DNA of 64,000 nucleotides from positions 1 through 64,000 of the forward strand of contig JAFIGT010000019.1 in NCBI GenBank assembly GCA_017849585.1, read 5' to 3'. The notes beneath the pieces were generated by a model. That model worked only from the letters and a program-made list of their open reading frames with translations, did no database searches and was not told where the DNA came from. The position numbers were made by a program, and so were the translations under genes. Each line of letters starts with the position of its first letter. Position 1 is the first letter of the stretch. Origin of the DNA: Verrucomicrobium sp. GTDB lineage: Bacteria; Verrucomicrobiota; Verrucomicrobiia; Methylacidiphilales; UBA1321. Positions 1 through 64,000 of this stretch are shown here, one piece after another.

Positions 1-1331
1 AGGACACCGATGAATCCAATTTCGTTTCGCAGGATTCCCAGCGCGAGCTGACCTTCTACGAGATCAAGAGCGACCTCGTCCTGCGCAATGGCGCGCGCTT
101 CTACAATGATCACGCCCACCCAGAGTACTCCACTCCCGAGTGCGCCACGCTGCAGGAACTCGTCGCGCAGGACAAGGCGGGCGAGCGCATCCTTGAGGAA
201 TGCGCCCGGCAGGCCACGCGCCACGGCTCGCGCACGATCCGGCTCTACAAGAACAACACCGACTTCCGCGGCCACAGCTACGGTTGCCATGACAATTTCC
301 TCATCCCCCGTGCCATTCCGTGGGACCGCCTCGTCGATGCGATGACGCCGTTCCTCGTGACGCGCCAGATTTATTCCGGCGCGGGCAAGGTGGGATGGGA
401 ATGCGAGAACTCGACCATCGGCGGCGGCTTTCAAATCTCCCAACGGGCCGATTTCTTCACCGAGCTTGTCAGCATCGACACGATGAATCGCCGCCCGCTC
501 ATCAACACGCGTGACGAGCCGCACGCCGATCCGTCACAGTACCGCCGGTTCCACGTCATCGTAGGCGACGCCAATCTCTCCGAGTTTTCCACGTGGCTGA
601 AGATGGGCACCACCGCGCTCGTCCTCGAATCGCTCAAGGAGGAATCGCTTCCGACCGCATGGCACCTCGCCGATCCGTTGCACTCGCACCGCGACATCTC
701 GCGCGATACGACCTTCAAGTGGGAGCTCCCCCTCGCCAATGGCAAGATCACGACGGCGGTCGAACTTCAAATGCGTCTCGTCGAATGGGTCGCGCAACGC
801 GTCGATCTCTCCCATCCGGAAAAGCGCAAGGTGTGGCAGGATTGGAAAGAGACCCTCGAAACGCTCGCCATCACGCCGCTGCAATGCCGCGATCGCCTTG
901 ACTGGACCGCGAAGTATTTCCTACTCGACGAATTCCGCAAGGCGGAGGGCCTCGAATGGGACAACCCGTGGCTGCAAAGTCTCGATCTGGAATATCACCT
1001 CCTCAAACGCGAGGAAGGCCTCTTCTACGCGCTCGAAAGCTCCGGCCAGATGAAGCGCATCATCACCGAAGCCGAGGTCATCCACGCCTTGCAACAACCG
1101 CCCACCTCCACCCGCGCCTACCTGCGCGGCAAGTGCGTGCAAAAATTCGCCAAAGCGGTCAAAACCGCGCAATGGGATCACATGGTCCTCGCCTATCAGG
1201 ATCGCGAAATCCGCCTCGACCTCAGCCGCGCCTTCGCCGGGAGCGAACTCGAGGAATTCATCGCCGCGATCGACCGCTCCTCCACGGTGGAAGAATTCAT
1301 CAAGTATTTGGAATCCAGACCCGTTAGATAG
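1..1331 (+). CDS. dop: Dop, Pup/UBact deamidase-depupylase (5' end outside window)
   Basis: The frame is open from base 3, so the window cuts off the N-terminus including the expected G-x-E-x-E-Y-G motif; 442 residues are visible. Seen: N-G-A-R-F-Y-N-D-H-A-H-P-E-Y-S-T-P-E, Y-K-N-N-T-D, F-L-V-T-R-Q-I-Y-S-G-A-G-K-V, I-N-T-R-D-E-P-H-A-D and a C-terminal P-P-T-S-T-R-A-Y-L-R-G segment. These are hallmarks of the Dop/PafA carboxylate-amine ligase fold. The D-H-A-H-P-E-Y-S version and the W-D-x-x-x near the C-terminus fit Dop better than PafA. Dop removes the small modifier from substrates and, where the modifier ends in Gln, deamidates it. It is the first visible gene of the proteasome cluster. Stop is TAG. 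Confidence 0.93.
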   Translation, partial: DTDESNFVSQDSQRELTFYEIKSDLVLRNGARFYNDHAHPEYSTPECATLQELVAQDKAGERILEECARQATRHGSRTIRLYKNNTDFRGHSYGCHDNFLIPRAIPWDRLVDAMTPFLVTRQIYSGAGKVGWECENSTIGGGFQISQRADFFTELVSIDTMNRRPLINTRDEPHADPSQYRRFHVIVGDANLSEFSTWLKMGTTALVLESLKEESLPTAWHLADPLHSHRDISRDTTFKWELPLANGKITTAVELQMRLVEWVAQRVDLSHPEKRKVWQDWKETLETLAITPLQCRDRLDWTAKYFLLDEFRKAEGLEWDNPWLQSLDLEYHLLKREEGLFYALESSGQMKRIITEAEVIHALQQPPTSTRAYLRGKCVQKFAKAVKTAQWDHMVLAYQDREIRLDLSRAFAGSELEEFIAAIDRSSTVEEFIKYLESRPVR

Positions 1332-1413
1332 ATAGGGCCGACAACGGCATGGAATAAGCAGCAAATCTTGAAACCCCATTTGCAAAGCGAAACCACAGAA
1401 CTAAGGTAACTAT

Positions 1414-1590
1414 ATGCCTGATCAAGGACAAAAGAACCGTCCGTCCGGTGGCCCGACAGAACCTCCGAGCCCAGGTGGCGGACCGCACTCCCCGAAGGTG
1501 GAACGTCCCAGCGTGGACGACCTGCTGAAACGCATGCGCAAGGTCGATCCCGACCAAGCCAAACGCTATCGTCAACGCACGGGAGAATAA
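1414..1590 (+). CDS. UBact/Pup-type prokaryotic ubiquitin-like modifier
   Basis: A 58-codon gene between dop and prcB. It is rich in Pro, Gly, Lys and Arg, with a disordered-looking N-terminal half and a helical C-terminal half (V-D-D-L-L-K-R-M-R-K-V-D). It ends in R-Q-R-T-G-E. UBact proteins of Gram-negative phyla are described with a C-terminal R-[T/S]-G-[E/Q], whereas actinobacterial Pup ends G-G-Q or G-G-E. Because the last residue is already Glu, PafA should be able to attach it to substrate lysines without prior deamidation. AAGG at 1403-1406 sits 7 bases before the ATG. Position and tail make the identification strong despite the short length. Confidence 0.93.
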   Translation: MPDQGQKNRPSGGPTEPPSPGGGPHSPKVERPSVDDLLKRMRKVDPDQAKRYRQRTGE

Positions 1591-1594
1591 CTCA

Positions 1595-2398
1595 ATGGAC
1601 ACACGGGGAAATGGAACCATGCCCCTCGCTACGGTGCGAGGGGACGGAGATTTTATCGCCTTATTATCCCAGTCCGGGATGTGGCCCACCGCCACCCAGA
1701 CGGGCGCGGTGAATGCCGCAAATCCGCACACCCCGGAGATCGTCGCGACGACGGTGCTCTCCTTTCACTATAAGGACGGCGTCCTCATCGCCGGTGACCG
1801 CCGCGCCACCGCGGGCCACACCGTCGTGTACGACCGCGCCGACAAGGTGATCGACATCGATCCCTACACCATCATGGCCATCGCGGGCACTCCCGCCACC
1901 GCCTTTGAAATGGCGCGTGTCCTTCAACACTCGTTCCAATACTACCGCCGCAGCCAGCTCCAGCCCTTGAGTCTGGAAGCGAAAGTTCGCGCCCTGGGCA
2001 AGTTGCTGAAAGATAATCTCGGCATGACCCTCCAAGGCATCGGCGTGGTCGTCCCGATCCTCGCAGCGATGTCGCCCAACTCTGATCCGCACCTCTACTT
2101 TTATGACGCCATGGGCGCGCAATTCCTCGCCGCCGACTTCGCTGTCTCCGGTTCGGGATCACCCGCCGTGCGCAGCGTGTTGCAATATCTCAATCGCTGG
2201 AGCGGCAAACCCACCACACAGCGCGACGAAAGGGAGAGCATCGAACTTGCCCTGCAACTGCTCGACGTGGCGGCGGAATCCGACACCGCCACTGGGGGCA
2301 TCGACCGCCGCTCGCAAATCTTTCCGCAGGTGAAACTCCTCACCCGCGACGGCATGCGCACCATTGATCAGGAAACCCTCGTGAAAATTCTAGGATAA
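1595..2398 (+). CDS. prcB: 20S proteasome beta subunit
   Basis: 267 residues. A propeptide of about 51 residues precedes an Ala|Thr-Thr-Val junction, predicting autocatalytic exposure of Thr52. Counting from that Thr, Asp17 (in A-G-D-R-R-A-T) and Lys33 (in R-A-D-K-V) fall exactly at the conserved catalytic positions of proteasome beta subunits. It is the proteolytic subunit of the cytoplasmic core that degrades tagged proteins. The ATG lies 4 bases after the modifier gene; the GGGAGA at that gene's end can serve as its ribosome site. An internal ATG at 1619 is a less likely start because it shortens the propeptide. Confidence 0.95.
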   Translation: MDTRGNGTMPLATVRGDGDFIALLSQSGMWPTATQTGAVNAANPHTPEIVATTVLSFHYKDGVLIAGDRRATAGHTVVYDRADKVIDIDPYTIMAIAGTPATAFEMARVLQHSFQYYRRSQLQPLSLEAKVRALGKLLKDNLGMTLQGIGVVVPILAAMSPNSDPHLYFYDAMGAQFLAADFAVSGSGSPAVRSVLQYLNRWSGKPTTQRDERESIELALQLLDVAAESDTATGGIDRRSQIFPQVKLLTRDGMRTIDQETLVKILG

Positions 2399-2399
2399 T

Positions 2400-3167
2400 A
2401 TGATCTCCGAAGAACCGTATCGTTGGTTGGAAGCCATCCGCAATCGCCGCGAATACATCGAGGACCAGATGCAGGGCGGCCTGCCGGTCGTCGCGATCAA
2501 TGGCGAACCCGGCATCCTTTATCTCACCACCCGCGCCACGACTCCCAAGATTTTCGAAATCTACGATCATCTCGCGCTCGGCTGCCTCGGTCATCCCGCC
2601 GATCTGGAAAAAGTCCGTCAGGCTGCCATCGATGCCGCACATCTCGAAGGTTTCACCCGCTCGCAACACGACGTCACCGCGCGCCGTCTCGTGAATTACA
2701 ATCTCGGACCCGCGCTAAAGAATGCCTTCGAGCAAATCTTTGCCGCCCCGCTCATGTTCCGGGGTATCCTCTGCGAACTCGCCGATCAACCGGCCAACGA
2801 CGCGGCGTGGGTGATCGACTACGACGGCACCTATCAATCCCCGCGCCCCGAGGAATTTCATCGCGGCCTCATCGTCGCCGGCCGCAAGCGCTCCCAACAA
2901 AACTGGGAGCAGCTCAAGGACAAGAAGGGCGAACTCCTGCACGACTGGCCTGCCATGGCGCTCTCGGCCCTGCGCATCGCTGCTTGGATTCGGCTTCTGG
3001 AAAAATCCGAACAGCATGCGGAGTGGAACGACACTCCCGAGATGCTGCCCGATCTCCTGAAAATCTTCCCCGAGGGACTCGAGTTCTCGGTGCTCGATCG
3101 CAAACTCGTAGCCACCTCGCAGGCCTATCGCACTCCCGCCTCAGCCGAACTCGGACTGGGCGGATGA
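2400..3167 (+). CDS. prcA: 20S proteasome alpha subunit
   Basis: 255 residues. It starts one base after the prcB stop, so the two subunits are translationally close. It lacks an N-terminal Thr nucleophile and has the non-catalytic Ntn-fold pattern (G-I-L-Y-L-T-T, then A-L-G-C-L-G-H-P-A-D-L-E, then D-Y-D-G-T-Y). The alpha ring gates access to the beta chamber and docks the ATPase ring. No Mpa/ARC ATPase gene is seen in the window; it may lie upstream of dop. Sequence conservation of alpha subunits is low, so position next to prcB contributes much to this call. Confidence 0.9.
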   Translation: MISEEPYRWLEAIRNRREYIEDQMQGGLPVVAINGEPGILYLTTRATTPKIFEIYDHLALGCLGHPADLEKVRQAAIDAAHLEGFTRSQHDVTARRLVNYNLGPALKNAFEQIFAAPLMFRGILCELADQPANDAAWVIDYDGTYQSPRPEEFHRGLIVAGRKRSQQNWEQLKDKKGELLHDWPAMALSALRIAAWIRLLEKSEQHAEWNDTPEMLPDLLKIFPEGLEFSVLDRKLVATSQAYRTPASAELGLGG

Positions 3168-3239
3168 GTTTTCAGTTCTACGTTTTCCGTTTTCAGTAAA
3201 ATCAATCGCTTACACTCCACCAACCCCGAACTGAAAACT
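3167..3239. repeat. Perfect 12-bp inverted repeat between prcA and pafA
   Basis: AGTTTTCAGTTC (3167-3178) and GAACTGAAAACT (3228-3239) are exact reverse complements separated by 49 bases. The spacer holds a further partial GTTTTCAGT copy. It begins on the last base of the prcA stop and ends about 20 bases before pafA. It could form a long-loop hairpin separating pafA expression from prcBA, or be a dispersed intergenic repeat. No strong terminator T-tract is present. Confidence 0.6.
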
Positions 3240-3259
3240 TTTCCAACTAGCTCTTCTTT

Positions 3260-4648
3260 ATGAACCGTCTCGCTGGCATTGAAACGGAATACGGTTGTCT
3301 GGCCCCGGAATCCTTCGGATTGCCGACTGTGCCCATTCGCGTCCGCGATCACGCATTCAAGAAAAAGAAGCTCGGCCTGATTGATCTCCACGACCGCGAC
3401 TACGATGAACCCGCGGGGAACGGCGGCTTTCTCTTCAACGGCGGCCGCCTCTATCTCGACATGGGTCATCTCGAGTACTGTACGCCCGAGTGTAAAAATC
3501 TCGCCGACGTGGTCGCTTACGAACACGCCGGTAATTGCATCCTACAGCAATCCACCCAGGAACTCGGCCTCGATAACGACGTCTTTTTCATCAAGAACAA
3601 TATCGACCACTACACCAGCGCCACCTTCGGCTGCCACGAAAACTACTCACTGCGCCGCGACGCGCCCCTCGCCCAAAAGAACATCGATTCCCTCCTCGCC
3701 TTCCTCTCCGCCCGCATCGTCCTCGTCGGCGCGGGCCGGGTTGGCGTCACACTCGCACCGCGTCGCTATCATAAGGTTGAAGATACGGAACCGGTCCACT
3801 ATCAGATTTCCCAGCGCGCCGATTTCATCCAGACTGATATTTACGAATGGGTGCAGTTCAATCGCGCACTCATCAATGCCCGCGATGAACCGCTCGCCGA
3901 TTACCGCCGCTTTCGCCGCCTCCATTTGCTCCTCGGCGATTCGAACATGCTGGCTTACACGAATGCGCTGAAGATCGGCACGACCTCCCTCGTCCTCGAT
4001 CTTCTGGAGGCCAATGCACTACCGAAACTTTCGCTCGCGAATCCCGTCATCGCCATGCGCCAGATTTCACATCACCCAAATGGCAACTGGATGATGAAAC
4101 TCCACGATGGCCGCGAATGGACCGCGCTCGATCTGCTTGAGGAATTTCACCGGGCCGCCACCAGCGGCGCCATCTTCCTCGACGACGACGCCCATTGGGT
4201 GCTCAAGGAATGGGAATTCTGCGTGCAAGCACTGCGCCACCAGCGCGACGCCCTCATCGGCAAACTGGATTGGGTGACGAAACATTTCCTGCTCTCGTCC
4301 TTTGTGGAGTCACAGAAAATCGAGTGGACCGATCCGTGGCTGGAAAGTCTCGATCTCGAATACCACCAACTCAATCCCAAGCGCAGCCTGCTCGCAGGAT
4401 TACCCGGCACGGCTCTCGACAAGATCGGTCTTCCCGAACTCACAAAACGGGATTACCAAGTGCAGCCTCCCACCAATACCCGCGCGTTCCTACGCAGTGA
4501 AGCGATGCACATGATTGTGCAGAAAAAACTCCCCTACGTGCTCGATTGGGATTTGATCTATATCGGTGAAGGCCGTCAGATTCAATTGGACGATCCCTAC
4601 TCCAACGACCTCAGCACGCTCAAGGATCTTACCCATTTTCAGGGCTGA
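3260..4648 (+). CDS. pafA: PafA, Pup/UBact-protein ligase
   Basis: 462 residues beginning M-N-R-L-A-G-I-E-T-E-Y-G, the N-terminal ATP/Mg-binding motif of the Dop/PafA family. It continues with N-G-G-R-L-Y-L-D-M-G-H-L-E-Y-C-T-P-E, F-I-K-N-N-I-D, G-C-H-E-N-Y, I-S-Q-R-A-D-F, I-N-A-R-D-E-P-L-A-D and L-G-D-S-N-M. The L-Y-L-D version and the C-terminal D-W-D-L-I-Y...D-D-P-Y fit PafA rather than Dop. It phosphorylates the C-terminal Glu of the modifier and joins it to a substrate lysine. It is last in the dop-UBact-prcB-prcA-pafA order and is separated from prcA by about 90 bases holding the inverted repeat. Confidence 0.93.
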   Translation: MNRLAGIETEYGCLAPESFGLPTVPIRVRDHAFKKKKLGLIDLHDRDYDEPAGNGGFLFNGGRLYLDMGHLEYCTPECKNLADVVAYEHAGNCILQQSTQELGLDNDVFFIKNNIDHYTSATFGCHENYSLRRDAPLAQKNIDSLLAFLSARIVLVGAGRVGVTLAPRRYHKVEDTEPVHYQISQRADFIQTDIYEWVQFNRALINARDEPLADYRRFRRLHLLLGDSNMLAYTNALKIGTTSLVLDLLEANALPKLSLANPVIAMRQISHHPNGNWMMKLHDGREWTALDLLEEFHRAATSGAIFLDDDAHWVLKEWEFCVQALRHQRDALIGKLDWVTKHFLLSSFVESQKIEWTDPWLESLDLEYHQLNPKRSLLAGLPGTALDKIGLPELTKRDYQVQPPTNTRAFLRSEAMHMIVQKKLPYVLDWDLIYIGEGRQIQLDDPYSNDLSTLKDLTHFQG

Positions 4649-4665
4649 TCCGATCAAGCCATTCT

Positions 4666-5580
4666 CTACGACTTCTCTTCCTTGCGGGGGAAAAGTTCGC
4701 GGGCAATCTTTTGGATCTTGGTCGCCACCTCGGTGCATTTCTCACTCGCGGTCTGGATATTCTGCGAGAAACGTTTGCCCTTCTGCCCTTCGGCAAATTC
4801 GTTGCCCACGAGAAACGCATAGCCCATGAGCGGCGTGAGGTGATTGTTCAAATCATGCAGCAGCTTGCGCACTTCCTGGCCAATCGGCGAATCGGTTTCC
4901 CCCATCGTAAGAAAGCAGGTGGCGAGATTCCAGTCGGACGGCGTCGTCACCTTCAGATTGAAACCGGGATAATGCACCACCCGCACCGGCTTGCCATAAA
5001 GTTCCACCGCCGCCGTATCGTCCGTCACCTGCACACCGGAGGCGGCTACGTGATCATACGCTTCGGCCAGCAGCGTCTTGCGAAAAATCTGCGGGGTCTG
5101 CACCGACCAGATCACGTTGCGATCGAGAGTCTGCACCACATTGCCTTCGGCCGTGACCTCCTTGAGCGTATCGCTGCTGGGAGTTCCGCAGACCGCCGCG
5201 CCCATTTCCTGCGCCGCTGCCAAGACGGTTGAGACCAGAGTCTCGGTCACAAAAGGACGCGCGGCGTCATGAATCAAGACGTACTGGGAATCCGTTGAAA
5301 CAGCGGCCAGGCCGTTGCGAACAGAGTCCTGCCGCAGCACACCACCATGCGCCAGCTTGATCTTACCCGTTGCAATCGCTTCGGGGAAGAGTTCCTGCAC
5401 CTGCGTCTCGGTTTCCGGGCGAACCACGAGGATAATTTCGCTTACCAACGTCACCGCCTGCAATCGTTCTAGCGTGTGGACGAGCAGTGGCTTGCCTGCA
5501 AGCGGGGTCAAAAGTTTATCAAACCCCATCCGCTGACTGCGGCCTGCGGCAACGACGACGGCACTGACTTGATCGCTCAT
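4666..5580 (-). CDS. ispD: IspD cytidylyltransferase with C-terminal DHp-like extension
   Basis: 304 residues against roughly 225-240 for usual IspD. Residues 1-228 form the MEP-pathway 4-diphosphocytidyl-2-C-methylerythritol synthase: A-A-G-R-S-Q-R-M-G-F-D-K (11-22), R-Q-D-S-V-R-N-G (83-90), H-D-A-A-R-P-F (104-110) and T-D-D-T-A-A-V-E (186-193). Residues about 236-295 carry L-L-H-D-L-N-N-H-L-T-P-L-M-G-Y-A followed by a long helix. This resembles the H-box helical hairpin of histidine kinases (His242) without an ATPase domain. The start codon overlaps the mlaD stop by 4 bases, suggesting coupled translation in the mla operon. The catalytic assignment is firm; the role of the extension is unknown. 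Confidence 0.93.
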   Translation of the reverse strand: MSDQVSAVVVAAGRSQRMGFDKLLTPLAGKPLLVHTLERLQAVTLVSEIILVVRPETETQVQELFPEAIATGKIKLAHGGVLRQDSVRNGLAAVSTDSQYVLIHDAARPFVTETLVSTVLAAAQEMGAAVCGTPSSDTLKEVTAEGNVVQTLDRNVIWSVQTPQIFRKTLLAEAYDHVAASGVQVTDDTAAVELYGKPVRVVHYPGFNLKVTTPSDWNLATCFLTMGETDSPIGQEVRKLLHDLNNHLTPLMGYAFLVGNEFAEGQKGKRFSQNIQTASEKCTEVATKIQKIARELFPRKEEKS

Positions 5581-6362
5581 TTTCTTTGGCTCCGGCCAGA
5601 GCGTTCGGCTTTCTCTTTATCCCTGCCGGAAATTTCCTCTTTCGTGGCAGAGTCCGAGTAAAACAAAACACCGTGACGACGGATGTTAATGATGAAGGCG
5701 GCGAGATTATCGGCCACTTCCTTGTTGTTGAGTAGCATCCCGACAGCCCCCTGCCCTTTTTGAGCTTGTTCCATGAGGTTGTCCACCCGTGTTAAAATCG
5801 AGCGCGCTTTGACAATCGACTCCTTGAGATCGGCGCGGGTCTGGTCGGTGAGAATGTCCTGATTCACATTGGTCAGCGCAGTCTTGAGCTGCTTGATGGC
5901 ATCGCGGGCATCCACCACCAGCGGTCCTGTGCTGTCAGCCAGATCGTTCAGTCCAGTGCTGCGGGCACCCTCTACTTTTTCGCCCGGTTCATAATAGGGC
6001 TCCACATTGCCGTTATAGAGTTGCACATCGACAAAGCGGTCGCCGAGCAATCCGGAGGAACCAATGACCCAACGCGATTTGCGGCTGATCTTGATCTCGT
6101 CGAACAGCTTCACCGAAACTTGGACCGCGTTGCCATTGTCAACCACCTTGGGTGGAGTTGTCACGCGGCCAATCGGCGCGCCAGAGAGATAAACATTGGA
6201 GCCCTTGAGCAAGCCGCTCGCATTAGGAAATGTAACGTCGAGAGTATAGTAGGAACGGATCTGCTCCCCCATCCGGCCAAAGGTGACCACTAGCGCCCCG
6301 ATAATGGCCAGGCCGACCAGCACGAAGACGCCAACTTTGATTTCGAGCGATTTATTCTGCAT
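5577..6362 (-). CDS. mlaD: MlaD-type MCE-domain lipid transporter component
   Basis: 261 residues from ATG 6362. Longer readings overlap mlaF and have no support. An N-terminal transmembrane anchor (V-G-V-F-V-L-V-G-L-A-I-I-G-A-L) is followed by an MCE domain (F-P-N-A-S-G-L-L-K-G-S-N-V-Y-L-S-G-A-P-I-G-R-V split by loops). A coiled C-terminal helix region follows (residues about 150-230). It is a periplasmic substrate-binding protein anchored in the inner membrane that works with MlaE and MlaF in phospholipid transport between envelope membranes. It starts 11 bases after mlaF and overlaps ispD (ATGA). Confidence 0.92.
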   Translation of the reverse strand: MQNKSLEIKVGVFVLVGLAIIGALVVTFGRMGEQIRSYYTLDVTFPNASGLLKGSNVYLSGAPIGRVTTPPKVVDNGNAVQVSVKLFDEIKISRKSRWVIGSSGLLGDRFVDVQLYNGNVEPYYEPGEKVEGARSTGLNDLADSTGPLVVDARDAIKQLKTALTNVNQDILTDQTRADLKESIVKARSILTRVDNLMEQAQKGQGAVGMLLNNKEVADNLAAFIINIRRHGVLFYSDSATKEEISGRDKEKAERSGRSQRK

Positions 6363-6373
6363 ACGTTTCTCTT

Positions 6374-7132
6374 TTAAAATATAGCGTCCGAAACCATGGA
6401 AATACCACGCACAAACCGCATGACCACGGGGTCCTCTGATTTTTGAATCGCGTCTGGCGTTTCCACACAATAAATCTTTCCTTCATGCAACATCGCGATG
6501 CGATCAGCGATTTCGTAGGCACTCACCATATCGTGCGTCACGATGATCGCCGTCATATTGTACTCTTCGCCTAATCGCAGGATGAGCTTGTTGATGCTAT
6601 CGGAAACAATCGGGTCCAGTCCAGCAGTCGGTTCATCGTATAGCATCAGGGAGGGCCGACTGATGGCCGCGCGCGCCAAGGCCACGCGCTTCTTCATACC
6701 GCCGCTGATCTCGGATGGCATTTTGCTTTCCTGCCCCGGTAGATCAACGATTTTAAGAGCCCGCGCCACTTCCTTGATGATTTCAGCCTCGTTCAGCTTC
6801 CCTTCTTCGCGAAGAGAAAAAGCGACGTTTTCACCCACACTGAGAGAATCGAAAAGCGCACCATTCTGGAAAAGCATCCCCATCTCTCGCCGAACCGTCG
6901 TAAGGTCTTCTTCGGAAATAAGGGTAAGATCCCGTCCCCGGAAAAAAACATGTCCTTTGTCCGGACGCAGTAATCCCATGATGTGGCGCAATAGTACACT
7001 CTTGCCCCCACCGCTGCGGCCGATGATGACCATGTTTTCGCCTTCGTGAACCTGAAGGTTCACGCCATTGAGCACGTGCTGCTTCTGCAACCGTTTGTGG
7101 ATATCCTGAAGATCAAGCAAGGGAGCGCTCAT
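6374..7132 (-). CDS. mlaF: MlaF-type ABC transporter ATPase
   Basis: 252 residues from ATG 7132; a TTG two codons upstream overlaps the mlaE stop but is less likely. Counting from that TTG, Walker A is G-R-S-G-G-G-K-S (40-47), the ABC signature is S-G-G-M-K-K-R (145-151), and Walker B is L-M-L-Y-D-E-P-T (164-171), followed by the H-loop in V-T-H-D. This is the cytoplasmic ATPase of the Mla-type lipid transporter. It is tightly packed with mlaE and mlaD. Confidence 0.94.
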   Translation of the reverse strand: MSAPLLDLQDIHKRLQKQHVLNGVNLQVHEGENMVIIGRSGGGKSVLLRHIMGLLRPDKGHVFFRGRDLTLISEEDLTTVRREMGMLFQNGALFDSLSVGENVAFSLREEGKLNEAEIIKEVARALKIVDLPGQESKMPSEISGGMKKRVALARAAISRPSLMLYDEPTAGLDPIVSDSINKLILRLGEEYNMTAIIVTHDMVSAYEIADRIAMLHEGKIYCVETPDAIQKSEDPVVMRFVRGISMVSDAIF

Positions 7133-7134
7133 GG

Positions 7135-7923
7135 TCAATTCGGGAAGAGGAGGTTAAGCAGAAAGGTGAAGAAGAAATTGGCAACCAATACGGCCAGTGA
7201 GGAATCCACGACGGCGTCCGTCGTCGCGCGTCCGACTCCCTCCGCGCCATAGCCGCTATGCAAGCCTTTGTGGCAACAGATTAGAGCGATCATCATGCCA
7301 AAAAAGAATCCTTTGATGGTGCCAATCCATACATCCTTCGCCATGGTATACTTCAGCGTGTTGTCCCAGTAGTAAACGCCATCCACGCCCAGCATGCCCA
7401 CCGCCACGTAGTACCCCGCTCCGATACCACATACGATGGTGATGACAGTCAGAATGGGCATGGCGATGGCCATGGCCAGAAAGCGCGGTACGAGCAGGTA
7501 CTCGGTCGGATACACTGCCAAGGATCGCAGGGCATCAAGTTGCTCGGTAATTTTCATCGTGGCCAATTCCGCCGCCAAGGAAGATCCCACGCGGCCCGCA
7601 ATCATCAACGCACACAGTACCGGCCCCAGTTCGCGGCACATCGCCAAGGCATTGACCGGCCCCCCTGCCGAAGGCATGCCCAGCGGTCCAAATTGAAATT
7701 GAATCTGGGCGGCAAATACGGCGCCTGTAAAAGCTCCCGTGGTAATCACCACAGGCTGGGAGCGCACGCCGATCAAATAAAGCTGCTGGAGGAGCAACCG
7801 GCAACGCAACGGATAGCGAAACATCGCGCGAATAATATCCTGCAACATCAGGACCAGTTCACCGCTGGCGGTGACGAGCCCGATGACGCTATGGCCAAAC
7901 CGTTGCGCGACGGAAAGTAACAT
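7135..7923 (-). CDS. mlaE: MlaE-type ABC permease
   Basis: 262 residues from ATG 7923; a TTG at 7959 would add 12 residues. It has the MlaE/YrbE family core: G-A-F-T-G-A-V-F-A-A-Q, E-L-G-P-V-L-C-A-L-M-I-A-G-R-V-G-S-S-L-A-A-E-L with the strongly conserved glycines, then M-K-I-T-E-Q-L-D-A-L. Hydrophobic segments span the rest to the C-terminus. It is the membrane domain of the inner-membrane lipid transporter and the first gene of the mlaE-mlaF-mlaD-ispD operon. Confidence 0.94.
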   Translation of the reverse strand: MLLSVAQRFGHSVIGLVTASGELVLMLQDIIRAMFRYPLRCRLLLQQLYLIGVRSQPVVITTGAFTGAVFAAQIQFQFGPLGMPSAGGPVNALAMCRELGPVLCALMIAGRVGSSLAAELATMKITEQLDALRSLAVYPTEYLLVPRFLAMAIAMPILTVITIVCGIGAGYYVAVGMLGVDGVYYWDNTLKYTMAKDVWIGTIKGFFFGMMIALICCHKGLHSGYGAEGVGRATTDAVVDSSLAVLVANFFFTFLLNLLFPN

Positions 7924-8012
7924 GGGGTGAACGTTACCCAAGCCGTCTGCGTCCGACAAGGGGAACGTGCGACAGTTTTGTTCTTTTTAACTTAACAGTA
8001 TGAACTGTCGTC

Positions 8013-8900
8013 CTATTGGAACGAAAAGGCTTCTTTGATCGGTGTCCCGTCCCAGTCTGCTGGTATGCGTACCCCCAAAAGCCACAAAGCGGTAGCCGCC
8101 GTGTCATAGGTGGTAATCGGCGCAATCAGATGCATTCCTTTTTTAACCCCTTTGCCCCATGCCACCCAGGGGATATTCATGTCGACCGGATCTTCCGTAC
8201 CATGCCCCTTCTCATGCCCTCCATGGTCAGCCGTGAGAATGATTACGCTGGATGACTCCATTCCCGCCGCCGCAATCGCAGTGCGTACTTGCGTTAAGGC
8301 CTCATCGCAATCCAACAAAGCGGCCTCCTGCTGTACGGAACCCCAGCCAAACTTATGTCCGATCGAATCGGGATCAGCGAAATGAATGAAACAAATAGAG
8401 GGGTTCGTCTGGGCCAAGAGTCTTCCCACTGCTGCGGCCACGGCTTTCGCATCCGATTTCGGGTGCGGCCAGACAAAGGTATCGACCGAGCCCGGCAGCT
8501 TCAAATGTTTGAACTTTTCCTTACCCACAAACATGGCCGTGCCCAGCCCCTGCGCCTTGGCAAGACTAAAGACCGTGGGAACAGAGACCAATCCCTTTTC
8601 AGGCTCCCACTTATTCCACAGGATCTTGTGCTTCTCCGGTCCTACTCCAGTTAGCATGGATGTATGCGACGGCAAAGTAATACTGGGTTTCGTAGTACGG
8701 GCAGTCCAGGTGGAAGCCCCTTCTTTCACCATCTGGTGGAAGCAGTGCATCTGCTCGTTCTTTTCGATCATCCCCGGTGCGCCACCTCCACCATCGAAGC
8801 TGATGATGAACACGTGCTCCACCAGTTGCGCCGCCAAACACGGCATCCAGGAAAGTCCGGCAACTATTAGCAAACTCAGCAGAAGGCCTTTTTTGATCAT
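8013..8900 (-). CDS. Exported alkaline-phosphatase-superfamily phosphodiesterase
   Basis: 295 residues from ATG 8900. A signal peptide (M-I-K-K-G-L-L-L-S-L-L-I-V...C-L-A-A) precedes a type I phosphodiesterase/nucleotide-pyrophosphatase fold. Seen: F-D-G-G-G-G near the mature N-terminus, the metal/nucleophile region K-P-S-I-T-L-P-S-H-T-S-M-L-T-G, H-F-A-D-P-D-S-I-G-H-K-F-G, and T-A-D-H-G-G-H-E-K-G-H-G. These are the usual zinc-ligand blocks of the superfamily. It probably acts in the periplasm on a phosphate (di)ester; the substrate cannot be told. It is downstream of and codirectional with the RND efflux genes. Confidence 0.85.
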   Translation of the reverse strand: MIKKGLLLSLLIVAGLSWMPCLAAQLVEHVFIISFDGGGGAPGMIEKNEQMHCFHQMVKEGASTWTARTTKPSITLPSHTSMLTGVGPEKHKILWNKWEPEKGLVSVPTVFSLAKAQGLGTAMFVGKEKFKHLKLPGSVDTFVWPHPKSDAKAVAAAVGRLLAQTNPSICFIHFADPDSIGHKFGWGSVQQEAALLDCDEALTQVRTAIAAAGMESSSVIILTADHGGHEKGHGTEDPVDMNIPWVAWGKGVKKGMHLIAPITTYDTAATALWLLGVRIPADWDGTPIKEAFSFQ

Positions 8901-8965
8901 GGTCGTTTTGATACGATAGGAAGCTTGGATGCGAATGCAAGTTTTGCCGTCCATCACCAGCCACT

Positions 8966-11900
8966 TCACGCCCGTTGAAAATGCGCCCGCATCCAACGAC
9001 GTGCGGTTTCCAGCACGCTATAGGCACAGGGCACGATGAACAAAGTCGAGAGCATCGACACCATCGACCCGCACAAAATGGTCAAGGCCATCGGCACACG
9101 CGTTTCCGCGCCGGGTCCGATCGCTAACGCAGGAGGAACGGCTGCTGCCATCGTCGCAAAGGAGGTCATCAACACTGGCCGCAAGCGAATCGGGCAAGCC
9201 TGCCGGAGTGCCTCCTCAGGCGTCAACCCGTCGCGTTCGCGCACCTTGTCGGTAAACTCCACCAGCAAGATCGAGTTCTTCTTCACAATGCCAAAGAGCA
9301 GGATCAAACCAATGACACTGTAGAGATTCCAGCTCTGGCCAAACACAAACAAGCCCAGCGCGGCACCACTCAAGGCAAAAGGCATGGCAAGCAAGATCAG
9401 GAAGGGTTGCGAGAAGCTATTGAACTGCGCCGCCAGAACCATATACGCAACGAGAATACCCAGTCCTAATGCCATGCCCATGTCGCGACCGAATTTTTCA
9501 TTCGTCTCCGCCGTTTGCGATGGCATGAGCCGGTAGCCTTGGGGAAGCGTCTGCTCGGCATGCTGTTTGATGCGCTCCATCGCGGTGTTGTCCGCCACCC
9601 CTGGGGCGGGATTCCCCATGATCGTGATGGACCGCTCGCGATTACGACGGGCGATGGTCTGCAGGCTGCTGACCAATTCCGTCTTGATGACATCGCGGAT
9701 CGGCACCACCTCGCCATAGATATTGCGCACAGTGAGCTTGTTCAAATCCTCCACCCGCTCGCGCTCATTCGCCATCAATCGAAGCCGAACGTCATAACGA
9801 CGGTCATCGTTGGTAAATTTTCCCTGGCGCACGCCCCCTATCGCGGCCGTCACAGTTTCTGCAATCGATTCGACTGTGACACCTCGGGCAGAAGCCGCAA
9901 CACGGTCAATAAACACGCGTAATTCGGGCTGCCCCTCCTTGAAATCAGTATTCAAGTCAACCGCGAGCTTCTCGGCCTTCATCCACTCCATGAGCCGCGC
10001 CGCCTCCTTTTTCAACACGTCGAGATTCGGCCCCTGCAAGGAAAACGTCAGGGGGAAACCCATCCCTCCTTCCGGACCACCCTTGGACAGGTCAATCAGG
10101 AAGGACTTCAGATCGGAAATCTTCTCCAGCTCCGGACGCAGTTCTTCCATGACCTGCTGCTGGCTGAGCTTGCGCTCATGCTTCGGCTTCATGTCGACGA
10201 ACATGATGCCGTTATTGATGTTTCCATCGAAGAAACTGCCAGCGGCGAGGAAGTAGGTGCGGGTTTCAGATCGCTCCTTGATGATTTTCTCCGCTTCGCG
10301 CAACCGCTCTTCTGTATAAGCCAGTGAGGAACCGACCGGCGTTTCGAAGCGGATCATCAGCGTGCCCTGATCCTGCGCTGGAGAAAACTCACCCGGCACC
10401 CGACCGGCGATGATCAAGCTCAACGCAAAGGCGACGACAAATCCGCCCAACATCCACCCTCGATGGTGCAGGCAATATGGCAAAGCGCGCCGGTAGAGCG
10501 CGGTCAGCCAATCCATCAACTGATCCACACCCTTGGTAATGCGATTCGTGCGCTCGATTGCCAGAAACGAAGCGCATCGCATCGGAGTAAGCGTAAGTGC
10601 TTCCACCAGCGAAAGCGCGACCGCCGCGGAAATTGTGATCCCAAATTGGAAAAGAAATTGACCAATCACGCCACTGACAAAAGCGATGGGCAGAAAGACG
10701 GCCATGACCGCCAACGTCGAGGCCAGAGCGGGGCCGGTGATTTCCTCTGTCCCCTCAATGGCAGCCTGCTCCCGGCTCTTCCCCATCTCCATGTGACGCA
10801 CAATATTCTCCAGCACCATGATGGCATCATCCACCACCACACCGATCGCCAACGAGAGTGCCAGCAAGGTGAAGATATTGAGCGTGAAACCGAGGAAATA
10901 GAGGATGATGAATGTACCGAGCACCGATGTCGGAATCGACATGACCACGTTGAATGTGCTGGAGAGAGAACCAAGAAAAAGCCAACAAACCAGAGCGGTC
11001 AGCACCGCCGACAAAATCAGCGTGAACTCCGTTTCGTCGACCGCTTCCGTCGTGAATTTCGATTCGTCGTAATTAATCTGAATCGTGACATCCTTCGGTA
11101 AGGTGGCCTGGAGATCTGCCAGCGTCTTCTTGACCATGTTTGCCACTTCAATCGAATTCGCTCCCCGCTGTTTACGAAATCCGATCCCACCACCGCGCGT
11201 CCCATCGATTTTCGAGATGGAGCGCACATCATTCAACCCATCCTCCACCTTCGCCACATCCCGAATGCGGATCGAGGAATTATAAATCGGCTGACTACCG
11301 CGCTGCTTGATCAGGATTTCACCCACCGCGGCCGGCGACACACCCTCCCCCATCAACCGCACATTGATTTCCTGCTTTCGGTTTTCGATGATGCCCGCCG
11401 CTTGTTCGATGTGCTGCGTACGCAACGCATTCTGCACATCGAGAATCGTCAGATCATACTCGGATAATTTGTCGTGATCGACCCATACCCGCAAATTCCG
11501 CTCTGCAAATCCGCTCAAGATCAACTGCCCCACTCCGGGCAAAACCTGGAACTTGTCCCGCAAATACCGTTCCGCATAGACAGTCAGATCTAGCAAACTG
11601 CGCTCCGGGCTGCTCACCCCGAGCCACATGATTTCCTGATCCGAAGGATTCACCTTCAAGATCAGAGGATTGTCGACTTCCAGCGGCAATCGGACCCGCC
11701 CAATATTCGACTGCACTTCCAGCAACGCCGCATCCGCGTTACGGCCCGGATAAAATTCCAGCGCGATTTGCGCGACGCCCTGATAAATCGTGGAGTTGAG
11801 ATTCTTGATGCCGGAGACATTGACCAGCGCCTGCTCCATCTGATCCACAATCTCCGTCTCCATCACCTCCGGTGCGGCTCCCGGCCACTGTACTTGCACC

Positions 11901-12037
11901 AGCACACTGGGTACTTCCACATCCGGCAGCAAACTGACGCCCAAACGCGCAAAGCAGATCGCGCCGAAAATGATCAATGCGGACATCAACATCCAGGCAA
12001 AGACCGGACGTTTGACGGAAATTTCAGCGAGTGTCAT
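8966..12037 (-). CDS. RND-family (HAE1) efflux pump inner-membrane transporter
   Basis: 1,023 residues, the normal length for AcrB/MexB-like HAE1 pumps. It has an N-terminal transmembrane helix, two large periplasmic loops and two six-helix bundles. The proton-relay pair is visible in G-V-V-V-D-D-A-I-M-V-L-E-N-I. It exports hydrophobic or amphiphilic compounds using proton motive force. It follows tolC by 5 bases in a tetR-tolC-RND operon. The membrane-fusion (AcrA/HlyD) partner normally next to such pumps is absent, so it must be supplied from elsewhere or the system works without it. Confidence 0.95.
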   Translation of the reverse strand: MTLAEISVKRPVFAWMLMSALIIFGAICFARLGVSLLPDVEVPSVLVQVQWPGAAPEVMETEIVDQMEQALVNVSGIKNLNSTIYQGVAQIALEFYPGRNADAALLEVQSNIGRVRLPLEVDNPLILKVNPSDQEIMWLGVSSPERSLLDLTVYAERYLRDKFQVLPGVGQLILSGFAERNLRVWVDHDKLSEYDLTILDVQNALRTQHIEQAAGIIENRKQEINVRLMGEGVSPAAVGEILIKQRGSQPIYNSSIRIRDVAKVEDGLNDVRSISKIDGTRGGGIGFRKQRGANSIEVANMVKKTLADLQATLPKDVTIQINYDESKFTTEAVDETEFTLILSAVLTALVCWLFLGSLSSTFNVVMSIPTSVLGTFIILYFLGFTLNIFTLLALSLAIGVVVDDAIMVLENIVRHMEMGKSREQAAIEGTEEITGPALASTLAVMAVFLPIAFVSGVIGQFLFQFGITISAAVALSLVEALTLTPMRCASFLAIERTNRITKGVDQLMDWLTALYRRALPYCLHHRGWMLGGFVVAFALSLIIAGRVPGEFSPAQDQGTLMIRFETPVGSSLAYTEERLREAEKIIKERSETRTYFLAAGSFFDGNINNGIMFVDMKPKHERKLSQQQVMEELRPELEKISDLKSFLIDLSKGGPEGGMGFPLTFSLQGPNLDVLKKEAARLMEWMKAEKLAVDLNTDFKEGQPELRVFIDRVAASARGVTVESIAETVTAAIGGVRQGKFTNDDRRYDVRLRLMANERERVEDLNKLTVRNIYGEVVPIRDVIKTELVSSLQTIARRNRERSITIMGNPAPGVADNTAMERIKQHAEQTLPQGYRLMPSQTAETNEKFGRDMGMALGLGILVAYMVLAAQFNSFSQPFLILLAMPFALSGAALGLFVFGQSWNLYSVIGLILLFGIVKKNSILLVEFTDKVRERDGLTPEEALRQACPIRLRPVLMTSFATMAAAVPPALAIGPGAETRVPMALTILCGSMVSMLSTLFIVPCAYSVLETARRWMRAHFQRA

Positions 12038-12042
12038 AGCAA

Positions 12043-13383
12043 TTATTTAGTAACACCCGAGGCCACATAGAGCCGGATCAAATTGAGCCGCGTATTCGCC
12101 CGCGCCGTCGCTTCCTCGCGGCGCAAGTCATGCAGAGTCTGCAGCGCATCCAGCACATCAATATTATTCACGATATGCAGATCGTAATCGCCCTCCTGCG
12201 CACGGAAGTTCAGCTCCGCCGTCTTGACAGCTTCGTACAAGCGGGCGAGCTCCGCCAACGAGGCATTGAATTGGTTAAAGGCCGTGCGCACGTCACGTTC
12301 GGCTTCACGTTGAATCTGCGACAAATCGAGTTTCTTCTGCGCGAAAAGCGACTTGTTTTGATCCACTCGCGCCTCGATGGAGCCGCCATCAAAAATCGGA
12401 ATCTCCAATGTCAAAAAGCCCGACCAATCCGTCTGTCCCGGCGTATCGGTGTTATAGAAGGCATAATTTCCCTCGAATGATAATTTCGGCAAATGCTCGC
12501 CCTTCGCGGCGGACAATCTCGCGCGGGCCGAACGCTCCATTTGAATGGCCGCCAGCACATCGGGTCGATTCGCCGTCTGAGCGAGATACTCCCCCATTTG
12601 CAATCCATCTGGCAGCGGCGTCATGTCCCACTGCAGAGCCCATTGCGTCGAAGGCACGCCGATCAGAAAGGCGAGCATCTCACGGGTCGCCACCATCAAT
12701 TTTTTTGTCCGCTCGATACTCACCCGCGTCTGCGCCAGCGTGGTCTGCGACTGCAATAATTCACTATCGCGGGACCGGCCAAGGCGCACCCATTTTTCCA
12801 GCACCTTGATACGGTCGTTCAACGCCTTCACGACATCATCGAGAATATGCAAATCCTCCTCATAGCTGATCGTCTGGTAATACGATTCCGCCACGGTCAG
12901 ATAAAGATTCTGCCGCACACGCCGCGCCGTCTCACGACTACCTTCCGTTTCAGCCCGCATTGCCCGCGCAGCTTGAATATCGCGCAGTCCGGAAAAGATC
13001 GGCACCTTGACATTCACCCGCGCTTGACGCGGTTGCAGGTCATTACTCCCCACTACGTCTCCGCCCAGAGCCAGATTGCTGCTTGCGTTTCGGTCCTTAT
13101 AGAAATACTGCTCACCGACCACTTTCACACTCGGCAGGATCGCCCCAATCGCTTCCCGGTAGCGCGCCTGGGCAATACGCACATCCTCATCACTTAACCC
13201 TATGGTCTCCATGCGCAGCAAAGCCAGTTCGTAGCAGGTGGCCAGATTCAATGCTTCGCCATGGAACACTTGCACCGGCTTTTTCGGCACAAGTGTTGCC
13301 CTCGCCTCCTTCACCGGTTCCACTGCAACCACGGGCAGCACCAGGCATAGGAACAATCCCAACCAACGCCAGAGATCACTCAC
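12043..13383 (-). CDS. TolC-family outer-membrane efflux protein
   Basis: 446 residues from a GTG at 13383, which overlaps the tetR TGA (GTGA). The N-terminal signal peptide is L-G-L-F-L-C-L-V-L-P-V-V-A-V. Two related OEP domains of long amphipathic helices and short strands follow, for example R-Q-A-R-V-N-V-K-V-P-I-F-S-G-L and W-S-G-F-L-T-L-E-I-P-I-F-D-G-G. It forms the trimeric outer-membrane duct for the adjacent RND pump. Confidence 0.92.
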   Translation of the reverse strand: MSDLWRWLGLFLCLVLPVVAVEPVKEARATLVPKKPVQVFHGEALNLATCYELALLRMETIGLSDEDVRIAQARYREAIGAILPSVKVVGEQYFYKDRNASSNLALGGDVVGSNDLQPRQARVNVKVPIFSGLRDIQAARAMRAETEGSRETARRVRQNLYLTVAESYYQTISYEEDLHILDDVVKALNDRIKVLEKWVRLGRSRDSELLQSQTTLAQTRVSIERTKKLMVATREMLAFLIGVPSTQWALQWDMTPLPDGLQMGEYLAQTANRPDVLAAIQMERSARARLSAAKGEHLPKLSFEGNYAFYNTDTPGQTDWSGFLTLEIPIFDGGSIEARVDQNKSLFAQKKLDLSQIQREAERDVRTAFNQFNASLAELARLYEAVKTAELNFRAQEGDYDLHIVNNIDVLDALQTLHDLRREEATARANTRLNLIRLYVASGVTK

Positions 13384-13985
13384 GAGATTCCTTCCGCCAA
13401 GACATAACAGCGCACCAGATCGGCCATCGCCTTGGCTTTCGCCGACCAGTCGAGTTCGGGATTTGTCTGACCGTCAAAGAGCAGGCCGGAAAAAAGCGAC
13501 AATAGCAAACTCGCCGCCCCGGCGGGATTCAACTCCGCCCGCACCCACCCGGCCTTTTGTCCGGCGCGCAAGGCCTCAGCCAGATTTTTGCGCATGGCAC
13601 AGTCAAGAGCGATGGCTTTCTTCCGAAAATGCTTGTTGCGAAAGAGCTCAAGCCAGCTATCGGCTCCCAGTTTGAATTCAGAGGGAGGAAGCAGCACCGG
13701 CCAATCCTTTGTTTTCATTCTGGACAGCCAAAGAAAGCCCTCACGATTGCCCAATTTACGCAATTGCTCAAAACCCGCCGCAAATTCCATCTCCGCGATG
13801 GTGGCGATGATCTCTTCCTTTGTGGAGAAATGACGAAAGACCGTTCCCGAGCTCAATCCCGCCTGGGCGCAGATTTCCTCCGTCCGGGCAGCGTGAAATC
13901 CCTTCGACTGAAACACACGCGCCGCTGCCGCCAGAATCTGCCGGCGTCGTTCGTCATGCAGGCTTTGATCCTTCGTACGCGACAT
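13380..13985 (-). CDS. TetR-family transcriptional regulator
   Basis: 201 residues. The N-terminal helix-turn-helix region is typical of TetR proteins: R-R-R-Q-I-L-A-A-A-A-R-V-F, G-F-H-A-A-R-T-E-E-I-C-A-Q-A-G-L-S-S-G-T-V-F-R-H-F. The C-terminal ligand-binding part is divergent. As first gene of the efflux operon, translationally coupled to tolC, it is probably an autoregulator that derepresses the pump when it binds a ligand. The ligand is not predictable from sequence. Confidence 0.92.
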   Translation of the reverse strand: MSRTKDQSLHDERRRQILAAAARVFQSKGFHAARTEEICAQAGLSSGTVFRHFSTKEEIIATIAEMEFAAGFEQLRKLGNREGFLWLSRMKTKDWPVLLPPSEFKLGADSWLELFRNKHFRKKAIALDCAMRKNLAEALRAGQKAGWVRAELNPAGAASLLLSLFSGLLFDGQTNPELDWSAKAKAMADLVRCYVLAEGIS

Positions 13986-14135
13986 AAATAAACGGAGTAG
14001 TTCGTCGCAATATAGAAATCAACGCGAACATGTCAAGCCCTCCAGTCTCATTCCCGGCCTATTCTAATAGCCTCCCAGCGCATTGACCAAACGCATCGAA
14101 TTCCAGATCACGCACCCGCACCTGGTGTAAAAAGC

Positions 14136-16061
14136 TTAAAAACGGTACGTCATTGAACCGGTAAGACTCTGGTTGAGATAATCCGGATTGGCCTCGACGT
14201 TGTAGCCAAGCCCACCGGAAAACCCCTCACTAAATCGCACTTCCACACCTGTTCCCGCCACTGCGGCATCGCGCCCGAGGGCGGCGCCACTCACATTGAA
14301 CACCCCGCCGGTACCGTTGGCAAAGGCCGCATTCACCGCGCTTCGGTTGTCCATATACTCATGCTGCCAGCCAAGGTTGACGTAGGGCACCAGTTTGATC
14401 GTGGTGCCGTCCACCTCTACCACCGTACTGGCCCGACCGCCCAGCGTACTCCGCAGGGAATCGGATTCCTGCGCCTGAATCGCCAACGGTGCAAGCGAAC
14501 CACTCTCTGTATAGCGATCAATCCAGAGATGCGCGTAATTCATTTCCAATGTCGGCCAAAAGGTCCAAGCCCCCGCCTTGAAATCATGTCCCACTTGGAT
14601 CTGCGAGGTGAATTCCGTACCGCCGGTATCGCCACGCGCCAGATCTCCGATGGATTGACGCTTGGTCAAATAGGCATGCGTGCCACCACCAATCGATCCG
14701 CTCAACCAGCTTCCATTGCCCCAACTGTGACTGGCATAGAGACCGATCTTGGCGCTGTCATCCTTCACCGAACCACCGTTTCCGATATCCGCATCGGTGC
14801 CTTGATATCCCGCATAAACACCCAACGCCGTACGCTTGCCAATCCGATAATCCACCCCGAGCAGGACGCCTCCCGTGGTAAAATCGAACCCAGTGTTTTG
14901 CGCATCTCCATCGACATCGCCAAAAGTCCCCTACCCCGAAATGAAGAGACCAAAGTTCGGATCATCGAGAATCGTCGGCTTGGCAAGTTGCGTTCCCATC
15001 GGCACGGGTCCCACTCCCGCGAGCAGACTATTGCGATGAAACTCGCGCCCCGGATCCCAGATGGTCAAGCCACCATTTGAAAATCGTTGTCCCGATCGAA
15101 TTTCAGAAAAGCGATTGCCAAGCTGACCAAAGAGAGCCCGCGAATTGGCGAAACTGAATCGGTTCATCGAAGTCAATTGCGCTGGCGAGATCAAATCAAA
15201 AGCCGCAGGAAGGGAGGAACCCGGCAGGCCATTGAGATAATCAATCAGCGGTACCATCCCCGATTGAGCACTGACCGCATCCAGCGCGTTCGCGACAGCG
15301 ATCTGATTAGGCGTTTTCGCAAACGGCGCAAAGGAGGTCTGAATCGCCGTAACCGTCAGATTGTAATCGGTCGTCACACTGCTCGTATAGCGCAATGCGT
15401 TGCCGAGCGAGCTGATCACCGCATCGAAGTTCCCCGTCAAGGTCTCGCCCTGGATCAGCGTAAATGTGTCGCCCGCATGCGGTGTGTAACCAAATATGAG
15501 TTGCAACGTTCCTGCAAGCGCTCCCGTGCCCGTGATCACGATTTGATCGTACTGAGTTCCCGCCGTGGTGCCATTCACTTCCATGACCGTCGTAGCTCCT
15601 GGATGGAGCGTCAATGTACCAATCGTCAAAACTCCAGGAGATCGGCCTGGCGACAAATAACCACCGGCATTGACCGTGACTGAACCGCTTATGACTCCGG
15701 ATCCACCGAGCAGACCTCCACTATTCACCGTCACATTCGAATTGAGCAAATCGCCCTCGATAAACAGTCCCCCACCATTCACAATCGTGGGACCGGTATA
15801 ATCCAGCGTGCCAATTAATCCCGTATAACCACCCGTCTGGATGACGGTGATTGCACCGGCAAGTGTTGTTGTGCACCCGCAATTCGTACCGTCATCCGTG
15901 AAAAAGTATGGATTCCCTGCTGTCGCCGTGTGATTAAATTGGATCGTGCCAGTTCCCGCACCGACATCAATCTCAACCCCGTCAAAGAAACCCGGAGCTG
16001 TTGGTGCATCTGTCGCCGCAGAGCCAATGTTGAGCGCCCTCGAACTCCCCGCCTGAGCGCC
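14136..16061 (-). pseudogene. Autotransporter, 3' part (passenger end plus beta-barrel), broken
   Basis: Reading leftward from the IS junction, one frame gives repetitive passenger sequence (G-A-Q-A-G-S-S...L-N-I-G-S-A, G-T-I-Q-F-N-H-T). It then gives a pertactin-like linker (L-L-G-G-S-G-V-I-S-G-S-V-T-V-N-A-G-G) and a C-terminal autotransporter beta-barrel ending in Y-R-F. An in-frame TAG at 14931-14933 interrupts the frame inside the start of the barrel (I-S-G-*-G-T-F-G-D-V-D-G). Everything downstream stays in the same frame to 14136. The 5' half lies beyond the IS630 insertion and joins one base out of frame after excision of the element. It was a surface-exposed or secreted autotransporter; as written it cannot be made. 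Confidence 0.85.
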
Positions 16062-16063
16062 TA

Positions 16064-16092
16064 TAGTACATTCGTTTAACGTTTCTACATAT
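16064..16092 (+). repeat. IS630 terminal inverted repeat, transposase 3' side
   Basis: The outer 29 bases match the reverse complement of 16962-16990 at 25 positions. The transposase stop codon (16085-16087) lies inside this repeat. Confidence 0.88.
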
Positions 16093-16943
16093 TAAGGATG
16101 ATGGAATCGAGGGTAGCCAGGAAGCGGTCAGGTGGTGGCTGGATTTCACGCAAACGGGCTTTGATGGTGTGCCAGCAGTGTTCGATGGGATTGAAGTCGG
16201 GGCTGTAGGAGGGCCGAGGCAGGAGCGTACATCCAGCTTCTTCGATGAGTTGACGGGTCTTGGGGGATTTATGGAAGGAAGCGTTGTCGAGGACAACGGA
16301 CAGTCCGGGGCGTAACTCGGGCAAGAGGACATGCTTGAGCTAGGCGTTGAAGACGTCGGTATCGGCGTGGCCTTCAAAACGCATGGGAGCCTTGAGGACT
16401 CCCTGGTGCAGCGCGGCGATGAGACTGACCCGGGCATGGGGTTTGGCGCCGCAAACGGGAAACTCGACTTTTTGCCCCTTTACGGATCGGGCATAAGGGC
16501 GGTGAGTTTGAAACTCAATGCCGCTTTCGTCGAGGTAGAGGAGCTTTTCGCGGGGGATGTGACCGAGTTTCTCCAGAAACTCCCGGCGCGCCTTCGCGTC
16601 TCTTTCTCTGGAGTATAAGGCTTTTTTTTCGAGTGATACCCCAGCGCTGGCAGGCGGCAAAGAGCGAGGACTGGGCCACGCCAAAGTGTCGGGCTATTTC
16701 CCGCAAGTAAGCGTCGGGATGGCTGCCGATGTATTCGAGCAACTCGCTCTTTTCAAGCTTACGCTTTCGCGCTCCTCGCCGGGGAGCACTCACACCCCCG
16801 CATTCCTTGCTTTCGGCCAGCCAGTTGTAAACGCTCTTACGGTCCACCTTGAACACTTTGGCCGCCTCGGCCTTGCCTCCATGTCCCGCCTCAAGATAGG
16901 CCAACACACGCTTCTTCAACTCGACGCTATATCCGTAGCCCAT
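16085..16943 (-). pseudogene. IS630-family DDE transposase, frameshifted and amber-interrupted
   Basis: The N-terminal helix-turn-helix domain (M-G-Y-G-Y-S-V-E-L-K-K-R-V, then G-G-K-A-E-A-A-K-V-F) reads from 16943. At a run of eight A (minus strand; T at 16622-16629) the frame must shift to continue with L-Y-S-R-E-R-D-A-K. Seven A would be in frame. The catalytic part has L-Y-L-D-E-S-G (first Asp), V-V-L-D-N-A-S-F-H-K-S (second Asp) and Y-S-P-D-F-N-P-I-E-H-C-W (Glu). A TAG at 16340-16342 interrupts F-N-A-*-L-K-H where Tyr is expected. The A8 could be a slippage site, since some IS630 elements need frameshifting, or a simple mutation; the amber codon favours decay. Confidence 0.88.
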
Positions 16944-16961
16944 CCCTCTTTTCTATCTATT

Positions 16962-16990
16962 ATAAGTAGAAATGTAAAACGAATTTACTA
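16962..16990 (-). repeat. IS630 terminal inverted repeat, transposase 5' side
   Basis: Partner of 16064-16092; 25 of 29 bases match in inverted orientation. A flanking TA at 16991-16992 completes the target duplication. Confidence 0.88.
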
Positions 16991-18045
16991 TAGAATGACC
17001 AATCCGGTCGTCGGGAAAAACGATTCCACCCTCTGAAATCGTTAACACACCATGGCCCGTCTCTCCAATGCTGCATCTGGTGATACCCGCCATCAATATG
17101 GAATTGCTGCCACTGGCGTTGACACCCGTTACCACCACGGTATGCGTACCTGTGCCTGTGCCAATTTGTATGTCCGTAACGAAAGCCATCGCGCCATCGG
17201 CCAACGTGAAAGTACCGGTCTCGCCCTTGTAAGTTCCACCCACGTCCCAACTCGTATCCGTTCCGGTCACCAATACCGTCCCCACGCCGCCACCCGTTCC
17301 CACCTCTATATCGCCGTACACCAAGGCATATCCACCGTTCGAGACGGTGAAAAAACCGTTTGCCAGATCTTTCCCCACATACAGATTTCCCCCGATGGTC
17401 GTTTGCGATCCCGTTCCAGTCACCAGCATGAGACCGGTCGTACCGTTGAGCTCTCCAATAGAGACATGGCCATCAATAATGGCGCCCCCTCCACTTGAGA
17501 TCGTCAATGTCCCAGTTCCTGCATTGGCAACAAACAGATCCGTCAGCACGTGCAGGAGCGAGCTACTTCCCTCCACTGTTACAGCACCGCTGGAACCGGC
17601 ATTGCTGCCGATCCGCATCAGTCCACTCACATCGACAAATCCTCCACTGGAAATTGTCAACGAACCCGTACCCGAATGCCCCGCCAGCAGATTACCGGAG
17701 ATCGTCCACGATGCAGCCGCATCGACCGTAACCGCCCCGTGAATACCTGAACTTCCTCCGATGGAAACATCCGTGCTAAAGGCCGCTACTCCCGCATTAA
17801 AGAGAACCGATCCGCCCGTTGCATTCCCCACCGTCAGCGTGGTTATCGTAAAATCCGTTCAAGTCGAACGTCGTGCTGGCCCCTTGAATAATCGCTTCGT
17901 CACCGTCATTAAAGACACCGCCCGACCAGTTTGCTCTCGTGGACCAAAGACCATCCGGACCAATCCATGTCTGCACCGCCGCGAAAGTCGACCCCGATCC
18001 CCAAAAAAAGACAAAACCGTAAAGGGCCATGGATCGGACAAGCAT
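16991..18045 (-). pseudogene. Autotransporter, 5' part (signal peptide and passenger), frameshifted
   Basis: From ATG 18045 the frame gives a hydrophobic leader (A-L-Y-G-F-V-F-F-W-G-S-G) and a passenger start, W-I-G-P-D-G-L-W-S-T-R-A-N-W, typical of autotransporter-associated repeats. At AAAA 17850-17853 (T4 on the minus strand) one extra base moves the reading out of frame. Removing it joins F-D-L-N-G-F to T-I-T-T-L-T-V-G-N-A-T-G-G-S. The second frame then runs through regular Gly/Ser/Thr beta-helix repeats (G-T-L-T-I-S-S-G-G) into the IS element. Together with 14136-16061 this was one gene of about 3 kb. Confidence 0.83.
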
Positions 18046-18390
18046 GCCGCGAAGCTACGAATAATAATGATCAATCGCAAGCTGCTTATGATACTAATTA
18101 ATAAGCCTATTAATATTTTTAATTATATAGGAACACGAAGGACCACAAATTTTGGTCTATATCTCGATCCTTCGATGAAGTGGAAGGCAGCACAGCGTTC
18201 AGCAGTTCGAACGCGAGACTACGGAGTTCATACCTCACAGATCCTTCTAGCCCGGAGGGTTGTGAGTTTTATGTTCTTTGGGCTACGCTGTCCTCGACAG
18301 CCAAGACCACTAACGGGTATTGGCTGTCTTCGGTTACTCGCTCCATGTCCCATTCGGGACAATGCGATGGCCTGTGACTGTCAACAGAGC
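18046..18390. other. Intergenic region upstream of the autotransporter
   Basis: 345 bases with no convincing gene. Bases 18060-18130 are strongly AT-rich and probably hold the promoter of the leftward autotransporter gene. A small hairpin (TGTCCC-attc-GGGACA) lies near 18347-18362, next to the 3' end of the transporter gene. A short plus-strand open frame here has no recognisable domain and is not called. Confidence 0.5.
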
Positions 18391-20146
18391 TTAGTAACTT
18401 AACACCAAGCCCAAGTTCGCACGCGAGCCGCGATGCTCATCCAAGCTTTGTGCGTGCAACTGCCAGCCGTAATCAAAACGGAGGTTCATGTAGGTATTAA
18501 TGGAGTAACGAACTCCGACACCCACGCTCGCAAGACTTGTCGTAGAGGTTTCACCCGCCTGCAAATTCACATTGTTTACCTGGCTATAATCCCAGAAAGT
18601 GAGGAATTGGAGTTGATCCGCCATGGCCTTGGATGCCGTCTCGGAGAACAAGGCCGCAAGGCTCACGGCAGGCGTGCGCAATTCCGTGGTAAAGAGGAAA
18701 CCCTCGTCACCCGTCACGGCGTTCATGTCGTAACCACGATTATTCAGGTAGCCACCCGCCGCCAACTGTTCACTACTGAGGAGATTGCCGTTGGACGTCT
18801 GTACGGTACCGCGCAGAATCCAAGAAAAATCCCACGGCAAGCGCGTGTTGCGCTCGGCAATAAAAGTCTCATATGCGTACTCTGCCTGCGCGCCAAAGCG
18901 TTGCGACTGAAATTCCGCGATGTGATTATTATCGGTGAGATTACCCGGGCTGTAGGTCACTGTAAGTCCCAGCGAAGTCGCGCCGAGCGGATCATTCAGC
19001 GTGGTCTTGTAGCCTGCCACCCATTGAACGACGTCAGTGGTTGTATTGAAGACGGTGTCTCCACCAAAACCGAGATTATTATTGCTCTGCTTGAAGTCGA
19101 ATCCAGCAGAGAAACTCTGCCGCCACTTGCCAATCCCATCGACGTTCACCACGCCGAGCGGAATTTCGTAGCGGGTGCTGGCCTGCCAGCTAATACCGTT
19201 GAGTTGTATGACGCCCCCGGTCTCGGCCTTCGATTCGGCATAGCTTCCGAAGAAAGTCAGATTGTGGCGCCATGGCAGCGGAATGATGTAGCTGCCGGCA
19301 TGGCCACGCACGCTGTTAAAGTCGCCGCTGGTGGTGTACTGGTAATTGAGTTGCTGGCTGGTACCGAAAAGATTGCCGTAATTGAAGCCCGTCAAATAAC
19401 GATCATAGCCCGTTACGCGATCGCCGCTATCTTCGTAGCCTGTGTAAACCCGCAATGGGAAGCGATCCTTCACCTTCAATTCCAAATCGGTATCCCCCCA
19501 ATCCCGCTCCGGGAGAGAAAAAGAGGTTGGCCGAACGGAACGGATTCTGATTGATCCAGTCGAGATCCGACTGCAGGCGCGAGGCACGCATCGTCTCACC
19601 CGGTTTGGCGCGCAAATCATCCGTCAAGATACTGTTGGAGAACCAACGATTACCGCTGACACTGACCTGCCCGACTTTGCCTTCAAGAATGACCACCTGC
19701 ACCACCCCATTGGTGATATCCTGTTCCGGTACGATCACATCCACCACAGGCCGGTCATGATCCCGGTAATATAGCACCGTCTTCGCAATCAGATCGTCCA
19801 GTTGTCCCTTGGTAAATTTTTTACCTAGATAACCGGACGCTAATTTGCGGTAGGCTTCCGCGTCGGGAATATTGACCGCCGAAAGCTCGACTCCGTCTTT
19901 GATCTTGGCGCCTTCCGGCTTCACATCATTCGGTGTGGGCAGAAAAACGAGCCCCTTTAAGGAGTCGAGTAACAAGGTATCTGCACCCGGGCCGGAAGTC
20001 AGTTTCGGTTCAGGCTGCGAAACGGTTCCACCGGGTGTACGTGCCGGCTCTTTGGGGGACAGGCGTTGGTAATCCTGTGCCCGTACAGTCGACAGCAGCA
20101 CAGCCGTCACAACCAAAACCACACTTAATCTGCTCATTGCGTTCAT
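18391..20146 (-). pseudogene. TpsB/FhaC-type two-partner secretion transporter, frameshifted
   Basis: Residues 1-213 (from ATG 20146) give a signal peptide, a Pro-rich linker and POTRA domains (Y-R-D-H-D-R-P-V-V-D-V-I-V-P-E-Q-D-I and L-E-G-K-V-G-Q-V-S-V-S-G-N-R-W-F-S). A run of six G (C at 19494-19499) then breaks the frame. With five G it continues A-G-L-G-D-T-D-L-E-L-K-V-K-D-R into a ShlB/FhaC beta-barrel that ends at L-S-Y (18391). The corrected protein would be about 580 residues, normal for TpsB. It would export the large TpsA protein encoded just upstream. Either the export route is dead, or this is a sequencing error or phase-variable tract. Confidence 0.87.
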
Positions 20147-20162
20147 GATTCTCTCATTCCAA

Positions 20163-23100
20163 TTATAAATCCCAACTTGATCCTGCCGCGATCATTCCAG
20201 GTATATTACGACCACCCGTACCATTGCGGAAAAAGATCATCACACCACCCGGCCCAGCATAGCGCGCATCAAGTAGCTGCTGATAGACATAATTGGAACG
20301 ATCAAAATTATCAAATGAATTCATAAATTCTTCAAAAGTAGCTCGAAGCGCTGGATCAAGCGGAGGCACCGGTATAGGGGGGGCATAGGGCAATGGATTG
20401 ATCGGCAATGTTTGCCACGCCAGGAAAGGATAGCCGTCGTTTTTGCCATCGTTTCCGACAATGTAGTGCGACCAGACCGTCGTGAAATTCCAGCCAACGC
20501 CTGTGTAGAGTGACAATTCGCGCATCTGCAAGGTGTACTTACCAATCCCGGCCGCGCTGCTAAAGAGACCACTGGTATTCATATCCCAGAAGCTGTCGGT
20601 CGTGGTACCACCCAATTGCTGGCCGACCAAGCCGCCCACATTCGTCGTACCGGTTACCTTGCCCGTGCTGAAGGTGCGCGCAATTGTGCTATTATTTCCA
20701 CCCACCAAACCACCTACCTGAGACACTCCGGTTACTAAGCCACGGCTGTAGCTATCTTGAATCGTTCCAAAATTACGGCCTACCAAGCCGCCCACAAACT
20801 GGGCACCATTGACGCTGCCTGTACTGACGCTCTGGTCGACGATGGCTCCTACGTCAACGATACCGACCAAACCGCCCACTTTGTTAACCACATTACCTGA
20901 AACAATGTTTCCGCTCGCCTCAGACTGATAGACAGTCGACGTGCCCGTCAGGAATCCGACGAGTCCGCCCACGTTCTCAAATCCATCCCCAACCGTTACA
21001 GTCGCCGAAGAGGAGATATTGCGAATCTGAGCAATCGCTGCATGGCCAACTGCGCCACCCACGCTGGTCCCATTCGCCAACCCCACCACATCACCCGAGC
21101 CATGGCTGCCTGACAGGGTGCTGGAGCTAAGAGATCCAACCAGGCCACCCACCGAATGCTTGCCAGTCACCGTACCCGTATTGAGACCCTGAGTCAGAGC
21201 GCTCAAATCGAGAAGCCCCGCGAGACCGCCCACCGCGGTGGAAGTCCCCGTGATCGCCGCAGAATTTGTCACACGCGTGATCGTCGTACCCCAACCTGCG
21301 CCGACAATACCGCCCATGTAGCTGGTACCAAAGATCTGCCCATCATTACGACTATCCAAGATCGAACTGTTCGTGCTCGCACCCGCAATACCGGCGACAT
21401 ACTGGCTGCCTGTAATCGTAGCCGTTGCCTCGTTGATGCTGTTACTGATCGTGCCTTGCGTAATCGCTCCGGCAATGCCGCCTACAAAGGAGGTGCCTGA
21501 GACCACCCCGCTATTGGTCGCATTTTGCACCACATCATTAGCGCTGGAACCAAGGATACCGCCGATTGTGGAACCGCCGGCTATGGCGCCCGTATTGATC
21601 ACGCGCAAGACCGTGCTGCTACTACCGACGCCGAGGATGCCGCCGACAAAGTTGGTACCGTTTACCGCCGCCGCATTGGAGCTGTCGAGAATCCAACCGT
21701 AATCACTTTGACCAACCAGACCGCCCACGATCTGACCGCCCGTGACAGTCGCTGTCGCAGTATTAAAGCTGCCGCTCACCGTGCTGTTCGGATTGGAACC
21801 AACCAAACCGCCGATGCGTGAGCCCGTGCCGATAACCAAACCACTGTTGGTGCTGCCGGTCAGATAGGAACTCACGTAGTTCACCCCAACCAGACCACCC
21901 ACATCCGACACGCCGCTGACCGTTCCCGTATTGACGCTGCCGCTGATCGTGCTCGTCGCATTCCAAGCCGTGAGGCCACCCGCGTAACTCCCCGTCGCGG
22001 TAACCGTACCGGAATTCGTGCTACCCGTTATCGAGCTGTTCATGCCGTTGCGACCGACCAAACCGCCGACAAAGTAGTTACCACTGACCGTCGTCGTGTT
22101 CACGCTGCCCGAGACGCGGCTCGTTTCGCTGGAACCAACCAAGCCGCCGGAGTAGCTCGCGGTGCCGGAGACCAAACCGTTATTCGTGCTGGTGAGAATA
22201 TCAGACTGGGACAAACGTCCCGCGAGACCGCCCACATAATTCGCACCGCTCACCGTGCTGGCATTCACCACGCCGCTCAGCGTACCGTTTACTAATTCGC
22301 CGACCACGCCGCCGACAAACAACGGACCGCTCACGCTCGCGCTGGCCGTGGAATTGCTGATAGTCCCCTTCTCAAAGTAACCTGCCAACCCACCCACATC
22401 GCTCGTCGAGGCAGAGGCCGCCCCGGTCGCGCTGGAGTTGCTAATATTCGACAGCGACGACCAGCCCACAATGCCACCGACGTAGACCACGCCGCTGACC
22501 GTCGCTGAGCTCGCGCTATTGATGATGGAACTCAATGAGCTCTGTCCCACCAGTCCACCAATACCGGAGTTACTGCCCTGCACCGTGCCGGAAGCTGTCG
22601 AATTCCGGAGAGTCGATTGCGAGGCAAAGCCGACCAGCCCACCGATGGAATTAATGCCGCGCACGTCACCTGTCGAAACGCTGTCACTGATCGTGCTCGT
22701 CATGAAAACACCGACTAGACCGCCGATGTTGCTGCCAGTCGTTCCCGTCACGGAACCGGCATTGGTACTATTAAGAATCGAGCTCGACGTCATGCGCCCC
22801 GCCAGACCGCCCAGTTGCGCCACACCAACCACCGTACCGTTATTCACCACACCGCTGAGCGTACCGGAAACGAGATTGCCCACGATACCGCCGATCTGCC
22901 GCGACGCACTTATGGTGCCGCCAAAGGTGGAATTACTGATTGTTCCCTGCTCAAAATAACCGGCCAAGCCGCCGCTCTGCGTCGATGCGCCGGTGATCGT
23001 GCTGCTCGCGCTCGACCCAGTAATGGTCGTCTGCGTCGCCCAACCCACGAGACCGCCCGTATAAATCACACCGCTGACCGTTGCATTACTGTAGACCCCG

Positions 23101-26100
23101 CTCATCGAGCTCAGCCAGATCGAACCCACAATGCCGCTCACCCCGGAAGAACCCGACACCGTGCCAGTAGACCGTGAATTCAGAATCGCCGATTGATACG
23201 CATAGCCCGAAATACCACCGATATTGTTCGTTCCCGAGATTGTCCCGGTCGAAAGGCTATTGCTGATGGTCGTTTGATAAACCGCGCCAGCCACGCCACC
23301 CGTGAGACTTCCACCCGTCACCGAATCCCGATTCGCACTGCCATCTATCGTACCGCCACCCATGTAACCGACTACGCCCCCGATATAATCTGCCGTCCCC
23401 AAAACAGGACCGGCATTGGTGCTCCCCAAAATCTGCCCCCCGATGCTGCGCCCCACGATACCGCCCACATTATTCACGCCGCTCACTGTCGCGGTGTTCC
23501 TGCTGCCATTGATCGTTCCGCCTTCATTCCAACCAACGATACCGCCGACAAACGCACCACTCGCGGTCACCGTCATCAGATTATCGCTGTTGGTAATCGT
23601 ACCCGCATTATATCCGGCAATGCCGCCTGTGTAGCTGCCACCGGTGACGACACCCTGATTATTGCTGCCGCGGATCACACCCGTCGTGTCATTATAGGCC
23701 ACCAAACCGGAAATGTACGCACCCGAGCCGGTAATCGAGCCCGTATTCGAACTGGTACGGACCGAGCCGCTATTGTAGGCCGCAATGCCGCCGACTGAGC
23801 CCGTTGCGGACACCGATCCGCCATTTGTGCTATCCAAAATCGTCCCAGTGTTGGTTGCAACCAAGCCCGCAATGAACGCGCTGCCGGTAATCGCGCCCAA
23901 ATTGACAGACGTATTCACCAAGGCGCTATTGTGGCCGGCAATGCCGCCCACATAGTATAGTCCGCTCACCGTTCCGCTATTGAAACTCTGGTAAATCGAA
24001 ATCGATCCGGAATCATTCCAACCGACAATCCCGCCCGCGTAACTCCCGGACGCTTGAACGCCTCCGCTGTTGGTAACATCATGGATGACGCCCCCGTTCG
24101 TATTCATTCCCGCCACACCAGCGACATAGCTCACACCCGAAACAGTACTGGTGTTTTCACTAAACTGAATCCTTCCATCGTTGTTATATCCCACCAAACC
24201 ACCCGCGTAGCTGCCTGTCGCGGTTACCTGATCGTTGTTGGTGCTGCGCTTCACAACGGCTGTATTATAGCCGACCAAGCCCCCGACATACGTCCGTCCC
24301 GAAATCGCCCCGGCATTGGTGCTCTGGTCAATGGTTCCGCTATTCGTATTCAACCCCGCGATACCACCCACAAAATCCACCCCCACCACGTTATCGTTGC
24401 TACGGCTCTTGGAAATGGTGCTCTGGTCATTCACGCCAGCCACGCCGCCAGTGAAACTGCCCGTCCCAGTCACCTTGCCTGTATTGCGACTGTCCGTAAT
24501 CTGTGCCGAATTGACATTCGCTCCCGCCACGCCGCCAACGTAATTCACACCAAAAACCCGCGCTGTATTGCGGCTGTCCGAGATTGTGCTGCCATGATTC
24601 ACACCGACCAAGCCGCCGGTGTAACTGCCCGTGCCAGTCACCCGAGCGCTGTTGGTGCTGGTTTGCAGCGAGGCGCTGTTCGTTTGAATGCCTACGATGC
24701 CACCCACATAATGGACACCGCTTACGGTACCGTCGTTCAGGGCGTTACTGAGTGTACCGGAGTTAAGTCCGGCAATGCCGCCCGTATAGCTACCACCCGA
24801 AATGCTTCCAGAGTTGCTCGCATTGAAAAGATAGCCGGTCGAGCTATTGTAGGCCGCGATACCCGCAATGTAAGCACCGCCGCCCGCGACCGTACCCGTG
24901 TTGCCTACATTCGAAATCGTTCCGGTATTGGACGCCGTGATTCCGGCCACCAACCCCGCACCAGTGATGGACCCAGCGTTTCTACTGATATTAATGACCC
25001 CGCTATTGGAACCAGCAATACCCGCGATCAGGGTGCTACCGCTGACAATGCCTTGATTGTACGCAGAGGAAATCTGTCCATCGTTCACGCCAGCAATACC
25101 GCCTCCCAGCGATACAGCGGTGATCAGCCCCTGGTTGGACGCCGTAGTGAGGGAAGCCCCGCTGGAGTTTTGCGCGACAATGCCACCGATCCGGCTCAAG
25201 CCCGTGACGGCCCCGTAATTAGCGACGGAGAGAAGACTGCCGCCACTGTTATTGATACCAACGATACCCGCAACATAAGAGGAATTGGTCGCAGCGACCG
25301 CGCCGGAATTCGAGCTATCCTGAATGGTGTTGTTATTCATCCCCGCAAGGCCGCCAACGTTCTGCGTACCGCCAAGGCCAGTGATGCTCCCACCGTTTAC
25401 GCTGTAGCGGATCAACGTTCCACTGTTCATGCCCGCCAGACCGCCAATATAGGTGGAACCGGTCGCGGTTACCGATGCCATATTGGAATTGGCTTGGAAT
25501 TGGGAGTTGACCAATGCCCCCACGATTCCCCCGACAAAGAGCGAATTTGTAACATGGACCTGGCCGATGTTCAGGCTCGCCGTCACCGTGCCTCCGGAAC
25601 TCCACCCCGCAATGCCACCCACGCGCATCGAATCGCTCACCGTGACCCGCGCCCAATTCGTGCCATACCGAATCGTACCGGCATTGTAACCGGCAATACC
25701 ACCCACGTTCTGCAAATTCGAACCGCTCACCGTGCCGGTGCTCGTATTCGAGCTATTCTCAATCAGGCCATAATTATCACCCGCGATACCGCCCAGCGCT
25801 TGCCCTGTCGCCGTCACCGCCGCGCTGTTCGTGCTGCTGAAAATACTGGCCCCACCCGCGTTATTGCCACCGACCAGACCACCGACGCGGGACGCACCGG
25901 ACACCGTTCCGCTTGTCACGGATGAACTACTGATCGTGCCGCTGTTGAAGCCCGCCAACGCTCCCGTATAGGAAGCACCCGCAATTGAGACATTGGAAAG
26001 AATCACGTTGGACACCGTCCCATTCACGGCACCGAACAAGCCCACAAAGGAGGTGCTGGTCCGCGCGATTTTCAACCCACTGATCTCCTTGTATCCGCCA

Positions 26101-27644
26101 TTAAACGAACCCGTGTAATTCCCGCCATTGGTGCCGATCGGCACGAAGCCCGCGCCCGAATTCCAATTCGCCGTGCCGGAAGCGTTGATATTATTCCCCA
26201 CGAGATAGGAGAAGGTCAGCGGCGAATAGGCCACGCCCTGCAATCCGTACACATCGGTTAAAATGTACGGCGTGCCCGTCGTGCCGTTTCCACCCGTCGC
26301 GCGCAGGAATTGGGCACCGGCCGCAATCATGAAATTGTTCGCCGAGAACGCCGGCAGCGCCGCGCTCACTTGATACCATCGACCTTGGGTCAAATTGAAA
26401 GTACCCACCGTAACGGAGCCATTTACCCCGGTCGTGATCGACTGCGCCTGATTGGCCGCGGACAAATTGAGAATGCCGTTCGCACCATTGATGGCCGCGT
26501 TGATATAGATATTATTAGCAGCCGTCAGCGTCAAAGTCCCCGCACCAGCCCACGATACGTCCACAGACACGGTGATATCTCCCGCCCCACCCGTACCAAT
26601 ATTCGTATCAATCGCTACGAGGCTGCCACCATTCAACGTCGTCACAAAGCCGCCCACGTTGCCCGCATCGATTGTGAAATCGACCGGATCAATCAGCCAG
26701 AAACCGCCCGCGCCCACATCGATCAGACCACCCTGCAATTCCACCTGCGTGCCGCTGGTTTCAACAAAGCCGCCTGTTCCATCGCTCTTGCGCGTGGTCA
26801 ACGTGCCCGTATTCTTCATCGTTCCGCCATCGGAATAAAGTTTGATGCGACCACCGACATTGTTGACTCCCGTGGCGCGAATGGTGCCGCCATTATTGAT
26901 CGCCAGTGCATACGCATTACCGCCCGCCGCTTTGAGTTCAGCCTGCGCAGCGCGAATCGCCCCAAGGTTATTCACCGCGCCGTTCGATCCAGTGGCCACA
27001 AAGAGCCGATCATCGCCCTCTTGCTGCAGCACCACATCATGACCGCCCGCGAGCCCCACCACGCCCTGCTCGGCAGTGATCGTGCCTTCGTTGCTAACCT
27101 GGCCCGCGATCAAATAAACATTGCCGCCGAGGGCGTTGATCTGGCCTTGATTCACCACCGAGGCGCTCGATGTCCCAATAAAGCGCAAGCTGCCACCACC
27201 CATGAACTGGGCGTTGTCCACATCCAAAGTGGATGCCGTGAAAGAACCTGCATTAACAACGCCACTCGGCCCGATTAAGACCCCGTTCGGATTGATCAGG
27301 TAGACCTGACCATTGGCCTGTAATGTGCCGTAAATAGCCGAAAGATTACCACCCACCACACGATTCAACACCGCGCTGTTTGCATCGGGTTGCAAAAACT
27401 TCGTCAATTCGCCGTGGCCAATCGAGAAATCCTGCCAATTAATGATCGCCCGCGAACTCCCCTGCGTAACGGTCACGGTACTGCCGCTTGTCTGAATCGA
27501 CGCACTGCCCGCAATAATTTCCCCACCCGTCGGATTCGCCAACACGAGCGCCGGGCTCAATTGCCAAACAAAAACCAGAAAAGTCAAAATTCCATGCGCA
27601 ACACGCTGCTCCCAAGTCAAATGATGTCGAATACTTGATGCCAT
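20163..27644 (-). CDS. Giant TpsA exoprotein with GLUG repeats
   Basis: 2,493 residues from ATG 27644, preceded by GAGGAGAGA; a TTG six codons upstream is part of this ribosome site. An extended signal peptide ends near A-L-V-L-A-N. It is followed by a filamentous-haemagglutinin-type TPS secretion domain (I-I-N-W-Q-D-F-S-I-G, V-Y-L-I-N-P-N-G-V-L-I-G-P-S-G-V-V). Residues about 515-2340 are an array of degenerate repeats of about 30-36 residues with the GLUG core (V-G-G-L-V-G/A-N, then G-x-I-x-x-S). The C-terminal ~150 residues are non-repetitive. It is predicted to be a secreted or surface beta-helix adhesin exported by the downstream TpsB. Confidence 0.93.
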   Translation of the reverse strand: MASSIRHHLTWEQRVAHGILTFLVFVWQLSPALVLANPTGGEIIAGSASIQTSGSTVTVTQGSSRAIINWQDFSIGHGELTKFLQPDANSAVLNRVVGGNLSAIYGTLQANGQVYLINPNGVLIGPSGVVNAGSFTASTLDVDNAQFMGGGSLRFIGTSSASVVNQGQINALGGNVYLIAGQVSNEGTITAEQGVVGLAGGHDVVLQQEGDDRLFVATGSNGAVNNLGAIRAAQAELKAAGGNAYALAINNGGTIRATGVNNVGGRIKLYSDGGTMKNTGTLTTRKSDGTGGFVETSGTQVELQGGLIDVGAGGFWLIDPVDFTIDAGNVGGFVTTLNGGSLVAIDTNIGTGGAGDITVSVDVSWAGAGTLTLTAANNIYINAAINGANGILNLSAANQAQSITTGVNGSVTVGTFNLTQGRWYQVSAALPAFSANNFMIAAGAQFLRATGGNGTTGTPYILTDVYGLQGVAYSPLTFSYLVGNNINASGTANWNSGAGFVPIGTNGGNYTGSFNGGYKEISGLKIARTSTSFVGLFGAVNGTVSNVILSNVSIAGASYTGALAGFNSGTISSSSVTSGTVSGASRVGGLVGGNNAGGASIFSSTNSAAVTATGQALGGIAGDNYGLIENSSNTSTGTVSGSNLQNVGGIAGYNAGTIRYGTNWARVTVSDSMRVGGIAGWSSGGTVTASLNIGQVHVTNSLFVGGIVGALVNSQFQANSNMASVTATGSTYIGGLAGMNSGTLIRYSVNGGSITGLGGTQNVGGLAGMNNNTIQDSSNSGAVAATNSSYVAGIVGINNSGGSLLSVANYGAVTGLSRIGGIVAQNSSGASLTTASNQGLITAVSLGGGIAGVNDGQISSAYNQGIVSGSTLIAGIAGSNSGVINISRNAGSITGAGLVAGITASNTGTISNVGNTGTVAGGGAYIAGIAAYNSSTGYLFNASNSGSISGGSYTGGIAGLNSGTLSNALNDGTVSGVHYVGGIVGIQTNSASLQTSTNSARVTGTGSYTGGLVGVNHGSTISDSRNTARVFGVNYVGGVAGANVNSAQITDSRNTGKVTGTGSFTGGVAGVNDQSTISKSRSNDNVVGVDFVGGIAGLNTNSGTIDQSTNAGAISGRTYVGGLVGYNTAVVKRSTNNDQVTATGSYAGGLVGYNNDGRIQFSENTSTVSGVSYVAGVAGMNTNGGVIHDVTNSGGVQASGSYAGGIVGWNDSGSISIYQSFNSGTVSGLYYVGGIAGHNSALVNTSVNLGAITGSAFIAGLVATNTGTILDSTNGGSVSATGSVGGIAAYNSGSVRTSSNTGSITGSGAYISGLVAYNDTTGVIRGSNNQGVVTGGSYTGGIAGYNAGTITNSDNLMTVTASGAFVGGIVGWNEGGTINGSRNTATVSGVNNVGGIVGRSIGGQILGSTNAGPVLGTADYIGGVVGYMGGGTIDGSANRDSVTGGSLTGGVAGAVYQTTISNSLSTGTISGTNNIGGISGYAYQSAILNSRSTGTVSGSSGVSGIVGSIWLSSMSGVYSNATVSGVIYTGGLVGWATQTTITGSSASSTITGASTQSGGLAGYFEQGTISNSTFGGTISASRQIGGIVGNLVSGTLSGVVNNGTVVGVAQLGGLAGRMTSSSILNSTNAGSVTGTTGSNIGGLVGVFMTSTISDSVSTGDVRGINSIGGLVGFASQSTLRNSTASGTVQGSNSGIGGLVGQSSLSSIINSASSATVSGVVYVGGIVGWSSLSNISNSSATGAASASTSDVGGLAGYFEKGTISNSTASASVSGPLFVGGVVGELVNGTLSGVVNASTVSGANYVGGLAGRLSQSDILTSTNNGLVSGTASYSGGLVGSSETSRVSGSVNTTTVSGNYFVGGLVGRNGMNSSITGSTNSGTVTATGSYAGGLTAWNATSTISGSVNTGTVSGVSDVGGLVGVNYVSSYLTGSTNSGLVIGTGSRIGGLVGSNPNSTVSGSFNTATATVTGGQIVGGLVGQSDYGWILDSSNAAAVNGTNFVGGILGVGSSSTVLRVINTGAIAGGSTIGGILGSSANDVVQNATNSGVVSGTSFVGGIAGAITQGTISNSINEATATITGSQYVAGIAGASTNSSILDSRNDGQIFGTSYMGGIVGAGWGTTITRVTNSAAITGTSTAVGGLAGLLDLSALTQGLNTGTVTGKHSVGGLVGSLSSSTLSGSHGSGDVVGLANGTSVGGAVGHAAIAQIRNISSSATVTVGDGFENVGGLVGFLTGTSTVYQSEASGNIVSGNVVNKVGGLVGIVDVGAIVDQSVSTGSVNGAQFVGGLVGRNFGTIQDSYSRGLVTGVSQVGGLVGGNNSTIARTFSTGKVTGTTNVGGLVGQQLGGTTTDSFWDMNTSGLFSSAAGIGKYTLQMRELSLYTGVGWNFTTVWSHYIVGNDGKNDGYPFLAWQTLPINPLPYAPPIPVPPLDPALRATFEEFMNSFDNFDRSNYVYQQLLDARYAGPGGVMIFFRNGTGGRNIPGMIAAGSSWDL
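20620..26110 (-). repeat. Tandem degenerate GLUG-motif repeat array within TpsA
   Basis: About 5.5 kb encodes dozens of units (around fifty by spacing) of 30-36 residues, each built as V-x-G-x-x-x-V-G-G-[IL]-V/A-G-x-N-x-G-x-I-x-x-S. Adjacent units differ in sequence but keep the glycine pattern. Some longer blocks recur with the same internal order, for example units with a gap-free 'S-T-N-x-G-x-V-x-G-T' near 24400-24700 and near 21800-22200. The array stays in one frame throughout. Confidence 0.85.
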
Positions 27645-27880
27645 GGCTGATTCTCTCCTCAATTTGTACAGCGGTTGTCATTTAACCCTGTCAAAAGACG
27701 CAGCGACATTATACTTGAGAGAACAACGCGCAAGCCTTTGATACGCAGTATCTTAAATTATTAGAAAGCCAGATATCGAGCAAACTTACTAGCAGCAAAT
27801 CTAATGCACTACAGATATAAGAAGCGAGTAGCAGAGATGGGACTCTCTTTTGGGAACTGGTAACACGTTCCCGAAATAGA

Positions 27881-27917
27881 AAAGCGCCCCACCGTGGCTG
27901 ACACAGTGGGGCGCTTT
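27881..27917 (-). terminator. Rho-independent terminator after the small exported protein
   Basis: AAAGCGCCCCAC (27881-27892) and GTGGGGCGCTTT (27906-27917) form a perfect 12-bp stem with a 13-base loop. On the minus strand it is followed by a TTTTC-TATTT tract. It lies 14 bases past the stop of the gene at 27932-28393. Confidence 0.85.
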
Positions 27918-27931
27918 GTGAAAAGGAGTAA

Positions 27932-28393
27932 TTATCGTGCTGAGGTGTCGGTCGTCGCAACGGAGATCGGTGCCGTCGGCTTTGCCTTGGCGACCTTTTC
28001 CTTGTAGCGAGCCGGATCGGCTACCAATAAAGTGCGACCGTTCACATGCACGACGCCAACGGCCCGGGTGACGCCCTGAGTATTGATGGCCAGTGCGTAC
28101 ACATTTCCGTTAGCCGCAGCTAATTTCTCCGCCGAACCGGGTGTATTCGCGACATAAATACCGCTTTCACCCGTTTTAAAGGGAAGGGTAGCCGTGTCTT
28201 TGAGAGTCTTGCTGCTCTTCTCCACCACCACGGTAGCGTGGGGACGAGAGGAGGGAGCGGTGACCTTCTTGGAGGTGGGCGCTGGTTCGGCGTGCAACAG
28301 GGGCATGGCCATCAGACCAAAGCCAAGAGTCAGGGCCGAAGTGTAGGTGAAGAAACGACGGTGAGTACGGTAGGTGAGCGATTGGGTTTTCAT
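27932..28393 (-). CDS. Small exported protein with a TpsA-like segment
   Basis: 153 residues. The signal peptide is M-K-T-Q-S-L-T-Y-R-T-H-R-R...L-T-L-G-F-G-L-M-A-M-P-L-L-H-A. A basic, Ser/Thr-rich linker is followed by N-G-N-V-Y-A-L-A-I-N-T-Q-G-V-T-R-A-V-G-V, which closely resembles G-N-A-Y-A-L-A-I-N-N-G-G-T-I-R-A-T-G-V in the neighbouring TpsA (about 26880-26940). The DNA is also alike there. It is monocistronic with its own terminator, upstream of tpsA on the same strand. Function unknown; it could be a miniature derivative or accessory protein of the TpsA system. Confidence 0.75.
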   Translation of the reverse strand: MKTQSLTYRTHRRFFTYTSALTLGFGLMAMPLLHAEPAPTSKKVTAPSSRPHATVVVEKSSKTLKDTATLPFKTGESGIYVANTPGSAEKLAAANGNVYALAINTQGVTRAVGVVHVNGRTLLVADPARYKEKVAKAKPTAPISVATTDTSAR

Positions 28394-28603
28394 AGCATCC
28401 TTGCTTTTTTAACCTTTTCGACCACGCGCCAAGGAACGTTAGGAAATCTTTCAAAGAAGAAAATAATTCCTACTACTTTCCCGCACCGACCGGCACAGCC
28501 ATTTCAATCCGCATCCGTACTGTTACCGGACAGTAAAAAGACGTTGGTTGGCCTTTTCAGACCCCCAAAGAGTAGCGAACAACCAGCTACCTTTTTTGTG
28601 GAG

Positions 28604-29155
28604 TTATCCCCACAACTGGCGATCAAGCGTTCGGTACTGGATCGCCTCGCTGATATCTTCGGAGTTGATCTGCTCGCGGCCAGCGAGATCGGCAATGGTG
28701 CGGCTAACTTTCAAGATGCGGTCGTAAGCGCGCGCGCTGAGTTGGAGTTCTGCCAAGGCCATGCGCAGCAAGCTCTCGCTGTCGGCATCGAGCGCGGCGT
28801 AAACCTTCAACTCCTTCGAATTCATCTGCGCGTTGCACCGGGTCTTGCGTTTGCCCGCGAACCGCTCGTTCTGCACCGTGCGTGCCTTCAGCACGCGCTC
28901 GCGAATGGAGGACGACGGCTCCCCGGCTCCGTGTTTGAGCAACGTCTCGTGCTTCACGGCAGGAACCTCGACATGGATGTCGATACGGTCAAGCAGCGGA
29001 CCGGAAATCTTGTTCAAGTAACGTTGTGTTTCCACGGCGGTACTACGTCCGTTCTTCGCGCCGGTCGGCGTCGGATTCATCGCGGCCACAAGCATGAATT
29101 GCGCGGGAAAAGTCATCGTTCCCGCCGCCCGGGAGATGGTCACCTGCCCATCCTC
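28604..29155 (-). pseudogene. comM/YifB 3' fragment, copy 1
   Basis: It encodes the C-terminal ~183 residues of the ComM/YifB Mg-chelatase-like AAA+ ATPase ([16 protein letters not shown] to [10 protein letters not shown]-stop). It matches residues 324-506 of the intact gene at 50946-52466. The DNA is highly similar to that copy, with only a few amino-acid changes (such as V-Q-N-E for A-Q-N-D). Homology stops abruptly at the codon for Glu324. No start, Walker A or N-terminal Lon-like domain is present, so it should be non-functional. Confidence 0.93.
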
Positions 29156-29184
29156 AGATGGAAATGCTTAATGGGTATTTTGTC
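29156..29184. repeat. 29-bp junction repeat abutting comM fragment 1
   Basis: This sequence begins AGATGGAAATGC, ends GGGTATTTTGTC, and directly adjoins the truncated end of the comM fragment. It matches 38239-38267 at 26 of 29 bases and does not resemble the corresponding part of the intact comM. Similarity to the other copy ends on the far side at TTTGTC. Confidence 0.8.
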
Positions 29185-29770
29185 AATATGCGCTTTTTTG
29201 CAGCCTAAACTACTTTTTATGAGTTACTTACAACTGCTATTCTGCGACTCAAACGTGGGCTTCTTGTGCTTTCAGCGCGTAGTGGGTGCTCCAACCTCTA
29301 CGGCATACCTCTGCCTTACAGGCAGAGTCATTACGTTCTGTCCCTTAACAGCGACCTCGAGGATTCCGTTATAGATGAGATCGTGGAAAAGCTGACTTTG
29401 GCATCCTCAGTTTGCACGAGCACGTTCCTCAACATTAGCGAATAGCTCTGAGACGAGGGTAAGGGCGTCTCTTTGGGCCAAAGAGTCATCTCGCCGTCGA
29501 AGACCATCTTCTACTCATTGACCTTTGCGTGGCCGGCGGATTCGTTTAGTAGCCCCTCGAATTGCAGTCTCCCTTTGCGAATGCCGCGAACAAACTGAGA
29601 TCTAGCACCGAGCCGAATTCGCTTAATTTCAGGTCTCTCTGGACTCGAACAATCGACTCGATGGCCCAAGTCCTATCTCGTTGATCCTCAATCGGCGCAC
29701 CTTGCCACGCCTTCCTGAGTAGAGTCGCAAGGGGATAATGACTTATACCAATTCCCAATGAGCAGTGGTA
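29185..29770. other. Gene-poor stretch with possible decayed coding sequence
   Basis: About 590 bases without an intact gene. The minus strand near 29270-29480 has stretches that read like protein (for example F-H-D-L-I-Y-N-G-I-L-E-V, then V-M-T-L-P-V-R-Q-R-Y-A-V-E-V) but contain stops. A 70-codon minus-strand frame at 29546-29758 has no recognised domain. It is interpreted as remnants left at the edge of the acquired cluster. Confidence 0.45.
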
Positions 29771-30538
29771 TTAGGCCCATTCGATGGAAACGCCTGCGCG
29801 CTGAAAGGGCTTCAGGGAGGAGGTGGCAACACCTTCATTCGTCACCAATATATGTATTTTGGAGAGATCCAGAACTTTGCTGAGCGAGCGTTTTCCAAAT
29901 TTGGTCCGATCCAAAAGAAGAATCACTTTGGCGGCAGAAGTGCACATGGCTCGCTTGACTTCGATTTCCATAGGGTTGGGATCGGTGAGCCCCTCCTCCG
30001 CAGTGAAACCCGTGGAACTGATAAAGCACAGATCGCTTCGATGCGTATGGAAAAAGGCCACGGCCTGCGGCCCGACAAATGTTCTGGAAACATGACGATA
30101 GATGCCCCCGCTGGCCATTACCGTATCGGTAGGACGTGTTTGGCGTAAGGCCTCCACGCTGTTGGAGAGAATGGTCAGATTCTGGACTTCCAGATAGGAG
30201 AGAACGCTGATCCCGGTGGTGCCCCCTTCCACGGCGATGCTTTGTCCTGCGCGGGGAAATCGATGAGCCGCGTAACGAGCCAATTTTAGTCGATCTTCGG
30301 AAACGGCGGCGGCCTTGGCAGTATAGTCGGGTTCTGGCTCTCCCGCAGGCAGCGAGGGAAGAGCGCCTCCGTGAACGCGGCGCACTTCTCCCAAGTCCTC
30401 CAGTTCCCGGAGGTCACGCCAGAGAGTCATAACCGTCAAGCCCAATTGTGCAGCCGCCTCCCGAACGCGCAAATTCCCTCGCCGACTTAGTTCAAGTCGG
30501 AGCCAATTACGACGTTGTTCTGGGAGTAATTTAGGCAT
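29771..30538 (-). CDS. DeoR/GlpR-family sugar-phosphate-responsive repressor
   Basis: 255 residues from ATG 30538; a longer frame would begin 12 codons upstream in the promoter. The N-terminal winged helix is L-R-V-R-E-A-A-A-Q-L-G-L-T-V-M-T-L-W-R-D-L. It is followed by R-R-V-H-G-G-A and the DeoR sensor domain (V-E-G-G-T-T-G-I-S, T-I-L-S-N-S, F-I-S-S-T-G-F). Such sensors fold like sugar-phosphate isomerases and bind phosphosugars. It is divergent from the kinase-isomerase operon at 30634 and probably represses it. Confidence 0.9.
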   Translation of the reverse strand: MPKLLPEQRRNWLRLELSRRGNLRVREAAAQLGLTVMTLWRDLRELEDLGEVRRVHGGALPSLPAGEPEPDYTAKAAAVSEDRLKLARYAAHRFPRAGQSIAVEGGTTGISVLSYLEVQNLTILSNSVEALRQTRPTDTVMASGGIYRHVSRTFVGPQAVAFFHTHRSDLCFISSTGFTAEEGLTDPNPMEIEVKRAMCTSAAKVILLLDRTKFGKRSLSKVLDLSKIHILVTNEGVATSSLKPFQRAGVSIEWA

Positions 30539-30633
30539 GGATTGGAAGGCTCGATATGTTATAATTATTAACAAATTCTAAAATAATACAACATTGATTT
30601 TGCGATACACTGAAGTCCGCGTATCTTTTGAGC
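30539..30633. promoter_or_regulatory. Divergent deoR/kinase promoter region
   Basis: 95 AT-rich bases separate two divergent starts. An imperfect palindrome GTTATAATTATTAAC (30558-30572) contains TATAAT (30560-30565). It is a reasonable operator/promoter candidate for the DeoR-type repressor. Assignment of -35/-10 pairs is not secure. Confidence 0.5.
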
Positions 30634-31611
30634 ATGAACTTGCTCTTTTGCGGGGTCGATGCGGGAGGGACCTCCTGCCGGGCCACGGTACTATCCCCGG
30701 ATGGCGGACAGCGTGGTTGGGGCTACGCATCAGGAGCTAATCCCACGCATGGCGGTTGGAAAATGGCGAGCGCTACCATGCATGAAGCCGTGCAGCAAGC
30801 CTGCTCCGATGCCGGAGCCAAGATGGAACAGATCAAGAGCTTGTTTGTCGGCATGGCTGGCGTCGTGACAACGGAAGACCGCTCGCAGTCGCTGGAGCGT
30901 TGCCGGAATTGGCCTCTGGCTGAAAATTGCATTTATGGAGTGGACCACGATATCCGCATTGCTTTACAAGGTGGACTTTCCGGACGTCCGGGGATTGCCT
31001 TGATTGCGGGAACCGGCTCATCCTGTTACGGAAGAAATGATCTGTATGATTTCTGGCAGGCAGGCGGCTGGGATCGGATTCTGGATGATTTGGGCAGCGG
31101 CTATGATTTGGCCCAAAAGGGCATGGCGGCGGCTTGTCAGAGCGCTGATGGGCGTCTGAAAAAAAGTCTGTTGGAATCGTGTTTTTTCGGCGCTCTCGGA
31201 ACAACGAATGTCTCGGACTTTTCCCAGAAAGTACATCGCCCCGGCATGGCACGGCACGAGATCGCCGCGCTGGCGCCGCTGGTCTTAAAGGCGGCAGAAA
31301 AGAATGATGCGGCGGCGGTGCAAATCGTCACCGCCGGAGCCAACGAGTTGGCGCGCATGGTCGAAGCCGTTTCCGATAAACTTTTTCCCCAACAAAATCC
31401 CGAAGTGGTACCCATTGGCGGGTTGATCGAAAAGTCAGAGAGTTATCGTCACTACGTGACAAACGCCATTCTGGCGCGTCTACCGCGAGCCCGTCTCACG
31501 ACTGCCGAACTGAGGCCAGCCGTGGGAGCATTGGCCCTTGCGGCGGCACAGGTCAAACATCCCGTTGATTTAAAACACCTGCAGTTGTTGTCTGCCCAAG
31601 CAAAGGAGTAA
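30634..31611 (+). CDS. BadF/BadG/BcrA-type ATPase sugar kinase (N-acetylglucosamine kinase-like)
   Basis: 325 residues from ATG 30634; a TTG two codons upstream is ignored. It has the ASKHA kinase phosphate-1 motif G-V-D-A-G-G-T-S-C-R-A-T, then A-L-I-A-G-T-G-S-S-C-Y-G, W-D-R-I-L-D-D-L-G-S-G-Y-D-L and the adenosine motif P-I-G-G-L-I. The family phosphorylates hexoses or amino sugars such as GlcNAc. The neighbouring isomerases suggest a hexose in this locus. Its stop is followed directly by an AAGGAG-TAAGTG-ATG arrangement for the next gene. Confidence 0.82.
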   Translation: MNLLFCGVDAGGTSCRATVLSPDGGQRGWGYASGANPTHGGWKMASATMHEAVQQACSDAGAKMEQIKSLFVGMAGVVTTEDRSQSLERCRNWPLAENCIYGVDHDIRIALQGGLSGRPGIALIAGTGSSCYGRNDLYDFWQAGGWDRILDDLGSGYDLAQKGMAAACQSADGRLKKSLLESCFFGALGTTNVSDFSQKVHRPGMARHEIAALAPLVLKAAEKNDAAAVQIVTAGANELARMVEAVSDKLFPQQNPEVVPIGGLIEKSESYRHYVTNAILARLPRARLTTAELRPAVGALALAAAQVKHPVDLKHLQLLSAQAKE

Positions 31612-31614
31612 GTG

Positions 31615-32196
31615 ATGACCTCTTTATTTGACCTGACCCATTATTACAATAGCGCGACCGGGGAGATTTCTGGCAGCCAACGCGTCGAGCGGAGATTGTC
31701 TGACCTCAAGGGCTGCTACGCTGACGAGTCCGCCTATCGGGAATTGCTTTCGCGGGAAGATTCGTTGCTTTACGCCGTGGCGGCCATCGAGCCAGCGTCG
31801 AACGAGGGAGATCTTCACTATGGAGTGGGGATTCTCTATCCCGGAAAAGTAGGCGCTGAATATTTCATGACGAAGGGACATCTTCACGCGTGGCGACCTG
31901 CCGCAGAAGTTTACATCGGTCTTCGGGGAAATGGAGTCATGCTGCTGGAAGACGAAACCACAGGCGAAAGCCGTATGGAAGTTCTCGCCCATAATTCCAT
32001 CGTCTAGGTCCCCGGCCACACGGCACATCGCACTATGAACACCGGCTCCGAGCCGCTCGTTTATATCGGGATTTATCCGGCAAAGGCCGGTCATGATTAC
32101 GGGGCCATTGCCGAACGCAATTTTCGAAGCGTCGTTGTCGAAAAGCAGGGACAACCCCAACTGCACTCGCGCGACAAATGGATGCAGCAATTTTAA
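31615..32196 (+). pseudogene. Cupin-type (archaeal-family) glucose-6-phosphate isomerase with in-frame TAG
   Basis: 193 codons plus stop from ATG 31615, with AAGGAG 6 bases upstream. It is a cupin of the PF06560 phosphoglucose isomerase type: G-I-L-Y-P-G-K-V-G-A-E-Y-F-M-T-K-G-H-L-H (His metal ligands) and E-V-Y-I-G-L-R-G-N-G-V-M-L-L. A TAG at 32005-32007 interrupts N-S-I-V-*-V-P-G-H-T-A-H-R-T where Tyr is conserved. The same frame continues intact through A-H-R-T-M-N-T-G to 32196. A single TAC-to-TAG change explains it. The downstream half contains another metal-site histidine, so truncation should inactivate the enzyme unless the amber codon is read through. Confidence 0.85.
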
Positions 32197-32213
32197 AAAG
32201 GAATCCTCCCTTT

Positions 32214-32609
32214 ATGAGTAAATACCGAACCAAACCCATTCCTGACTCAAAACCAAAGGTCGATTTTATCGAACGACCATGGGGAAATTTCAAACAATTC
32301 GCCTTTAACCAGGATTGCACCGTCAGCCTGATGACAGTAACGCCGGGACAACGCTTGAGCCTCCAATCCCACACCGGTCGCGCCGAACTCTGGATCGTTT
32401 TAGACGATGGGGCGCGAGCGCAAGTCGGAGAGTCCATTTCCGAGCACAAGACAGGCGATGAAATCTGGATTCCCACCAACGAAAAGCATCGCCTCTCCTG
32501 CGTGGCGAAAACGCCCGCGCGTGTGCTCGAGGTCGCCTTTGGCAACTGGCAGCAGGCCGACATTACTCGCTATGAAGATGACTTCAAACGCCCCGAGCAA
32601 GGCGAATAA
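32214..32609 (+). CDS. Single-domain cupin, mannose-6-phosphate isomerase type II C-terminal-like
   Basis: 131 residues from ATG 32214. An upstream ATG overlaps the previous gene and lacks support. Cupin motifs: R-P-W-G-N-F-K-Q-F, T-P-G-Q-R-L-S-L-Q-S-H-T-G-R-A-E-L-W-I-V-L-D-D-G and P-T-N-E-K-H-R-L-S-C. This matches the isomerase domain found at the C-terminus of bifunctional GMP/PMI proteins, here standing alone. It probably interconverts mannose-6-phosphate and fructose-6-phosphate or a related sugar phosphate. It is in the kinase-isomerase operon. Confidence 0.8.
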   Translation: MSKYRTKPIPDSKPKVDFIERPWGNFKQFAFNQDCTVSLMTVTPGQRLSLQSHTGRAELWIVLDDGARAQVGESISEHKTGDEIWIPTNEKHRLSCVAKTPARVLEVAFGNWQQADITRYEDDFKRPEQGE

Positions 32610-32615
32610 TTTCTT

Positions 32616-33716
32616 ATGAAAGCATTTTCCGAATTAGCGCAGCCACTGGCCATTACTATGTGGGATTTTTCGTGGCTGGAGCGACGCTGGCCCGGAGCCG
32701 GTTACGAGGATTGGGATGAAGCCCTTGATGGTTTGGCTGAACGCGGCTATGACGCGGTGCGCATTGATGCGTATCCACACCTTGTTGCAAGTGAGCCGCA
32801 CAAGACCTGGGATCTCCTGCCCTGCTGGAATCAACAGGACTGGGGTAGTCCCGCCTTGAATCGCGTTCAGGTATTGCCCGCACTCGCAGAATTTATTCAA
32901 AAGTGCGCCGAGCGAAAAATTAAAGTGGGGCTGTCCACCTGGTTTCGACAAGATGCAGGCAATACTCACCTGCAAATTAAAGATGGAATTGCCCATGCCC
33001 ACATCTGGATCAAGACTCTCGAACACATCGAAAAGGCAGGACTGCTAGAGCACATTCTCTATGTAGATCTTTGCAATGAGTGGCCATTGGATGTATGGGC
33101 TCCCTTTTATAAAAATCCCAATGGAGGCAATGATTGGAGACATCCGAGTTGTCTCCAATGGATGGAACAATCCACCGCCGAAGTTCGTAAATTTTACCCT
33201 CAGATACCTTTGACTTATTCCCTCTGGCCCGATAAGGCCTTTCAAAAAGGAGAGTTATCTTTTTTTGATTTTCTGGAACCTCACATCTGGATGGTGCAGC
33301 AAGGAGATTTCTATTCGCGTGTGGGATACAAATACGAGAGATTCGAATCCATTGGTTACGAAAATATAGTGCGCCATGCCGAGCCGCTCTATCGAAGTAA
33401 TCCCGATCTTTGGCAGGCACAGTTGAAAGACTGTATCCTCTGGCATGCTGAATTATCCCGCCGCACAGGCCATCCTCTGATGACCACAGAATGCTGGGCC
33501 ATTGTAGACTATAAAGATTGGCCCTTATTGGATTGGGGCTGGGTCAAGGAACTCTGCGCGATAGGTGTAGAAACCGCAGCGGAAACGGGCCGGTGGGCGG
33601 CCATCGCAACCAGTAATTTTTGCGGACCTCAATTTCGGGGCATGTGGCGGGACGTTGCCTGGCATCAGCAATTAACGAAGAAGATTCACCAATCGAAATT
33701 CCCTGGCCGCGACTAA
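32616..33716 (+). CDS. Cytoplasmic cellulase-like TIM-barrel glycoside hydrolase
   Basis: 366 residues and no signal peptide. It is a TIM-barrel protein of the sugar-binding cellulase-like group: M-W-D-F-S-W-L-E-R-R-W, R-G-Y-D-A-V-R-I-D-A-Y-P, Y-V-D-L-C-N-E-W-P (likely acid/base Glu in N-E-W), L-T-Y-S-L-W-P-D and P-L-M-T-T-E-C-W-A (likely nucleophile Glu in T-E-C-W). It starts 7 bases after the cupin gene and probably hydrolyses an imported oligosaccharide feeding the neighbouring kinase and isomerases. The substrate is not predictable. Confidence 0.75.
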   Translation: MKAFSELAQPLAITMWDFSWLERRWPGAGYEDWDEALDGLAERGYDAVRIDAYPHLVASEPHKTWDLLPCWNQQDWGSPALNRVQVLPALAEFIQKCAERKIKVGLSTWFRQDAGNTHLQIKDGIAHAHIWIKTLEHIEKAGLLEHILYVDLCNEWPLDVWAPFYKNPNGGNDWRHPSCLQWMEQSTAEVRKFYPQIPLTYSLWPDKAFQKGELSFFDFLEPHIWMVQQGDFYSRVGYKYERFESIGYENIVRHAEPLYRSNPDLWQAQLKDCILWHAELSRRTGHPLMTTECWAIVDYKDWPLLDWGWVKELCAIGVETAAETGRWAAIATSNFCGPQFRGMWRDVAWHQQLTKKIHQSKFPGRD

Positions 33717-33719
33717 TCC

Positions 33720-35513
33720 ATGAGACATCCAAACTACGATAAATTTCCCACCGTCCCCGTTCCCGCCCGTCACGCTAAAGAATGCTGGACAGGATGGGTG
33801 CACATCGCCGGAGAGATTAAGCGGTCCATTTCCCAAAAAAAGACTTCGGCATGCCCGCGAATCGTCGTGGCGATCGAGTGCTATCCTGGCGTTTTGGATG
33901 AGGAAATCAGAGGACAGCTCGAGCAAGTTTTTCTGCCGGCACTCGTTCTCGATTCGAAGAAATCCTTCAAAAGTGAATCCGACATTGGCCGTCTGCTGGC
34001 TCCAGATTTAGGCGGCAATGATCCGGTTTTCGGCTACATGAGCCGATTGCAACTGGAGGATTTTCTGGATACGGCAAAGCTTCTCGATGTTCGTCGGGAA
34101 ATCGAACAACAGACGGATGGCGTTGTATTCGTCATTGGACCGGCCGCCGTTTTAATCGCCTCCAAGCCCGATCTTTTTATTTATGCCGACATGCCCCGAT
34201 GGGAAGGACAGCTTCGGCAGCGGCGCAACGAAGTTTCCAATCTTGGCGTGAGCAACAAGGAGTTGAAGGCTTCGCTCCAGTACAAGCGCTCCTTCTTTAT
34301 CGACTGGCGCGTCTGCGACCGACTCAAGCAGCAGACCATGGAACAATGGGATTATCTGCTTGATACGACAGATCAGGGGAAACCCAAGTTAATCACTGGC
34401 GTGTCGCATCTGGCGGGATTGCGACATGCCGTAACCCGCCCTTTTCGCGTGGTGCCTTTTTTCGATCCGGGCCCATGGGGCGGTCAATGGATGAAGGAAG
34501 TTTGCGATCTGGACCGGTCACAAGTCAACTACGCCTGGTGCTTTGATTGCGTGCCGGAAGAGAACTCGCTTCTGCTTGAATTCGCCGATGGAGTGCGCGT
34601 GGAAATACCAGCCATTAACCTAGCTTTCAACCAGCCCAAAGCCTTGCTGGGAGAACCTGTGCATGGTCGTTTCGGCCCTGAATTTCCCATCCGATTCGAT
34701 TTTCTGGACACAATGGGCGGAGGCAATCTCTCCTTTCAGGTGCACCCCACAACGGCCTTTGCGCAAGAGCATTTCGGCATCCACTATACCCAGGACGAAA
34801 GCTACTACATGCTCGATGCCGGGAAGGACGCGGTGGTTTATCTAGGCCGAAAAAATGAGGCGAGCTTTCCCGATTTAATAGCAGCGCTTGAATCAGCGCA
34901 ACACGGCGAAAATCAATTTGCCGATGAAAAATTCGTAGCCCGGTGGCCAGCCAAAAAGCATGATCATTTTTTGATTCCCGCCGGAACGCTGCACTGCTCG
35001 GGAGCCAATGGCATGGTACTCGAAATTTCCGCAACACCCTATATTTTTACTTTTAAACTGTGGGATTGGAATCGCCTGGGAATGGATGGACTACCGCGTC
35101 CCATGAATATCCAGCGCGGGCGACAGGTCATCGATTGGTCACGCGACGAAGACTACGCCCGCACAAGACTCATCAATCAAATCACCCCCGTAGCCAGCGG
35201 AACCGGTTGGCGTGAGGAGCGAACCGGTCTGCACGAAGCGGAGTTTATCGAAACACGACGGCACTGGTTCACCGACAAAGTGACCCACGATACAGGCGGT
35301 CAAATATCCGGCGGCGTCCAGGTGCTTAATCTCGTACAGGGCGAGGAAGCCGTAGTCGAAAGCCCGACCGGAGCCTTTGAACCTTTCACTGTCCACTACG
35401 CGGAAACATTCATTGTCCCTGCCGCAGTCGGTCCGTATACGATACGCCCAACGAGTCAGTCATCCAAAGATGAATGCGCGACAATGAAAGCATTTGTCCG
35501 AACTAGACCTTAG
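33720..35513 (+). CDS. Long class I mannose-6-phosphate isomerase
   Basis: 597 residues, well above the ~300-400 of ordinary type I enzymes. The C-terminal half carries the zinc cupin: F-Q-V-H-P-T-T-A-F-A-Q-E-H-F-G (around 340) and P-A-G-T-L-H-C-S-G-A-N (around 425). The N-terminal ~270 residues (H-A-K-E-C-W-T-G-W, V-V-A-I-E-C-Y-P-G-V, G-G-N-D-P-V-F-G-Y) form the extra domain known from long Bacteroidetes/Verrucomicrobia homologues; it has P-loop-kinase-like spacing but no clear Walker A. It follows the hydrolase by 3 bases. Its stop overlaps the convergent remnant at 35510. Confidence 0.85.
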   Translation: MRHPNYDKFPTVPVPARHAKECWTGWVHIAGEIKRSISQKKTSACPRIVVAIECYPGVLDEEIRGQLEQVFLPALVLDSKKSFKSESDIGRLLAPDLGGNDPVFGYMSRLQLEDFLDTAKLLDVRREIEQQTDGVVFVIGPAAVLIASKPDLFIYADMPRWEGQLRQRRNEVSNLGVSNKELKASLQYKRSFFIDWRVCDRLKQQTMEQWDYLLDTTDQGKPKLITGVSHLAGLRHAVTRPFRVVPFFDPGPWGGQWMKEVCDLDRSQVNYAWCFDCVPEENSLLLEFADGVRVEIPAINLAFNQPKALLGEPVHGRFGPEFPIRFDFLDTMGGGNLSFQVHPTTAFAQEHFGIHYTQDESYYMLDAGKDAVVYLGRKNEASFPDLIAALESAQHGENQFADEKFVARWPAKKHDHFLIPAGTLHCSGANGMVLEISATPYIFTFKLWDWNRLGMDGLPRPMNIQRGRQVIDWSRDEDYARTRLINQITPVASGTGWREERTGLHEAEFIETRRHWFTDKVTHDTGGQISGGVQVLNLVQGEEAVVESPTGAFEPFTVHYAETFIVPAAVGPYTIRPTSQSSKDECATMKAFVRTRP

Positions 35514-35698
35514 AAACTCACACCCAATGAATCCAAATCCCGAAACCAGTGGTCCGGACACGACTTCAGCTCTCCCAAAAAATCAACGCCCATTGTATGA
35601 ATGGTAGTGAGATGTCCCGTATACACGCTTCGCGCCGCGGCAATAACTTGTTTCCATTGAGCGTCCATACCTGTCGTATGATCCAACTGACTATCCAA
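35510..35698 (-). pseudogene. Glycoside hydrolase TIM-barrel fragment
   Basis: A 62-codon open stretch (W-K-Q-V-I-A-A-A-R-S-V-Y-T-G-H-L-T-T, then F-R-D-L-D-S-L-G-V-S-F) resembles the middle of barrel-type glycosidases. In those, 'W-R-x-L-I-x-x-V-R-x-x-Y-x-G-x-L-T-Y' precedes 'W-D-x-L-D-Y-I-G-V-D'. Both ends are missing. Its stop overlaps the convergent isomerase stop (TTAG). It is a remnant. Confidence 0.5.
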
Positions 35699-35718
35699 TC
35701 CAAGTGCTTCGCTACCGG

Positions 35719-36888
35719 TTATTCCATATCGAATTCTTCAGGACGGTTATGACATCTCATTCGCATCCCGACCGGATGCGCCGTGTTATGCCAGTCCGGT
35801 TCACGCATACTGGCGCACCGGGGAAAGGAATAGTTGGTCATACCGGGATCGACAAGGAGCAGTCGTCCCGCTGCCTCCAAAAGCAACCCACCTCGGTCAT
35901 AATGATAATGGCCTGTACTGGGGCGTTCCGCGGTCAGGAGCAATTGGCCGGGAGTGGGAGTAGACCATCGGACAGAACCCAAGCCAGATGCCATGCCTAG
36001 AATGCCGGGATGGACGACAGGTTTTGTGGTCGTTTTCGCCCGACGTCTCATCGGAAGCAGCGAGCAGACGTCCCAAGCGGTAAATTTTTGCTTCTGGAAT
36101 TGAGTATCCCACCGATGTTTGAGGAATGTCGCTGTCGCATCGCTCTCTAGTGTCGATAGCACGCTCAGTGGCCAAGCTTCACATTCCGAAGCGCAGATGG
36201 GCAAATGAAATCCGGTTGGCTGCAAGACTGATGACATGATCTCAAGGTAGGCACCGGATTGAATAAACTTTTTTGGAAGCACCTCCTTCAACGGCTTCTG
36301 TTGAAAAGCAGCATAAGCCATCCACGCCGACATCGCAGCATTCATACTATAGGAAAAGTAATGTGGGCCTTCGCAGCAATGACCGTCCGCGGCCAGATAG
36401 TTATCCAGAACTTGACTGTGATCCCGAAAGGCAATCTCCACCTGAGACCGATAGCGGCTCTCTTTGCTCTCCCGCCACAAGGCCGCAGCACCGGCCAGCC
36501 GGATTGAGTTGAAAACAATTCCCTGGTTCATATACCAGCGGTATCCCGGTTCCACGCATTTGGCATCAACCAACGTCCAGGCTTCCTCCACGCGCCGCCA
36601 GACAAGTTGACGTCCTTCATCAGTAAGGACGTCGCCAACAAATTGAAGTGCAAAGGCGGCCGCGAGCAAATTGTGAGATTCCACAAAACACACGTGATGC
36701 CAATCCGAGCCGGGAAAACAGGCCTGCGGTCCTTCAAACCAGTTCGGCGTCCATGCCATCGCCAGCAAAAAGCGCGCCGCCAACTGCGACCAGTCTGGTC
36801 GGTCGCATAAATAGCCCGCGAGTGATAGCATCGTCACCGGATGATCCCAACCACTGGAGACAAATACTATGGAAATTAAACGGAACAA
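35719..36888 (-). pseudogene. Heparinase II/III-like polysaccharide lyase, truncated
   Basis: About 385 residues are readable. An alpha-barrel-like first part (W-D-H-P-V-T-M-L-S-L-A-G-Y-L, W-H-H-V-C-F-V-E-S-H-N-L) is followed by a heparinase II/III C-terminal signature (G-H-Y-H-Y-D-R-G-G-L-L-L-E-A-A-G-R-L-L-L-V-D-P-G-M-T-N-Y and a later W-H-N-T-A-H-P). The reading starts from a TTG with no signal peptide or ribosome site, and the C-terminal sandwich is short. It looks 5'-truncated and possibly 3'-truncated. It belongs to a run of remnants between the two comM fragments. Confidence 0.65.
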
Positions 36889-36960
36889 TCTGCCTCATGT
36901 TGCTTACGCAGCGGGTCGCGCGAACTTTCTTAACCGTCCGCTTTCCTACCAATAAGTGAA

Positions 36961-37693
36961 TTGATATGGATCGAATATTTTGAAAAGTGGGGTGTAAAAT
37001 TCAATTTTGGCGGCGTCACTACTCACCTCGACTGCTTTGCCTTGATCGGAGTCATCGACCATATCGGCCCAAAACGAGACGTGATCTTTATCAGTTGCAC
37101 CTATGGCCCTGAAAGGGAGAATCGACAGGTGTTACAGCGCTTCGGACCGGTGAATTCGACCTCGGGCGGGAGACGTCTGAACGTCATGTTCACTCGGGCA
37201 AAGCGCCAAATGGTCATTTTTAGCTCGATGCGCGCCGAGGATGTCCGGACGAATACGCCAGATGAAAAGACCGGACGCGGTTACCTCAAACGCTTTTTTG
37301 AAGTTTGCCGAAACCGGCGTCTTGGACAACGCCTCTGGACCATCCGACCACGAAATTGGTCCGGACTTTGAGGTCGCGGTTGCTGATTTTCTGCGATCTA
37401 AAGGCTTTTCCATCGTCCCGCAAATCGGCGTCGCCGGATTCTTCATTGATATGGCGGTTTGTCACCCAGATAATAGCGAGAAATACGTCCTCGGCATCGA
37501 GTGCGACGGAGCTAGCTATCATTCCTCGCGCACCGCTCGCGATCGGGACCGTCTTCGCGAGGAAGTATTGCGCAGCCGTGGCTGGAATCTCCACCGCGTC
37601 TGGACAACCGATTGGTTTTATCAAAGAGACGCCGCGCAAAAGAAGCTACTGGCGGCAGTTGAGAAGCATCTTAAGCAGAATGCAGCTCGCTAA
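36961..37693 (+). pseudogene. 3' remnant of a DUF4011-type superfamily I helicase with endonuclease-like C-terminus
   Basis: From about 37060 the reading is R-D-V-I-F-I-S-C-T-Y-G-P-E, then G-G-R-R-L-N-V-M-F-T-R-A-K-R-Q-M-V-I-F-S-S-M, the last helicase motifs. A run of six T (37294-37299) breaks the frame; five T would continue L-K-F-A-E-T-G. The C-terminal part (F-E-V-A-V-A-D-F-L, G-F-F-I-D-M-A-V, G-I-E-C-D-G-A-S-Y-H-S-S, R-D-R-D-R-L-R-E-E-V-L) is the restriction-endonuclease-like domain of large defence-type helicases. The N-terminal bulk is absent. Its TAA overlaps the convergent stop of comM fragment 2 (CTAA), so both ends may have been acquired as one piece. Confidence 0.82.
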
Positions 37694-38238
37694 CCCCAGA
37701 TTTGCCGATCAAGGGATCGGTATTGGATTGCCTCACTAATATCGTTTTCTGAAATGTCTGTCCGTCCCGCAAGGTCTGCAACAGTGCGCGCGACTTTTAG
37801 GATTCGATCATAGGCTCGCGCACTCAATTTCAGCTCGCCTAGCGCCATACGTAAGAAAGTTTCACTATCAGAGTCAAGAACCGCGTAAGTTTTGAGATCC
37901 TTTGTCGTCATCTGCGCGTTGCAACGGGTCTTTCGTGCTGAGAATCGTTCAGTCTGGCGTTGGCGAGCTTTAACCACCCTCCGCCGAATTGTCGCTGAAG
38001 ATTCTGCGACCTCCGGTCGAAGAAGTGTCTCATGCTTAACGGCAGGGACTTCAATATGAATATCTATTCGATCGAGTAAGGGCCCGGAAATCTTATTGAG
38101 ATAGCGCTGTGTCTCCACTGCGGTGCTTCTCCCCTCTCGGCTTCCGCTTGGGCTGGGGTTCATCGCCGCGACCAACATAAAGTTACAGGGAAAAGTCGTC
38201 GTGCCCGCAGCACGCGACAGAACGATCTTACGGTCTTC
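37690..38238 (-). pseudogene. comM/YifB 3' fragment, copy 2 (divergent)
   Basis: It encodes ~183 C-terminal residues (E-D-R-K-I-V-L-S-R-A-A-G-T-T-T-F to Y-R-S-L-D-R-Q-I-W-G). It aligns with residues 324-506 of the intact ComM and breaks at exactly the same Glu codon as copy 1. It is clearly more divergent than copy 1 in both protein (S-P-S-G-S-R-E-G, L-R-P-E-V-A-E-S-S) and codon choice, suggesting another donor. The adjoining convergent helicase remnant supports acquisition from outside. Confidence 0.92.
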
Positions 38239-38267
38239 AGATGGAAGTGCGTAATGGGTACTTTGTC
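38239..38267. repeat. 29-bp junction repeat abutting comM fragment 2
   Basis: AGATGGAAGTGC ... GGGTACTTTGTC, 26 of 29 bases identical to 29156-29184 and in the same position and orientation relative to the comM fragment. The three differences are single substitutions. Confidence 0.8.
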
Positions 38268-38306
38268 GATTTTATAGTTCAAGAGGGCATTTGGGAGGTG
38301 TCACTC

Positions 38307-40223
38307 TTACTCAAGATAAACGGCGTCCTTATTTTTCACGAGTTTTCCGCCTATATTCTGGGGCTGACCGGTGGAGTTGACTGCGACAATACGGCCATCG
38401 GCGTAAATCGTTCGGGACAGCCCTTCGCCCAGCGTTTCGATGGAATGAAGATCAACCAGCGCGCGGTCTCCAAATCGCTGGCAGCTCAAATTCCATGACG
38501 AGACAGCGTAATCCCGCACTTCGGCGTAAGTCGGATTGACATGCGGTCCGGGAATCGGCCTGGCAGAGATTTCAAAGAATGGCATGGCGCCAACGCGGAC
38601 ATCTTCCAGTGTCCGAGCAAGGCCGGATTTCTCCGGTAACGTCTGGTGATAGCGGAGGCTGTTGTGTAAAGCGATCGGCATGGCGGGAACAACTTCGTCG
38701 AACCATTCCCGCACATCTGTGCTCTCGAATGGCACATTGTCGATGTAGGCACCGTCGAGCAAATCGGTGTATGGCCCGAAGGGAAATTCCGCGCTCAAGG
38801 TGCCGAATTCCTTCCGTGTGTAGGCGAGCATATCGCGCATGGCGGCGAAGAATTCTCCTCGCGTGGCCGGATGCTTCGGTGAGTGGCACGGATAGAAGGC
38901 ACCCAGGGCGTCGAGATAATAGTTCCCCCGGATGCCGAGCTTATGCATGTGGGGAAAGGACTCGCGGAGATAGTTGAGTCCGCAACGTGGGCAGATCTTG
39001 TGCACAAATCCGCCTGACCACGGGATGTTGCGCCAGACGGTTCCGTCCCGCAGCACAACAAGATCGTCTCGATTGAGATTGTCGGCCAGATCATACGCAT
39101 CATAGCAGTTATCATGCACTGTGATTACGCAATCGTGCTCGCGTCCCCATTGGATAAGGCGCTTGAATTCCTCTTCGCCGCCCTCAACGGGATTGACCGG
39201 GAAGCGCTGGGGATAACGGCCATCGTGGCCTTCGAAATTCCATCCCACCATTTGAGCCGTGATCCTTTCGATGCCATCCGTCTGTATAGTAGCGAGAATG
39301 TCGCGCGCCTCTGCGAAGGTCGTAGCCGAGTGATATGCGCCGCGGCCATCGAGAGCCAATTCCTTGTGCCCTTGGAAAATCTTGAGCAGAAAGCCGCGGG
39401 CGAAATGGTCGAGCTCCGCTGGGTTGCCTTCCTTTTCCTTCCACGTTCGCAAGCCACGTTCCTCGCGCAGAAAGGTACGGTATTGGCGGGCGAATTCCTG
39501 CCAGCCTCCAGCAGCAGGGTCGAGCAGGCAAAAGAGAATGGAGCGGTCGCCACCGAGGCGTGTGTCCTGATGATCCCAGCGGTAGACAAGCCCGGCGTGG
39601 ATGGAGTAAGTCGACGAGGCATCCCAGTGGGAACGCGCGACCGCTTCTGCATCCGCATCGCCCTGACTGACCATCGCACACCACGACGCATCATTGCGAT
39701 GCATGCCGAAGCAATTGAAGTCACTGTGCAACGTCCATTGTTCCTGCCGGGTATAAAGGGTAATCCGTTTTTCCCTCGCCACGGTTTTATTGAAGTGGTG
39801 GAGCACTCCTGTATTGCACGGCAGAAACAGGTAGCCTTCCTCTCCCGGAGTGGCGGGGGAGAAGCCGGGGAACAGATCGAGACGCAGCAATTTGCCGAAG
39901 CCGGGTTGGAGCTCCACTAGCGCGTCATCACGCACGGTGACGCGCCACCGGACGCCGTCCGCGAGCGGTATGGCCACGATTTCAAACTCGAGAACCACGC
40001 CCACGTACGGTAGTGAGACGCGGCAGGGCAGCATCCAGCCACAATCCGCACGGGAGAGTTTTTCCCAGAGCGGCTCAGCGTCCACCCACTGGGGCTGCGC
40101 TTCCATGCTATTATAGATTTCACAGGTGGCAACGCGGGTGATACGGAGCGATTCACGCCAGCGGGGGTTGTGCAGTTGAATGGTGCGCGTGCGTGAATCA
40201 ACTTCAAATAGGGTGGGGTTCAT
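38307..40223 (-). CDS. DUF5696/DUF6259-like glycoside hydrolase
   Basis: 638 residues with no signal peptide. An N-terminal beta-sandwich (about 1-270) precedes a TIM-barrel-like region with Q-M-V-G-W-N-F-E-G-H-D-G-R-Y-P, V-I-T-V-H-D-N-C-Y-D, G-N-Y-Y-L-D-A-L-G-A-F-Y-P-C and L-S-A-E-F-P-F-G-P-Y-T-D. A C-terminal strand domain follows (I-Y-A-D-G-R-I-V-A-V-N). The order resembles GH101-like and DUF5696/DUF6259 proteins; the Asp and Glu in L-D-A-L-G and A-E-F-P are catalytic candidates. It is last in the leftward operon under the GntR/LacI-type regulator. The family call is from pattern recognition only. Confidence 0.7.
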   Translation of the reverse strand: MNPTLFEVDSRTRTIQLHNPRWRESLRITRVATCEIYNSMEAQPQWVDAEPLWEKLSRADCGWMLPCRVSLPYVGVVLEFEIVAIPLADGVRWRVTVRDDALVELQPGFGKLLRLDLFPGFSPATPGEEGYLFLPCNTGVLHHFNKTVAREKRITLYTRQEQWTLHSDFNCFGMHRNDASWCAMVSQGDADAEAVARSHWDASSTYSIHAGLVYRWDHQDTRLGGDRSILFCLLDPAAGGWQEFARQYRTFLREERGLRTWKEKEGNPAELDHFARGFLLKIFQGHKELALDGRGAYHSATTFAEARDILATIQTDGIERITAQMVGWNFEGHDGRYPQRFPVNPVEGGEEEFKRLIQWGREHDCVITVHDNCYDAYDLADNLNRDDLVVLRDGTVWRNIPWSGGFVHKICPRCGLNYLRESFPHMHKLGIRGNYYLDALGAFYPCHSPKHPATRGEFFAAMRDMLAYTRKEFGTLSAEFPFGPYTDLLDGAYIDNVPFESTDVREWFDEVVPAMPIALHNSLRYHQTLPEKSGLARTLEDVRVGAMPFFEISARPIPGPHVNPTYAEVRDYAVSSWNLSCQRFGDRALVDLHSIETLGEGLSRTIYADGRIVAVNSTGQPQNIGGKLVKNKDAVYLE

Positions 40224-40265
40224 AAAAAACGATAGGAGTAACGACAGGCGGTCCGGCGTCAGCGG

Positions 40266-40904
40266 TTAGTTTTGACCGCCGAAGAAGGCCTGCGCATTGA
40301 GCGAGGAGACTTGATTCGAGGAGGAATTTTCCACATGACCGTCGAGGAAGAATATGCCGCAGTTCGTATTGGAATGGCGGTAGGAAATTTGATTCAGCGC
40401 CGAAATGAAAGAGGTGTTCAAGGCGTCAGCTAACAGCATCGTTTTCGACGGGACCTGAACCCAGATGGACATGGCTTCACGGTATCCGTCGACTTTACCG
40501 CCCTGCTGGATTTTGGTGTTGATTCCGTAACTGCGCCGCGGAGTCCCGTCCTTGGCGATGAAGGGACAGGTGAAGACGCGCACGTCTTTGAAGGAGGCTC
40601 CGTAAAGCTCTTCTCCCGCCGAGGAGGGGGTGATTCCAAGATAGGGCGCTACTCTGATCCTCCAGGTATTTGATGTTGATGTGGGGAGCCGTCCGTCGTT
40701 CTCGATCGCGTAGGTCTGGCAAGCCATGCCGAGTTGTTTCAGATTATGCAAGCAGCTTGCCGTCCGCGCCTGATCGACCATGTCTTTAGCCTTCGGCAGA
40801 AGCAGGGCGCAAAGGATGATGACGATGGCGAGGGCTACGAGCAATTCGAGGAGGGCGAATGCTACGCCGTGGCGCCATCGTATCGGGGCAAGGCCAACCA
40901 CCAT
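40266..40904 (-). CDS. Prepilin-like protein with H-X-DG signature
   Basis: 212 residues from ATG 40904. The N-terminal hydrophobic helix F-A-L-L-E-L-L-V-A-L-A-I-V-I-I-L resembles the type IV pilin/pseudopilin helix with its Glu, but the canonical Gly-Phe processing site is replaced by G-V-A-F. The C-terminal part has S-Y-R-H-S-N-T-N-C-G-I-F-F-L-D-G-H-V, close to the planctomycete/verrucomicrobial H-X9-DG motif with one extra residue. It lies 22 bases after the PEP-CTERM gene in the same operon. It is probably anchored in the inner membrane; its role with the glycan enzymes is unknown. Confidence 0.8.
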   Translation of the reverse strand: MVVGLAPIRWRHGVAFALLELLVALAIVIILCALLLPKAKDMVDQARTASCLHNLKQLGMACQTYAIENDGRLPTSTSNTWRIRVAPYLGITPSSAGEELYGASFKDVRVFTCPFIAKDGTPRRSYGINTKIQQGGKVDGYREAMSIWVQVPSKTMLLADALNTSFISALNQISYRHSNTNCGIFFLDGHVENSSSNQVSSLNAQAFFGGQN

Positions 40905-40926
40905 AAAAGAAGAGGAAGTATTGGGG

Positions 40927-41856
40927 TTAGCGAAGGTAGCTCTTGTGTCCGGAAAACTTGGATCGGGCGAAAAGGCACAAGAGCGAAGCGGGCACGAGCA
41001 GCGAGACGGTCGGTTCAGGCACCGCATTGATATAGAAATTCGTGTAATTCACAATGCCAGTGGTAGAGCCAGTACCGTCGCCTTCATAGTAAAGTCCCAC
41101 ATAGCCATTGGTGTATTGGGCGGAGTTTAACACGCCATCGATGGAGCAGATCACGGTTGGATTGGTGAAGGCGGCGTCCGAGAGGCGGCTAATACCAGTG
41201 CCGCTGCCGGGAATGGCGGAGTCGGCGATCAGTTGAAACGAATAGTTGGTCGAGGTTCCATCCGCGTTCGGCGTGAGGACGAGTTGCATGAAGTAGACCG
41301 TCGACGATGAGCCATAGGCAAAAGAGGATGATGAGGAGATGTTGCTCCCCACCGCGCCTCCGGTAAAAGAATTCAGAAACAGGAAATCGTCGGACGTAGA
41401 GGTGTTCACGGTGTTCTTCACGCTGAAAAGCAGCCCGTTGGCCGTGTTACTGGAATCGGACAGTCCAATGAGAATTCCGGTAGAGGCAGCGTTATTGGTG
41501 GTGCCACTCGATAGCGAGATGAGTTGAGTGCGGATGACGAGGGAAGACCCAGCCTGAAACTGTTCGTATCCAGCGGGACGGGTGGCGTTGCTCACAGTAG
41601 GTTGGGCGTCATCGTAAACAATCCAGGCAGAGTTTGCTGTGGCAGTGGTGCCGTATTTCAAGGCACCGCCCTGGACAAGAAAATAGCCTTGAGTCGAGCC
41701 ATTGTCGAAACGGGTAGTCGAACTGCCGGAGGAATTCCCGGAGCCGAAGCCTGCTTGGCGATCGCCAGAACCAAGGCTGAAGTCAAATGATGTCTGTGCG
41801 AGCACGGATTGGGTGCAGAGGAGAGCGACGATAAGAGCAGCGGGTAGCGTCTTCAT
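40927..41856 (-). CDS. PEP-CTERM sorting-domain protein
   Basis: 309 residues from ATG 41856; a TTG four codons upstream is less likely. The signal peptide is M-K-T-L-P-A-A-L-I-V-A-L-L-C-T-Q-S-V-L-A. A Ser/Thr/Gly-rich beta-sandwich body follows. The C-terminal tail V-P-E-P-T-V, a hydrophobic segment (S-L-L-V-P-A-S-L-L-C-L-F-A) and a basic end (R-S-K-F-S-G-H-K) are the PEP-CTERM/exosortase sorting signal. It is predicted to be exported and processed by an exosortase. The body has lectin-like strand composition and may bind glycans, which is inference from context. Confidence 0.85.
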   Translation of the reverse strand: MKTLPAALIVALLCTQSVLAQTSFDFSLGSGDRQAGFGSGNSSGSSTTRFDNGSTQGYFLVQGGALKYGTTATANSAWIVYDDAQPTVSNATRPAGYEQFQAGSSLVIRTQLISLSSGTTNNAASTGILIGLSDSSNTANGLLFSVKNTVNTSTSDDFLFLNSFTGGAVGSNISSSSSFAYGSSSTVYFMQLVLTPNADGTSTNYSFQLIADSAIPGSGTGISRLSDAAFTNPTVICSIDGVLNSAQYTNGYVGLYYEGDGTGSTTGIVNYTNFYINAVPEPTVSLLVPASLLCLFARSKFSGHKSYLR

Positions 41857-41885
41857 GATTATTTTCAATGGAGGTTGGGGTTAAG

Positions 41886-43013
41886 TTAAAGGGAGAGATT
41901 TTCGGAAAATTGCGGGGCGTGCTGCGGTCCGCTGGAGCAGACTCGCGCGTTGTACCACTCGATTACGGGCTCGCAACGAGGATTGATCATCCGGGCCACG
42001 AGGAGATCGACGGCGCGCTGGGCGAGAATTTCCAAGTCAATCTCAAGCGCAATGATGGGAAGCGAAAACACGCAGGGTGTTTGCAAGTGGGTTTTCACGG
42101 CGACTTGCGGTATGTAGGTTCCGACTTCGCGCAGGCGGAAGGTTAAGCCCTGAGCCACCATATCGTCGGGCACAAGGAGTCCATCGGGCCGCTTTTCCTC
42201 GGGAAGTCGCAGAAGATGGTCTGCAGCTTGAAAGCCTCCCCGAATGCCGCCAGCAATGGCGATGCCGGGAAGTGAATCGATGCGGCATTGAGGTAGCTCC
42301 TCTTTCACCAGGGCGCAGCCTTCGACGAGGCGGTGATAACCTGCGGTCGCTATGGGATGAGTTGTGACAAGACCGAGTCGCTTCGCTCCCCGACAGGCAA
42401 GTTCGCGTGCGCTATTGAACACGAACGCTCCTGCATCAATGACGATGCCGAAGTCCGGGGTCTCCCAGCCTGCGACACCGCACACGGGAATCTGGCGGTT
42501 AACAAGACGGGTAGCCGTGACAACGCCATCAATGAATTCGCCGGCAATATCCTCAGCCAGGCCGGTAAAATCGGCGGCCTCCCGGCTGTCGACTTCTTCT
42601 CCTGGAAGAGAGTCGGGCGAAAGCATGTACGTACGGTCGGTACAATTCCTCAGGGCCAACTGGCGGTGTAGCGAGTGTGCGAGGACGGAGAAAAATGGAC
42701 TGGCTTGAAATGACGGTGTCACGATGCCGACCGTCCAGATACGGCGCAACGGATTAAGCGGATGAAGTGCTGTGATCACTGTGCCGGAACGTTGACGGCG
42801 TGTCAGTACGCCATCGGCTACCAGCCATCGCATCGCTTCACTGACGGTGCCGTGGCAGGAGCGGAGTTGGCGGATGAGATCGGACTGCGGAGGCAGACGA
42901 TCGCCGATCGTGAGATTGCCCTGATGGATCAGGCGCAGAATTTTGCGATACGCATTGAGGGCTTGATGGCGTTGAGCTTCAGCGGCGCGGATTTTGGCAG
43001 ATACCCTCTTCAT
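41886..43013 (-). CDS. GntR-type DNA-binding / LacI-type sensor transcription regulator
   Basis: 375 residues from ATG 43013; the longer reading begins with TTG. The N-terminal winged helix is Y-R-K-I-L-R-L-I-H-Q-G-N-L-T-I-G-D-R-L-P then L-R-S-C-H-G-T-V-S-E-A-M-R-W-L. The C-terminal part is a periplasmic-binding-protein-like sensor (V-G-I-V-T-P-S-F, G-L-V-T-T-H-P-I, P-D-G-L-L-V-P-D-D-M-V-A-Q-G-L). This is the AraR-like architecture. It is divergent from the FAD-oxidoreductase operon and first gene of its own leftward operon, so it probably controls both in response to a sugar. Confidence 0.9.
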   Translation of the reverse strand: MKRVSAKIRAAEAQRHQALNAYRKILRLIHQGNLTIGDRLPPQSDLIRQLRSCHGTVSEAMRWLVADGVLTRRQRSGTVITALHPLNPLRRIWTVGIVTPSFQASPFFSVLAHSLHRQLALRNCTDRTYMLSPDSLPGEEVDSREAADFTGLAEDIAGEFIDGVVTATRLVNRQIPVCGVAGWETPDFGIVIDAGAFVFNSARELACRGAKRLGLVTTHPIATAGYHRLVEGCALVKEELPQCRIDSLPGIAIAGGIRGGFQAADHLLRLPEEKRPDGLLVPDDMVAQGLTFRLREVGTYIPQVAVKTHLQTPCVFSLPIIALEIDLEILAQRAVDLLVARMINPRCEPVIEWYNARVCSSGPQHAPQFSENLSL

Positions 43014-43058
43014 GGAAAGGAGAATAACCAAGCCGCGAAATGATTGCAATTAAAAAAA

Positions 43059-43091
43059 TCAGTTGACTGATATATTTATTTGGAATTTAAT
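43059..43091 (+). promoter_or_regulatory. Promoter with overlapping palindrome for the 43100 operon
   Basis: TTGACT (43063-43068), a 17-base spacer and TTTAAT (43086-43091) form a good sigma-70-like promoter. TCAGT-TG-ACTGA (43059-43070) is a palindrome covering the -35 box, a likely operator for the divergent regulator. The -10 box ends only 8 bases before the ATG at 43100, so transcription would start within 0-3 bases of the start codon, predicting a leaderless or nearly leaderless mRNA. Confidence 0.6.
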
Positions 43092-43099
43092 GGCGGCAG

Positions 43100-45379
43100 A
43101 TGAACGAATTTATTGTCGAAGCCGATTTCTGTGTAATCGGCGGTGGCGTCGCCGGCATCTGTGCGGCGTTGGCGGCTTCCCGAGAGGGACTGCGAGTCGT
43201 GCTGGTGCAAAACCGCTCTCTCCTTGGTGGGAATGCCTCGAGTGAAATCCGCCAGGCTATCGGCGGCGCTGGTTTCATGGGGCATTTCCCCGACGCTCGT
43301 GAAGGCGGAATTGTTGGTGATTTATGGACGCGCGTGCGGCAGGGCTGCTTTCGCAACAATCTCAATGACTATGCCGAGAGCAGTGTGATTTTCTGGGATC
43401 TCTGCCAGAAGGAAAAAAATCTGCAGCTCTTTCTCAATACACACGTCACGGCGGTGGAAAAGAAAGGCTCCCGGCTGATCTCGATCACTGGCATTCAGAC
43501 GAGCACAGGTCGGACCATCGTCGTGCGGGCCGCGCAGTTCGCTGACTGCTCCGGTGATGCGAATGTTGCCTACCTTGCTGGGGCGGCCTTCATGTCGGGG
43601 CAGGAGGGCCGTGATGAATTTGGAGAATCACTGGCTCCCCACGAGCGCACTTCTTTCACCATGGGCAATACCCTTCTCTTCCAGGCGGAGAAGCTGGACC
43701 GTCCCGTGCCGCCACCGCATTTCGATTGGATTGAGGATCTGCGTGGTCGCAAAATCTGGTGGACGTTGCATCCGCCCGTTGGTCCGATGGAATCCGGTTG
43801 CTGGACGTTTGAATACGGCGGCACGCTCGACACGGTTGCCGATGCGGAAAAAATCTATGCCGAGCTGCTTAAGATTCTCTATAGCGCGTGGAGCGATCTC
43901 AAGCTCCGCCCTGAATGCGGCATGGAAAATTACCGCATCAGCTTCGTCAGCGGTCTACCCGGCAAACGCGAAAGCCGCCGCGTCATCGGAGACTACATTC
44001 TCTCGCAAAACGACATTGTAAGCATGCGGCGCTTTTCCGATGATGTTGCCTATGCAGGCTGGAGTCTCGACCTGCATCATCCCGAGGGTTTTTACGGTCC
44101 GGGCCGTCCGACACAGTTTTGCTTTTTCCCGGAGATCCATTCGCTGCCGCTGCGTTGTCTGTATGCGCGTGATCTGGATAATCTCTGGCTCGCAGGGCGC
44201 GATATCAGCGTTACGCACATTGCCCTCGGTGGCGTGCGGCTCATGGCTACGTGCGGTCTGGCGGGCGAAGCGATAGGCACGGCCGCGACCTATTTTGCGC
44301 AGGCTGGATCGTGTCGCGAGACGGGGCGTCGGTTTATCAAGGAAATCCAGCAAACAATCTTGCGCGGTGGCGGATTTATTCCCGAGGTTCGCAACAACGA
44401 TAGCAGCGATCTTGCCCGGCACGCCATTGTGAGCGCTCATAGCGAAGCGGTTCTCGAAACGGGTGAGCCAACCGAGTGGGTGGCGATTTCCAATGGAATC
44501 GGTATTGCCTTTCCTGTTACCGCTCAACGACTCGGTACGTTGACGCTCTGGACACGCAATGCCACCGCTGCGCCGGCAACTCTCCGGGCCGTCTTGCAAC
44601 CGATTCGCGCTCTGCGCGATTTTCATTCCACCAAGCCGCTGGCTCAAGCGCGTAGCGAAGCGCCTCCAGGCGAGGCGCAAATCGTATTCACTTTCAATGC
44701 GGTGGGGCTGCGCGACGACGTCTACATGGTGCACGTTTTTTCCGACAGCCGTGAACTCTGCCTCGGTCAGGTTCGTCGCCGAATCACGGGCGTTCATGCC
44801 GCAGATCATTTCCCCGATGGTAACGAAAACGGCTGGGCCATCGAACTTGGTACACCCAATCCCCCTCACTGGGTGCGGCGTTTTAACAACCAGCGAAACA
44901 ATGCGCCGGAGGAGTTTCATTCGACGCCATGCTTTACGCTCCAACCGCCGTCTTGCTGCTACAGTGCCGCCAACGTCATCAACGGCTTCAATCGTCCCAC
45001 CCGCCTGCCGAATTTGTGGGCATCAGATCCGCGCGCGCTGTTTCCGCAGGAACTCATTTTGCGCTGGCCCGAGCCGGTGTGTCTCAAGGAGATTCGCATT
45101 GTTTTCGATGACGACATGGACCTGAGCATGCCTCCACTGGTGCCGCTTTCGACACTTGTGGCTGACTATACGCTCGAGGCCGAGACCGATGCCGGTCCGC
45201 TCGTGCTTGCTTCAGTAAAGAACAACGGGCACCGGCTCGCTATCCACTCTATTTCTGGCGTTTCCACCCAGCTTTTGCGTTTGCGTATTGAGCGCATGCA
45301 TGCCGGTGGAACGCAGGCTCGTGTTTTTGAAATTCGTTGTTACGGCCAAGGGCCGTGTATCGCTCCGGCGTCTTCCTGA
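43100..45379 (+). CDS. FAD-dependent oxidoreductase with C-terminal beta domain
   Basis: 759 residues. The Rossmann FAD motif V-I-G-G-G-V-A-G-I-C-A-A-L-A-A-S-R-E-G (about 12-30) and L-L-G-G-N-A-S-S-E-I-R are typical of the PF12831 FAD-dependent oxidoreductases of glycan-utilisation loci. A second FAD-contact block is R-D-I-S-V-T-H-I-A-L-G-G-V-R-L-M-A-T-C-G. Residues about 470-750 form a beta-rich, discoidin-like appendage (A-A-N-V-I-N-G-F-N-R-P, W-P-E-P-V-C-L-K-E-I-R-I-V-F-D-D). No signal peptide is seen. The family probably oxidises sugar or sugar-derivative hydroxyls; the substrate is unknown. Confidence 0.82.
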   Translation: MNEFIVEADFCVIGGGVAGICAALAASREGLRVVLVQNRSLLGGNASSEIRQAIGGAGFMGHFPDAREGGIVGDLWTRVRQGCFRNNLNDYAESSVIFWDLCQKEKNLQLFLNTHVTAVEKKGSRLISITGIQTSTGRTIVVRAAQFADCSGDANVAYLAGAAFMSGQEGRDEFGESLAPHERTSFTMGNTLLFQAEKLDRPVPPPHFDWIEDLRGRKIWWTLHPPVGPMESGCWTFEYGGTLDTVADAEKIYAELLKILYSAWSDLKLRPECGMENYRISFVSGLPGKRESRRVIGDYILSQNDIVSMRRFSDDVAYAGWSLDLHHPEGFYGPGRPTQFCFFPEIHSLPLRCLYARDLDNLWLAGRDISVTHIALGGVRLMATCGLAGEAIGTAATYFAQAGSCRETGRRFIKEIQQTILRGGGFIPEVRNNDSSDLARHAIVSAHSEAVLETGEPTEWVAISNGIGIAFPVTAQRLGTLTLWTRNATAAPATLRAVLQPIRALRDFHSTKPLAQARSEAPPGEAQIVFTFNAVGLRDDVYMVHVFSDSRELCLGQVRRRITGVHAADHFPDGNENGWAIELGTPNPPHWVRRFNNQRNNAPEEFHSTPCFTLQPPSCCYSAANVINGFNRPTRLPNLWASDPRALFPQELILRWPEPVCLKEIRIVFDDDMDLSMPPLVPLSTLVADYTLEAETDAGPLVLASVKNNGHRLAIHSISGVSTQLLRLRIERMHAGGTQARVFEIRCYGQGPCIAPASS

Positions 45380-45409
45380 TTCAACTTCCAACCCTCCTCT
45401 ACAAAACTC

Positions 45410-48400
45410 ATGAAACAAATTGTGTACGGATGTCTCGTCTTCATTTTTGCAGCCACGGCATTGTCTGCAGCAAACACTCCAGTCAAGCCCCTCACCGTTC
45501 TCGCCCGCGCCGAAGGTTGGAACGTGCGTGGCAAAGCAACCTGCCGCCCCATCGATAAGGGCATTGAAGTAACGCCTTCGCTCGCTACCCAGACCGTCAC
45601 TCTCGATTGCACCGCGCCCGTTTTGCTCGATGGTAAAACCGGGCGTATAGGGTTCTGGCTCTATGCCAAGACTGCCAAAAAAGGAGAAGTGATCGTGGTG
45701 CACTTCCGTCTGCGCGACGCGGCCGGTAATCCGTTCGAGTATAACACCGGTCACGACGAATGGAACGCCATCAAGATTTACTCCGGTAACTGGACCTACG
45801 TTGACTCCTATCCGGTTGACGCCCGCGACGGTAATTTCATCTCTGCACTGGCCGGCTTCCGTCTGGGAGGTCCCAAGCCGTCGCCGCTACCTGAACTCCC
45901 TTTTTCCCTCCAAGGTGTCATCATTTCCGCGCCCACCGGTAGCGTCATCGAGCGAATTCAATTGCGCTCCCCTGTTTTCTCGCAGCTCGATTTCCGCAAG
46001 TCGGAATATTACTGGCAAGCACGGGATCGTGCTCTTACCGTCGAGGAAACAGGCAGTGCCGATCCGTTTGTGCTGACGAGTGATTACGCCGATCATCCGG
46101 GGGACTATCAGCTCTACTGGATTCTCAGCGAAGCGCGCGGGGGTGACGTGATGGCTACCGGCACGAAGTCATTCACCATTGAGAGTGATACCATTCCGGC
46201 CATGGACCCGATCACGTTGCCTCGCCTCTCGCCGGGTAGTTATCATTTGCATACCCGGCTTTGGAACAAAAAGGAATCGCCCCAAACCTATCGCGAAAGT
46301 GATGAATGGTTTTTTGTCTATCGCGGCAAAAAAATCGCGACGAAAACGGCGACGTTTCCCTCGATATTCGACCGCATCGCCATTGATTCCAGCACTCCGT
46401 CCGGTGTGCATGAACCGACTGACAGTCTCGACGTCCCCGTTGAAATCGCCACGGACGGCCTCGCGGCTGGACCGTGCCAGCTTGAGTGGAAAATTCTCCA
46501 TTTTGATCGGCGTCCCCTCGACGCGGGCATTATCGCGTTTACTCCCGATGCCTCCGGCCGCTTCCGCGGCAGCATTGCTTTCAAGCCGCCGGGTGATGAC
46601 AACGTTTTCCAAGTGGAAGTCGCACTCACTCAAGGTGGGAAGACCCTCGACCGTAATAAAAAGCTCGTCGGCTTTCGCGGCATTGCTCCGAAACCGGCAG
46701 AGTATGACAAAACCGCGCCGGAATTCGAACCCGCCATCTTCATCGGCATCACCGCCATCGGTTCTAAATTCCGCAATGACGAGCGTTACGAGCGCCACTT
46801 AAAAGCGCTTCGGGAAAAGGGAATTCGAGGGATCGAATATCATGTGGAATGGTCAGCTATCGAGCCGCTACCTGGCTGTTTCACCTTCGCCGAGATGGAT
46901 CGTCACATCGGAATGGCCCGGCGTCAGGGATTCAAGATCATGATGCGGCTGCGCTCCGAGTTTCCCCGTTACACAATTCCTAATTGGGTCACTGGCGACT
47001 TCCTCTGTCAACAGGACGGGCGTGCCGACGGCTTGATCTCCTCGGGACCGGTTCCTTCTCCCTGCGACGTCCGTTGGGTGGGTGAATACGAAAACTACCA
47101 GCAGACTGTCGGTTGCCGCTATGCCTCCGATCCATGGGTTATTTCTTACAAAATGCCGCAAAACATTCGCGAAGCATACTGGATCGACCGTCCCTTCCGC
47201 TATCAGTTCACCGACTACAGTGACGCCGCAGCGGAAGCCTTCCGCCAATACCTCAAAGTCCAGTATGGAAGTCCCGCTGCCGTTGCCAAAAAGTATGGAA
47301 AAAATTATACGGCATGGGATCAGATTGAGCCGCCGCAACCGTACGCTGCTACGACCGCACTCAATCTCACCCCCGAATGGCGCGACTGGTCCGAGTTCAA
47401 AAATGCTTTCTATAACGCGAGTCTCGTGAACCGGATTGAAAAAATGCACGCCGCCGCGCCCCGCCAGCATCTCTACGTTTATAGTATCAATGCCCTTACT
47501 GGTACGCCCACAGTCGAAACTCTTCGCCGCTTCCCTCGGTGCAACGCATCGTTGGCAACGGGTGGCTCATTGCCCGTTGGCGAGATCAGTCATACCCGCC
47601 TTTACGCACCGGAGTATGGATTGACCGTCGTTCCTGAGCCGAACGCTTACGCCTTGCGCAATGCCCCGGATGCGGACAGTCATGCTGGCATGGCGCTGGA
47701 AGGTTCCGCTGGGAAGGGGCCTCGTTTTTATTCGTACTGGGGCACGGCGGTGGAGCCGGGCGGCACCGGTTCCGATTTCCATGCAGCGCTTAACCGGATG
47801 GCACAATGGAATCCGGCATACGAAAGCGTGCCCAAGCTAACGATGCCGCAGGCACCGGTCGCCTTTGTCTTTTCCTGGACGGGCATGTGGTACGGACAGC
47901 GGGCCATGTACACGCAGACGTTCGCAGACCACAAGCTCGAACGGTATCGAACCGCGCTCCGGCATAACGGAGTCGAGGCATTCGGTGCGGATGATACCTT
48001 CACTGTTGAGATGCTGCAGCGGTTTAAGATTCTCGTGCTTCCCCCGGAAACCAGTCCCTCGATGACGGCGGAGCAGATTAGTAATATAGTCGAGTACGCC
48101 CGTGCCGGTGGCGTTGTCGTCTTGACGCCAGAATCAGGAGGCGTCATTCCCGATGCACCACAAAAAACGTCCGCATTACTGAACGCGCTTGGGATTAACC
48201 GGTCTGCCGCTGCAGCCATACCGCAAGCGCAGTCCGTGGGCAAAGGTACCGCGTGGATCTGCACTGACGGAAACGCGTTGAATGCTTATCTTGGTTCGGA
48301 GACATTTCTTGAGATTCTCCGTGCCGCCGGGGGTAAACGGTATTTCCGAGCGGGCGACGGGAAGGTGATTGCCACATTGCATGACGGACAGGACGGTTCG

Positions 48401-48604
48401 TTTTATCTCTATGTCTATAATGCGGGCGCAGCGAATGAAGTGAGTCTCACTGCCGTTGAGTGGCCTATGGCAGGCGCAGCGTTTGAGGTGAAGGATCTCA
48501 TCAATGGCACCCGTCTAGACGTGGCAGGTGCACCGGGGACGTCGTTTACGATTCCGATGGCGAAGGGACGGGCTGGATTTCTGAAAATCACACGGAAGTC
48601 ATGA
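45410..48604 (+). CDS. Exported GH42-like beta-galactosidase-family protein
   Basis: 1,064 residues. The signal peptide is M-K-Q-I-V-Y-G-C-L-V-F-I-F-A-A-T-A-L-S-A. Beta-sandwich-like modules occupy about 25-430. A GH42-like TIM barrel starts near 441 (G-I-R-G-I-E-Y-H-V-E-W-S-A-I-E-P, Y-G-S-P-A-A-V-A-K-K-Y-G, T-A-W-D-Q-I-E-P-P). A glutamine-amidotransferase-like trimerisation domain starts near 810 (F-S-W-T-G-M-W-Y-G-Q, V-L-P-P-E-T-S). The acid/base Asn-Glu pair is not obvious, since the expected place reads M-P-Q-N-I-R-E-A-Y-W, so activity may differ. It overlaps the next gene by 4 bases. Confidence 0.75.
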   Translation: MKQIVYGCLVFIFAATALSAANTPVKPLTVLARAEGWNVRGKATCRPIDKGIEVTPSLATQTVTLDCTAPVLLDGKTGRIGFWLYAKTAKKGEVIVVHFRLRDAAGNPFEYNTGHDEWNAIKIYSGNWTYVDSYPVDARDGNFISALAGFRLGGPKPSPLPELPFSLQGVIISAPTGSVIERIQLRSPVFSQLDFRKSEYYWQARDRALTVEETGSADPFVLTSDYADHPGDYQLYWILSEARGGDVMATGTKSFTIESDTIPAMDPITLPRLSPGSYHLHTRLWNKKESPQTYRESDEWFFVYRGKKIATKTATFPSIFDRIAIDSSTPSGVHEPTDSLDVPVEIATDGLAAGPCQLEWKILHFDRRPLDAGIIAFTPDASGRFRGSIAFKPPGDDNVFQVEVALTQGGKTLDRNKKLVGFRGIAPKPAEYDKTAPEFEPAIFIGITAIGSKFRNDERYERHLKALREKGIRGIEYHVEWSAIEPLPGCFTFAEMDRHIGMARRQGFKIMMRLRSEFPRYTIPNWVTGDFLCQQDGRADGLISSGPVPSPCDVRWVGEYENYQQTVGCRYASDPWVISYKMPQNIREAYWIDRPFRYQFTDYSDAAAEAFRQYLKVQYGSPAAVAKKYGKNYTAWDQIEPPQPYAATTALNLTPEWRDWSEFKNAFYNASLVNRIEKMHAAAPRQHLYVYSINALTGTPTVETLRRFPRCNASLATGGSLPVGEISHTRLYAPEYGLTVVPEPNAYALRNAPDADSHAGMALEGSAGKGPRFYSYWGTAVEPGGTGSDFHAALNRMAQWNPAYESVPKLTMPQAPVAFVFSWTGMWYGQRAMYTQTFADHKLERYRTALRHNGVEAFGADDTFTVEMLQRFKILVLPPETSPSMTAEQISNIVEYARAGGVVVLTPESGGVIPDAPQKTSALLNALGINRSAAAAIPQAQSVGKGTAWICTDGNALNAYLGSETFLEILRAAGGKRYFRAGDGKVIATLHDGQDGSFYLYVYNAGAANEVSLTAVEWPMAGAAFEVKDLINGTRLDVAGAPGTSFTIPMAKGRAGFLKITRKS

Positions 48605-50655
48605 GCGCAGGAAAATTCATCATCGGGCTGATACTGGGGGCGCTGGCCGCCACATCGGTAAGGGCGGAGGTGACGCTGCCTTCGCTCTTTTCCGATCACA
48701 TGGTCCTACAACGGTCGGCCAAGGTGCCGATTTGGGGTTGGGCCGCTGTAGACGAAAAAGTGAACGTTCATTTGGCGGGGCAAAGCGCTGCGGCGGTCGC
48801 CGACAAAACGGGCCGTTGGGAGGTGGCATTCGATCTGGCGAAAACGGAAAAAGGACCGCATACGCTGGAAGTTCAGGGTGCGAACTGCGTGGTCGTGCGG
48901 GATATCCTCATTGGCGAAGTGTGGCTCTGCTCCGGGCAGTCCAACATGGGGCTGCTGTTGAAGGGAAGCGTAAATGATGTGGCCGAAATCGCAGCGTCGG
49001 TTAACGACCAGTTGCGGGAATTTCACGTCGACAAGAAGCCATCGCTCCAGCCCGAGTCCCGCGTAGGTGGTGCGTGGCGCGCTGCCGGACCGTCCACATC
49101 GGGAAGTTTCAGCGCAGTAGCCTATTATTTTGGCAAGGCGCTACAACAGGTTCTTGGCGAACCAGTCGGTCTTATTCACGTCTCATACGGCGGCACTCCG
49201 ATCGAAACATGGATGAGCAGCGAGGCGCTTGATAAGGATCCTGCACTCGGTGCGTCAGCTCGCAAACATCTCGATGAGCTCGCGCGATATCCGTCCGAGA
49301 AGCAACGCTTCGTCGCACAGTTTCGCGATTGGACGCAGCGTTATGAACGTACCGATCGACCACATCTCGATCCTAAATTATTCGCCGCGCCCGATATTTC
49401 CACCAGCGGCTGGCGCGAAGTCACGCTTCCGGGAACCGTACCCGAAACCACTACGGGTGGCGTGGTCTGGTTACGTAAGGAAATTGAGATTTCCTCTGCG
49501 TGGGCTGGCAAGAGTTGGTCGCTTTACGCCGGCATACCGCAGCAACTCGAAGAGGTTTATTGGAATGGGCAAAAGATCGGTGAGATGACACTCGAGAAAT
49601 GGCGCGGCCGCGATATGCCTCGCTCCTACGACATCCCCGCTGCCCTGGTCCGCGAGGGAAAAAACGTCGTCGCATTACGCGTTTATGCCCCGTACGGACT
49701 GATCAGCATTCTCGGCTCGGCCAATGAACTTCGCCTTTCCACCATCCGTCCACTGGCTGGACCATGGTTCGCCAAAATGGAATATGCCTTGCCCCCCGTA
49801 CCAGCCGAGGCCGATGCATCGCGTCCAGTCGCTCCCGCAGTCGTGTCAGAACCGCAGGGCGTCGCCACTACGCTTTACAACGGTTCGATACATCCGCTCA
49901 TTCCCTACGCGCTACGCGGCTTCGTCTGGTACCAAGGCGAAAGCAATACGCCGCGGGCGTGGCAATATCGCACCGCCCTGCCATTACTCATTCAGGACTG
50001 GCGCGAAAAATGGGGCGGCGCACAGCTTCCTTTTTTCTACTGCCAGATCGCCAATGTGCAGGAAAAACTGACGCGTCCCGGCGACAGCGCCTCTGCCGAA
50101 TTGCGCGAGTCCCAGCATCAAACGCTCGCAGTTCCCGGTACCGCGGAAATCGTCCTCATCGATCAAGGCGAAGTCGACGTTCACTTCCGTGACAAAAAAG
50201 AAACGGGCAATCGCATCGCGCGTGCGGCGCTTGCTCTCACGTATGGAAAAGGTGGATCCTATTCCGGGCCGGTTTTCACACGGATGGAAAAAGAGTCGGG
50301 CACTCTCCGTCTTCATTTTAACCACGCCGATGGCGGACTTGTGGCCCGACCAGTGCCGGAACGCTACATTGTCCGCTCGAGAACCGGCGACACCAAGCCG
50401 CTTATTTTGCCGCGTCCCGGTAGCGCTCTGCAAGGCTTTGCCATTTGTGGCGAAGACCGAAAATGGGTGTGGGCGGACGCGCGTATCGATGGTGACAGCG
50501 TTATGGTTTCCTCACCGGACGTACCCGCACCTATCGCGGCGCGCTATGGATGGACGGAAAATCCCACGTGCAATCTCTACAACGGTGCCGGTCTTCCGGC
50601 TTCGCCTTTCCGCACCGACGATTTCCCGGCCATCACTCGCTCCGCCACATACTGA
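48601..50655 (+). CDS. Exported sialate O-acetylesterase-family esterase
   Basis: 684 residues. The signal peptide is F-I-I-G-L-I-L-G-A-L-A-A-T-S-V-R-A. The SGNH-like SASA family pattern is clear: L-P-S-L-F-S-D-H-M-V-L-Q-R at the mature start, G-E-V-W-L-C-S-G-Q-S-N-M (nucleophile Ser about 114), S-Y-G-G-T-P-I-E-T-W-M and G-F-V-W-Y-Q-G-E-S-N-T (about 440). An inserted beta-galactosidase-like jelly-roll lies at about 265-390 (W-L-R-K-E-I-E-I, G-K-N-V-V-A-L-R-V-Y). It deacetylates sialic acid or other acetylated sugars outside the cytoplasm. It is translationally coupled to the GH42-like gene (ATGA). Confidence 0.9.
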   Translation: MSAGKFIIGLILGALAATSVRAEVTLPSLFSDHMVLQRSAKVPIWGWAAVDEKVNVHLAGQSAAAVADKTGRWEVAFDLAKTEKGPHTLEVQGANCVVVRDILIGEVWLCSGQSNMGLLLKGSVNDVAEIAASVNDQLREFHVDKKPSLQPESRVGGAWRAAGPSTSGSFSAVAYYFGKALQQVLGEPVGLIHVSYGGTPIETWMSSEALDKDPALGASARKHLDELARYPSEKQRFVAQFRDWTQRYERTDRPHLDPKLFAAPDISTSGWREVTLPGTVPETTTGGVVWLRKEIEISSAWAGKSWSLYAGIPQQLEEVYWNGQKIGEMTLEKWRGRDMPRSYDIPAALVREGKNVVALRVYAPYGLISILGSANELRLSTIRPLAGPWFAKMEYALPPVPAEADASRPVAPAVVSEPQGVATTLYNGSIHPLIPYALRGFVWYQGESNTPRAWQYRTALPLLIQDWREKWGGAQLPFFYCQIANVQEKLTRPGDSASAELRESQHQTLAVPGTAEIVLIDQGEVDVHFRDKKETGNRIARAALALTYGKGGSYSGPVFTRMEKESGTLRLHFNHADGGLVARPVPERYIVRSRTGDTKPLILPRPGSALQGFAICGEDRKWVWADARIDGDSVMVSSPDVPAPIAARYGWTENPTCNLYNGAGLPASPFRTDDFPAITRSATY

Positions 50656-50690
50656 CCTGAAGCTTTCCGGCGCTTGGCTTCCCTCTCGGA

Positions 50691-50936
50691 ATGACTGAAA
50701 TCCGTTCAATGCGCGCATTCCTTTCATCGGAGGATGAGAAAGACGCCCAACACTCCAATATCCGGATTGAATTCGGTCATGGCGGCGACCATTCCAACTC
50801 GGTCGGCAATATCTTTGAGTACACGCAGCGCGGCTGGCACACCCAAGATAAAAGTCTTTTTGAGATATGGTTGAAATCAGGGCTCGCGCCTGAACTCTCA
50901 CATTTTTTCACGCGGCTACGCGTTCCCACTGGGTGA
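50691..50936 (+). pseudogene. Unidentified C-terminal protein remnant
   Basis: 81 codons open from an ATG with no ribosome site. From about the twelfth residue the composition is protein-like (S-N-I-R-I-E-F-G-H-G-G-D-H-S-N-S-V-G-N-I-F-E-Y-T split, then S-L-F-E-I-W-L-K-S-G-L-A-P-E-L-S). It ends 9 bases before the stop of the convergent intact comM. No family is recognised. Its position matches the helicase remnant beside comM fragment 2, so it may mark the island edge. Confidence 0.35.
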
Positions 50937-50945
50937 TCATCTTGA

Positions 50946-52466
50946 CTACCCCCAGAGCTGGCGGTCCAACGTGCGATACTGGATCGCCTCGCTGATGTCT
51001 TCGGAGTTGATGTGCTCGCGGCCCGCGAGATCGGCGATAGTGCGGGAGACTTTGAGAATGCGATCGTAGGCGCGGGCGGAAAGTTGGAGTTCTGCCAAGG
51101 CCATGCGCAGCAAGCTCTCGCTGTCAGCATCCAGTGCGGCGTAGACCTTCAATTCCTTCGAACTCATCTGCGCGTTGCACCGGGTCTTGCGCTTGCCCGC
51201 GAACCGATCGTTCTGCGCCGTGCGCGCTTTCAGCACGCGCTCGCGAATGGAGGATGACGGCTCCCCGGCACCGTGTTTGAGCAACGTCTCGTGCTTCACG
51301 GCAGGAACCTCGACATGGATGTCGATACGGTCAAGCAGCGGACCGGAAATCTTGTTCAAGTAACGTTGTGTTTCCACCGCCGTACTGCGCCCGTTCTTCG
51401 CGCCGGTCGGCGTCGGATTCATCGCAGCAACCAGCATGAATTGCGCGGGAAAAGTCATCGTTCCGGCCGCGCGGGAGATCGTCACCTGCCCGTCCTCCAG
51501 CGGCTGGCGCAACACCTCGAGGGCATTGCGTTTGAACTCGGGCAGCTCATCAAGGAAGAGGACTCCGTTATGCGCGAGGCTCACTTCGCCGGGACTCGGA
51601 TTCGCCGTCCCACCGATCAGGCCCACGTCGGAAATCGTATGGTGAATCGCACGAAACGGGCGCGAGCGGACAAAGGCGTCCTGTGCGAGCAAAAGACCGG
51701 CCACGCTGTGAATCTTCGTCGTCTCGAGCGCCTCGTCGAGCGTGAGTGGCGGAAAGATGCTCGGAATGCGCTTCGCGAGCATCGATTTGCCGCTCCCGGG
51801 CGGACCAATCATGAGAATGTTGTGACCACCCGCGACGGCGACCTCCACCGCGCGTTTGACGTGTTCCTGTCCCTTCACCTCCGAGAAATCGAGATCGCCG
51901 CCCTCGTGCTCGTCCAGCACGCTGGCGGGATCGACCGTCACCGGTTTCAGCTCGATTTTCTTTTCGAGAAAATCGGCCGCCTGCCGCAGATTATCGATCG
52001 CATAGACCGCAATGCCTTGCACAATGGCCGCTTCCTTTGCATTCGCGCTCGGAACGAGGATCGCCTGTTTCTTTTTCTTCTTGGCTGCGAGGGCGATGGC
52101 GAGCACGCCTTTCACCGGACGCACTTCGCCGCTCAACGCCAACTCTCCCACGATCCAACACTTCTCCATCCGCACGGAGTTCAATTGCTCGGAAGCGGCA
52201 AGAAGACAAAGCGCAATCGGCAGATCGAAGCTCGGCCCTTCTTTTTTGACATCGGCGGGTGCCAGATTGATCGTCGTGCGGCCATAAGGAAACTTGAATC
52301 CGCTATTCTCCACCGCGGTCTTCACCCGGTCCCCGCTCTCCTTCACCGCTGTATCGGGTAAGCCCACCACGACCACTTTGGGCAGGCCGTAGGTGCAATT
52401 GACCTCCACTTCGACGGGATAGGCTTCAACCCCCCAAACGGCTGCGGAAAAGGCTTTGGCAAGCAT
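50946..52466 (-). CDS. comM: ComM/YifB Mg-chelatase-like AAA+ ATPase, intact
   Basis: 506 residues, normal length. N-terminal Lon-protease-like fold (M-L-A-K-A-F-S-A-A-V-W-G-V-E-A-Y-P-V-E-V), T-I-N-L-A-P-A-D-V-K-K, Walker A G-P-P-G-S-G-K-S, Walker [28 protein letters not shown] and the C-terminal Mg-chelatase domain. ComM is a hexameric helicase that promotes branch migration during natural transformation. Residues 324-506 are present twice more in the window as truncated copies. Confidence 0.95.
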   Translation of the reverse strand: MLAKAFSAAVWGVEAYPVEVEVNCTYGLPKVVVVGLPDTAVKESGDRVKTAVENSGFKFPYGRTTINLAPADVKKEGPSFDLPIALCLLAASEQLNSVRMEKCWIVGELALSGEVRPVKGVLAIALAAKKKKKQAILVPSANAKEAAIVQGIAVYAIDNLRQAADFLEKKIELKPVTVDPASVLDEHEGGDLDFSEVKGQEHVKRAVEVAVAGGHNILMIGPPGSGKSMLAKRIPSIFPPLTLDEALETTKIHSVAGLLLAQDAFVRSRPFRAIHHTISDVGLIGGTANPSPGEVSLAHNGVLFLDELPEFKRNALEVLRQPLEDGQVTISRAAGTMTFPAQFMLVAAMNPTPTGAKNGRSTAVETQRYLNKISGPLLDRIDIHVEVPAVKHETLLKHGAGEPSSSIRERVLKARTAQNDRFAGKRKTRCNAQMSSKELKVYAALDADSESLLRMALAELQLSARAYDRILKVSRTIADLAGREHINSEDISEAIQYRTLDRQLWG

Positions 52467-52500
52467 GTATCTCCAAAGGAATACAACATCCCCCCTTCGA

Positions 52501-52525
52501 GGCGAGGAAAAAAACCAGCCTCGCC
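52501..52525 (-). terminator. Hairpin between the hypothetical gene and comM
   Basis: GGCGAGG (52501-52507) and CCTCGCC (52519-52525) enclose an 11-base loop with seven A. It lies 12 bases past the stop of the 52538-52954 gene and 34 bases before comM, on the minus strand. No T-tract follows, so it may be a weak terminator or RNA-processing structure. Confidence 0.45.
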
Positions 52526-52537
52526 GTTAGCGCTCCG

Positions 52538-52954
52538 TTATTCCTCCTTCTCCAGTCGGACGCCCAATAGCCGCATCACCTCGGCATGAGCCAGAATCAC
52601 ATCCGGATCGCGCTGCAAGGCGGCAAAATAATGTCCCGCCGCCCCCTTATCCCCATCGGAGACCAACAGCAATTCCCGGCAGCGATTCGATAAATCGCCA
52701 AGCTGTGTTATCGTGAGTGAGCCGTTTTTCCCGATGGCTTCGTCCATGGACACGATCAGTTGGGAATAGGGCCGCAACCAAGAGAACCATGAGTCCGTCA
52801 TCAACAGCCGCACGAATTCCGCCGGGGAATCGATCGTTCCCATCACCCGTTCATATTCGACCCGCTCGGAATCAACCAAGGCCTTGTGCAGTTGGAAAAA
52901 GGCGTCCCGCAATTGTCTGAATTGTTGCGGATTGGAAATCGACTCCCCATTCAT
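52538..52954 (-). CDS. Conserved hypothetical protein
   Basis: 138 residues from ATG 52954; the longer open frame upstream is antisense to poxB and is not credible. All-helical composition: L-R-D-A-F-F-Q-L-H-K-A-L-V-D-S-E-R-V-E-Y, then W-F-S-W-L-R-P-Y-S-Q-L-I-V-S-M-D-E-A and a C-terminal R-D-P-D-V-I-L-A-H-A-E-V-M-R-L-L. Small proteins of this pattern occur widely as uncharacterised genes, but I do not know a function. It is codirectional with comM and divergent from poxB. Confidence 0.75.
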   Translation of the reverse strand: MNGESISNPQQFRQLRDAFFQLHKALVDSERVEYERVMGTIDSPAEFVRLLMTDSWFSWLRPYSQLIVSMDEAIGKNGSLTITQLGDLSNRCRELLLVSDGDKGAAGHYFAALQRDPDVILAHAEVMRLLGVRLEKEE

Positions 52955-53044
52955 ACTTGCCAATTTAACATCGAATAGACAAAAAGAAATGGTCGCCACG
53001 GCGATTATCCGGAAAACAAACCCCTCAAACTTAGGAGAGTGATT

Positions 53045-54772
53045 ATGATCCAGAAAAGCCTCGCGGAAATGATCGTCGAAACCCTGATCGCTGCCGGCGT
53101 CAAACGCGTGTACGGCGTCGTGGGCGATTCCCTTAACGGCTTTTTGGAAGCCGTCGGCAACAGCAAGGAAATCGAGTGGATTCCGGTGCGCCATGAAGAA
53201 ACCGGAGCCTTCGCCGCAGGCGCCCAGGCGCACCTCACCGGTGAACTCGCCGTCTGCGCCGGAAGTTGCGGTCCCGGCAACATGCATCTCATCAATGGCC
53301 TTTACGATTGCCACCGTAGCCGCGTCCCGGTCCTCGCCATCGCCGCCCACATCCCCAGCAGCGAAATCGGCAGCAACTATTTCCAGGAAACTCATCCCGA
53401 TCAGCTCTTCAACAAATGCAGCCATTATAGCGAGCTCATCACGCATGCCGAACAAATGCCGCGCGTCTTGGAAATCGCGATTCAAACCGCCCTCACGAAA
53501 CAAGGCGTCGCGGTGGTGTCCATCCCCGGCGACATCGCCCTGCGCCAAGGCAATTACCGCAAGCCCAGCGCCAGCGTGAAACGCGTTCAGCCGCTCCTGC
53601 GGCCCTCACATGAGGAAGTCAATGACCTCGCCCGTCGGCTCAATCAAGGCAAGGCGATCACCATTCTGGCCGGTGCCGGTTGTGCCGGAGCGCATGCCGA
53701 ATTGATGCAACTGGCCGAAACGTTGAAGTCGCCCATCGTGACCACTCTCCGCGGGCGCGAGCATGTCGAGTACGACAACCCCTACGACGTCGGCCTCACC
53801 GGATTGATCGGCTATTCCTCCGGCTACCACGCGATCATGGATTGCGATGTCCTGCTCATGCTCGGCACCGATTTTCCCTATACGCAATTCTATCCGCAAA
53901 ATGCGACCGTGATCCAGGTCGATCGACGCGGCGAAAATCTCGGCCGCCGCACGCGGCTCGATCTCGGCCTCATCGGCGATGTGAAAGAGACGCTGCTCGC
54001 TCTTGCGGACAAGCTGGAAACCAAAACCGATGACACCCACCTCAAAACGTTCACCGGTCATTACGCGAATGTCCGTCGCGGTCTCGATGAATTGGCCGTG
54101 GGAGTTCCCGGACGGAAACCGATCCATCCCCAATACGTCGCCAAGATGATTGATGAACTCGCCGCGGAAGACACCATCTTCTCCTGCGACGTCGGCACTC
54201 CCACCATCTGGGCCGCACGCTATCTGCGCATGAACGGCAAGCGCCGCCTGCTCGGCTCGTTCAATCACGGTTCCATGGCCAATGCCATGCCGCAGGCCAT
54301 CGGCGCACAACTGCAATTCCCCGGCCGACAGGTAGTGACTCTCTCCGGCGATGGAGGACTCGCCATGCTGATGGGCGATTTACTCTCACTGCGCCAATTG
54401 AAAGCGCCGATCAAGATCGTGCTCTTCAACAACAGCGCACTCGGCTTCGTCGAACTCGAGATGAAAGCCTCGGGATTTCTCGAGCATGGCACCCGTTTGG
54501 AAAACCCCAACTTCGCCGAATTGGCCAAGGCCGCCGGCCTGTTCGGCGCACGTGTGGAAGACCCCGCCGATGTGAAGCCCGCCCTCGCCGAAGCGTTCGC
54601 CCACGACGGCCCTGCGCTCGTGGACATGGTCGTCAACCGGCAGGAACTTTCCCTGCCACCCTCCATCAAGTTCGAGCAAGCGGTCGGCTTCAACCTCTGG
54701 GCGCTGAAAGCCGTGCTCAGCGGTCGCGGCAACGAGTTGATCGACCTGGCGAAAAGAGAACTGATTCGCTGA
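53045..54772 (+). CDS. poxB: Pyruvate dehydrogenase (quinone)/pyruvate oxidase
   Basis: 575 residues from ATG 53045, with AGGAG at 53033-53037 seven bases upstream; a GTG two codons before is less likely. It is a thiamine-diphosphate enzyme with V-R-H-E-E-T-G-A-F-A-A-G (catalytic Glu), a central FAD domain (P-I-V-T-T-L-R-G-R-E-H-V-E) and the ThDP-binding block S-G-D-G-G-L-A-M-L-M-G-D...F-N-N-S. The C-terminus (G-F-N-L-W-A-L-K-A-V-L-S-G-R-G-N-E-L then I-D-L-A-K) matches the lipid-activated amphipathic tail of E. coli PoxB. It oxidises pyruvate to acetate and CO2 and passes electrons to quinone at the membrane. Confidence 0.92.
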   Translation: MIQKSLAEMIVETLIAAGVKRVYGVVGDSLNGFLEAVGNSKEIEWIPVRHEETGAFAAGAQAHLTGELAVCAGSCGPGNMHLINGLYDCHRSRVPVLAIAAHIPSSEIGSNYFQETHPDQLFNKCSHYSELITHAEQMPRVLEIAIQTALTKQGVAVVSIPGDIALRQGNYRKPSASVKRVQPLLRPSHEEVNDLARRLNQGKAITILAGAGCAGAHAELMQLAETLKSPIVTTLRGREHVEYDNPYDVGLTGLIGYSSGYHAIMDCDVLLMLGTDFPYTQFYPQNATVIQVDRRGENLGRRTRLDLGLIGDVKETLLALADKLETKTDDTHLKTFTGHYANVRRGLDELAVGVPGRKPIHPQYVAKMIDELAAEDTIFSCDVGTPTIWAARYLRMNGKRRLLGSFNHGSMANAMPQAIGAQLQFPGRQVVTLSGDGGLAMLMGDLLSLRQLKAPIKIVLFNNSALGFVELEMKASGFLEHGTRLENPNFAELAKAAGLFGARVEDPADVKPALAEAFAHDGPALVDMVVNRQELSLPPSIKFEQAVGFNLWALKAVLSGRGNELIDLAKRELIR

Positions 54773-54784
54773 TCGTCAGTCGAT

Positions 54785-55777
54785 TCACAAAATCACCATC
54801 GCATCACCGTAGCTGTAGAAGCGGTACCGCTCCTTAATCGCTTCGCGATAGGCGTGCATCATCAGGTCGTAACCACCGAGCGCGCAGACCAGCATCAGCA
54901 ACGTCGACTGCGGCAAATGGAAATTCGTCACCATCGCGCCGACCCGTTTGAATTCATACGGCGGATAGATGAAAATCTTCGTGCGACCCCGTTGCTTCGA
55001 CAAGTCCCGCACGCTCTCGAGCACACGCGTCACCGTCGTCCCCACCGCCACGATCCGCTTGGATTGCGCCACGCGTTCCGCCAATCCCTCGGGGATGGAA
55101 AACCGTTCCTCGTGCATCTCATGATCCTCCACCAAGGCCGTCTTCACTGGACGAAAGGTTCCCAACCCCACATGCAGCGTCAGAAACGCGTGATTCAACT
55201 GCCCCAAAATCCCCGGCGTGAAATGCAATCCCGCAGTCGGCGCGGCCACCGACCCTTCCTCCTGCGCGAAGACCGTCTGGTAGCGTTCCCGATCGTTGAT
55301 GGGATGAAACTCCGCACCCAGCTTCTCGCGTTGTTTCAGAATGTACGGCGGCAATGGCATCTGCCCCAACTTCTGCACATCGAGCGGCTTGAAAAAACGC
55401 AGCACCCGCTCCCCGCCCGGCAGCGTCGTCAGCACCTCGGCGTCGACCCCGTCAGCGAACTGCAGCACCATTCCCGGCTTGGCCTTCTTACCGGGCTTGA
55501 CCAGCACCACCCAGTGCTGCGGGCTCGACTCCTCCAACAGTAGGATTTCCAGCGCGTTATCGACAGTCCGCATCAGACTGGGCCGTACCCGCGTATCGTT
55601 GAGCACCACCAGATCGTCCGGAGACAAAAGAGACGGCAACTCCCGAAAGACCCGGTGTTCAATTTTCCCCGATTCCCGGCGCACCACCATCAGGCGGGAA
55701 TCGGCGCGATTCGCGGCTGGAACGGTTGCAATCAATTCCGGCGGCAAATCATAAGCAAATTTAGCAGTTTCAAGCAT
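54785..55777 (-). CDS. queA: tRNA preQ1(34) S-adenosylmethionine ribosyltransferase-isomerase
   Basis: 330 residues, typical QueA length. Motifs: F-A-Y-D-L-P-P-E-L-I-A, D-D-L-V-V-L-N-D-T-R-V, the PT-A-G-L-H-F block, H-V-G-L-G-T-F-R-P-V and N-F-H-L-P-Q-S-T-L-L-M-L-V. It transfers ribosyl from SAM to 7-aminomethyl-7-deazaguanine in tRNA, giving epoxyqueuosine. It is convergent with poxB, with 12 bases between the stops. Confidence 0.95.
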   Translation of the reverse strand: MLETAKFAYDLPPELIATVPAANRADSRLMVVRRESGKIEHRVFRELPSLLSPDDLVVLNDTRVRPSLMRTVDNALEILLLEESSPQHWVVLVKPGKKAKPGMVLQFADGVDAEVLTTLPGGERVLRFFKPLDVQKLGQMPLPPYILKQREKLGAEFHPINDRERYQTVFAQEEGSVAAPTAGLHFTPGILGQLNHAFLTLHVGLGTFRPVKTALVEDHEMHEERFSIPEGLAERVAQSKRIVAVGTTVTRVLESVRDLSKQRGRTKIFIYPPYEFKRVGAMVTNFHLPQSTLLMLVCALGGYDLMMHAYREAIKERYRFYSYGDAMVIL

Positions 55778-55860
55778 ATCTATTAGAAAATTTCACTCAC
55801 ACTTCTTGACTTTTACGCAACTTAGGGAGAGATTTGTAGCATTAAACCTGGAGTATTTAA

Positions 55861-56493
55861 ATGCAATCTATTCGTCGTAGCGATTCCTTTACCTTGATCG
55901 AACTATTGGTAGTTATTTCCATTATTGCGCTTTTGGCCGGCCTTTCCTTACCAGCTCTGGGTAAAGCCATGACCCAAGCCAAACTCACCGGTGCTCTGGC
56001 CAATATGCGCTCCATCTATACCGGCGTGCAACAGGCGGCACTGGAAGCAAGCACCACTGGAGCCGGCATTAGCTGGCCTGGCGAAACCAACTCCAGCTTC
56101 ACCTCATTTGGCTCCGGTCCCAGCTATGTCCAAGCACTGGTCACCAACAACGTATTCAAGGCTTCCGACTTGAAGATCTTCACTACCGATGGCGCGCAGG
56201 CAGCCTTCGACGCCAATAACATCTCGCCCAACAATCTCTCCTTCATCATCTATCAAGTGGCTGAAAACGACGACAGCAACGCCATTTTTCTAACCACCAA
56301 AAATTTCGAGTACTCGAACAGTGGTGCCACAGTTGACTCTACTGCCAAGCCTTTTGGCGGCAAGGGATTCGTGGTCTTCCGCAAGGGTGGCGATGGCGTG
56401 CCCTACAGCAGCACCAACATTCTCATCACGGGCAGCTACACCAATCAATTGGGCGTACTACCGATCATCAAGACTCCTCTCTCATACAAATAA
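55861..56493 (+). CDS. Type IV pilin/pseudopilin-like protein
   Basis: 210 residues. The N-terminus S-D-S-F-T-L-I-E-L-L-V-V-I-S-I-I-A-L-L-A-G is a canonical prepilin helix with Glu5 after the processed Phe, although the usual Gly at -1 is Ser. Short basic leader M-Q-S-I-R-R. The body is Ser/Thr/Asn-rich with no family I recognise. GGAG lies 8 bases before the ATG and a strong terminator follows, so it is transcribed alone. Probably a minor pilin or type II secretion pseudopilin. Confidence 0.85.
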   Translation: MQSIRRSDSFTLIELLVVISIIALLAGLSLPALGKAMTQAKLTGALANMRSIYTGVQQAALEASTTGAGISWPGETNSSFTSFGSGPSYVQALVTNNVFKASDLKIFTTDGAQAAFDANNISPNNLSFIIYQVAENDDSNAIFLTTKNFEYSNSGATVDSTAKPFGGKGFVVFRKGGDGVPYSSTNILITGSYTNQLGVLPIIKTPLSYK

Positions 56494-56520
56494 AACTCTC
56501 TAGTCTCCTGTTTCGTACAA

Positions 56521-56553
56521 CCGCCGAGGACGCCAATCCTCGGCGGTTTTTTT
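56521..56553 (+). terminator. Rho-independent terminator after the pilin-like gene
   Basis: CCGCCGAGGA (56521-56530) and TCCTCGGCGG (56537-56546) form a perfect 10-bp stem with a 6-base loop, followed by seven T. Confidence 0.93.
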
Positions 56554-56748
56554 GCGCAAAACGCCGCCACCACATCGCTCTCCACTAAGGCGGCACTTCG
56601 ATATCCACCTAAATGCTGCGCCCTGGGTGCGTGCTGCCGCGCGGCACTGATTGAGCAAGCGCGTGCATTCAAGCCAACGTTGATTTGCTTGCCGGAAACC
56701 TTAACCAACGCATAATACATTTCATCCCATCCCCTTGGTGAAGAGATA

Positions 56749-56821
56749 GACCCTATAGCTCAAATGGATAGAGCATCGGTTTCCTAAACCGAGTATCCCA
56801 GTTCAATTCTGGGTGGGGTCA
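56749..56821 (+). tRNA. tRNA-Arg (anticodon CCU)
   Basis: 73 bases fold as a cloverleaf. Acceptor GACCCTA (56749-56755) pairs with TGGGGTC (56814-56820), with discriminator A. The D-loop contains GCTCAAATGGATAGAGC. The anticodon stem TCGGT/ACCGA holds loop TTCCTAA with anticodon CCT at 56783-56785. The T-arm has GTTCAATTC. CCA is not encoded. It reads AGG codons. Confidence 0.95.
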
Positions 56822-57825
56822 CTCTCTTTCGAGAGCGTGGCGAGATTCTTTTCCCGCATGAGGCGGGTGACTTCGATGATCGTGGCGACGGAGAGGTTGC
56901 AGAGTCGCCAGAGGGTGCCGAGTGTCTGGGGGCGTTTTTGGATGTGTTGCCAGATTGTCGTGGCGGCCGTTTCCGTTTCGGGGTCATTCCAGGTGAATTG
57001 GTCGCTTTGGCGTGAGAGTTCGCGGCCAAGATCTTTCGAGCTGGGGGCTAGGATCTGGTAGGTATCCCGTTTTGATGCAGCCTGCATGAGCAGGTCCATG
57101 CCTTGGAGCCAAATTCTTTCCCGGTCGTCCGTCACTGCCAGGGGTTCGTCTGCGGCTTGGAAGGCAAATGAACCGTCGAGCTTGTCTTCGACGAAGACCT
57201 GCCAGATGGCTTCGACTCCGTGGAGGTGCAGGTAGCGTCCTTGTTCGACGTTTCCGTTGACGAAAAAAAAGCGACCGATGAGATCATTGCTGGCATTGGT
57301 CAGGATGAGTTCTCCGGTGCGACCGCTGGATTGGAGTGTTTGGAAAATAATGAGCAGGTCAAAATTTTCGAGGTTACCGCTGAAGTCGACACTATAGCTC
57401 ATGTAATAGTGGTTCGAGGTGAAGCGATAGAGACGTTCGGCGAGATTGGAGGCGAGAAAGATGCCAAAACTGGGAATGGCTTCCATGAGTTTGAAAAACC
57501 ATTCGCGGGAGAATCTGCGCAAGTGTACATCTTCGCAAATACGCACTGTCGAGATGCGGGGCCGTTCGGTAATCACGCCCATTTCGCCAAAGATGTCACC
57601 GCTGGAGAGGTAGGCGACGGAGCGTTGGGAACTGCCGCCTTCGGCTTGCAGAACCACTTCGACTACGCCCTTTTCGATGGCATAGACGGCATCCGCCAGT
57701 GAGCCTTGCTCAAAAATGACTTCGCCCTTTTTGCGATCAACCATTTCGGTGTGCCGGTCGATGAGGCGGCGTTTTTCTGGCGGGAGCGCGTTATAAAAGG
57801 CAAGGAAGTTGGGCAACGGCTTCAT
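56803..57825 (-). CDS. Cyclic-nucleotide-binding-domain / DUF4388 protein
   Basis: 340 residues. An N-terminal cNMP-binding fold (about 10-125) has G-E-V-I-F-E-Q-G-S-L-A-D-A-V-Y-A-I, G-D-I-F-G-E-M-G-V-I-T and R-I-S-T-V. A DUF4388 (PatA-type) domain (about 150-235) follows: F-S-G-N-L-E-N-F-D-L-L-I-I-F-Q-T-L, S-G-R-T-G-E-L-I-L and R-F-F-F-V-N-G-N-V-E-Q-G-R-Y. The C-terminal ~80 residues look like a winged-helix-type tail. Probably a signalling protein. Its last 19 bases are antisense to the 3' end of tRNA-Arg. Confidence 0.85.
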   Translation of the reverse strand: MKPLPNFLAFYNALPPEKRRLIDRHTEMVDRKKGEVIFEQGSLADAVYAIEKGVVEVVLQAEGGSSQRSVAYLSSGDIFGEMGVITERPRISTVRICEDVHLRRFSREWFFKLMEAIPSFGIFLASNLAERLYRFTSNHYYMSYSVDFSGNLENFDLLIIFQTLQSSGRTGELILTNASNDLIGRFFFVNGNVEQGRYLHLHGVEAIWQVFVEDKLDGSFAFQAADEPLAVTDDRERIWLQGMDLLMQAASKRDTYQILAPSSKDLGRELSRQSDQFTWNDPETETAATTIWQHIQKRPQTLGTLWRLCNLSVATIIEVTRLMREKNLATLSKESDPTQN

Positions 57826-57846
57826 GAAATGCTATGGATTGGATCG

Positions 57847-59646
57847 TTAATGAAGCTGGGCTTCGATGAATTGTTTGTCGTAATCGAGCTTAGTTAATTC
57901 ACCGACGAGGACTTGATACTGCTTGCTGATATCTTCCATGCGAGACCGGCGCGGGAGATCGTTGGAGAAGTTGGCGTTATACAGGTTCACGGCGGAGCGA
58001 TGCGGCACTCCCTTGTATTGGCCGTCGAAGTATTCGACGCGGTCGAGCAGGTTGATCATGGCGTAATAGGTGCTCTGGATTTGCGGCGGCATTTTCTTTT
58101 CGAGCTGGGTCAATTGCTCGCGCACGCCGGTATAGGTGGCCTTCGGCAGGGTGAAGACCAGGATCTGGCGGTTGCTGTATTTTTTCTGCTCTTCCTTGTC
58201 GAGGGAGTTAAAGAAGAGCATCAGTGGTCCCGCGGCATTGAATAGTTCATCGATCGCCGCGGTCGGAGTGAGCAGGGTCGGCAGCGTGCCGCGCGTTTTT
58301 TCGCGGAGATATTTTGCCGAGAGATGATTGGGCGCGAGGTCGAGCACCTTGTCCAGTTTGGCGGCGGTCGTGGCGCTGCCGATCGATCCATTTCCATTCA
58401 GATCCTGCTGCAGTTCGGCAAAGACTTTGATGGCTTCGTTGAGTTTCTCAGCGCGATCCTGCCGCGCCAAACCAATGGCTTCATCCAGGGTGTTGATGGA
58501 AAAAATCTGAATCTCGCTGGCGGCTCGATAGCCATTCATGACCATGAGATTGGCCACATCGGTTTCGTTTTCGACCGGAATGCCCACGAGTTCGCAGCCT
58601 CCCAGCTTGGCGCCTCGAATCTTGGTCGGCACGCCGCCGACCTTGCGGACTTTGCCATCGACGGTGATGTCGCCGGTCATGGCCACCTTCGTATCGAGGG
58701 TGAGGTTATCGAGAATCGACATCATCCCCACGGCAAACGCGGTCCCTGCCGATCCTCCGGCCATTTTGGTGTATTTGTCTTCGAAGCTGAGCGTAAAATT
58801 AATGCCGTTGGCAGATTCCGGATGCCGCATTTTAATGAAACGGAACGCCTCGCTCAGGGCGATCTTCATATCCTCTCCCGCCTTGGCGGAGAGTTGACAG
58901 GTACTTCCCCCCTCAGCCGGGTTGGCTGTGGTGATAATCTCAAGCACCTTTCCGCCCAAAACGTTATCGTCGGAACTCATGACCACCAATCCCTTGATCT
59001 TGCTTTGGGTTTGCTTCAAGGCGATCGAACTGGTTGTCGGATTCGTGGGCGCTGTCGGTGTGGCGGGCGTAGTGGGAGTTCCCGGTCCTGTCGTGGGAGG
59101 TGAGCGAGGCGCGGGAGCCGAGGCAATCACAGCCTGCCAGGAAACGGGAAATTTTCTCTGCTCCATTTCGGCATTATAGAGCAAGTCTTCGTTGTCGGGA
59201 TCGATTGAGGCCAGAAAATCGAGAAGGTAGGCGGCAAAATGGGAGTCGCCGCGAGCGCTGTTTGGTCCCGTCTGCAAATTTTTGACCTGCATCTGGAAGA
59301 GCTTGAGAAACTCCTCGCGGCTCAATGTGGATGAGCCTTCCGGAGTATAGCCCCCGCGCTTGAGTTTGCCGTTCAGAATAATCGCCGCTTTACTTTCCGG
59401 GTCGAGGCGCATGGCGAGGGCTAGCGCTTTGGCCCGGAGGGTGTCTGCCGCGGGATTGGAGGCCTCTACATACCGGGCGTATTCGGTGAGCGCAACGGCC
59501 AATTGGGAGCGTTCTGGACTTGAAAGCGCTGTCTGGTCGGGATTGTACGGGATGGCCTGCCAGTTGGGCGATTTGTACTCCGCCCGTAGTAAGCCGGGGC
59601 CACAAAACGCCAGCAAGAACAGGCTCCCCAGAACCATTCGCCACAT
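57847..59646 (-). CDS. Exported Lon-type (S16) serine protease
   Basis: About 599 residues from ATG 59646, preceded by AGGGAG; earlier in-frame starts at 59667 and 59661 are possible. The signal peptide is M-V-L-G-S-L-F-L-L-A-F-C-G-P-G-L-L-R-A. Helical repeats and a Pro/Thr linker lead to a Lon proteolytic domain without an AAA+ module: G-G-S-A-G-T-A-F-A-V-G (Ser about 300) and V-G-G-V-P-T-K-I-R-G-A-K-L-G-G-C (Lys about 340), preceded by M-T-G-D-I-T-V-D-G-K-V. An ATPase-free, exported Ser/Lys-dyad protease is unusual. It is followed by helical C-terminal sequence. Confidence 0.85.
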   Translation of the reverse strand: MWRMVLGSLFLLAFCGPGLLRAEYKSPNWQAIPYNPDQTALSSPERSQLAVALTEYARYVEASNPAADTLRAKALALAMRLDPESKAAIILNGKLKRGGYTPEGSSTLSREEFLKLFQMQVKNLQTGPNSARGDSHFAAYLLDFLASIDPDNEDLLYNAEMEQRKFPVSWQAVIASAPAPRSPPTTGPGTPTTPATPTAPTNPTTSSIALKQTQSKIKGLVVMSSDDNVLGGKVLEIITTANPAEGGSTCQLSAKAGEDMKIALSEAFRFIKMRHPESANGINFTLSFEDKYTKMAGGSAGTAFAVGMMSILDNLTLDTKVAMTGDITVDGKVRKVGGVPTKIRGAKLGGCELVGIPVENETDVANLMVMNGYRAASEIQIFSINTLDEAIGLARQDRAEKLNEAIKVFAELQQDLNGNGSIGSATTAAKLDKVLDLAPNHLSAKYLREKTRGTLPTLLTPTAAIDELFNAAGPLMLFFNSLDKEEQKKYSNRQILVFTLPKATYTGVREQLTQLEKKMPPQIQSTYYAMINLLDRVEYFDGQYKGVPHRSAVNLYNANFSNDLPRRSRMEDISKQYQVLVGELTKLDYDKQFIEAQLH

Positions 59647-59684
59647 CCTGATCTCCCTCATTTGCATCCTCAACTCTCCGTCGT

Positions 59685-60326
59685 TTACAGTCCCGGCAGG
59701 CCTTGTGGCATTCCCGGCATGGCAAACTTTTTGTATTCTTTCGGCACCTCGAACAGGCTGGCGTCGGGGGCTCCTCGTTGGAACTTCCGGAAGTTCGCCA
59801 CAACGGATTGGCCACCCGCGTCGACGAGCATCTTGATCGGGTCATTCGTGGCCGCATCAAAATAGAAAGTGGAAACAGTGGTCGGCGAGCCGTCGCCGGA
59901 ACCGGGCGAGGTGACCTTGTATTTGTTGCACACGCGGCCATTCACGGTTTCCTTGCCGAGACTTTCCCACTGGGCATTCGCGGCGATGGCGGTGGGATCG
60001 GCCTGCTTGGCCTGCGTGTCATTCATCGGCATTTCCATGTACTGCTTCTGTGCGACGATGAGGGTGTACATCACCTTCAGGTCGCTGCGGGAAATGACGA
60101 TGGTATCGAGCCCTTGTGACGTCATTTCCATCCGGCTCTTGTTTCCATCGACATAGACTTTCATCACGCTTGCGGGGGAGCTGCCGATGAGGGATTCCAC
60201 CTCGGCGCTGTATTGCCGGGGCATTTCGAAGGGAGCCGGTCCGGCCCAAAGGGAGGTGCTTAAAAACGCCGAGCCCAGAAGGCTGGCCATGATCTTTCTT
60301 CCCGCCCTGAAGAGGCCTCGTGTCAT
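59685..60326 (-). CDS. Exported DUF4412/LolA-fold-like protein
   Basis: 213 residues from ATG 60326; a longer frame starts at 60383. Signal peptide R-G-L-F-R-A-G-R-K then A-S-L-L-G-S-A-F-L-S-T-S-L-W-A. The body has V-Y-V-D-G-N-K-S-R-M-E-M, S-D-L-K-V-M-Y-T-L, G-K-E-T-V-N-G-R-V-C-N-K-Y-K-V and a C-terminal F-R-K-F-Q-R-G-A-P-D-A-S-L-F-E-V-P. This beta-sheet pattern is that of DUF4412 or outer-membrane lipoprotein-sorting-like proteins. It is 38 bases upstream of the exported protease and probably cotranscribed. Function unknown. Confidence 0.72.
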   Translation of the reverse strand: MTRGLFRAGRKIMASLLGSAFLSTSLWAGPAPFEMPRQYSAEVESLIGSSPASVMKVYVDGNKSRMEMTSQGLDTIVISRSDLKVMYTLIVAQKQYMEMPMNDTQAKQADPTAIAANAQWESLGKETVNGRVCNKYKVTSPGSGDGSPTTVSTFYFDAATNDPIKMLVDAGGQSVVANFRKFQRGAPDASLFEVPKEYKKFAMPGMPQGLPGL

Positions 60327-60383
60327 GGCTTCTATGACGCCTGTTTGGGAGACGTTTGGCAAATCAAAAAAAGCCTTGGTCAA

Positions 60384-60755
60384 GGATCTTTGGGAGGAGC
60401 GGATGGAGCCGGGGGTAGCTAAAAAAACTGCGTCGACAATCGGCTACAAGGATCGACCGCCTCTGTTGGGTGTCGTGGGGGTGTCGACGAGAAATTTGAA
60501 ATGGCAAATTTGAGATTTCAAAGGGGTTGGGGCGGCGCATGCGGTGAGACTATCACAATCCGGGCGGGAGTGTTTGTCTTAGGTGAGCTATTTGAGCTGC
60601 GTGTGCGATATTTTTGGCGTGCAGGGCTGCCGGTTGGCGCATCTGAATGCGCCCTCCCCACTCTTGGCACCTGCGGTGCCAGCCGGGGGTTCACAGAACC
60701 GTCTTACGGCTCGGATTCGGAGTTTTGCGCGCAGTAAGCACGAGGCCTGACGAGC
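60384..60755. other. Intergenic region with two hairpins downstream of the histidine kinase
   Basis: 372 bases without a credible gene. Perfect stems are GGCGCAT-ctga-ATGCGCC (60636-60653) and TGGCACC-tgc-GGTGCCA (60665-60681). They follow the leftward histidine-kinase gene and may end its transcript, although no T-tract follows. The 78-codon plus-strand frame here has no ribosome site or domain and is not called. Confidence 0.5.
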
Positions 60756-62450
60756 CTACAACGGCAGGAAGAGCTTGAACTGGGTGCCGCGGCCGGGCTT
60801 GGAGTCGACGAAGACCTTGCCTTGGTGGTTCTCCACAATCTTGCGCACGATGGCCAGGCCGATGCCGGTGCCCTGCTTTTTGTAGGTCAGGAACGGGGCG
60901 AAAATGTTTTCCAGCTGCTGTTCGTTCATCCCCTGCCCGTTGTCTTTCACCGACAGGACAAGGTGCGGGACGCCTTCCAACATTTCCCGCGCGGCGCCGA
61001 GGCGCAGCACGCCATTGCCATCCTTGGGCATGGCGTCGGAGGCGTTGAGAATCAGATTGAGCAAGGCTTGCTCCAGTTGGGCGCGGTCGGCCTTGAGGGG
61101 GGGCAGGTCAGCTTCAATGACGCGCTTGATTTCGATATTGCAGGCGTTGAGCTTGTGGCGGGTGAGCAAGGTGATGTCGTCGAGCAATACCTTGGCATCG
61201 ATCGCCTCCTTGGTCGGTTCCGAGGAGCGCGCAAAGCCAAGTACTTGGTCCACGATGCGATTCATCTGCCGCATCTTTTCGGAAATGACCTGGGCGTCGC
61301 GCTTGGAGGCGTCGTCCATCGGCAACGATTCCACCAACGCGTGGAAAAGCATCTGCATCACTGTCAGCGGATTTCGGATCTCGTGCGCGATCTCCGCCGC
61401 GAGCAAGCCCAGCGCGGAGAGCCGTTCGCTGGCGCGGAGTTTTTCCTCCATGTCGACGATGCGGTTGAGGAGGCGCCCCTTCTCGATGGCGACGGCGGAA
61501 AGATCGGCCAGCGCGGTGAGCAATTTGATCTCGTCGTTGGAAAAGCGGTGGAGCTGTTTCGTGTAAACCGCGAGCACGCCGAGCAGCTTGTCATTGAAAA
61601 CGAGCGGGACGGCCAGGAGTGACACCAGTCCTTCCTTCTTGGCCACTTCGAGATGGCGATAGCGGTGATGCTCGCGCACGTTGAGCACGGAAAGCGGCTT
61701 GCGGCGGGTGACGACCACGCCGAGAAGCGATTCGCTCACGGGCAGCGGCGGTTTGCTCTGATAATTCTGCCCGGCCCCGTGCGAGGCGCGCAAAAAGAGT
61801 TCGCCGGTTTCCACGTCGATGAGCAACAGCGAGCACAGTTTCGTGCGCATCAGGCGGTTGGCGTGGCGGGTGATCTGCTGCAGCGCCTCATCGAGATTCG
61901 TCTCGGAGATGATCATCTGCCCCATGTTCAGGAGGCTGGATAATTGCAGCCCCTTGATGCGCATCTGGTCGATCTCCCAGGCTAGCTCCAGCCACTTGGA
62001 GGCCTCGGCGGCAAAGGCGAGCAGGCGCGTTTCATCGAGTTCGCTAAAGGCGCCAACGCGGTTGGAATCGACGTTCAGCACGCCGGCCACGTTGCCGCGG
62101 ATTTCCACGGGGACGGCCAATTCGGAGCGGACGCGCGGATTGGCCCGGACGTACTTCGGTTCGTTCTGGACATCGTTGATGCGCATCGGCTTTCCGGTCG
62201 AGGCGACCCAACCGGTGACGCCTTCGCCCGGGCGCAGCTTGAGCTTTTGCGCTTTTTGCGAGAGGCCGATGCTGGCTTCGATATCGAGCAGGCCGGTGTT
62301 CGGATTGAGCAGGACGAAGGAGCCGGTGTCGGCCTGCGTCACACGCACGGCAGTCGCAAGAATGCGCTGCAGGGCGCGCTGCGGATCGAGCAGCAATCGC
62401 AGGTCGCGCAAGCCCTGCGTCAGGAGTGGTTTCTTTTTAACCGCTTTCAT
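60756..62450 (-). CDS. GAF-domain sensor histidine kinase
   Basis: 564 residues. Two GAF domains (about 28-160, G-V-T-G-W-V-A-S-T-G-K-P; and about 185-330, L-A-V-P-L-V-F-N-D-K-L-L-G) are followed by HisKA with A-A-E-I-A-H-E-I-R-N-P-L-T (phospho-His about 357). The HATPase domain has N-A-S-D-A-M-P, D-N-G-Q-G-M and G-T-G-I-G-L-A-I-V. No transmembrane segment is seen, so it is a soluble sensor. It overlaps glnD by 4 bases (ATGA), so its signal may be linked to nitrogen status. No response-regulator gene is adjacent within the window. Confidence 0.93.
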   Translation of the reverse strand: MKAVKKKPLLTQGLRDLRLLLDPQRALQRILATAVRVTQADTGSFVLLNPNTGLLDIEASIGLSQKAQKLKLRPGEGVTGWVASTGKPMRINDVQNEPKYVRANPRVRSELAVPVEIRGNVAGVLNVDSNRVGAFSELDETRLLAFAAEASKWLELAWEIDQMRIKGLQLSSLLNMGQMIISETNLDEALQQITRHANRLMRTKLCSLLLIDVETGELFLRASHGAGQNYQSKPPLPVSESLLGVVVTRRKPLSVLNVREHHRYRHLEVAKKEGLVSLLAVPLVFNDKLLGVLAVYTKQLHRFSNDEIKLLTALADLSAVAIEKGRLLNRIVDMEEKLRASERLSALGLLAAEIAHEIRNPLTVMQMLFHALVESLPMDDASKRDAQVISEKMRQMNRIVDQVLGFARSSEPTKEAIDAKVLLDDITLLTRHKLNACNIEIKRVIEADLPPLKADRAQLEQALLNLILNASDAMPKDGNGVLRLGAAREMLEGVPHLVLSVKDNGQGMNEQQLENIFAPFLTYKKQGTGIGLAIVRKIVENHQGKVFVDSKPGRGTQFKLFLPL

Positions 62451-64000
62451 GGCCTCGTGGCACTTTTGGTCACGGCCTGGGTGATGCGCCGCAACGCGTC
62501 CTCATCGGTCACCTTCTCACCCTTTTGGTCGGTGATGTAGAATGTATCCAGCGCCGCGCCTTTTTCCGTCGTGATGCGGGCGAATCCGATATCAATCTCG
62601 TTGTCCGCGAGACAGCAGGCCACGCGGTACAAGAGTCCCGGTTGGTCAGGTGTCTGGAGATCGAGCAGGGTGTAGTCGCGGCTCGATTCGCGATCGAAGT
62701 ATATCCGGGTGGGAAATTCCGCATCCTCGTAACCGGCCAGACGTTTGCCGCCGGATTCCTGGAGGTTGGGGAATTCGTATCCCGCCTGGCTGAAGGAGCG
62801 GGAGAGATTTTCCTCGAAGGCTTTCCGATCGCGCGCATCGGTCACGGCCTCCTGACGGTCCGTTGCGACACGGAAGGTATCGATGACGATGCTGTCGTCG
62901 CGCGTGTTGATGTCCGCGCTCAAGATGGAAAGCCCGGAGGCGGCAAATGCGCCCGTGATCTTGGCAAAGCAGCGTTCCCGGTCCCAGGTGACCACCGTTA
63001 CCACGGAATGGCCCTGGTCGGGTTGGTGCAGCCAGTGAATCGTCGGCTTGAGCGACGCGTCGTCGTGCATGACCTGGCTGAAGAAAAATTCGTGCACATA
63101 CTGGATGTGCGTGGCGATGAGCGACTCGGGCAGGTTGTTGAAATAGCGCGCTGGCAGGTTCTTGAAGTGCGCGTCCACCTCCCCGGGGTCGATCTCGTTG
63201 CCAAGCTTGGTCTTGATGCGGGTCTTGAGTTCCTCCAGCGATTTCTGCTCCGCCAGCTTGAACTCGTGCCCGCCTTCCAGGGCGCGCGCCGTCCGGTTGT
63301 AGAGCTGCCAGAGGAGCAGTTCCTTCCAGTCCGACCAGAGTTGTCGCGAATCGGTTCCCTGATAGTCCGCGAAGGTGAGCAGCATCAGCATGTCGAGCCG
63401 TTCCTTGGTCTGCACCACGCGGGCAAACTCGAAAATGGTCTCTTCATCGTCGAGATTGCGGCTGCGGGCCGTCTCGGACATGGTCATGTGGTGATCGACG
63501 AGGAAAACCAGCGTGGCCAGTTCCTTGGCATCGAGATGCATGCGGCGCGAGACGCGCACGGCGTTGACGGCGCTGTCCTCGGAGTGGTGGCGGCTGTTGG
63601 AAGATTTTCCGGTGTCGTGCAAGAGCATCGCCAGATAAAGCAGGTCGGGCCGCTCCACCGAGACCATGAGCGGTTCGTATTTGCTGAAGGGCGGCTCTTT
63701 CGCGCCTAAAATCTTGTCGAGCATTTCGAGGCAGACAATCGTGTGCTCGTCCGCCGTGTAGCGGTGAAAGAACTCGTGCTGCACCAGGCATGTCAGCGGG
63801 CGGAATTCCGGGAAAAGCCGGCCGAGCACGCCGTGTTCGTGCATGAGGCGGCAGATGGCTCCGACTTCGCCTTTCTTGGAGAACAGCTTGAGGATCATCT
63901 CCCGCGTCTTCTTGTGGTAGATGAAACTGCGGTCGATGATCGAGAGTCGCCGGCGGATGCGCGCGGAAAGCTCCGGGCCAATCTCGGCGTGACGCTGCTG
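62447..64000 (-). CDS. glnD: [Protein-PII] uridylyltransferase GlnD, C-terminal part
   Basis: The frame is open to the window edge, so the N-terminal nucleotidyltransferase domain lies outside; 517 residues are visible. The HD domain has H-E-F-F-H-R-Y-T-A-D-E-H-T, L-A-M-L-L-H-D-T-G-K-S, V-F-L-V-D-H-H-M-T-M-S and T-F-A-D-Y-Q-G-T. Two C-terminal ACT domains follow (V-V-T-W-D-R-E-R-C-F-A-K-I-T and T-P-D-Q-P-G-L-L-Y-R-V-A-C-C-L). It uridylylates and de-uridylylates PII in response to glutamine. It is translationally coupled to the downstream histidine kinase. Confidence 0.93.
   Translation of the reverse strand, partial: QQRHAEIGPELSARIRRRLSIIDRSFIYHKKTREMILKLFSKKGEVGAICRLMHEHGVLGRLFPEFRPLTCLVQHEFFHRYTADEHTIVCLEMLDKILGAKEPPFSKYEPLMVSVERPDLLYLAMLLHDTGKSSNSRHHSEDSAVNAVRVSRRMHLDAKELATLVFLVDHHMTMSETARSRNLDDEETIFEFARVVQTKERLDMLMLLTFADYQGTDSRQLWSDWKELLLWQLYNRTARALEGGHEFKLAEQKSLEELKTRIKTKLGNEIDPGEVDAHFKNLPARYFNNLPESLIATHIQYVHEFFFSQVMHDDASLKPTIHWLHQPDQGHSVVTVVTWDRERCFAKITGAFAASGLSILSADINTRDDSIVIDTFRVATDRQEAVTDARDRKAFEENLSRSFSQAGYEFPNLQESGGKRLAGYEDAEFPTRIYFDRESSRDYTLLDLQTPDQPGLLYRVACCLADNEIDIGFARITTEKGAALDTFYITDQKGEKVTDEDALRRITQAVTKSATRP

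Follow-up and report, generated by a model that had tools for sequence, protein, structure and literature searches.

Probable stacked attR scars of comM-targeting large serine recombinase elements beside a whole comM gene in Verrucomicrobium sp.

comM, its trailing 3' fragments and the intervals between them

The window, meaning the whole stretch of DNA analysed, comprised 64,000 nt of Verrucomicrobium sp. (GTDB lineage Verrucomicrobiota; Verrucomicrobiia; Methylacidiphilales; UBA1321), taken from assembly GCA_017849585.1, contig JAFIGT010000019.1, positions 1-64,000 of the forward strand. It carries a whole comM gene and, downstream of it, two trailing comM 3' fragments, all on the (-) strand. 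The features of the locus are as follows.

50946..52466, (-) strand: intact comM, 506 aa (domain matches and coordinates checked)
51497-51496, (-) strand: putative attB position in comM, the GA of the Glu324 codon (from junction comparison)
50946..51081, (-) strand: last ~136 bp of intact comM, with ancestry unlike the remainder (mosaic breakpoint near CDS nt 1385)
38268..50945, no strand: interval B, carbohydrate cluster, probable leftover cargo
38239..38267, (-) strand: predicted attP half-site of scar 2, 29 bp (AAGTAC at 38258-38263, i.e., -25 to -20)
37690..38238, (-) strand: comM 3' fragment 2, from the GA of codon 324 onward, predicted to have been displaced from a diverged comM
36961..37693, (+) strand: C-terminus of a PDC-S37/Hhe-type anti-phage helicase-nuclease (AAA_12 + MTES_1575), truncated and frameshifted
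35719..36888, (-) strand: heparinase II/III-like ORF, probably truncated (weak Hepar_II_III_C match)
29185..37689, no strand: interval A, carbohydrate cluster and debris
29156..29184, (-) strand: predicted attP half-site of scar 1, 29 bp (AAATAC at 29175-29180, i.e., -25 to -20)
28604..29155, (-) strand: comM 3' fragment 1, from the GA of codon 324 onward, predicted to have been displaced from a closely similar comM allele
27932..28393, (-) strand: conserved right flank, first gene past the scar array

Intact comM contains the Mg_chelatase, ChlI and Mg_chelatase_C domains, and the putative attB GA sits 48 bp past its Walker B motif VLFLDE (codons 302-307). Both fragments start at this GA and keep an open reading frame to the native stop codon. 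Fragment 1 showed 91.1% DNA and 97% amino acid identity to the native comM 3' end, with a dN/dS of 0.07 against intact comM, and fragment 2 showed ~64-67% nucleotide and 72% amino acid identity to native comM, with a pN of 0.18 vs a pS of ~0.9; the genus-specific 4-aa deletion is present in fragment 2 too. These values indicate purifying selection on the fragments and on intact comM, and hence that they evolved as working genes in separate cells. Judged from these substitution patterns, the intact gene and the two fragments are three alleles that diverged while functional. The comparison agrees with the first-pass annotation in coordinates, strand, the Glu324 start and the preceding 29 bp (26/29 identical), as well as in its description of fragment 1 as near-native (91.1% DNA) and fragment 2 as diverged (about 67%).

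Intact comM is itself a mosaic. Max-chi2 analysis placed a breakpoint at nt 1385, the same against the comM of the congener G010 and against fragment 1 (0/5000 permutations). Since this breakpoint lies downstream of codon 324, it is taken to record an exchange within an already complete comM rather than the repair itself. Intact comM, fragment 1 and the G010 gene are about equidistant from one another, and none of them stands out as the native allele. Gene order upstream of comM is common to most genomes of the family, and the downstream neighbourhood is different in each. Seven scar genomes (G000, G001, G004, G006, G011, G165 and G378) carry only 3' comM pieces beside an intact comM, in all cases downstream and on its strand.

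The intervals hold two carbohydrate clusters, each with its own regulator, as had been noted at first pass. Interval A encodes a DeoR regulator, a BadF/ROK-type kinase, two cupin isomerase-like genes (one GPI-like, one mannose-6-P isomerase-like), a cellulase-like gene and a 597-aa protein. It opens right at the stop of fragment 2 with the anti-phage helicase-nuclease C-terminus, which overlaps the stop codon; its heparinase-like ORF matches Hepar_II_III_C weakly (profile 22-82 of 237) and is probably recombination debris beside the scar 2 fragment. Interval B encodes a GntR-type regulator with a periplasmic-binding domain, a DUF5696/GH101-like protein, an FAD oxidoreductase, a GH42-like protein, a SASA esterase, a PEP-CTERM-like protein (assigned by reading the sequence) and a DUF1559 pseudopilin. 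The reported lack of a transposase or integrase in either interval held: no recombinase gene was found in A or B, and PF07508 had 0 matches in the whole genome, leaving no large serine recombinase (LSR). The sugar-use clusters are probably leftover cargo, immobile now that the genome has no LSR.

The 29-bp junction block and its counterparts in relatives

The two 29-bp copies are far more alike than the sequence on either side of them. Further than 29 bp upstream, similarity between the two scars is at background level, and inside comM next to the junction the fragments match at just 37/60 positions (~62%; Fisher p=0.003 for the block vs adjacent comM). Conservation of the block beside comM sequence that is only ~62% alike is as expected from one element end joined to different target alleles. 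The earlier suggestion of at least two uses of one breakpoint holds. The block occurs in 2 copies only in the 4.79-Mb genome, both in the window; 11 family relatives had no copy, 384 genomes of the class gave only background-like matches with 3 mismatches, and searches of genome_contigs and viral_contigs found none. The first-pass annotation had allowed that the 29 bp might be an ordinary coding tail of a neighbouring gene; this was rejected, as the neighbours differ and the frame stops short of comM.

Analysis of two more distant Verrucomicrobiota, G307 and G179, revealed comM split at the identical nucleotide (GA, codon 324), with an LSR gene within about 50 bp of the comM junction in each. 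In G307, ~26 bp separate the LSR (587 aa) from the 3' part of comM; in G179, the LSR (566 aa) starts ~50 bp past the comM 5' part. Both LSRs contain PF00239 and PF07508. The comM gene is thus an insertion target, as had been supposed. The GA junction of codon 324 is shared by both window scars, G307, G179, G271, G001 and G165, so that the Glu324 breakpoint recurs in five genomes beside other cargo, and the idea that the fragments arose by unrelated deletions failed on these relatives.

The attP sites of G307 and G179 were rebuilt by joining attR-left to attL-right. Each is an imperfect palindrome centred on GA (16/25, shuffle p 0.0002 in G307; 17/25, shuffle p 0.0001 in G179). A motif defined solely from the two window scars, AARTAC, was then looked for in the other arms, and at exactly -25 it matched 21/24 positions in the LSR arms and 26/30 with the G001 scar added (0/200000 shuffles as good, p<1e-5). 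In scar 2 the inner TTCCATCT of the half-site adjoins the crossover, and the inner TCCATCT of the 29 bp is common to the G179 right arm; overall identity of the block to the G307 and G179 arms is partial, 14/25 at best. The LSR attP half-site is described as 25 bp contacted by the recombinase domain and the zinc domain (PMC3783163), and the block agrees with this ~25-bp layout in having inner and outer blocks at a fixed spacing. The LSR-split relatives at the same GA and the AARTAC at -25 in their arms together identify the 29 bp as a predicted LSR attP half-site, and each 29 bp with its fragment as a predicted attR scar. The window's own enzyme would likewise be an LSR, by analogy with G307 and G179, which belong to other families.

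Scanning the window for a second attP arm gave background scores only (best 18/27), attL was not found in the window or the genome, and viral_contigs held no phage or circular element with a related LSR. As neither window nor genome has an LSR gene, the window holds scars of LSR elements and not a member element.

Comparison with known systems and other origins

The most probable reading is that two attR scars of LSR-type, comM-targeting elements are stacked at this locus, with comM restored and the cycle run at least two times. The Mg-chelatase/comM gene is the target of 12.4% of the site-specific LSRs predicted by Durrant et al. (PMC10083194), and the sr1WO recombinase of phage WO in Wolbachia belongs to an LSR element with this target (PMC9203015). 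The locus resembles such elements in target gene and, in relatives of the window genome, enzyme class, as well as in having comM parts that flank the element and an attP half-site adjoining the displaced part. It differs in lacking integrase and attL, in its whole comM, and in two scars with different comM alleles stacked downstream.

Regain of a broken comM has a precedent in the chromosomal curing of mobile elements by transformation, for which recovery of an interrupted comM via recombination has been proposed (PMC11472951, PMC12637031). Both cases concern an element-interrupted comM regained by homologous recombination; the Acinetobacter proposal derives from recombination tracts, whereas here partial repair would leave att scars and displaced alleles from which the events can be read. 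A different history, which keeps the LSR origin unchanged, is that ready-made scars were imported from the chromosome of a relative and recombined in downstream of comM, which itself would have stayed uninterrupted in this lineage. The comM 3' regions are mosaic, downstream islands have been swapped among congeners, and fragment 2 with the adjoining defence-gene tail resembles one imported piece. We nevertheless consider import the less likely history: it requires two imports, each joined at the left non-homologously and stacked in one orientation, and split comM with an LSR in place does occur in the class.

Integrations such as those of e14 in icd and SXT in prfC restore the target gene, as the element brings its own gene end. 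A non-autonomous element with a comM 3' module of this kind, also raised in the first-pass annotation, would make the 29 bp and fragment part of the element. As in those integrations, the gene is whole at one end and its displaced end lies at the other, and a comM 3' end flanks each island on both sides, the arrangement that such an element would leave. The locus departs from them in that its gene ends derive from different lineages of comM and the relatives' enzyme is an LSR. An LSR requires an attP made of two P-type half-sites, comM is split and not restored in the relatives that carry an LSR, and the window's contig, examined for e14/icd-type features, has a whole comM with displaced 3' ends and no tyrosine integrase (22 PF00589 matches in the genome, all on other contigs). 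Moreover, the fragments are unlike each other (67%) while the 29 bp are alike, which argues against one inherited module. This origin is improbable, and the fragments are better read as the target's own displaced 3' ends than as parts of an element.

Tn6022/AbaR-type Tn7-like transposons and Tsy (YRec-HTH-TnsF) transposons also target comM near the Walker B motif, with the 3' part of the gene lying at the distal end of the element, and the 29 bp here take the place that end2 (20-39 bp) has in Tsy, right beside that 3' part (PMC10293859). They use other enzymes and other insertion points, leave the gene split, and none was found at codon 324, where the relatives carry LSRs: a Tn7-like island in the relative G029 splits comM near codon 289, and for ZooTsy the target fragment in the literature, if cloned symmetrically, points to an insertion near codon 309-310. 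No tns, tnsABC, tniQ, tnsF or yrec gene was detected in intervals A and B. Tsy was therefore set aside despite the end2 likeness, given the LSRs at codon 324 in relatives and the lack of YRec/TnsF, and remnants of either type, the Tn6022/AbaR type alluded to at first pass included, are very improbable. Equally remote, and by these junctions largely refuted, are partial comM duplications that arose through homologous or illegitimate recombination and needed no site-specific enzyme, given that the same nucleotide is used in at least 6 genomes of different families and the 29-bp block ends exactly at the junction with LSR-type arm spacing, even though homologous exchange at comM is evident and G004, G006 and G011 have fragments with other, decayed starts.

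Proposed history of the locus

In the stacked-scar reading, the first step, which is well supported, would be recombination of attP with the comM attB by an LSR, with the crossover at the GA of Glu324. This would split comM and give a right edge of cargo, 29-bp attP half-site, GA and comM 3' end. In the second step, comM, after being broken in this lineage, is inferred to have been repaired when comM DNA that came in from a relative, probably through natural transformation, recombined homologously with it; attL and the integrase gene would be removed, and the distal cargo, attP half-site and displaced 3' end would stay. Such a cycle would have run at least two times, its integrases almost alike in attP specificity, in agreement with the tandem islands at comM previously envisaged. 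The first insertion would have displaced the native-like 3' end (fragment 1), after which repair or import would have supplied a comM with a diverged 3' end, displaced in turn by the second insertion (fragment 2). The present comM 3' end would derive from a later exchange, and homologous exchange anchored in the comM 3' end may swap the adjoining island among congeners.

That comM is a favourite LSR target was already known; stacked scars beside a restored gene, recurring in relatives, are new. The reason for this preference is debated, one idea being that transformation is blocked and the element thereby escapes curing. Stacked attR scars, donor-diverse displaced alleles and a whole comM allow the host's rate of gene recovery and the retained cargo to be asked about. 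Tentatively, comM here may pass repeatedly from LSR inactivation to repair by homologous recombination, each cycle removing the integrase while an attR scar, the displaced allele and domesticated cargo are left stranded; trailing comM ends could then plausibly be counted across Verrucomicrobiota as fossils of chromosomal curing. Read in general, trailing comM 3' fragments would be marks of past insertions, dated by allele, and would explain metabolic islands fixed with no visible mobility gene.

On the far side of the array, the right-flank gene at 27932..28393 also flanks a different, 5.2-kb island in the congener G010.

comM, its two fragments and the variable downstream region

The window covers positions 1-64000 of a 144-kb contig in a genome of 4.79 Mb (43 contigs). 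The first-pass annotation placed an intact comM and two comM 3' fragments on one strand, with both fragments starting at the GA of codon Glu324 directly after a common 29 bp. Both claims were borne out, and the fragments and their shared 29 bp are real:

50946-52466 (-), intact comM
38239-38267, 29 bp preceding fragment 2
37690-38238 (-), comM 3' fragment 2
29156-29184, 29 bp preceding fragment 1
28604-29155 (-), comM 3' fragment 1

The likeness of the two upstream sequences ends sharply at 29 bp, while inside comM the fragments are only ~62% alike over the adjoining stretch, and thus the 29 bp is more conserved than the comM sequence beside it. A 2499-aa ORF with internal direct repeats (20163-27662) adjoins the conserved flank; its homologue in the congener G010 (2138 aa, identity only ~58-60%) begins like a filamentous-haemagglutinin/GLUG-type surface protein.

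Comparison within the family revealed that the gene order upstream of comM is common to most genomes and that the downstream region differs in every one, so this variability is not peculiar to the window's genome. In G010, whose comM protein is 98% identical, comM and the same right flank are separated by another island, of 5.2 kb and with a LacI-type regulator, and no comM fragment trails it. In the congener G011, a sugar island of 11 kb comes before a comM 3' piece that has decayed; in G001, from another genus, a 1.1-kb insert separates comM from a 3' piece that begins at codon 324, as in the window. The scar array of another relative, G378 (C19, L231:1-18000), is longer still than that of the window, with three same-strand comM 3' fragments of different ages within ~12 kb after a whole comM.

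Serine recombinase insertions at codon 324

A class-wide search for partial comM genes, with reading of their junctions, revealed a comM interrupted at RQPL|E324 in three relatives (G271, G307 and G179), and a whole comM plus a trailing fragment starting at codon 324 in a fourth (G165). G307 has a ~38-kb interval with a large serine recombinase (LSR) of 587 aa at its end, separated from the comM 3' part by ~26 bp; the LSR of G179 (566 aa) begins ~50 bp beyond the comM 5' part, and the 3' part is on a separate contig. Both proteins matched the PF00239 and PF07508 profiles and are 39% identical to each other. The attP sites of G307 and G179, rebuilt by joining attR-left to attL-right, are imperfect palindromes centred on the codon-324 GA (16/25 and 17/25, respectively), on which all junctions examined line up.

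In the Listeria integrase crystal structure, the attP half-site is 25 bp long and is contacted by the recombinase domain and the zinc domain (PMC3783163). An AARTAC block at -25, derived solely from the two window scars, recurred at exactly this spacing in the G179 and G307 arms (21/24 positions matched); adding the G001 scar gave 26/30 in all, and none of 200000 shuffles was as good. In addition, the inner TCCATCT is common to the 29 bp and the right arm of G179. By these sequence matches the 29 bp is identified as an attP half-site, and each fragment with its 29 bp is very probably the attR scar of an LSR insertion that has lost its left junction and its integrase; a profile search found no PF07508 protein anywhere in the window's genome. 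AARTAC at the -25 spacing was absent from the G271 and G165 junctions, which suggests that codon 324 is probably used by more than one integrase type.

Probable restoration of comM

Between intact comM and fragment 1, dN/dS was 0.07, while fragment 2 compared with any comM gave a pN of ~0.2 with saturated synonymous sites. This pattern is unlike that of dead fragments decaying in place, and therefore the three 3' ends evolved in different cells, each within a working gene. Fragment 2 carries the genus-specific deletion after NPSP, which indicates a diverged member of this lineage as its source. Intact comM is itself a mosaic: compared with either G010 or fragment 1, its ancestry switches at nt 1385, so homologous recombination does bring foreign comM 3' ends in here. 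The C-terminal end of a PDC-S37/Hhe-type anti-phage helicase-nuclease, frameshifted and truncated (36961-37693), abuts fragment 2 and overlaps its stop codon, and a broken heparinase-like ORF adjoins this remnant; together they look like the joint of imported repair DNA.

We consider it likely, on balance, that comM was broken and then repaired in this lineage; alternatively, the scars may have been acquired by import next to a comM that had never been interrupted here. Under breakage and repair, the simplest history would be an insertion, repair using a donor 3' end, a second insertion and further exchange. Such repair would strip attL and the integrase but keep the displaced end together with its attP half-site and the distal cargo. 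Recombination-based recovery of interrupted comM has been raised as an idea in Acinetobacter (PMC11472951), and a partial literature search turned up no account of a restored comM accompanied by stacked attR scars with displaced alleles. The integration chemistry is already known; the arrangement of scars beside a whole comM is new.

Other insertion sites in comM

Tn6022 and Tsy likewise target comM near Walker B (PMC10293859). Three insertion points were prominent among the relatives, near codon 289, at codon 324 and at the NPCPCG motif (codons 350-355). Near codon 289, a ~24-kb island splits comM in G029 (C2 285001-320000; L062-L063); TniB- and TniQ-like ORFs, recognised by eye without a profile, adjoin the comM 3' half, which makes the island a probable Tn7 element of the Tn6022-like type within the phylum. 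In G016 (C27, L071:15873-17589), an LSR lies next to a comM fragment that breaks off at codon ~299, and codons 281-506 form a 3' part ~30 kb from that fragment; this gives a third site in comM with an LSR insertion.

At NPCPCG, comM is split in many class members (e.g., G345, G226, G195, G367 and G382; L229, L232-L239), the halves being separated by tens to 210 kb of a single contig, and viral contigs carry an LSR beside a comM piece broken at this motif. NPCPCG is a second integration site in heavy use, with elements that may be very large. The window's family lacks the motif, reading NPTPTG or NPSPGSG there, and this may explain the use of codon 324 in that family. The predicted viral contigs L202, L206, L211, L216 and L218 also have comM fragments at their ends, with LSR genes adjoining or near them. 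Two further relatives, G013 (L066-L069) and G015 (L064, L065), each have two copies of comM, one whole and the other split near codon 288.
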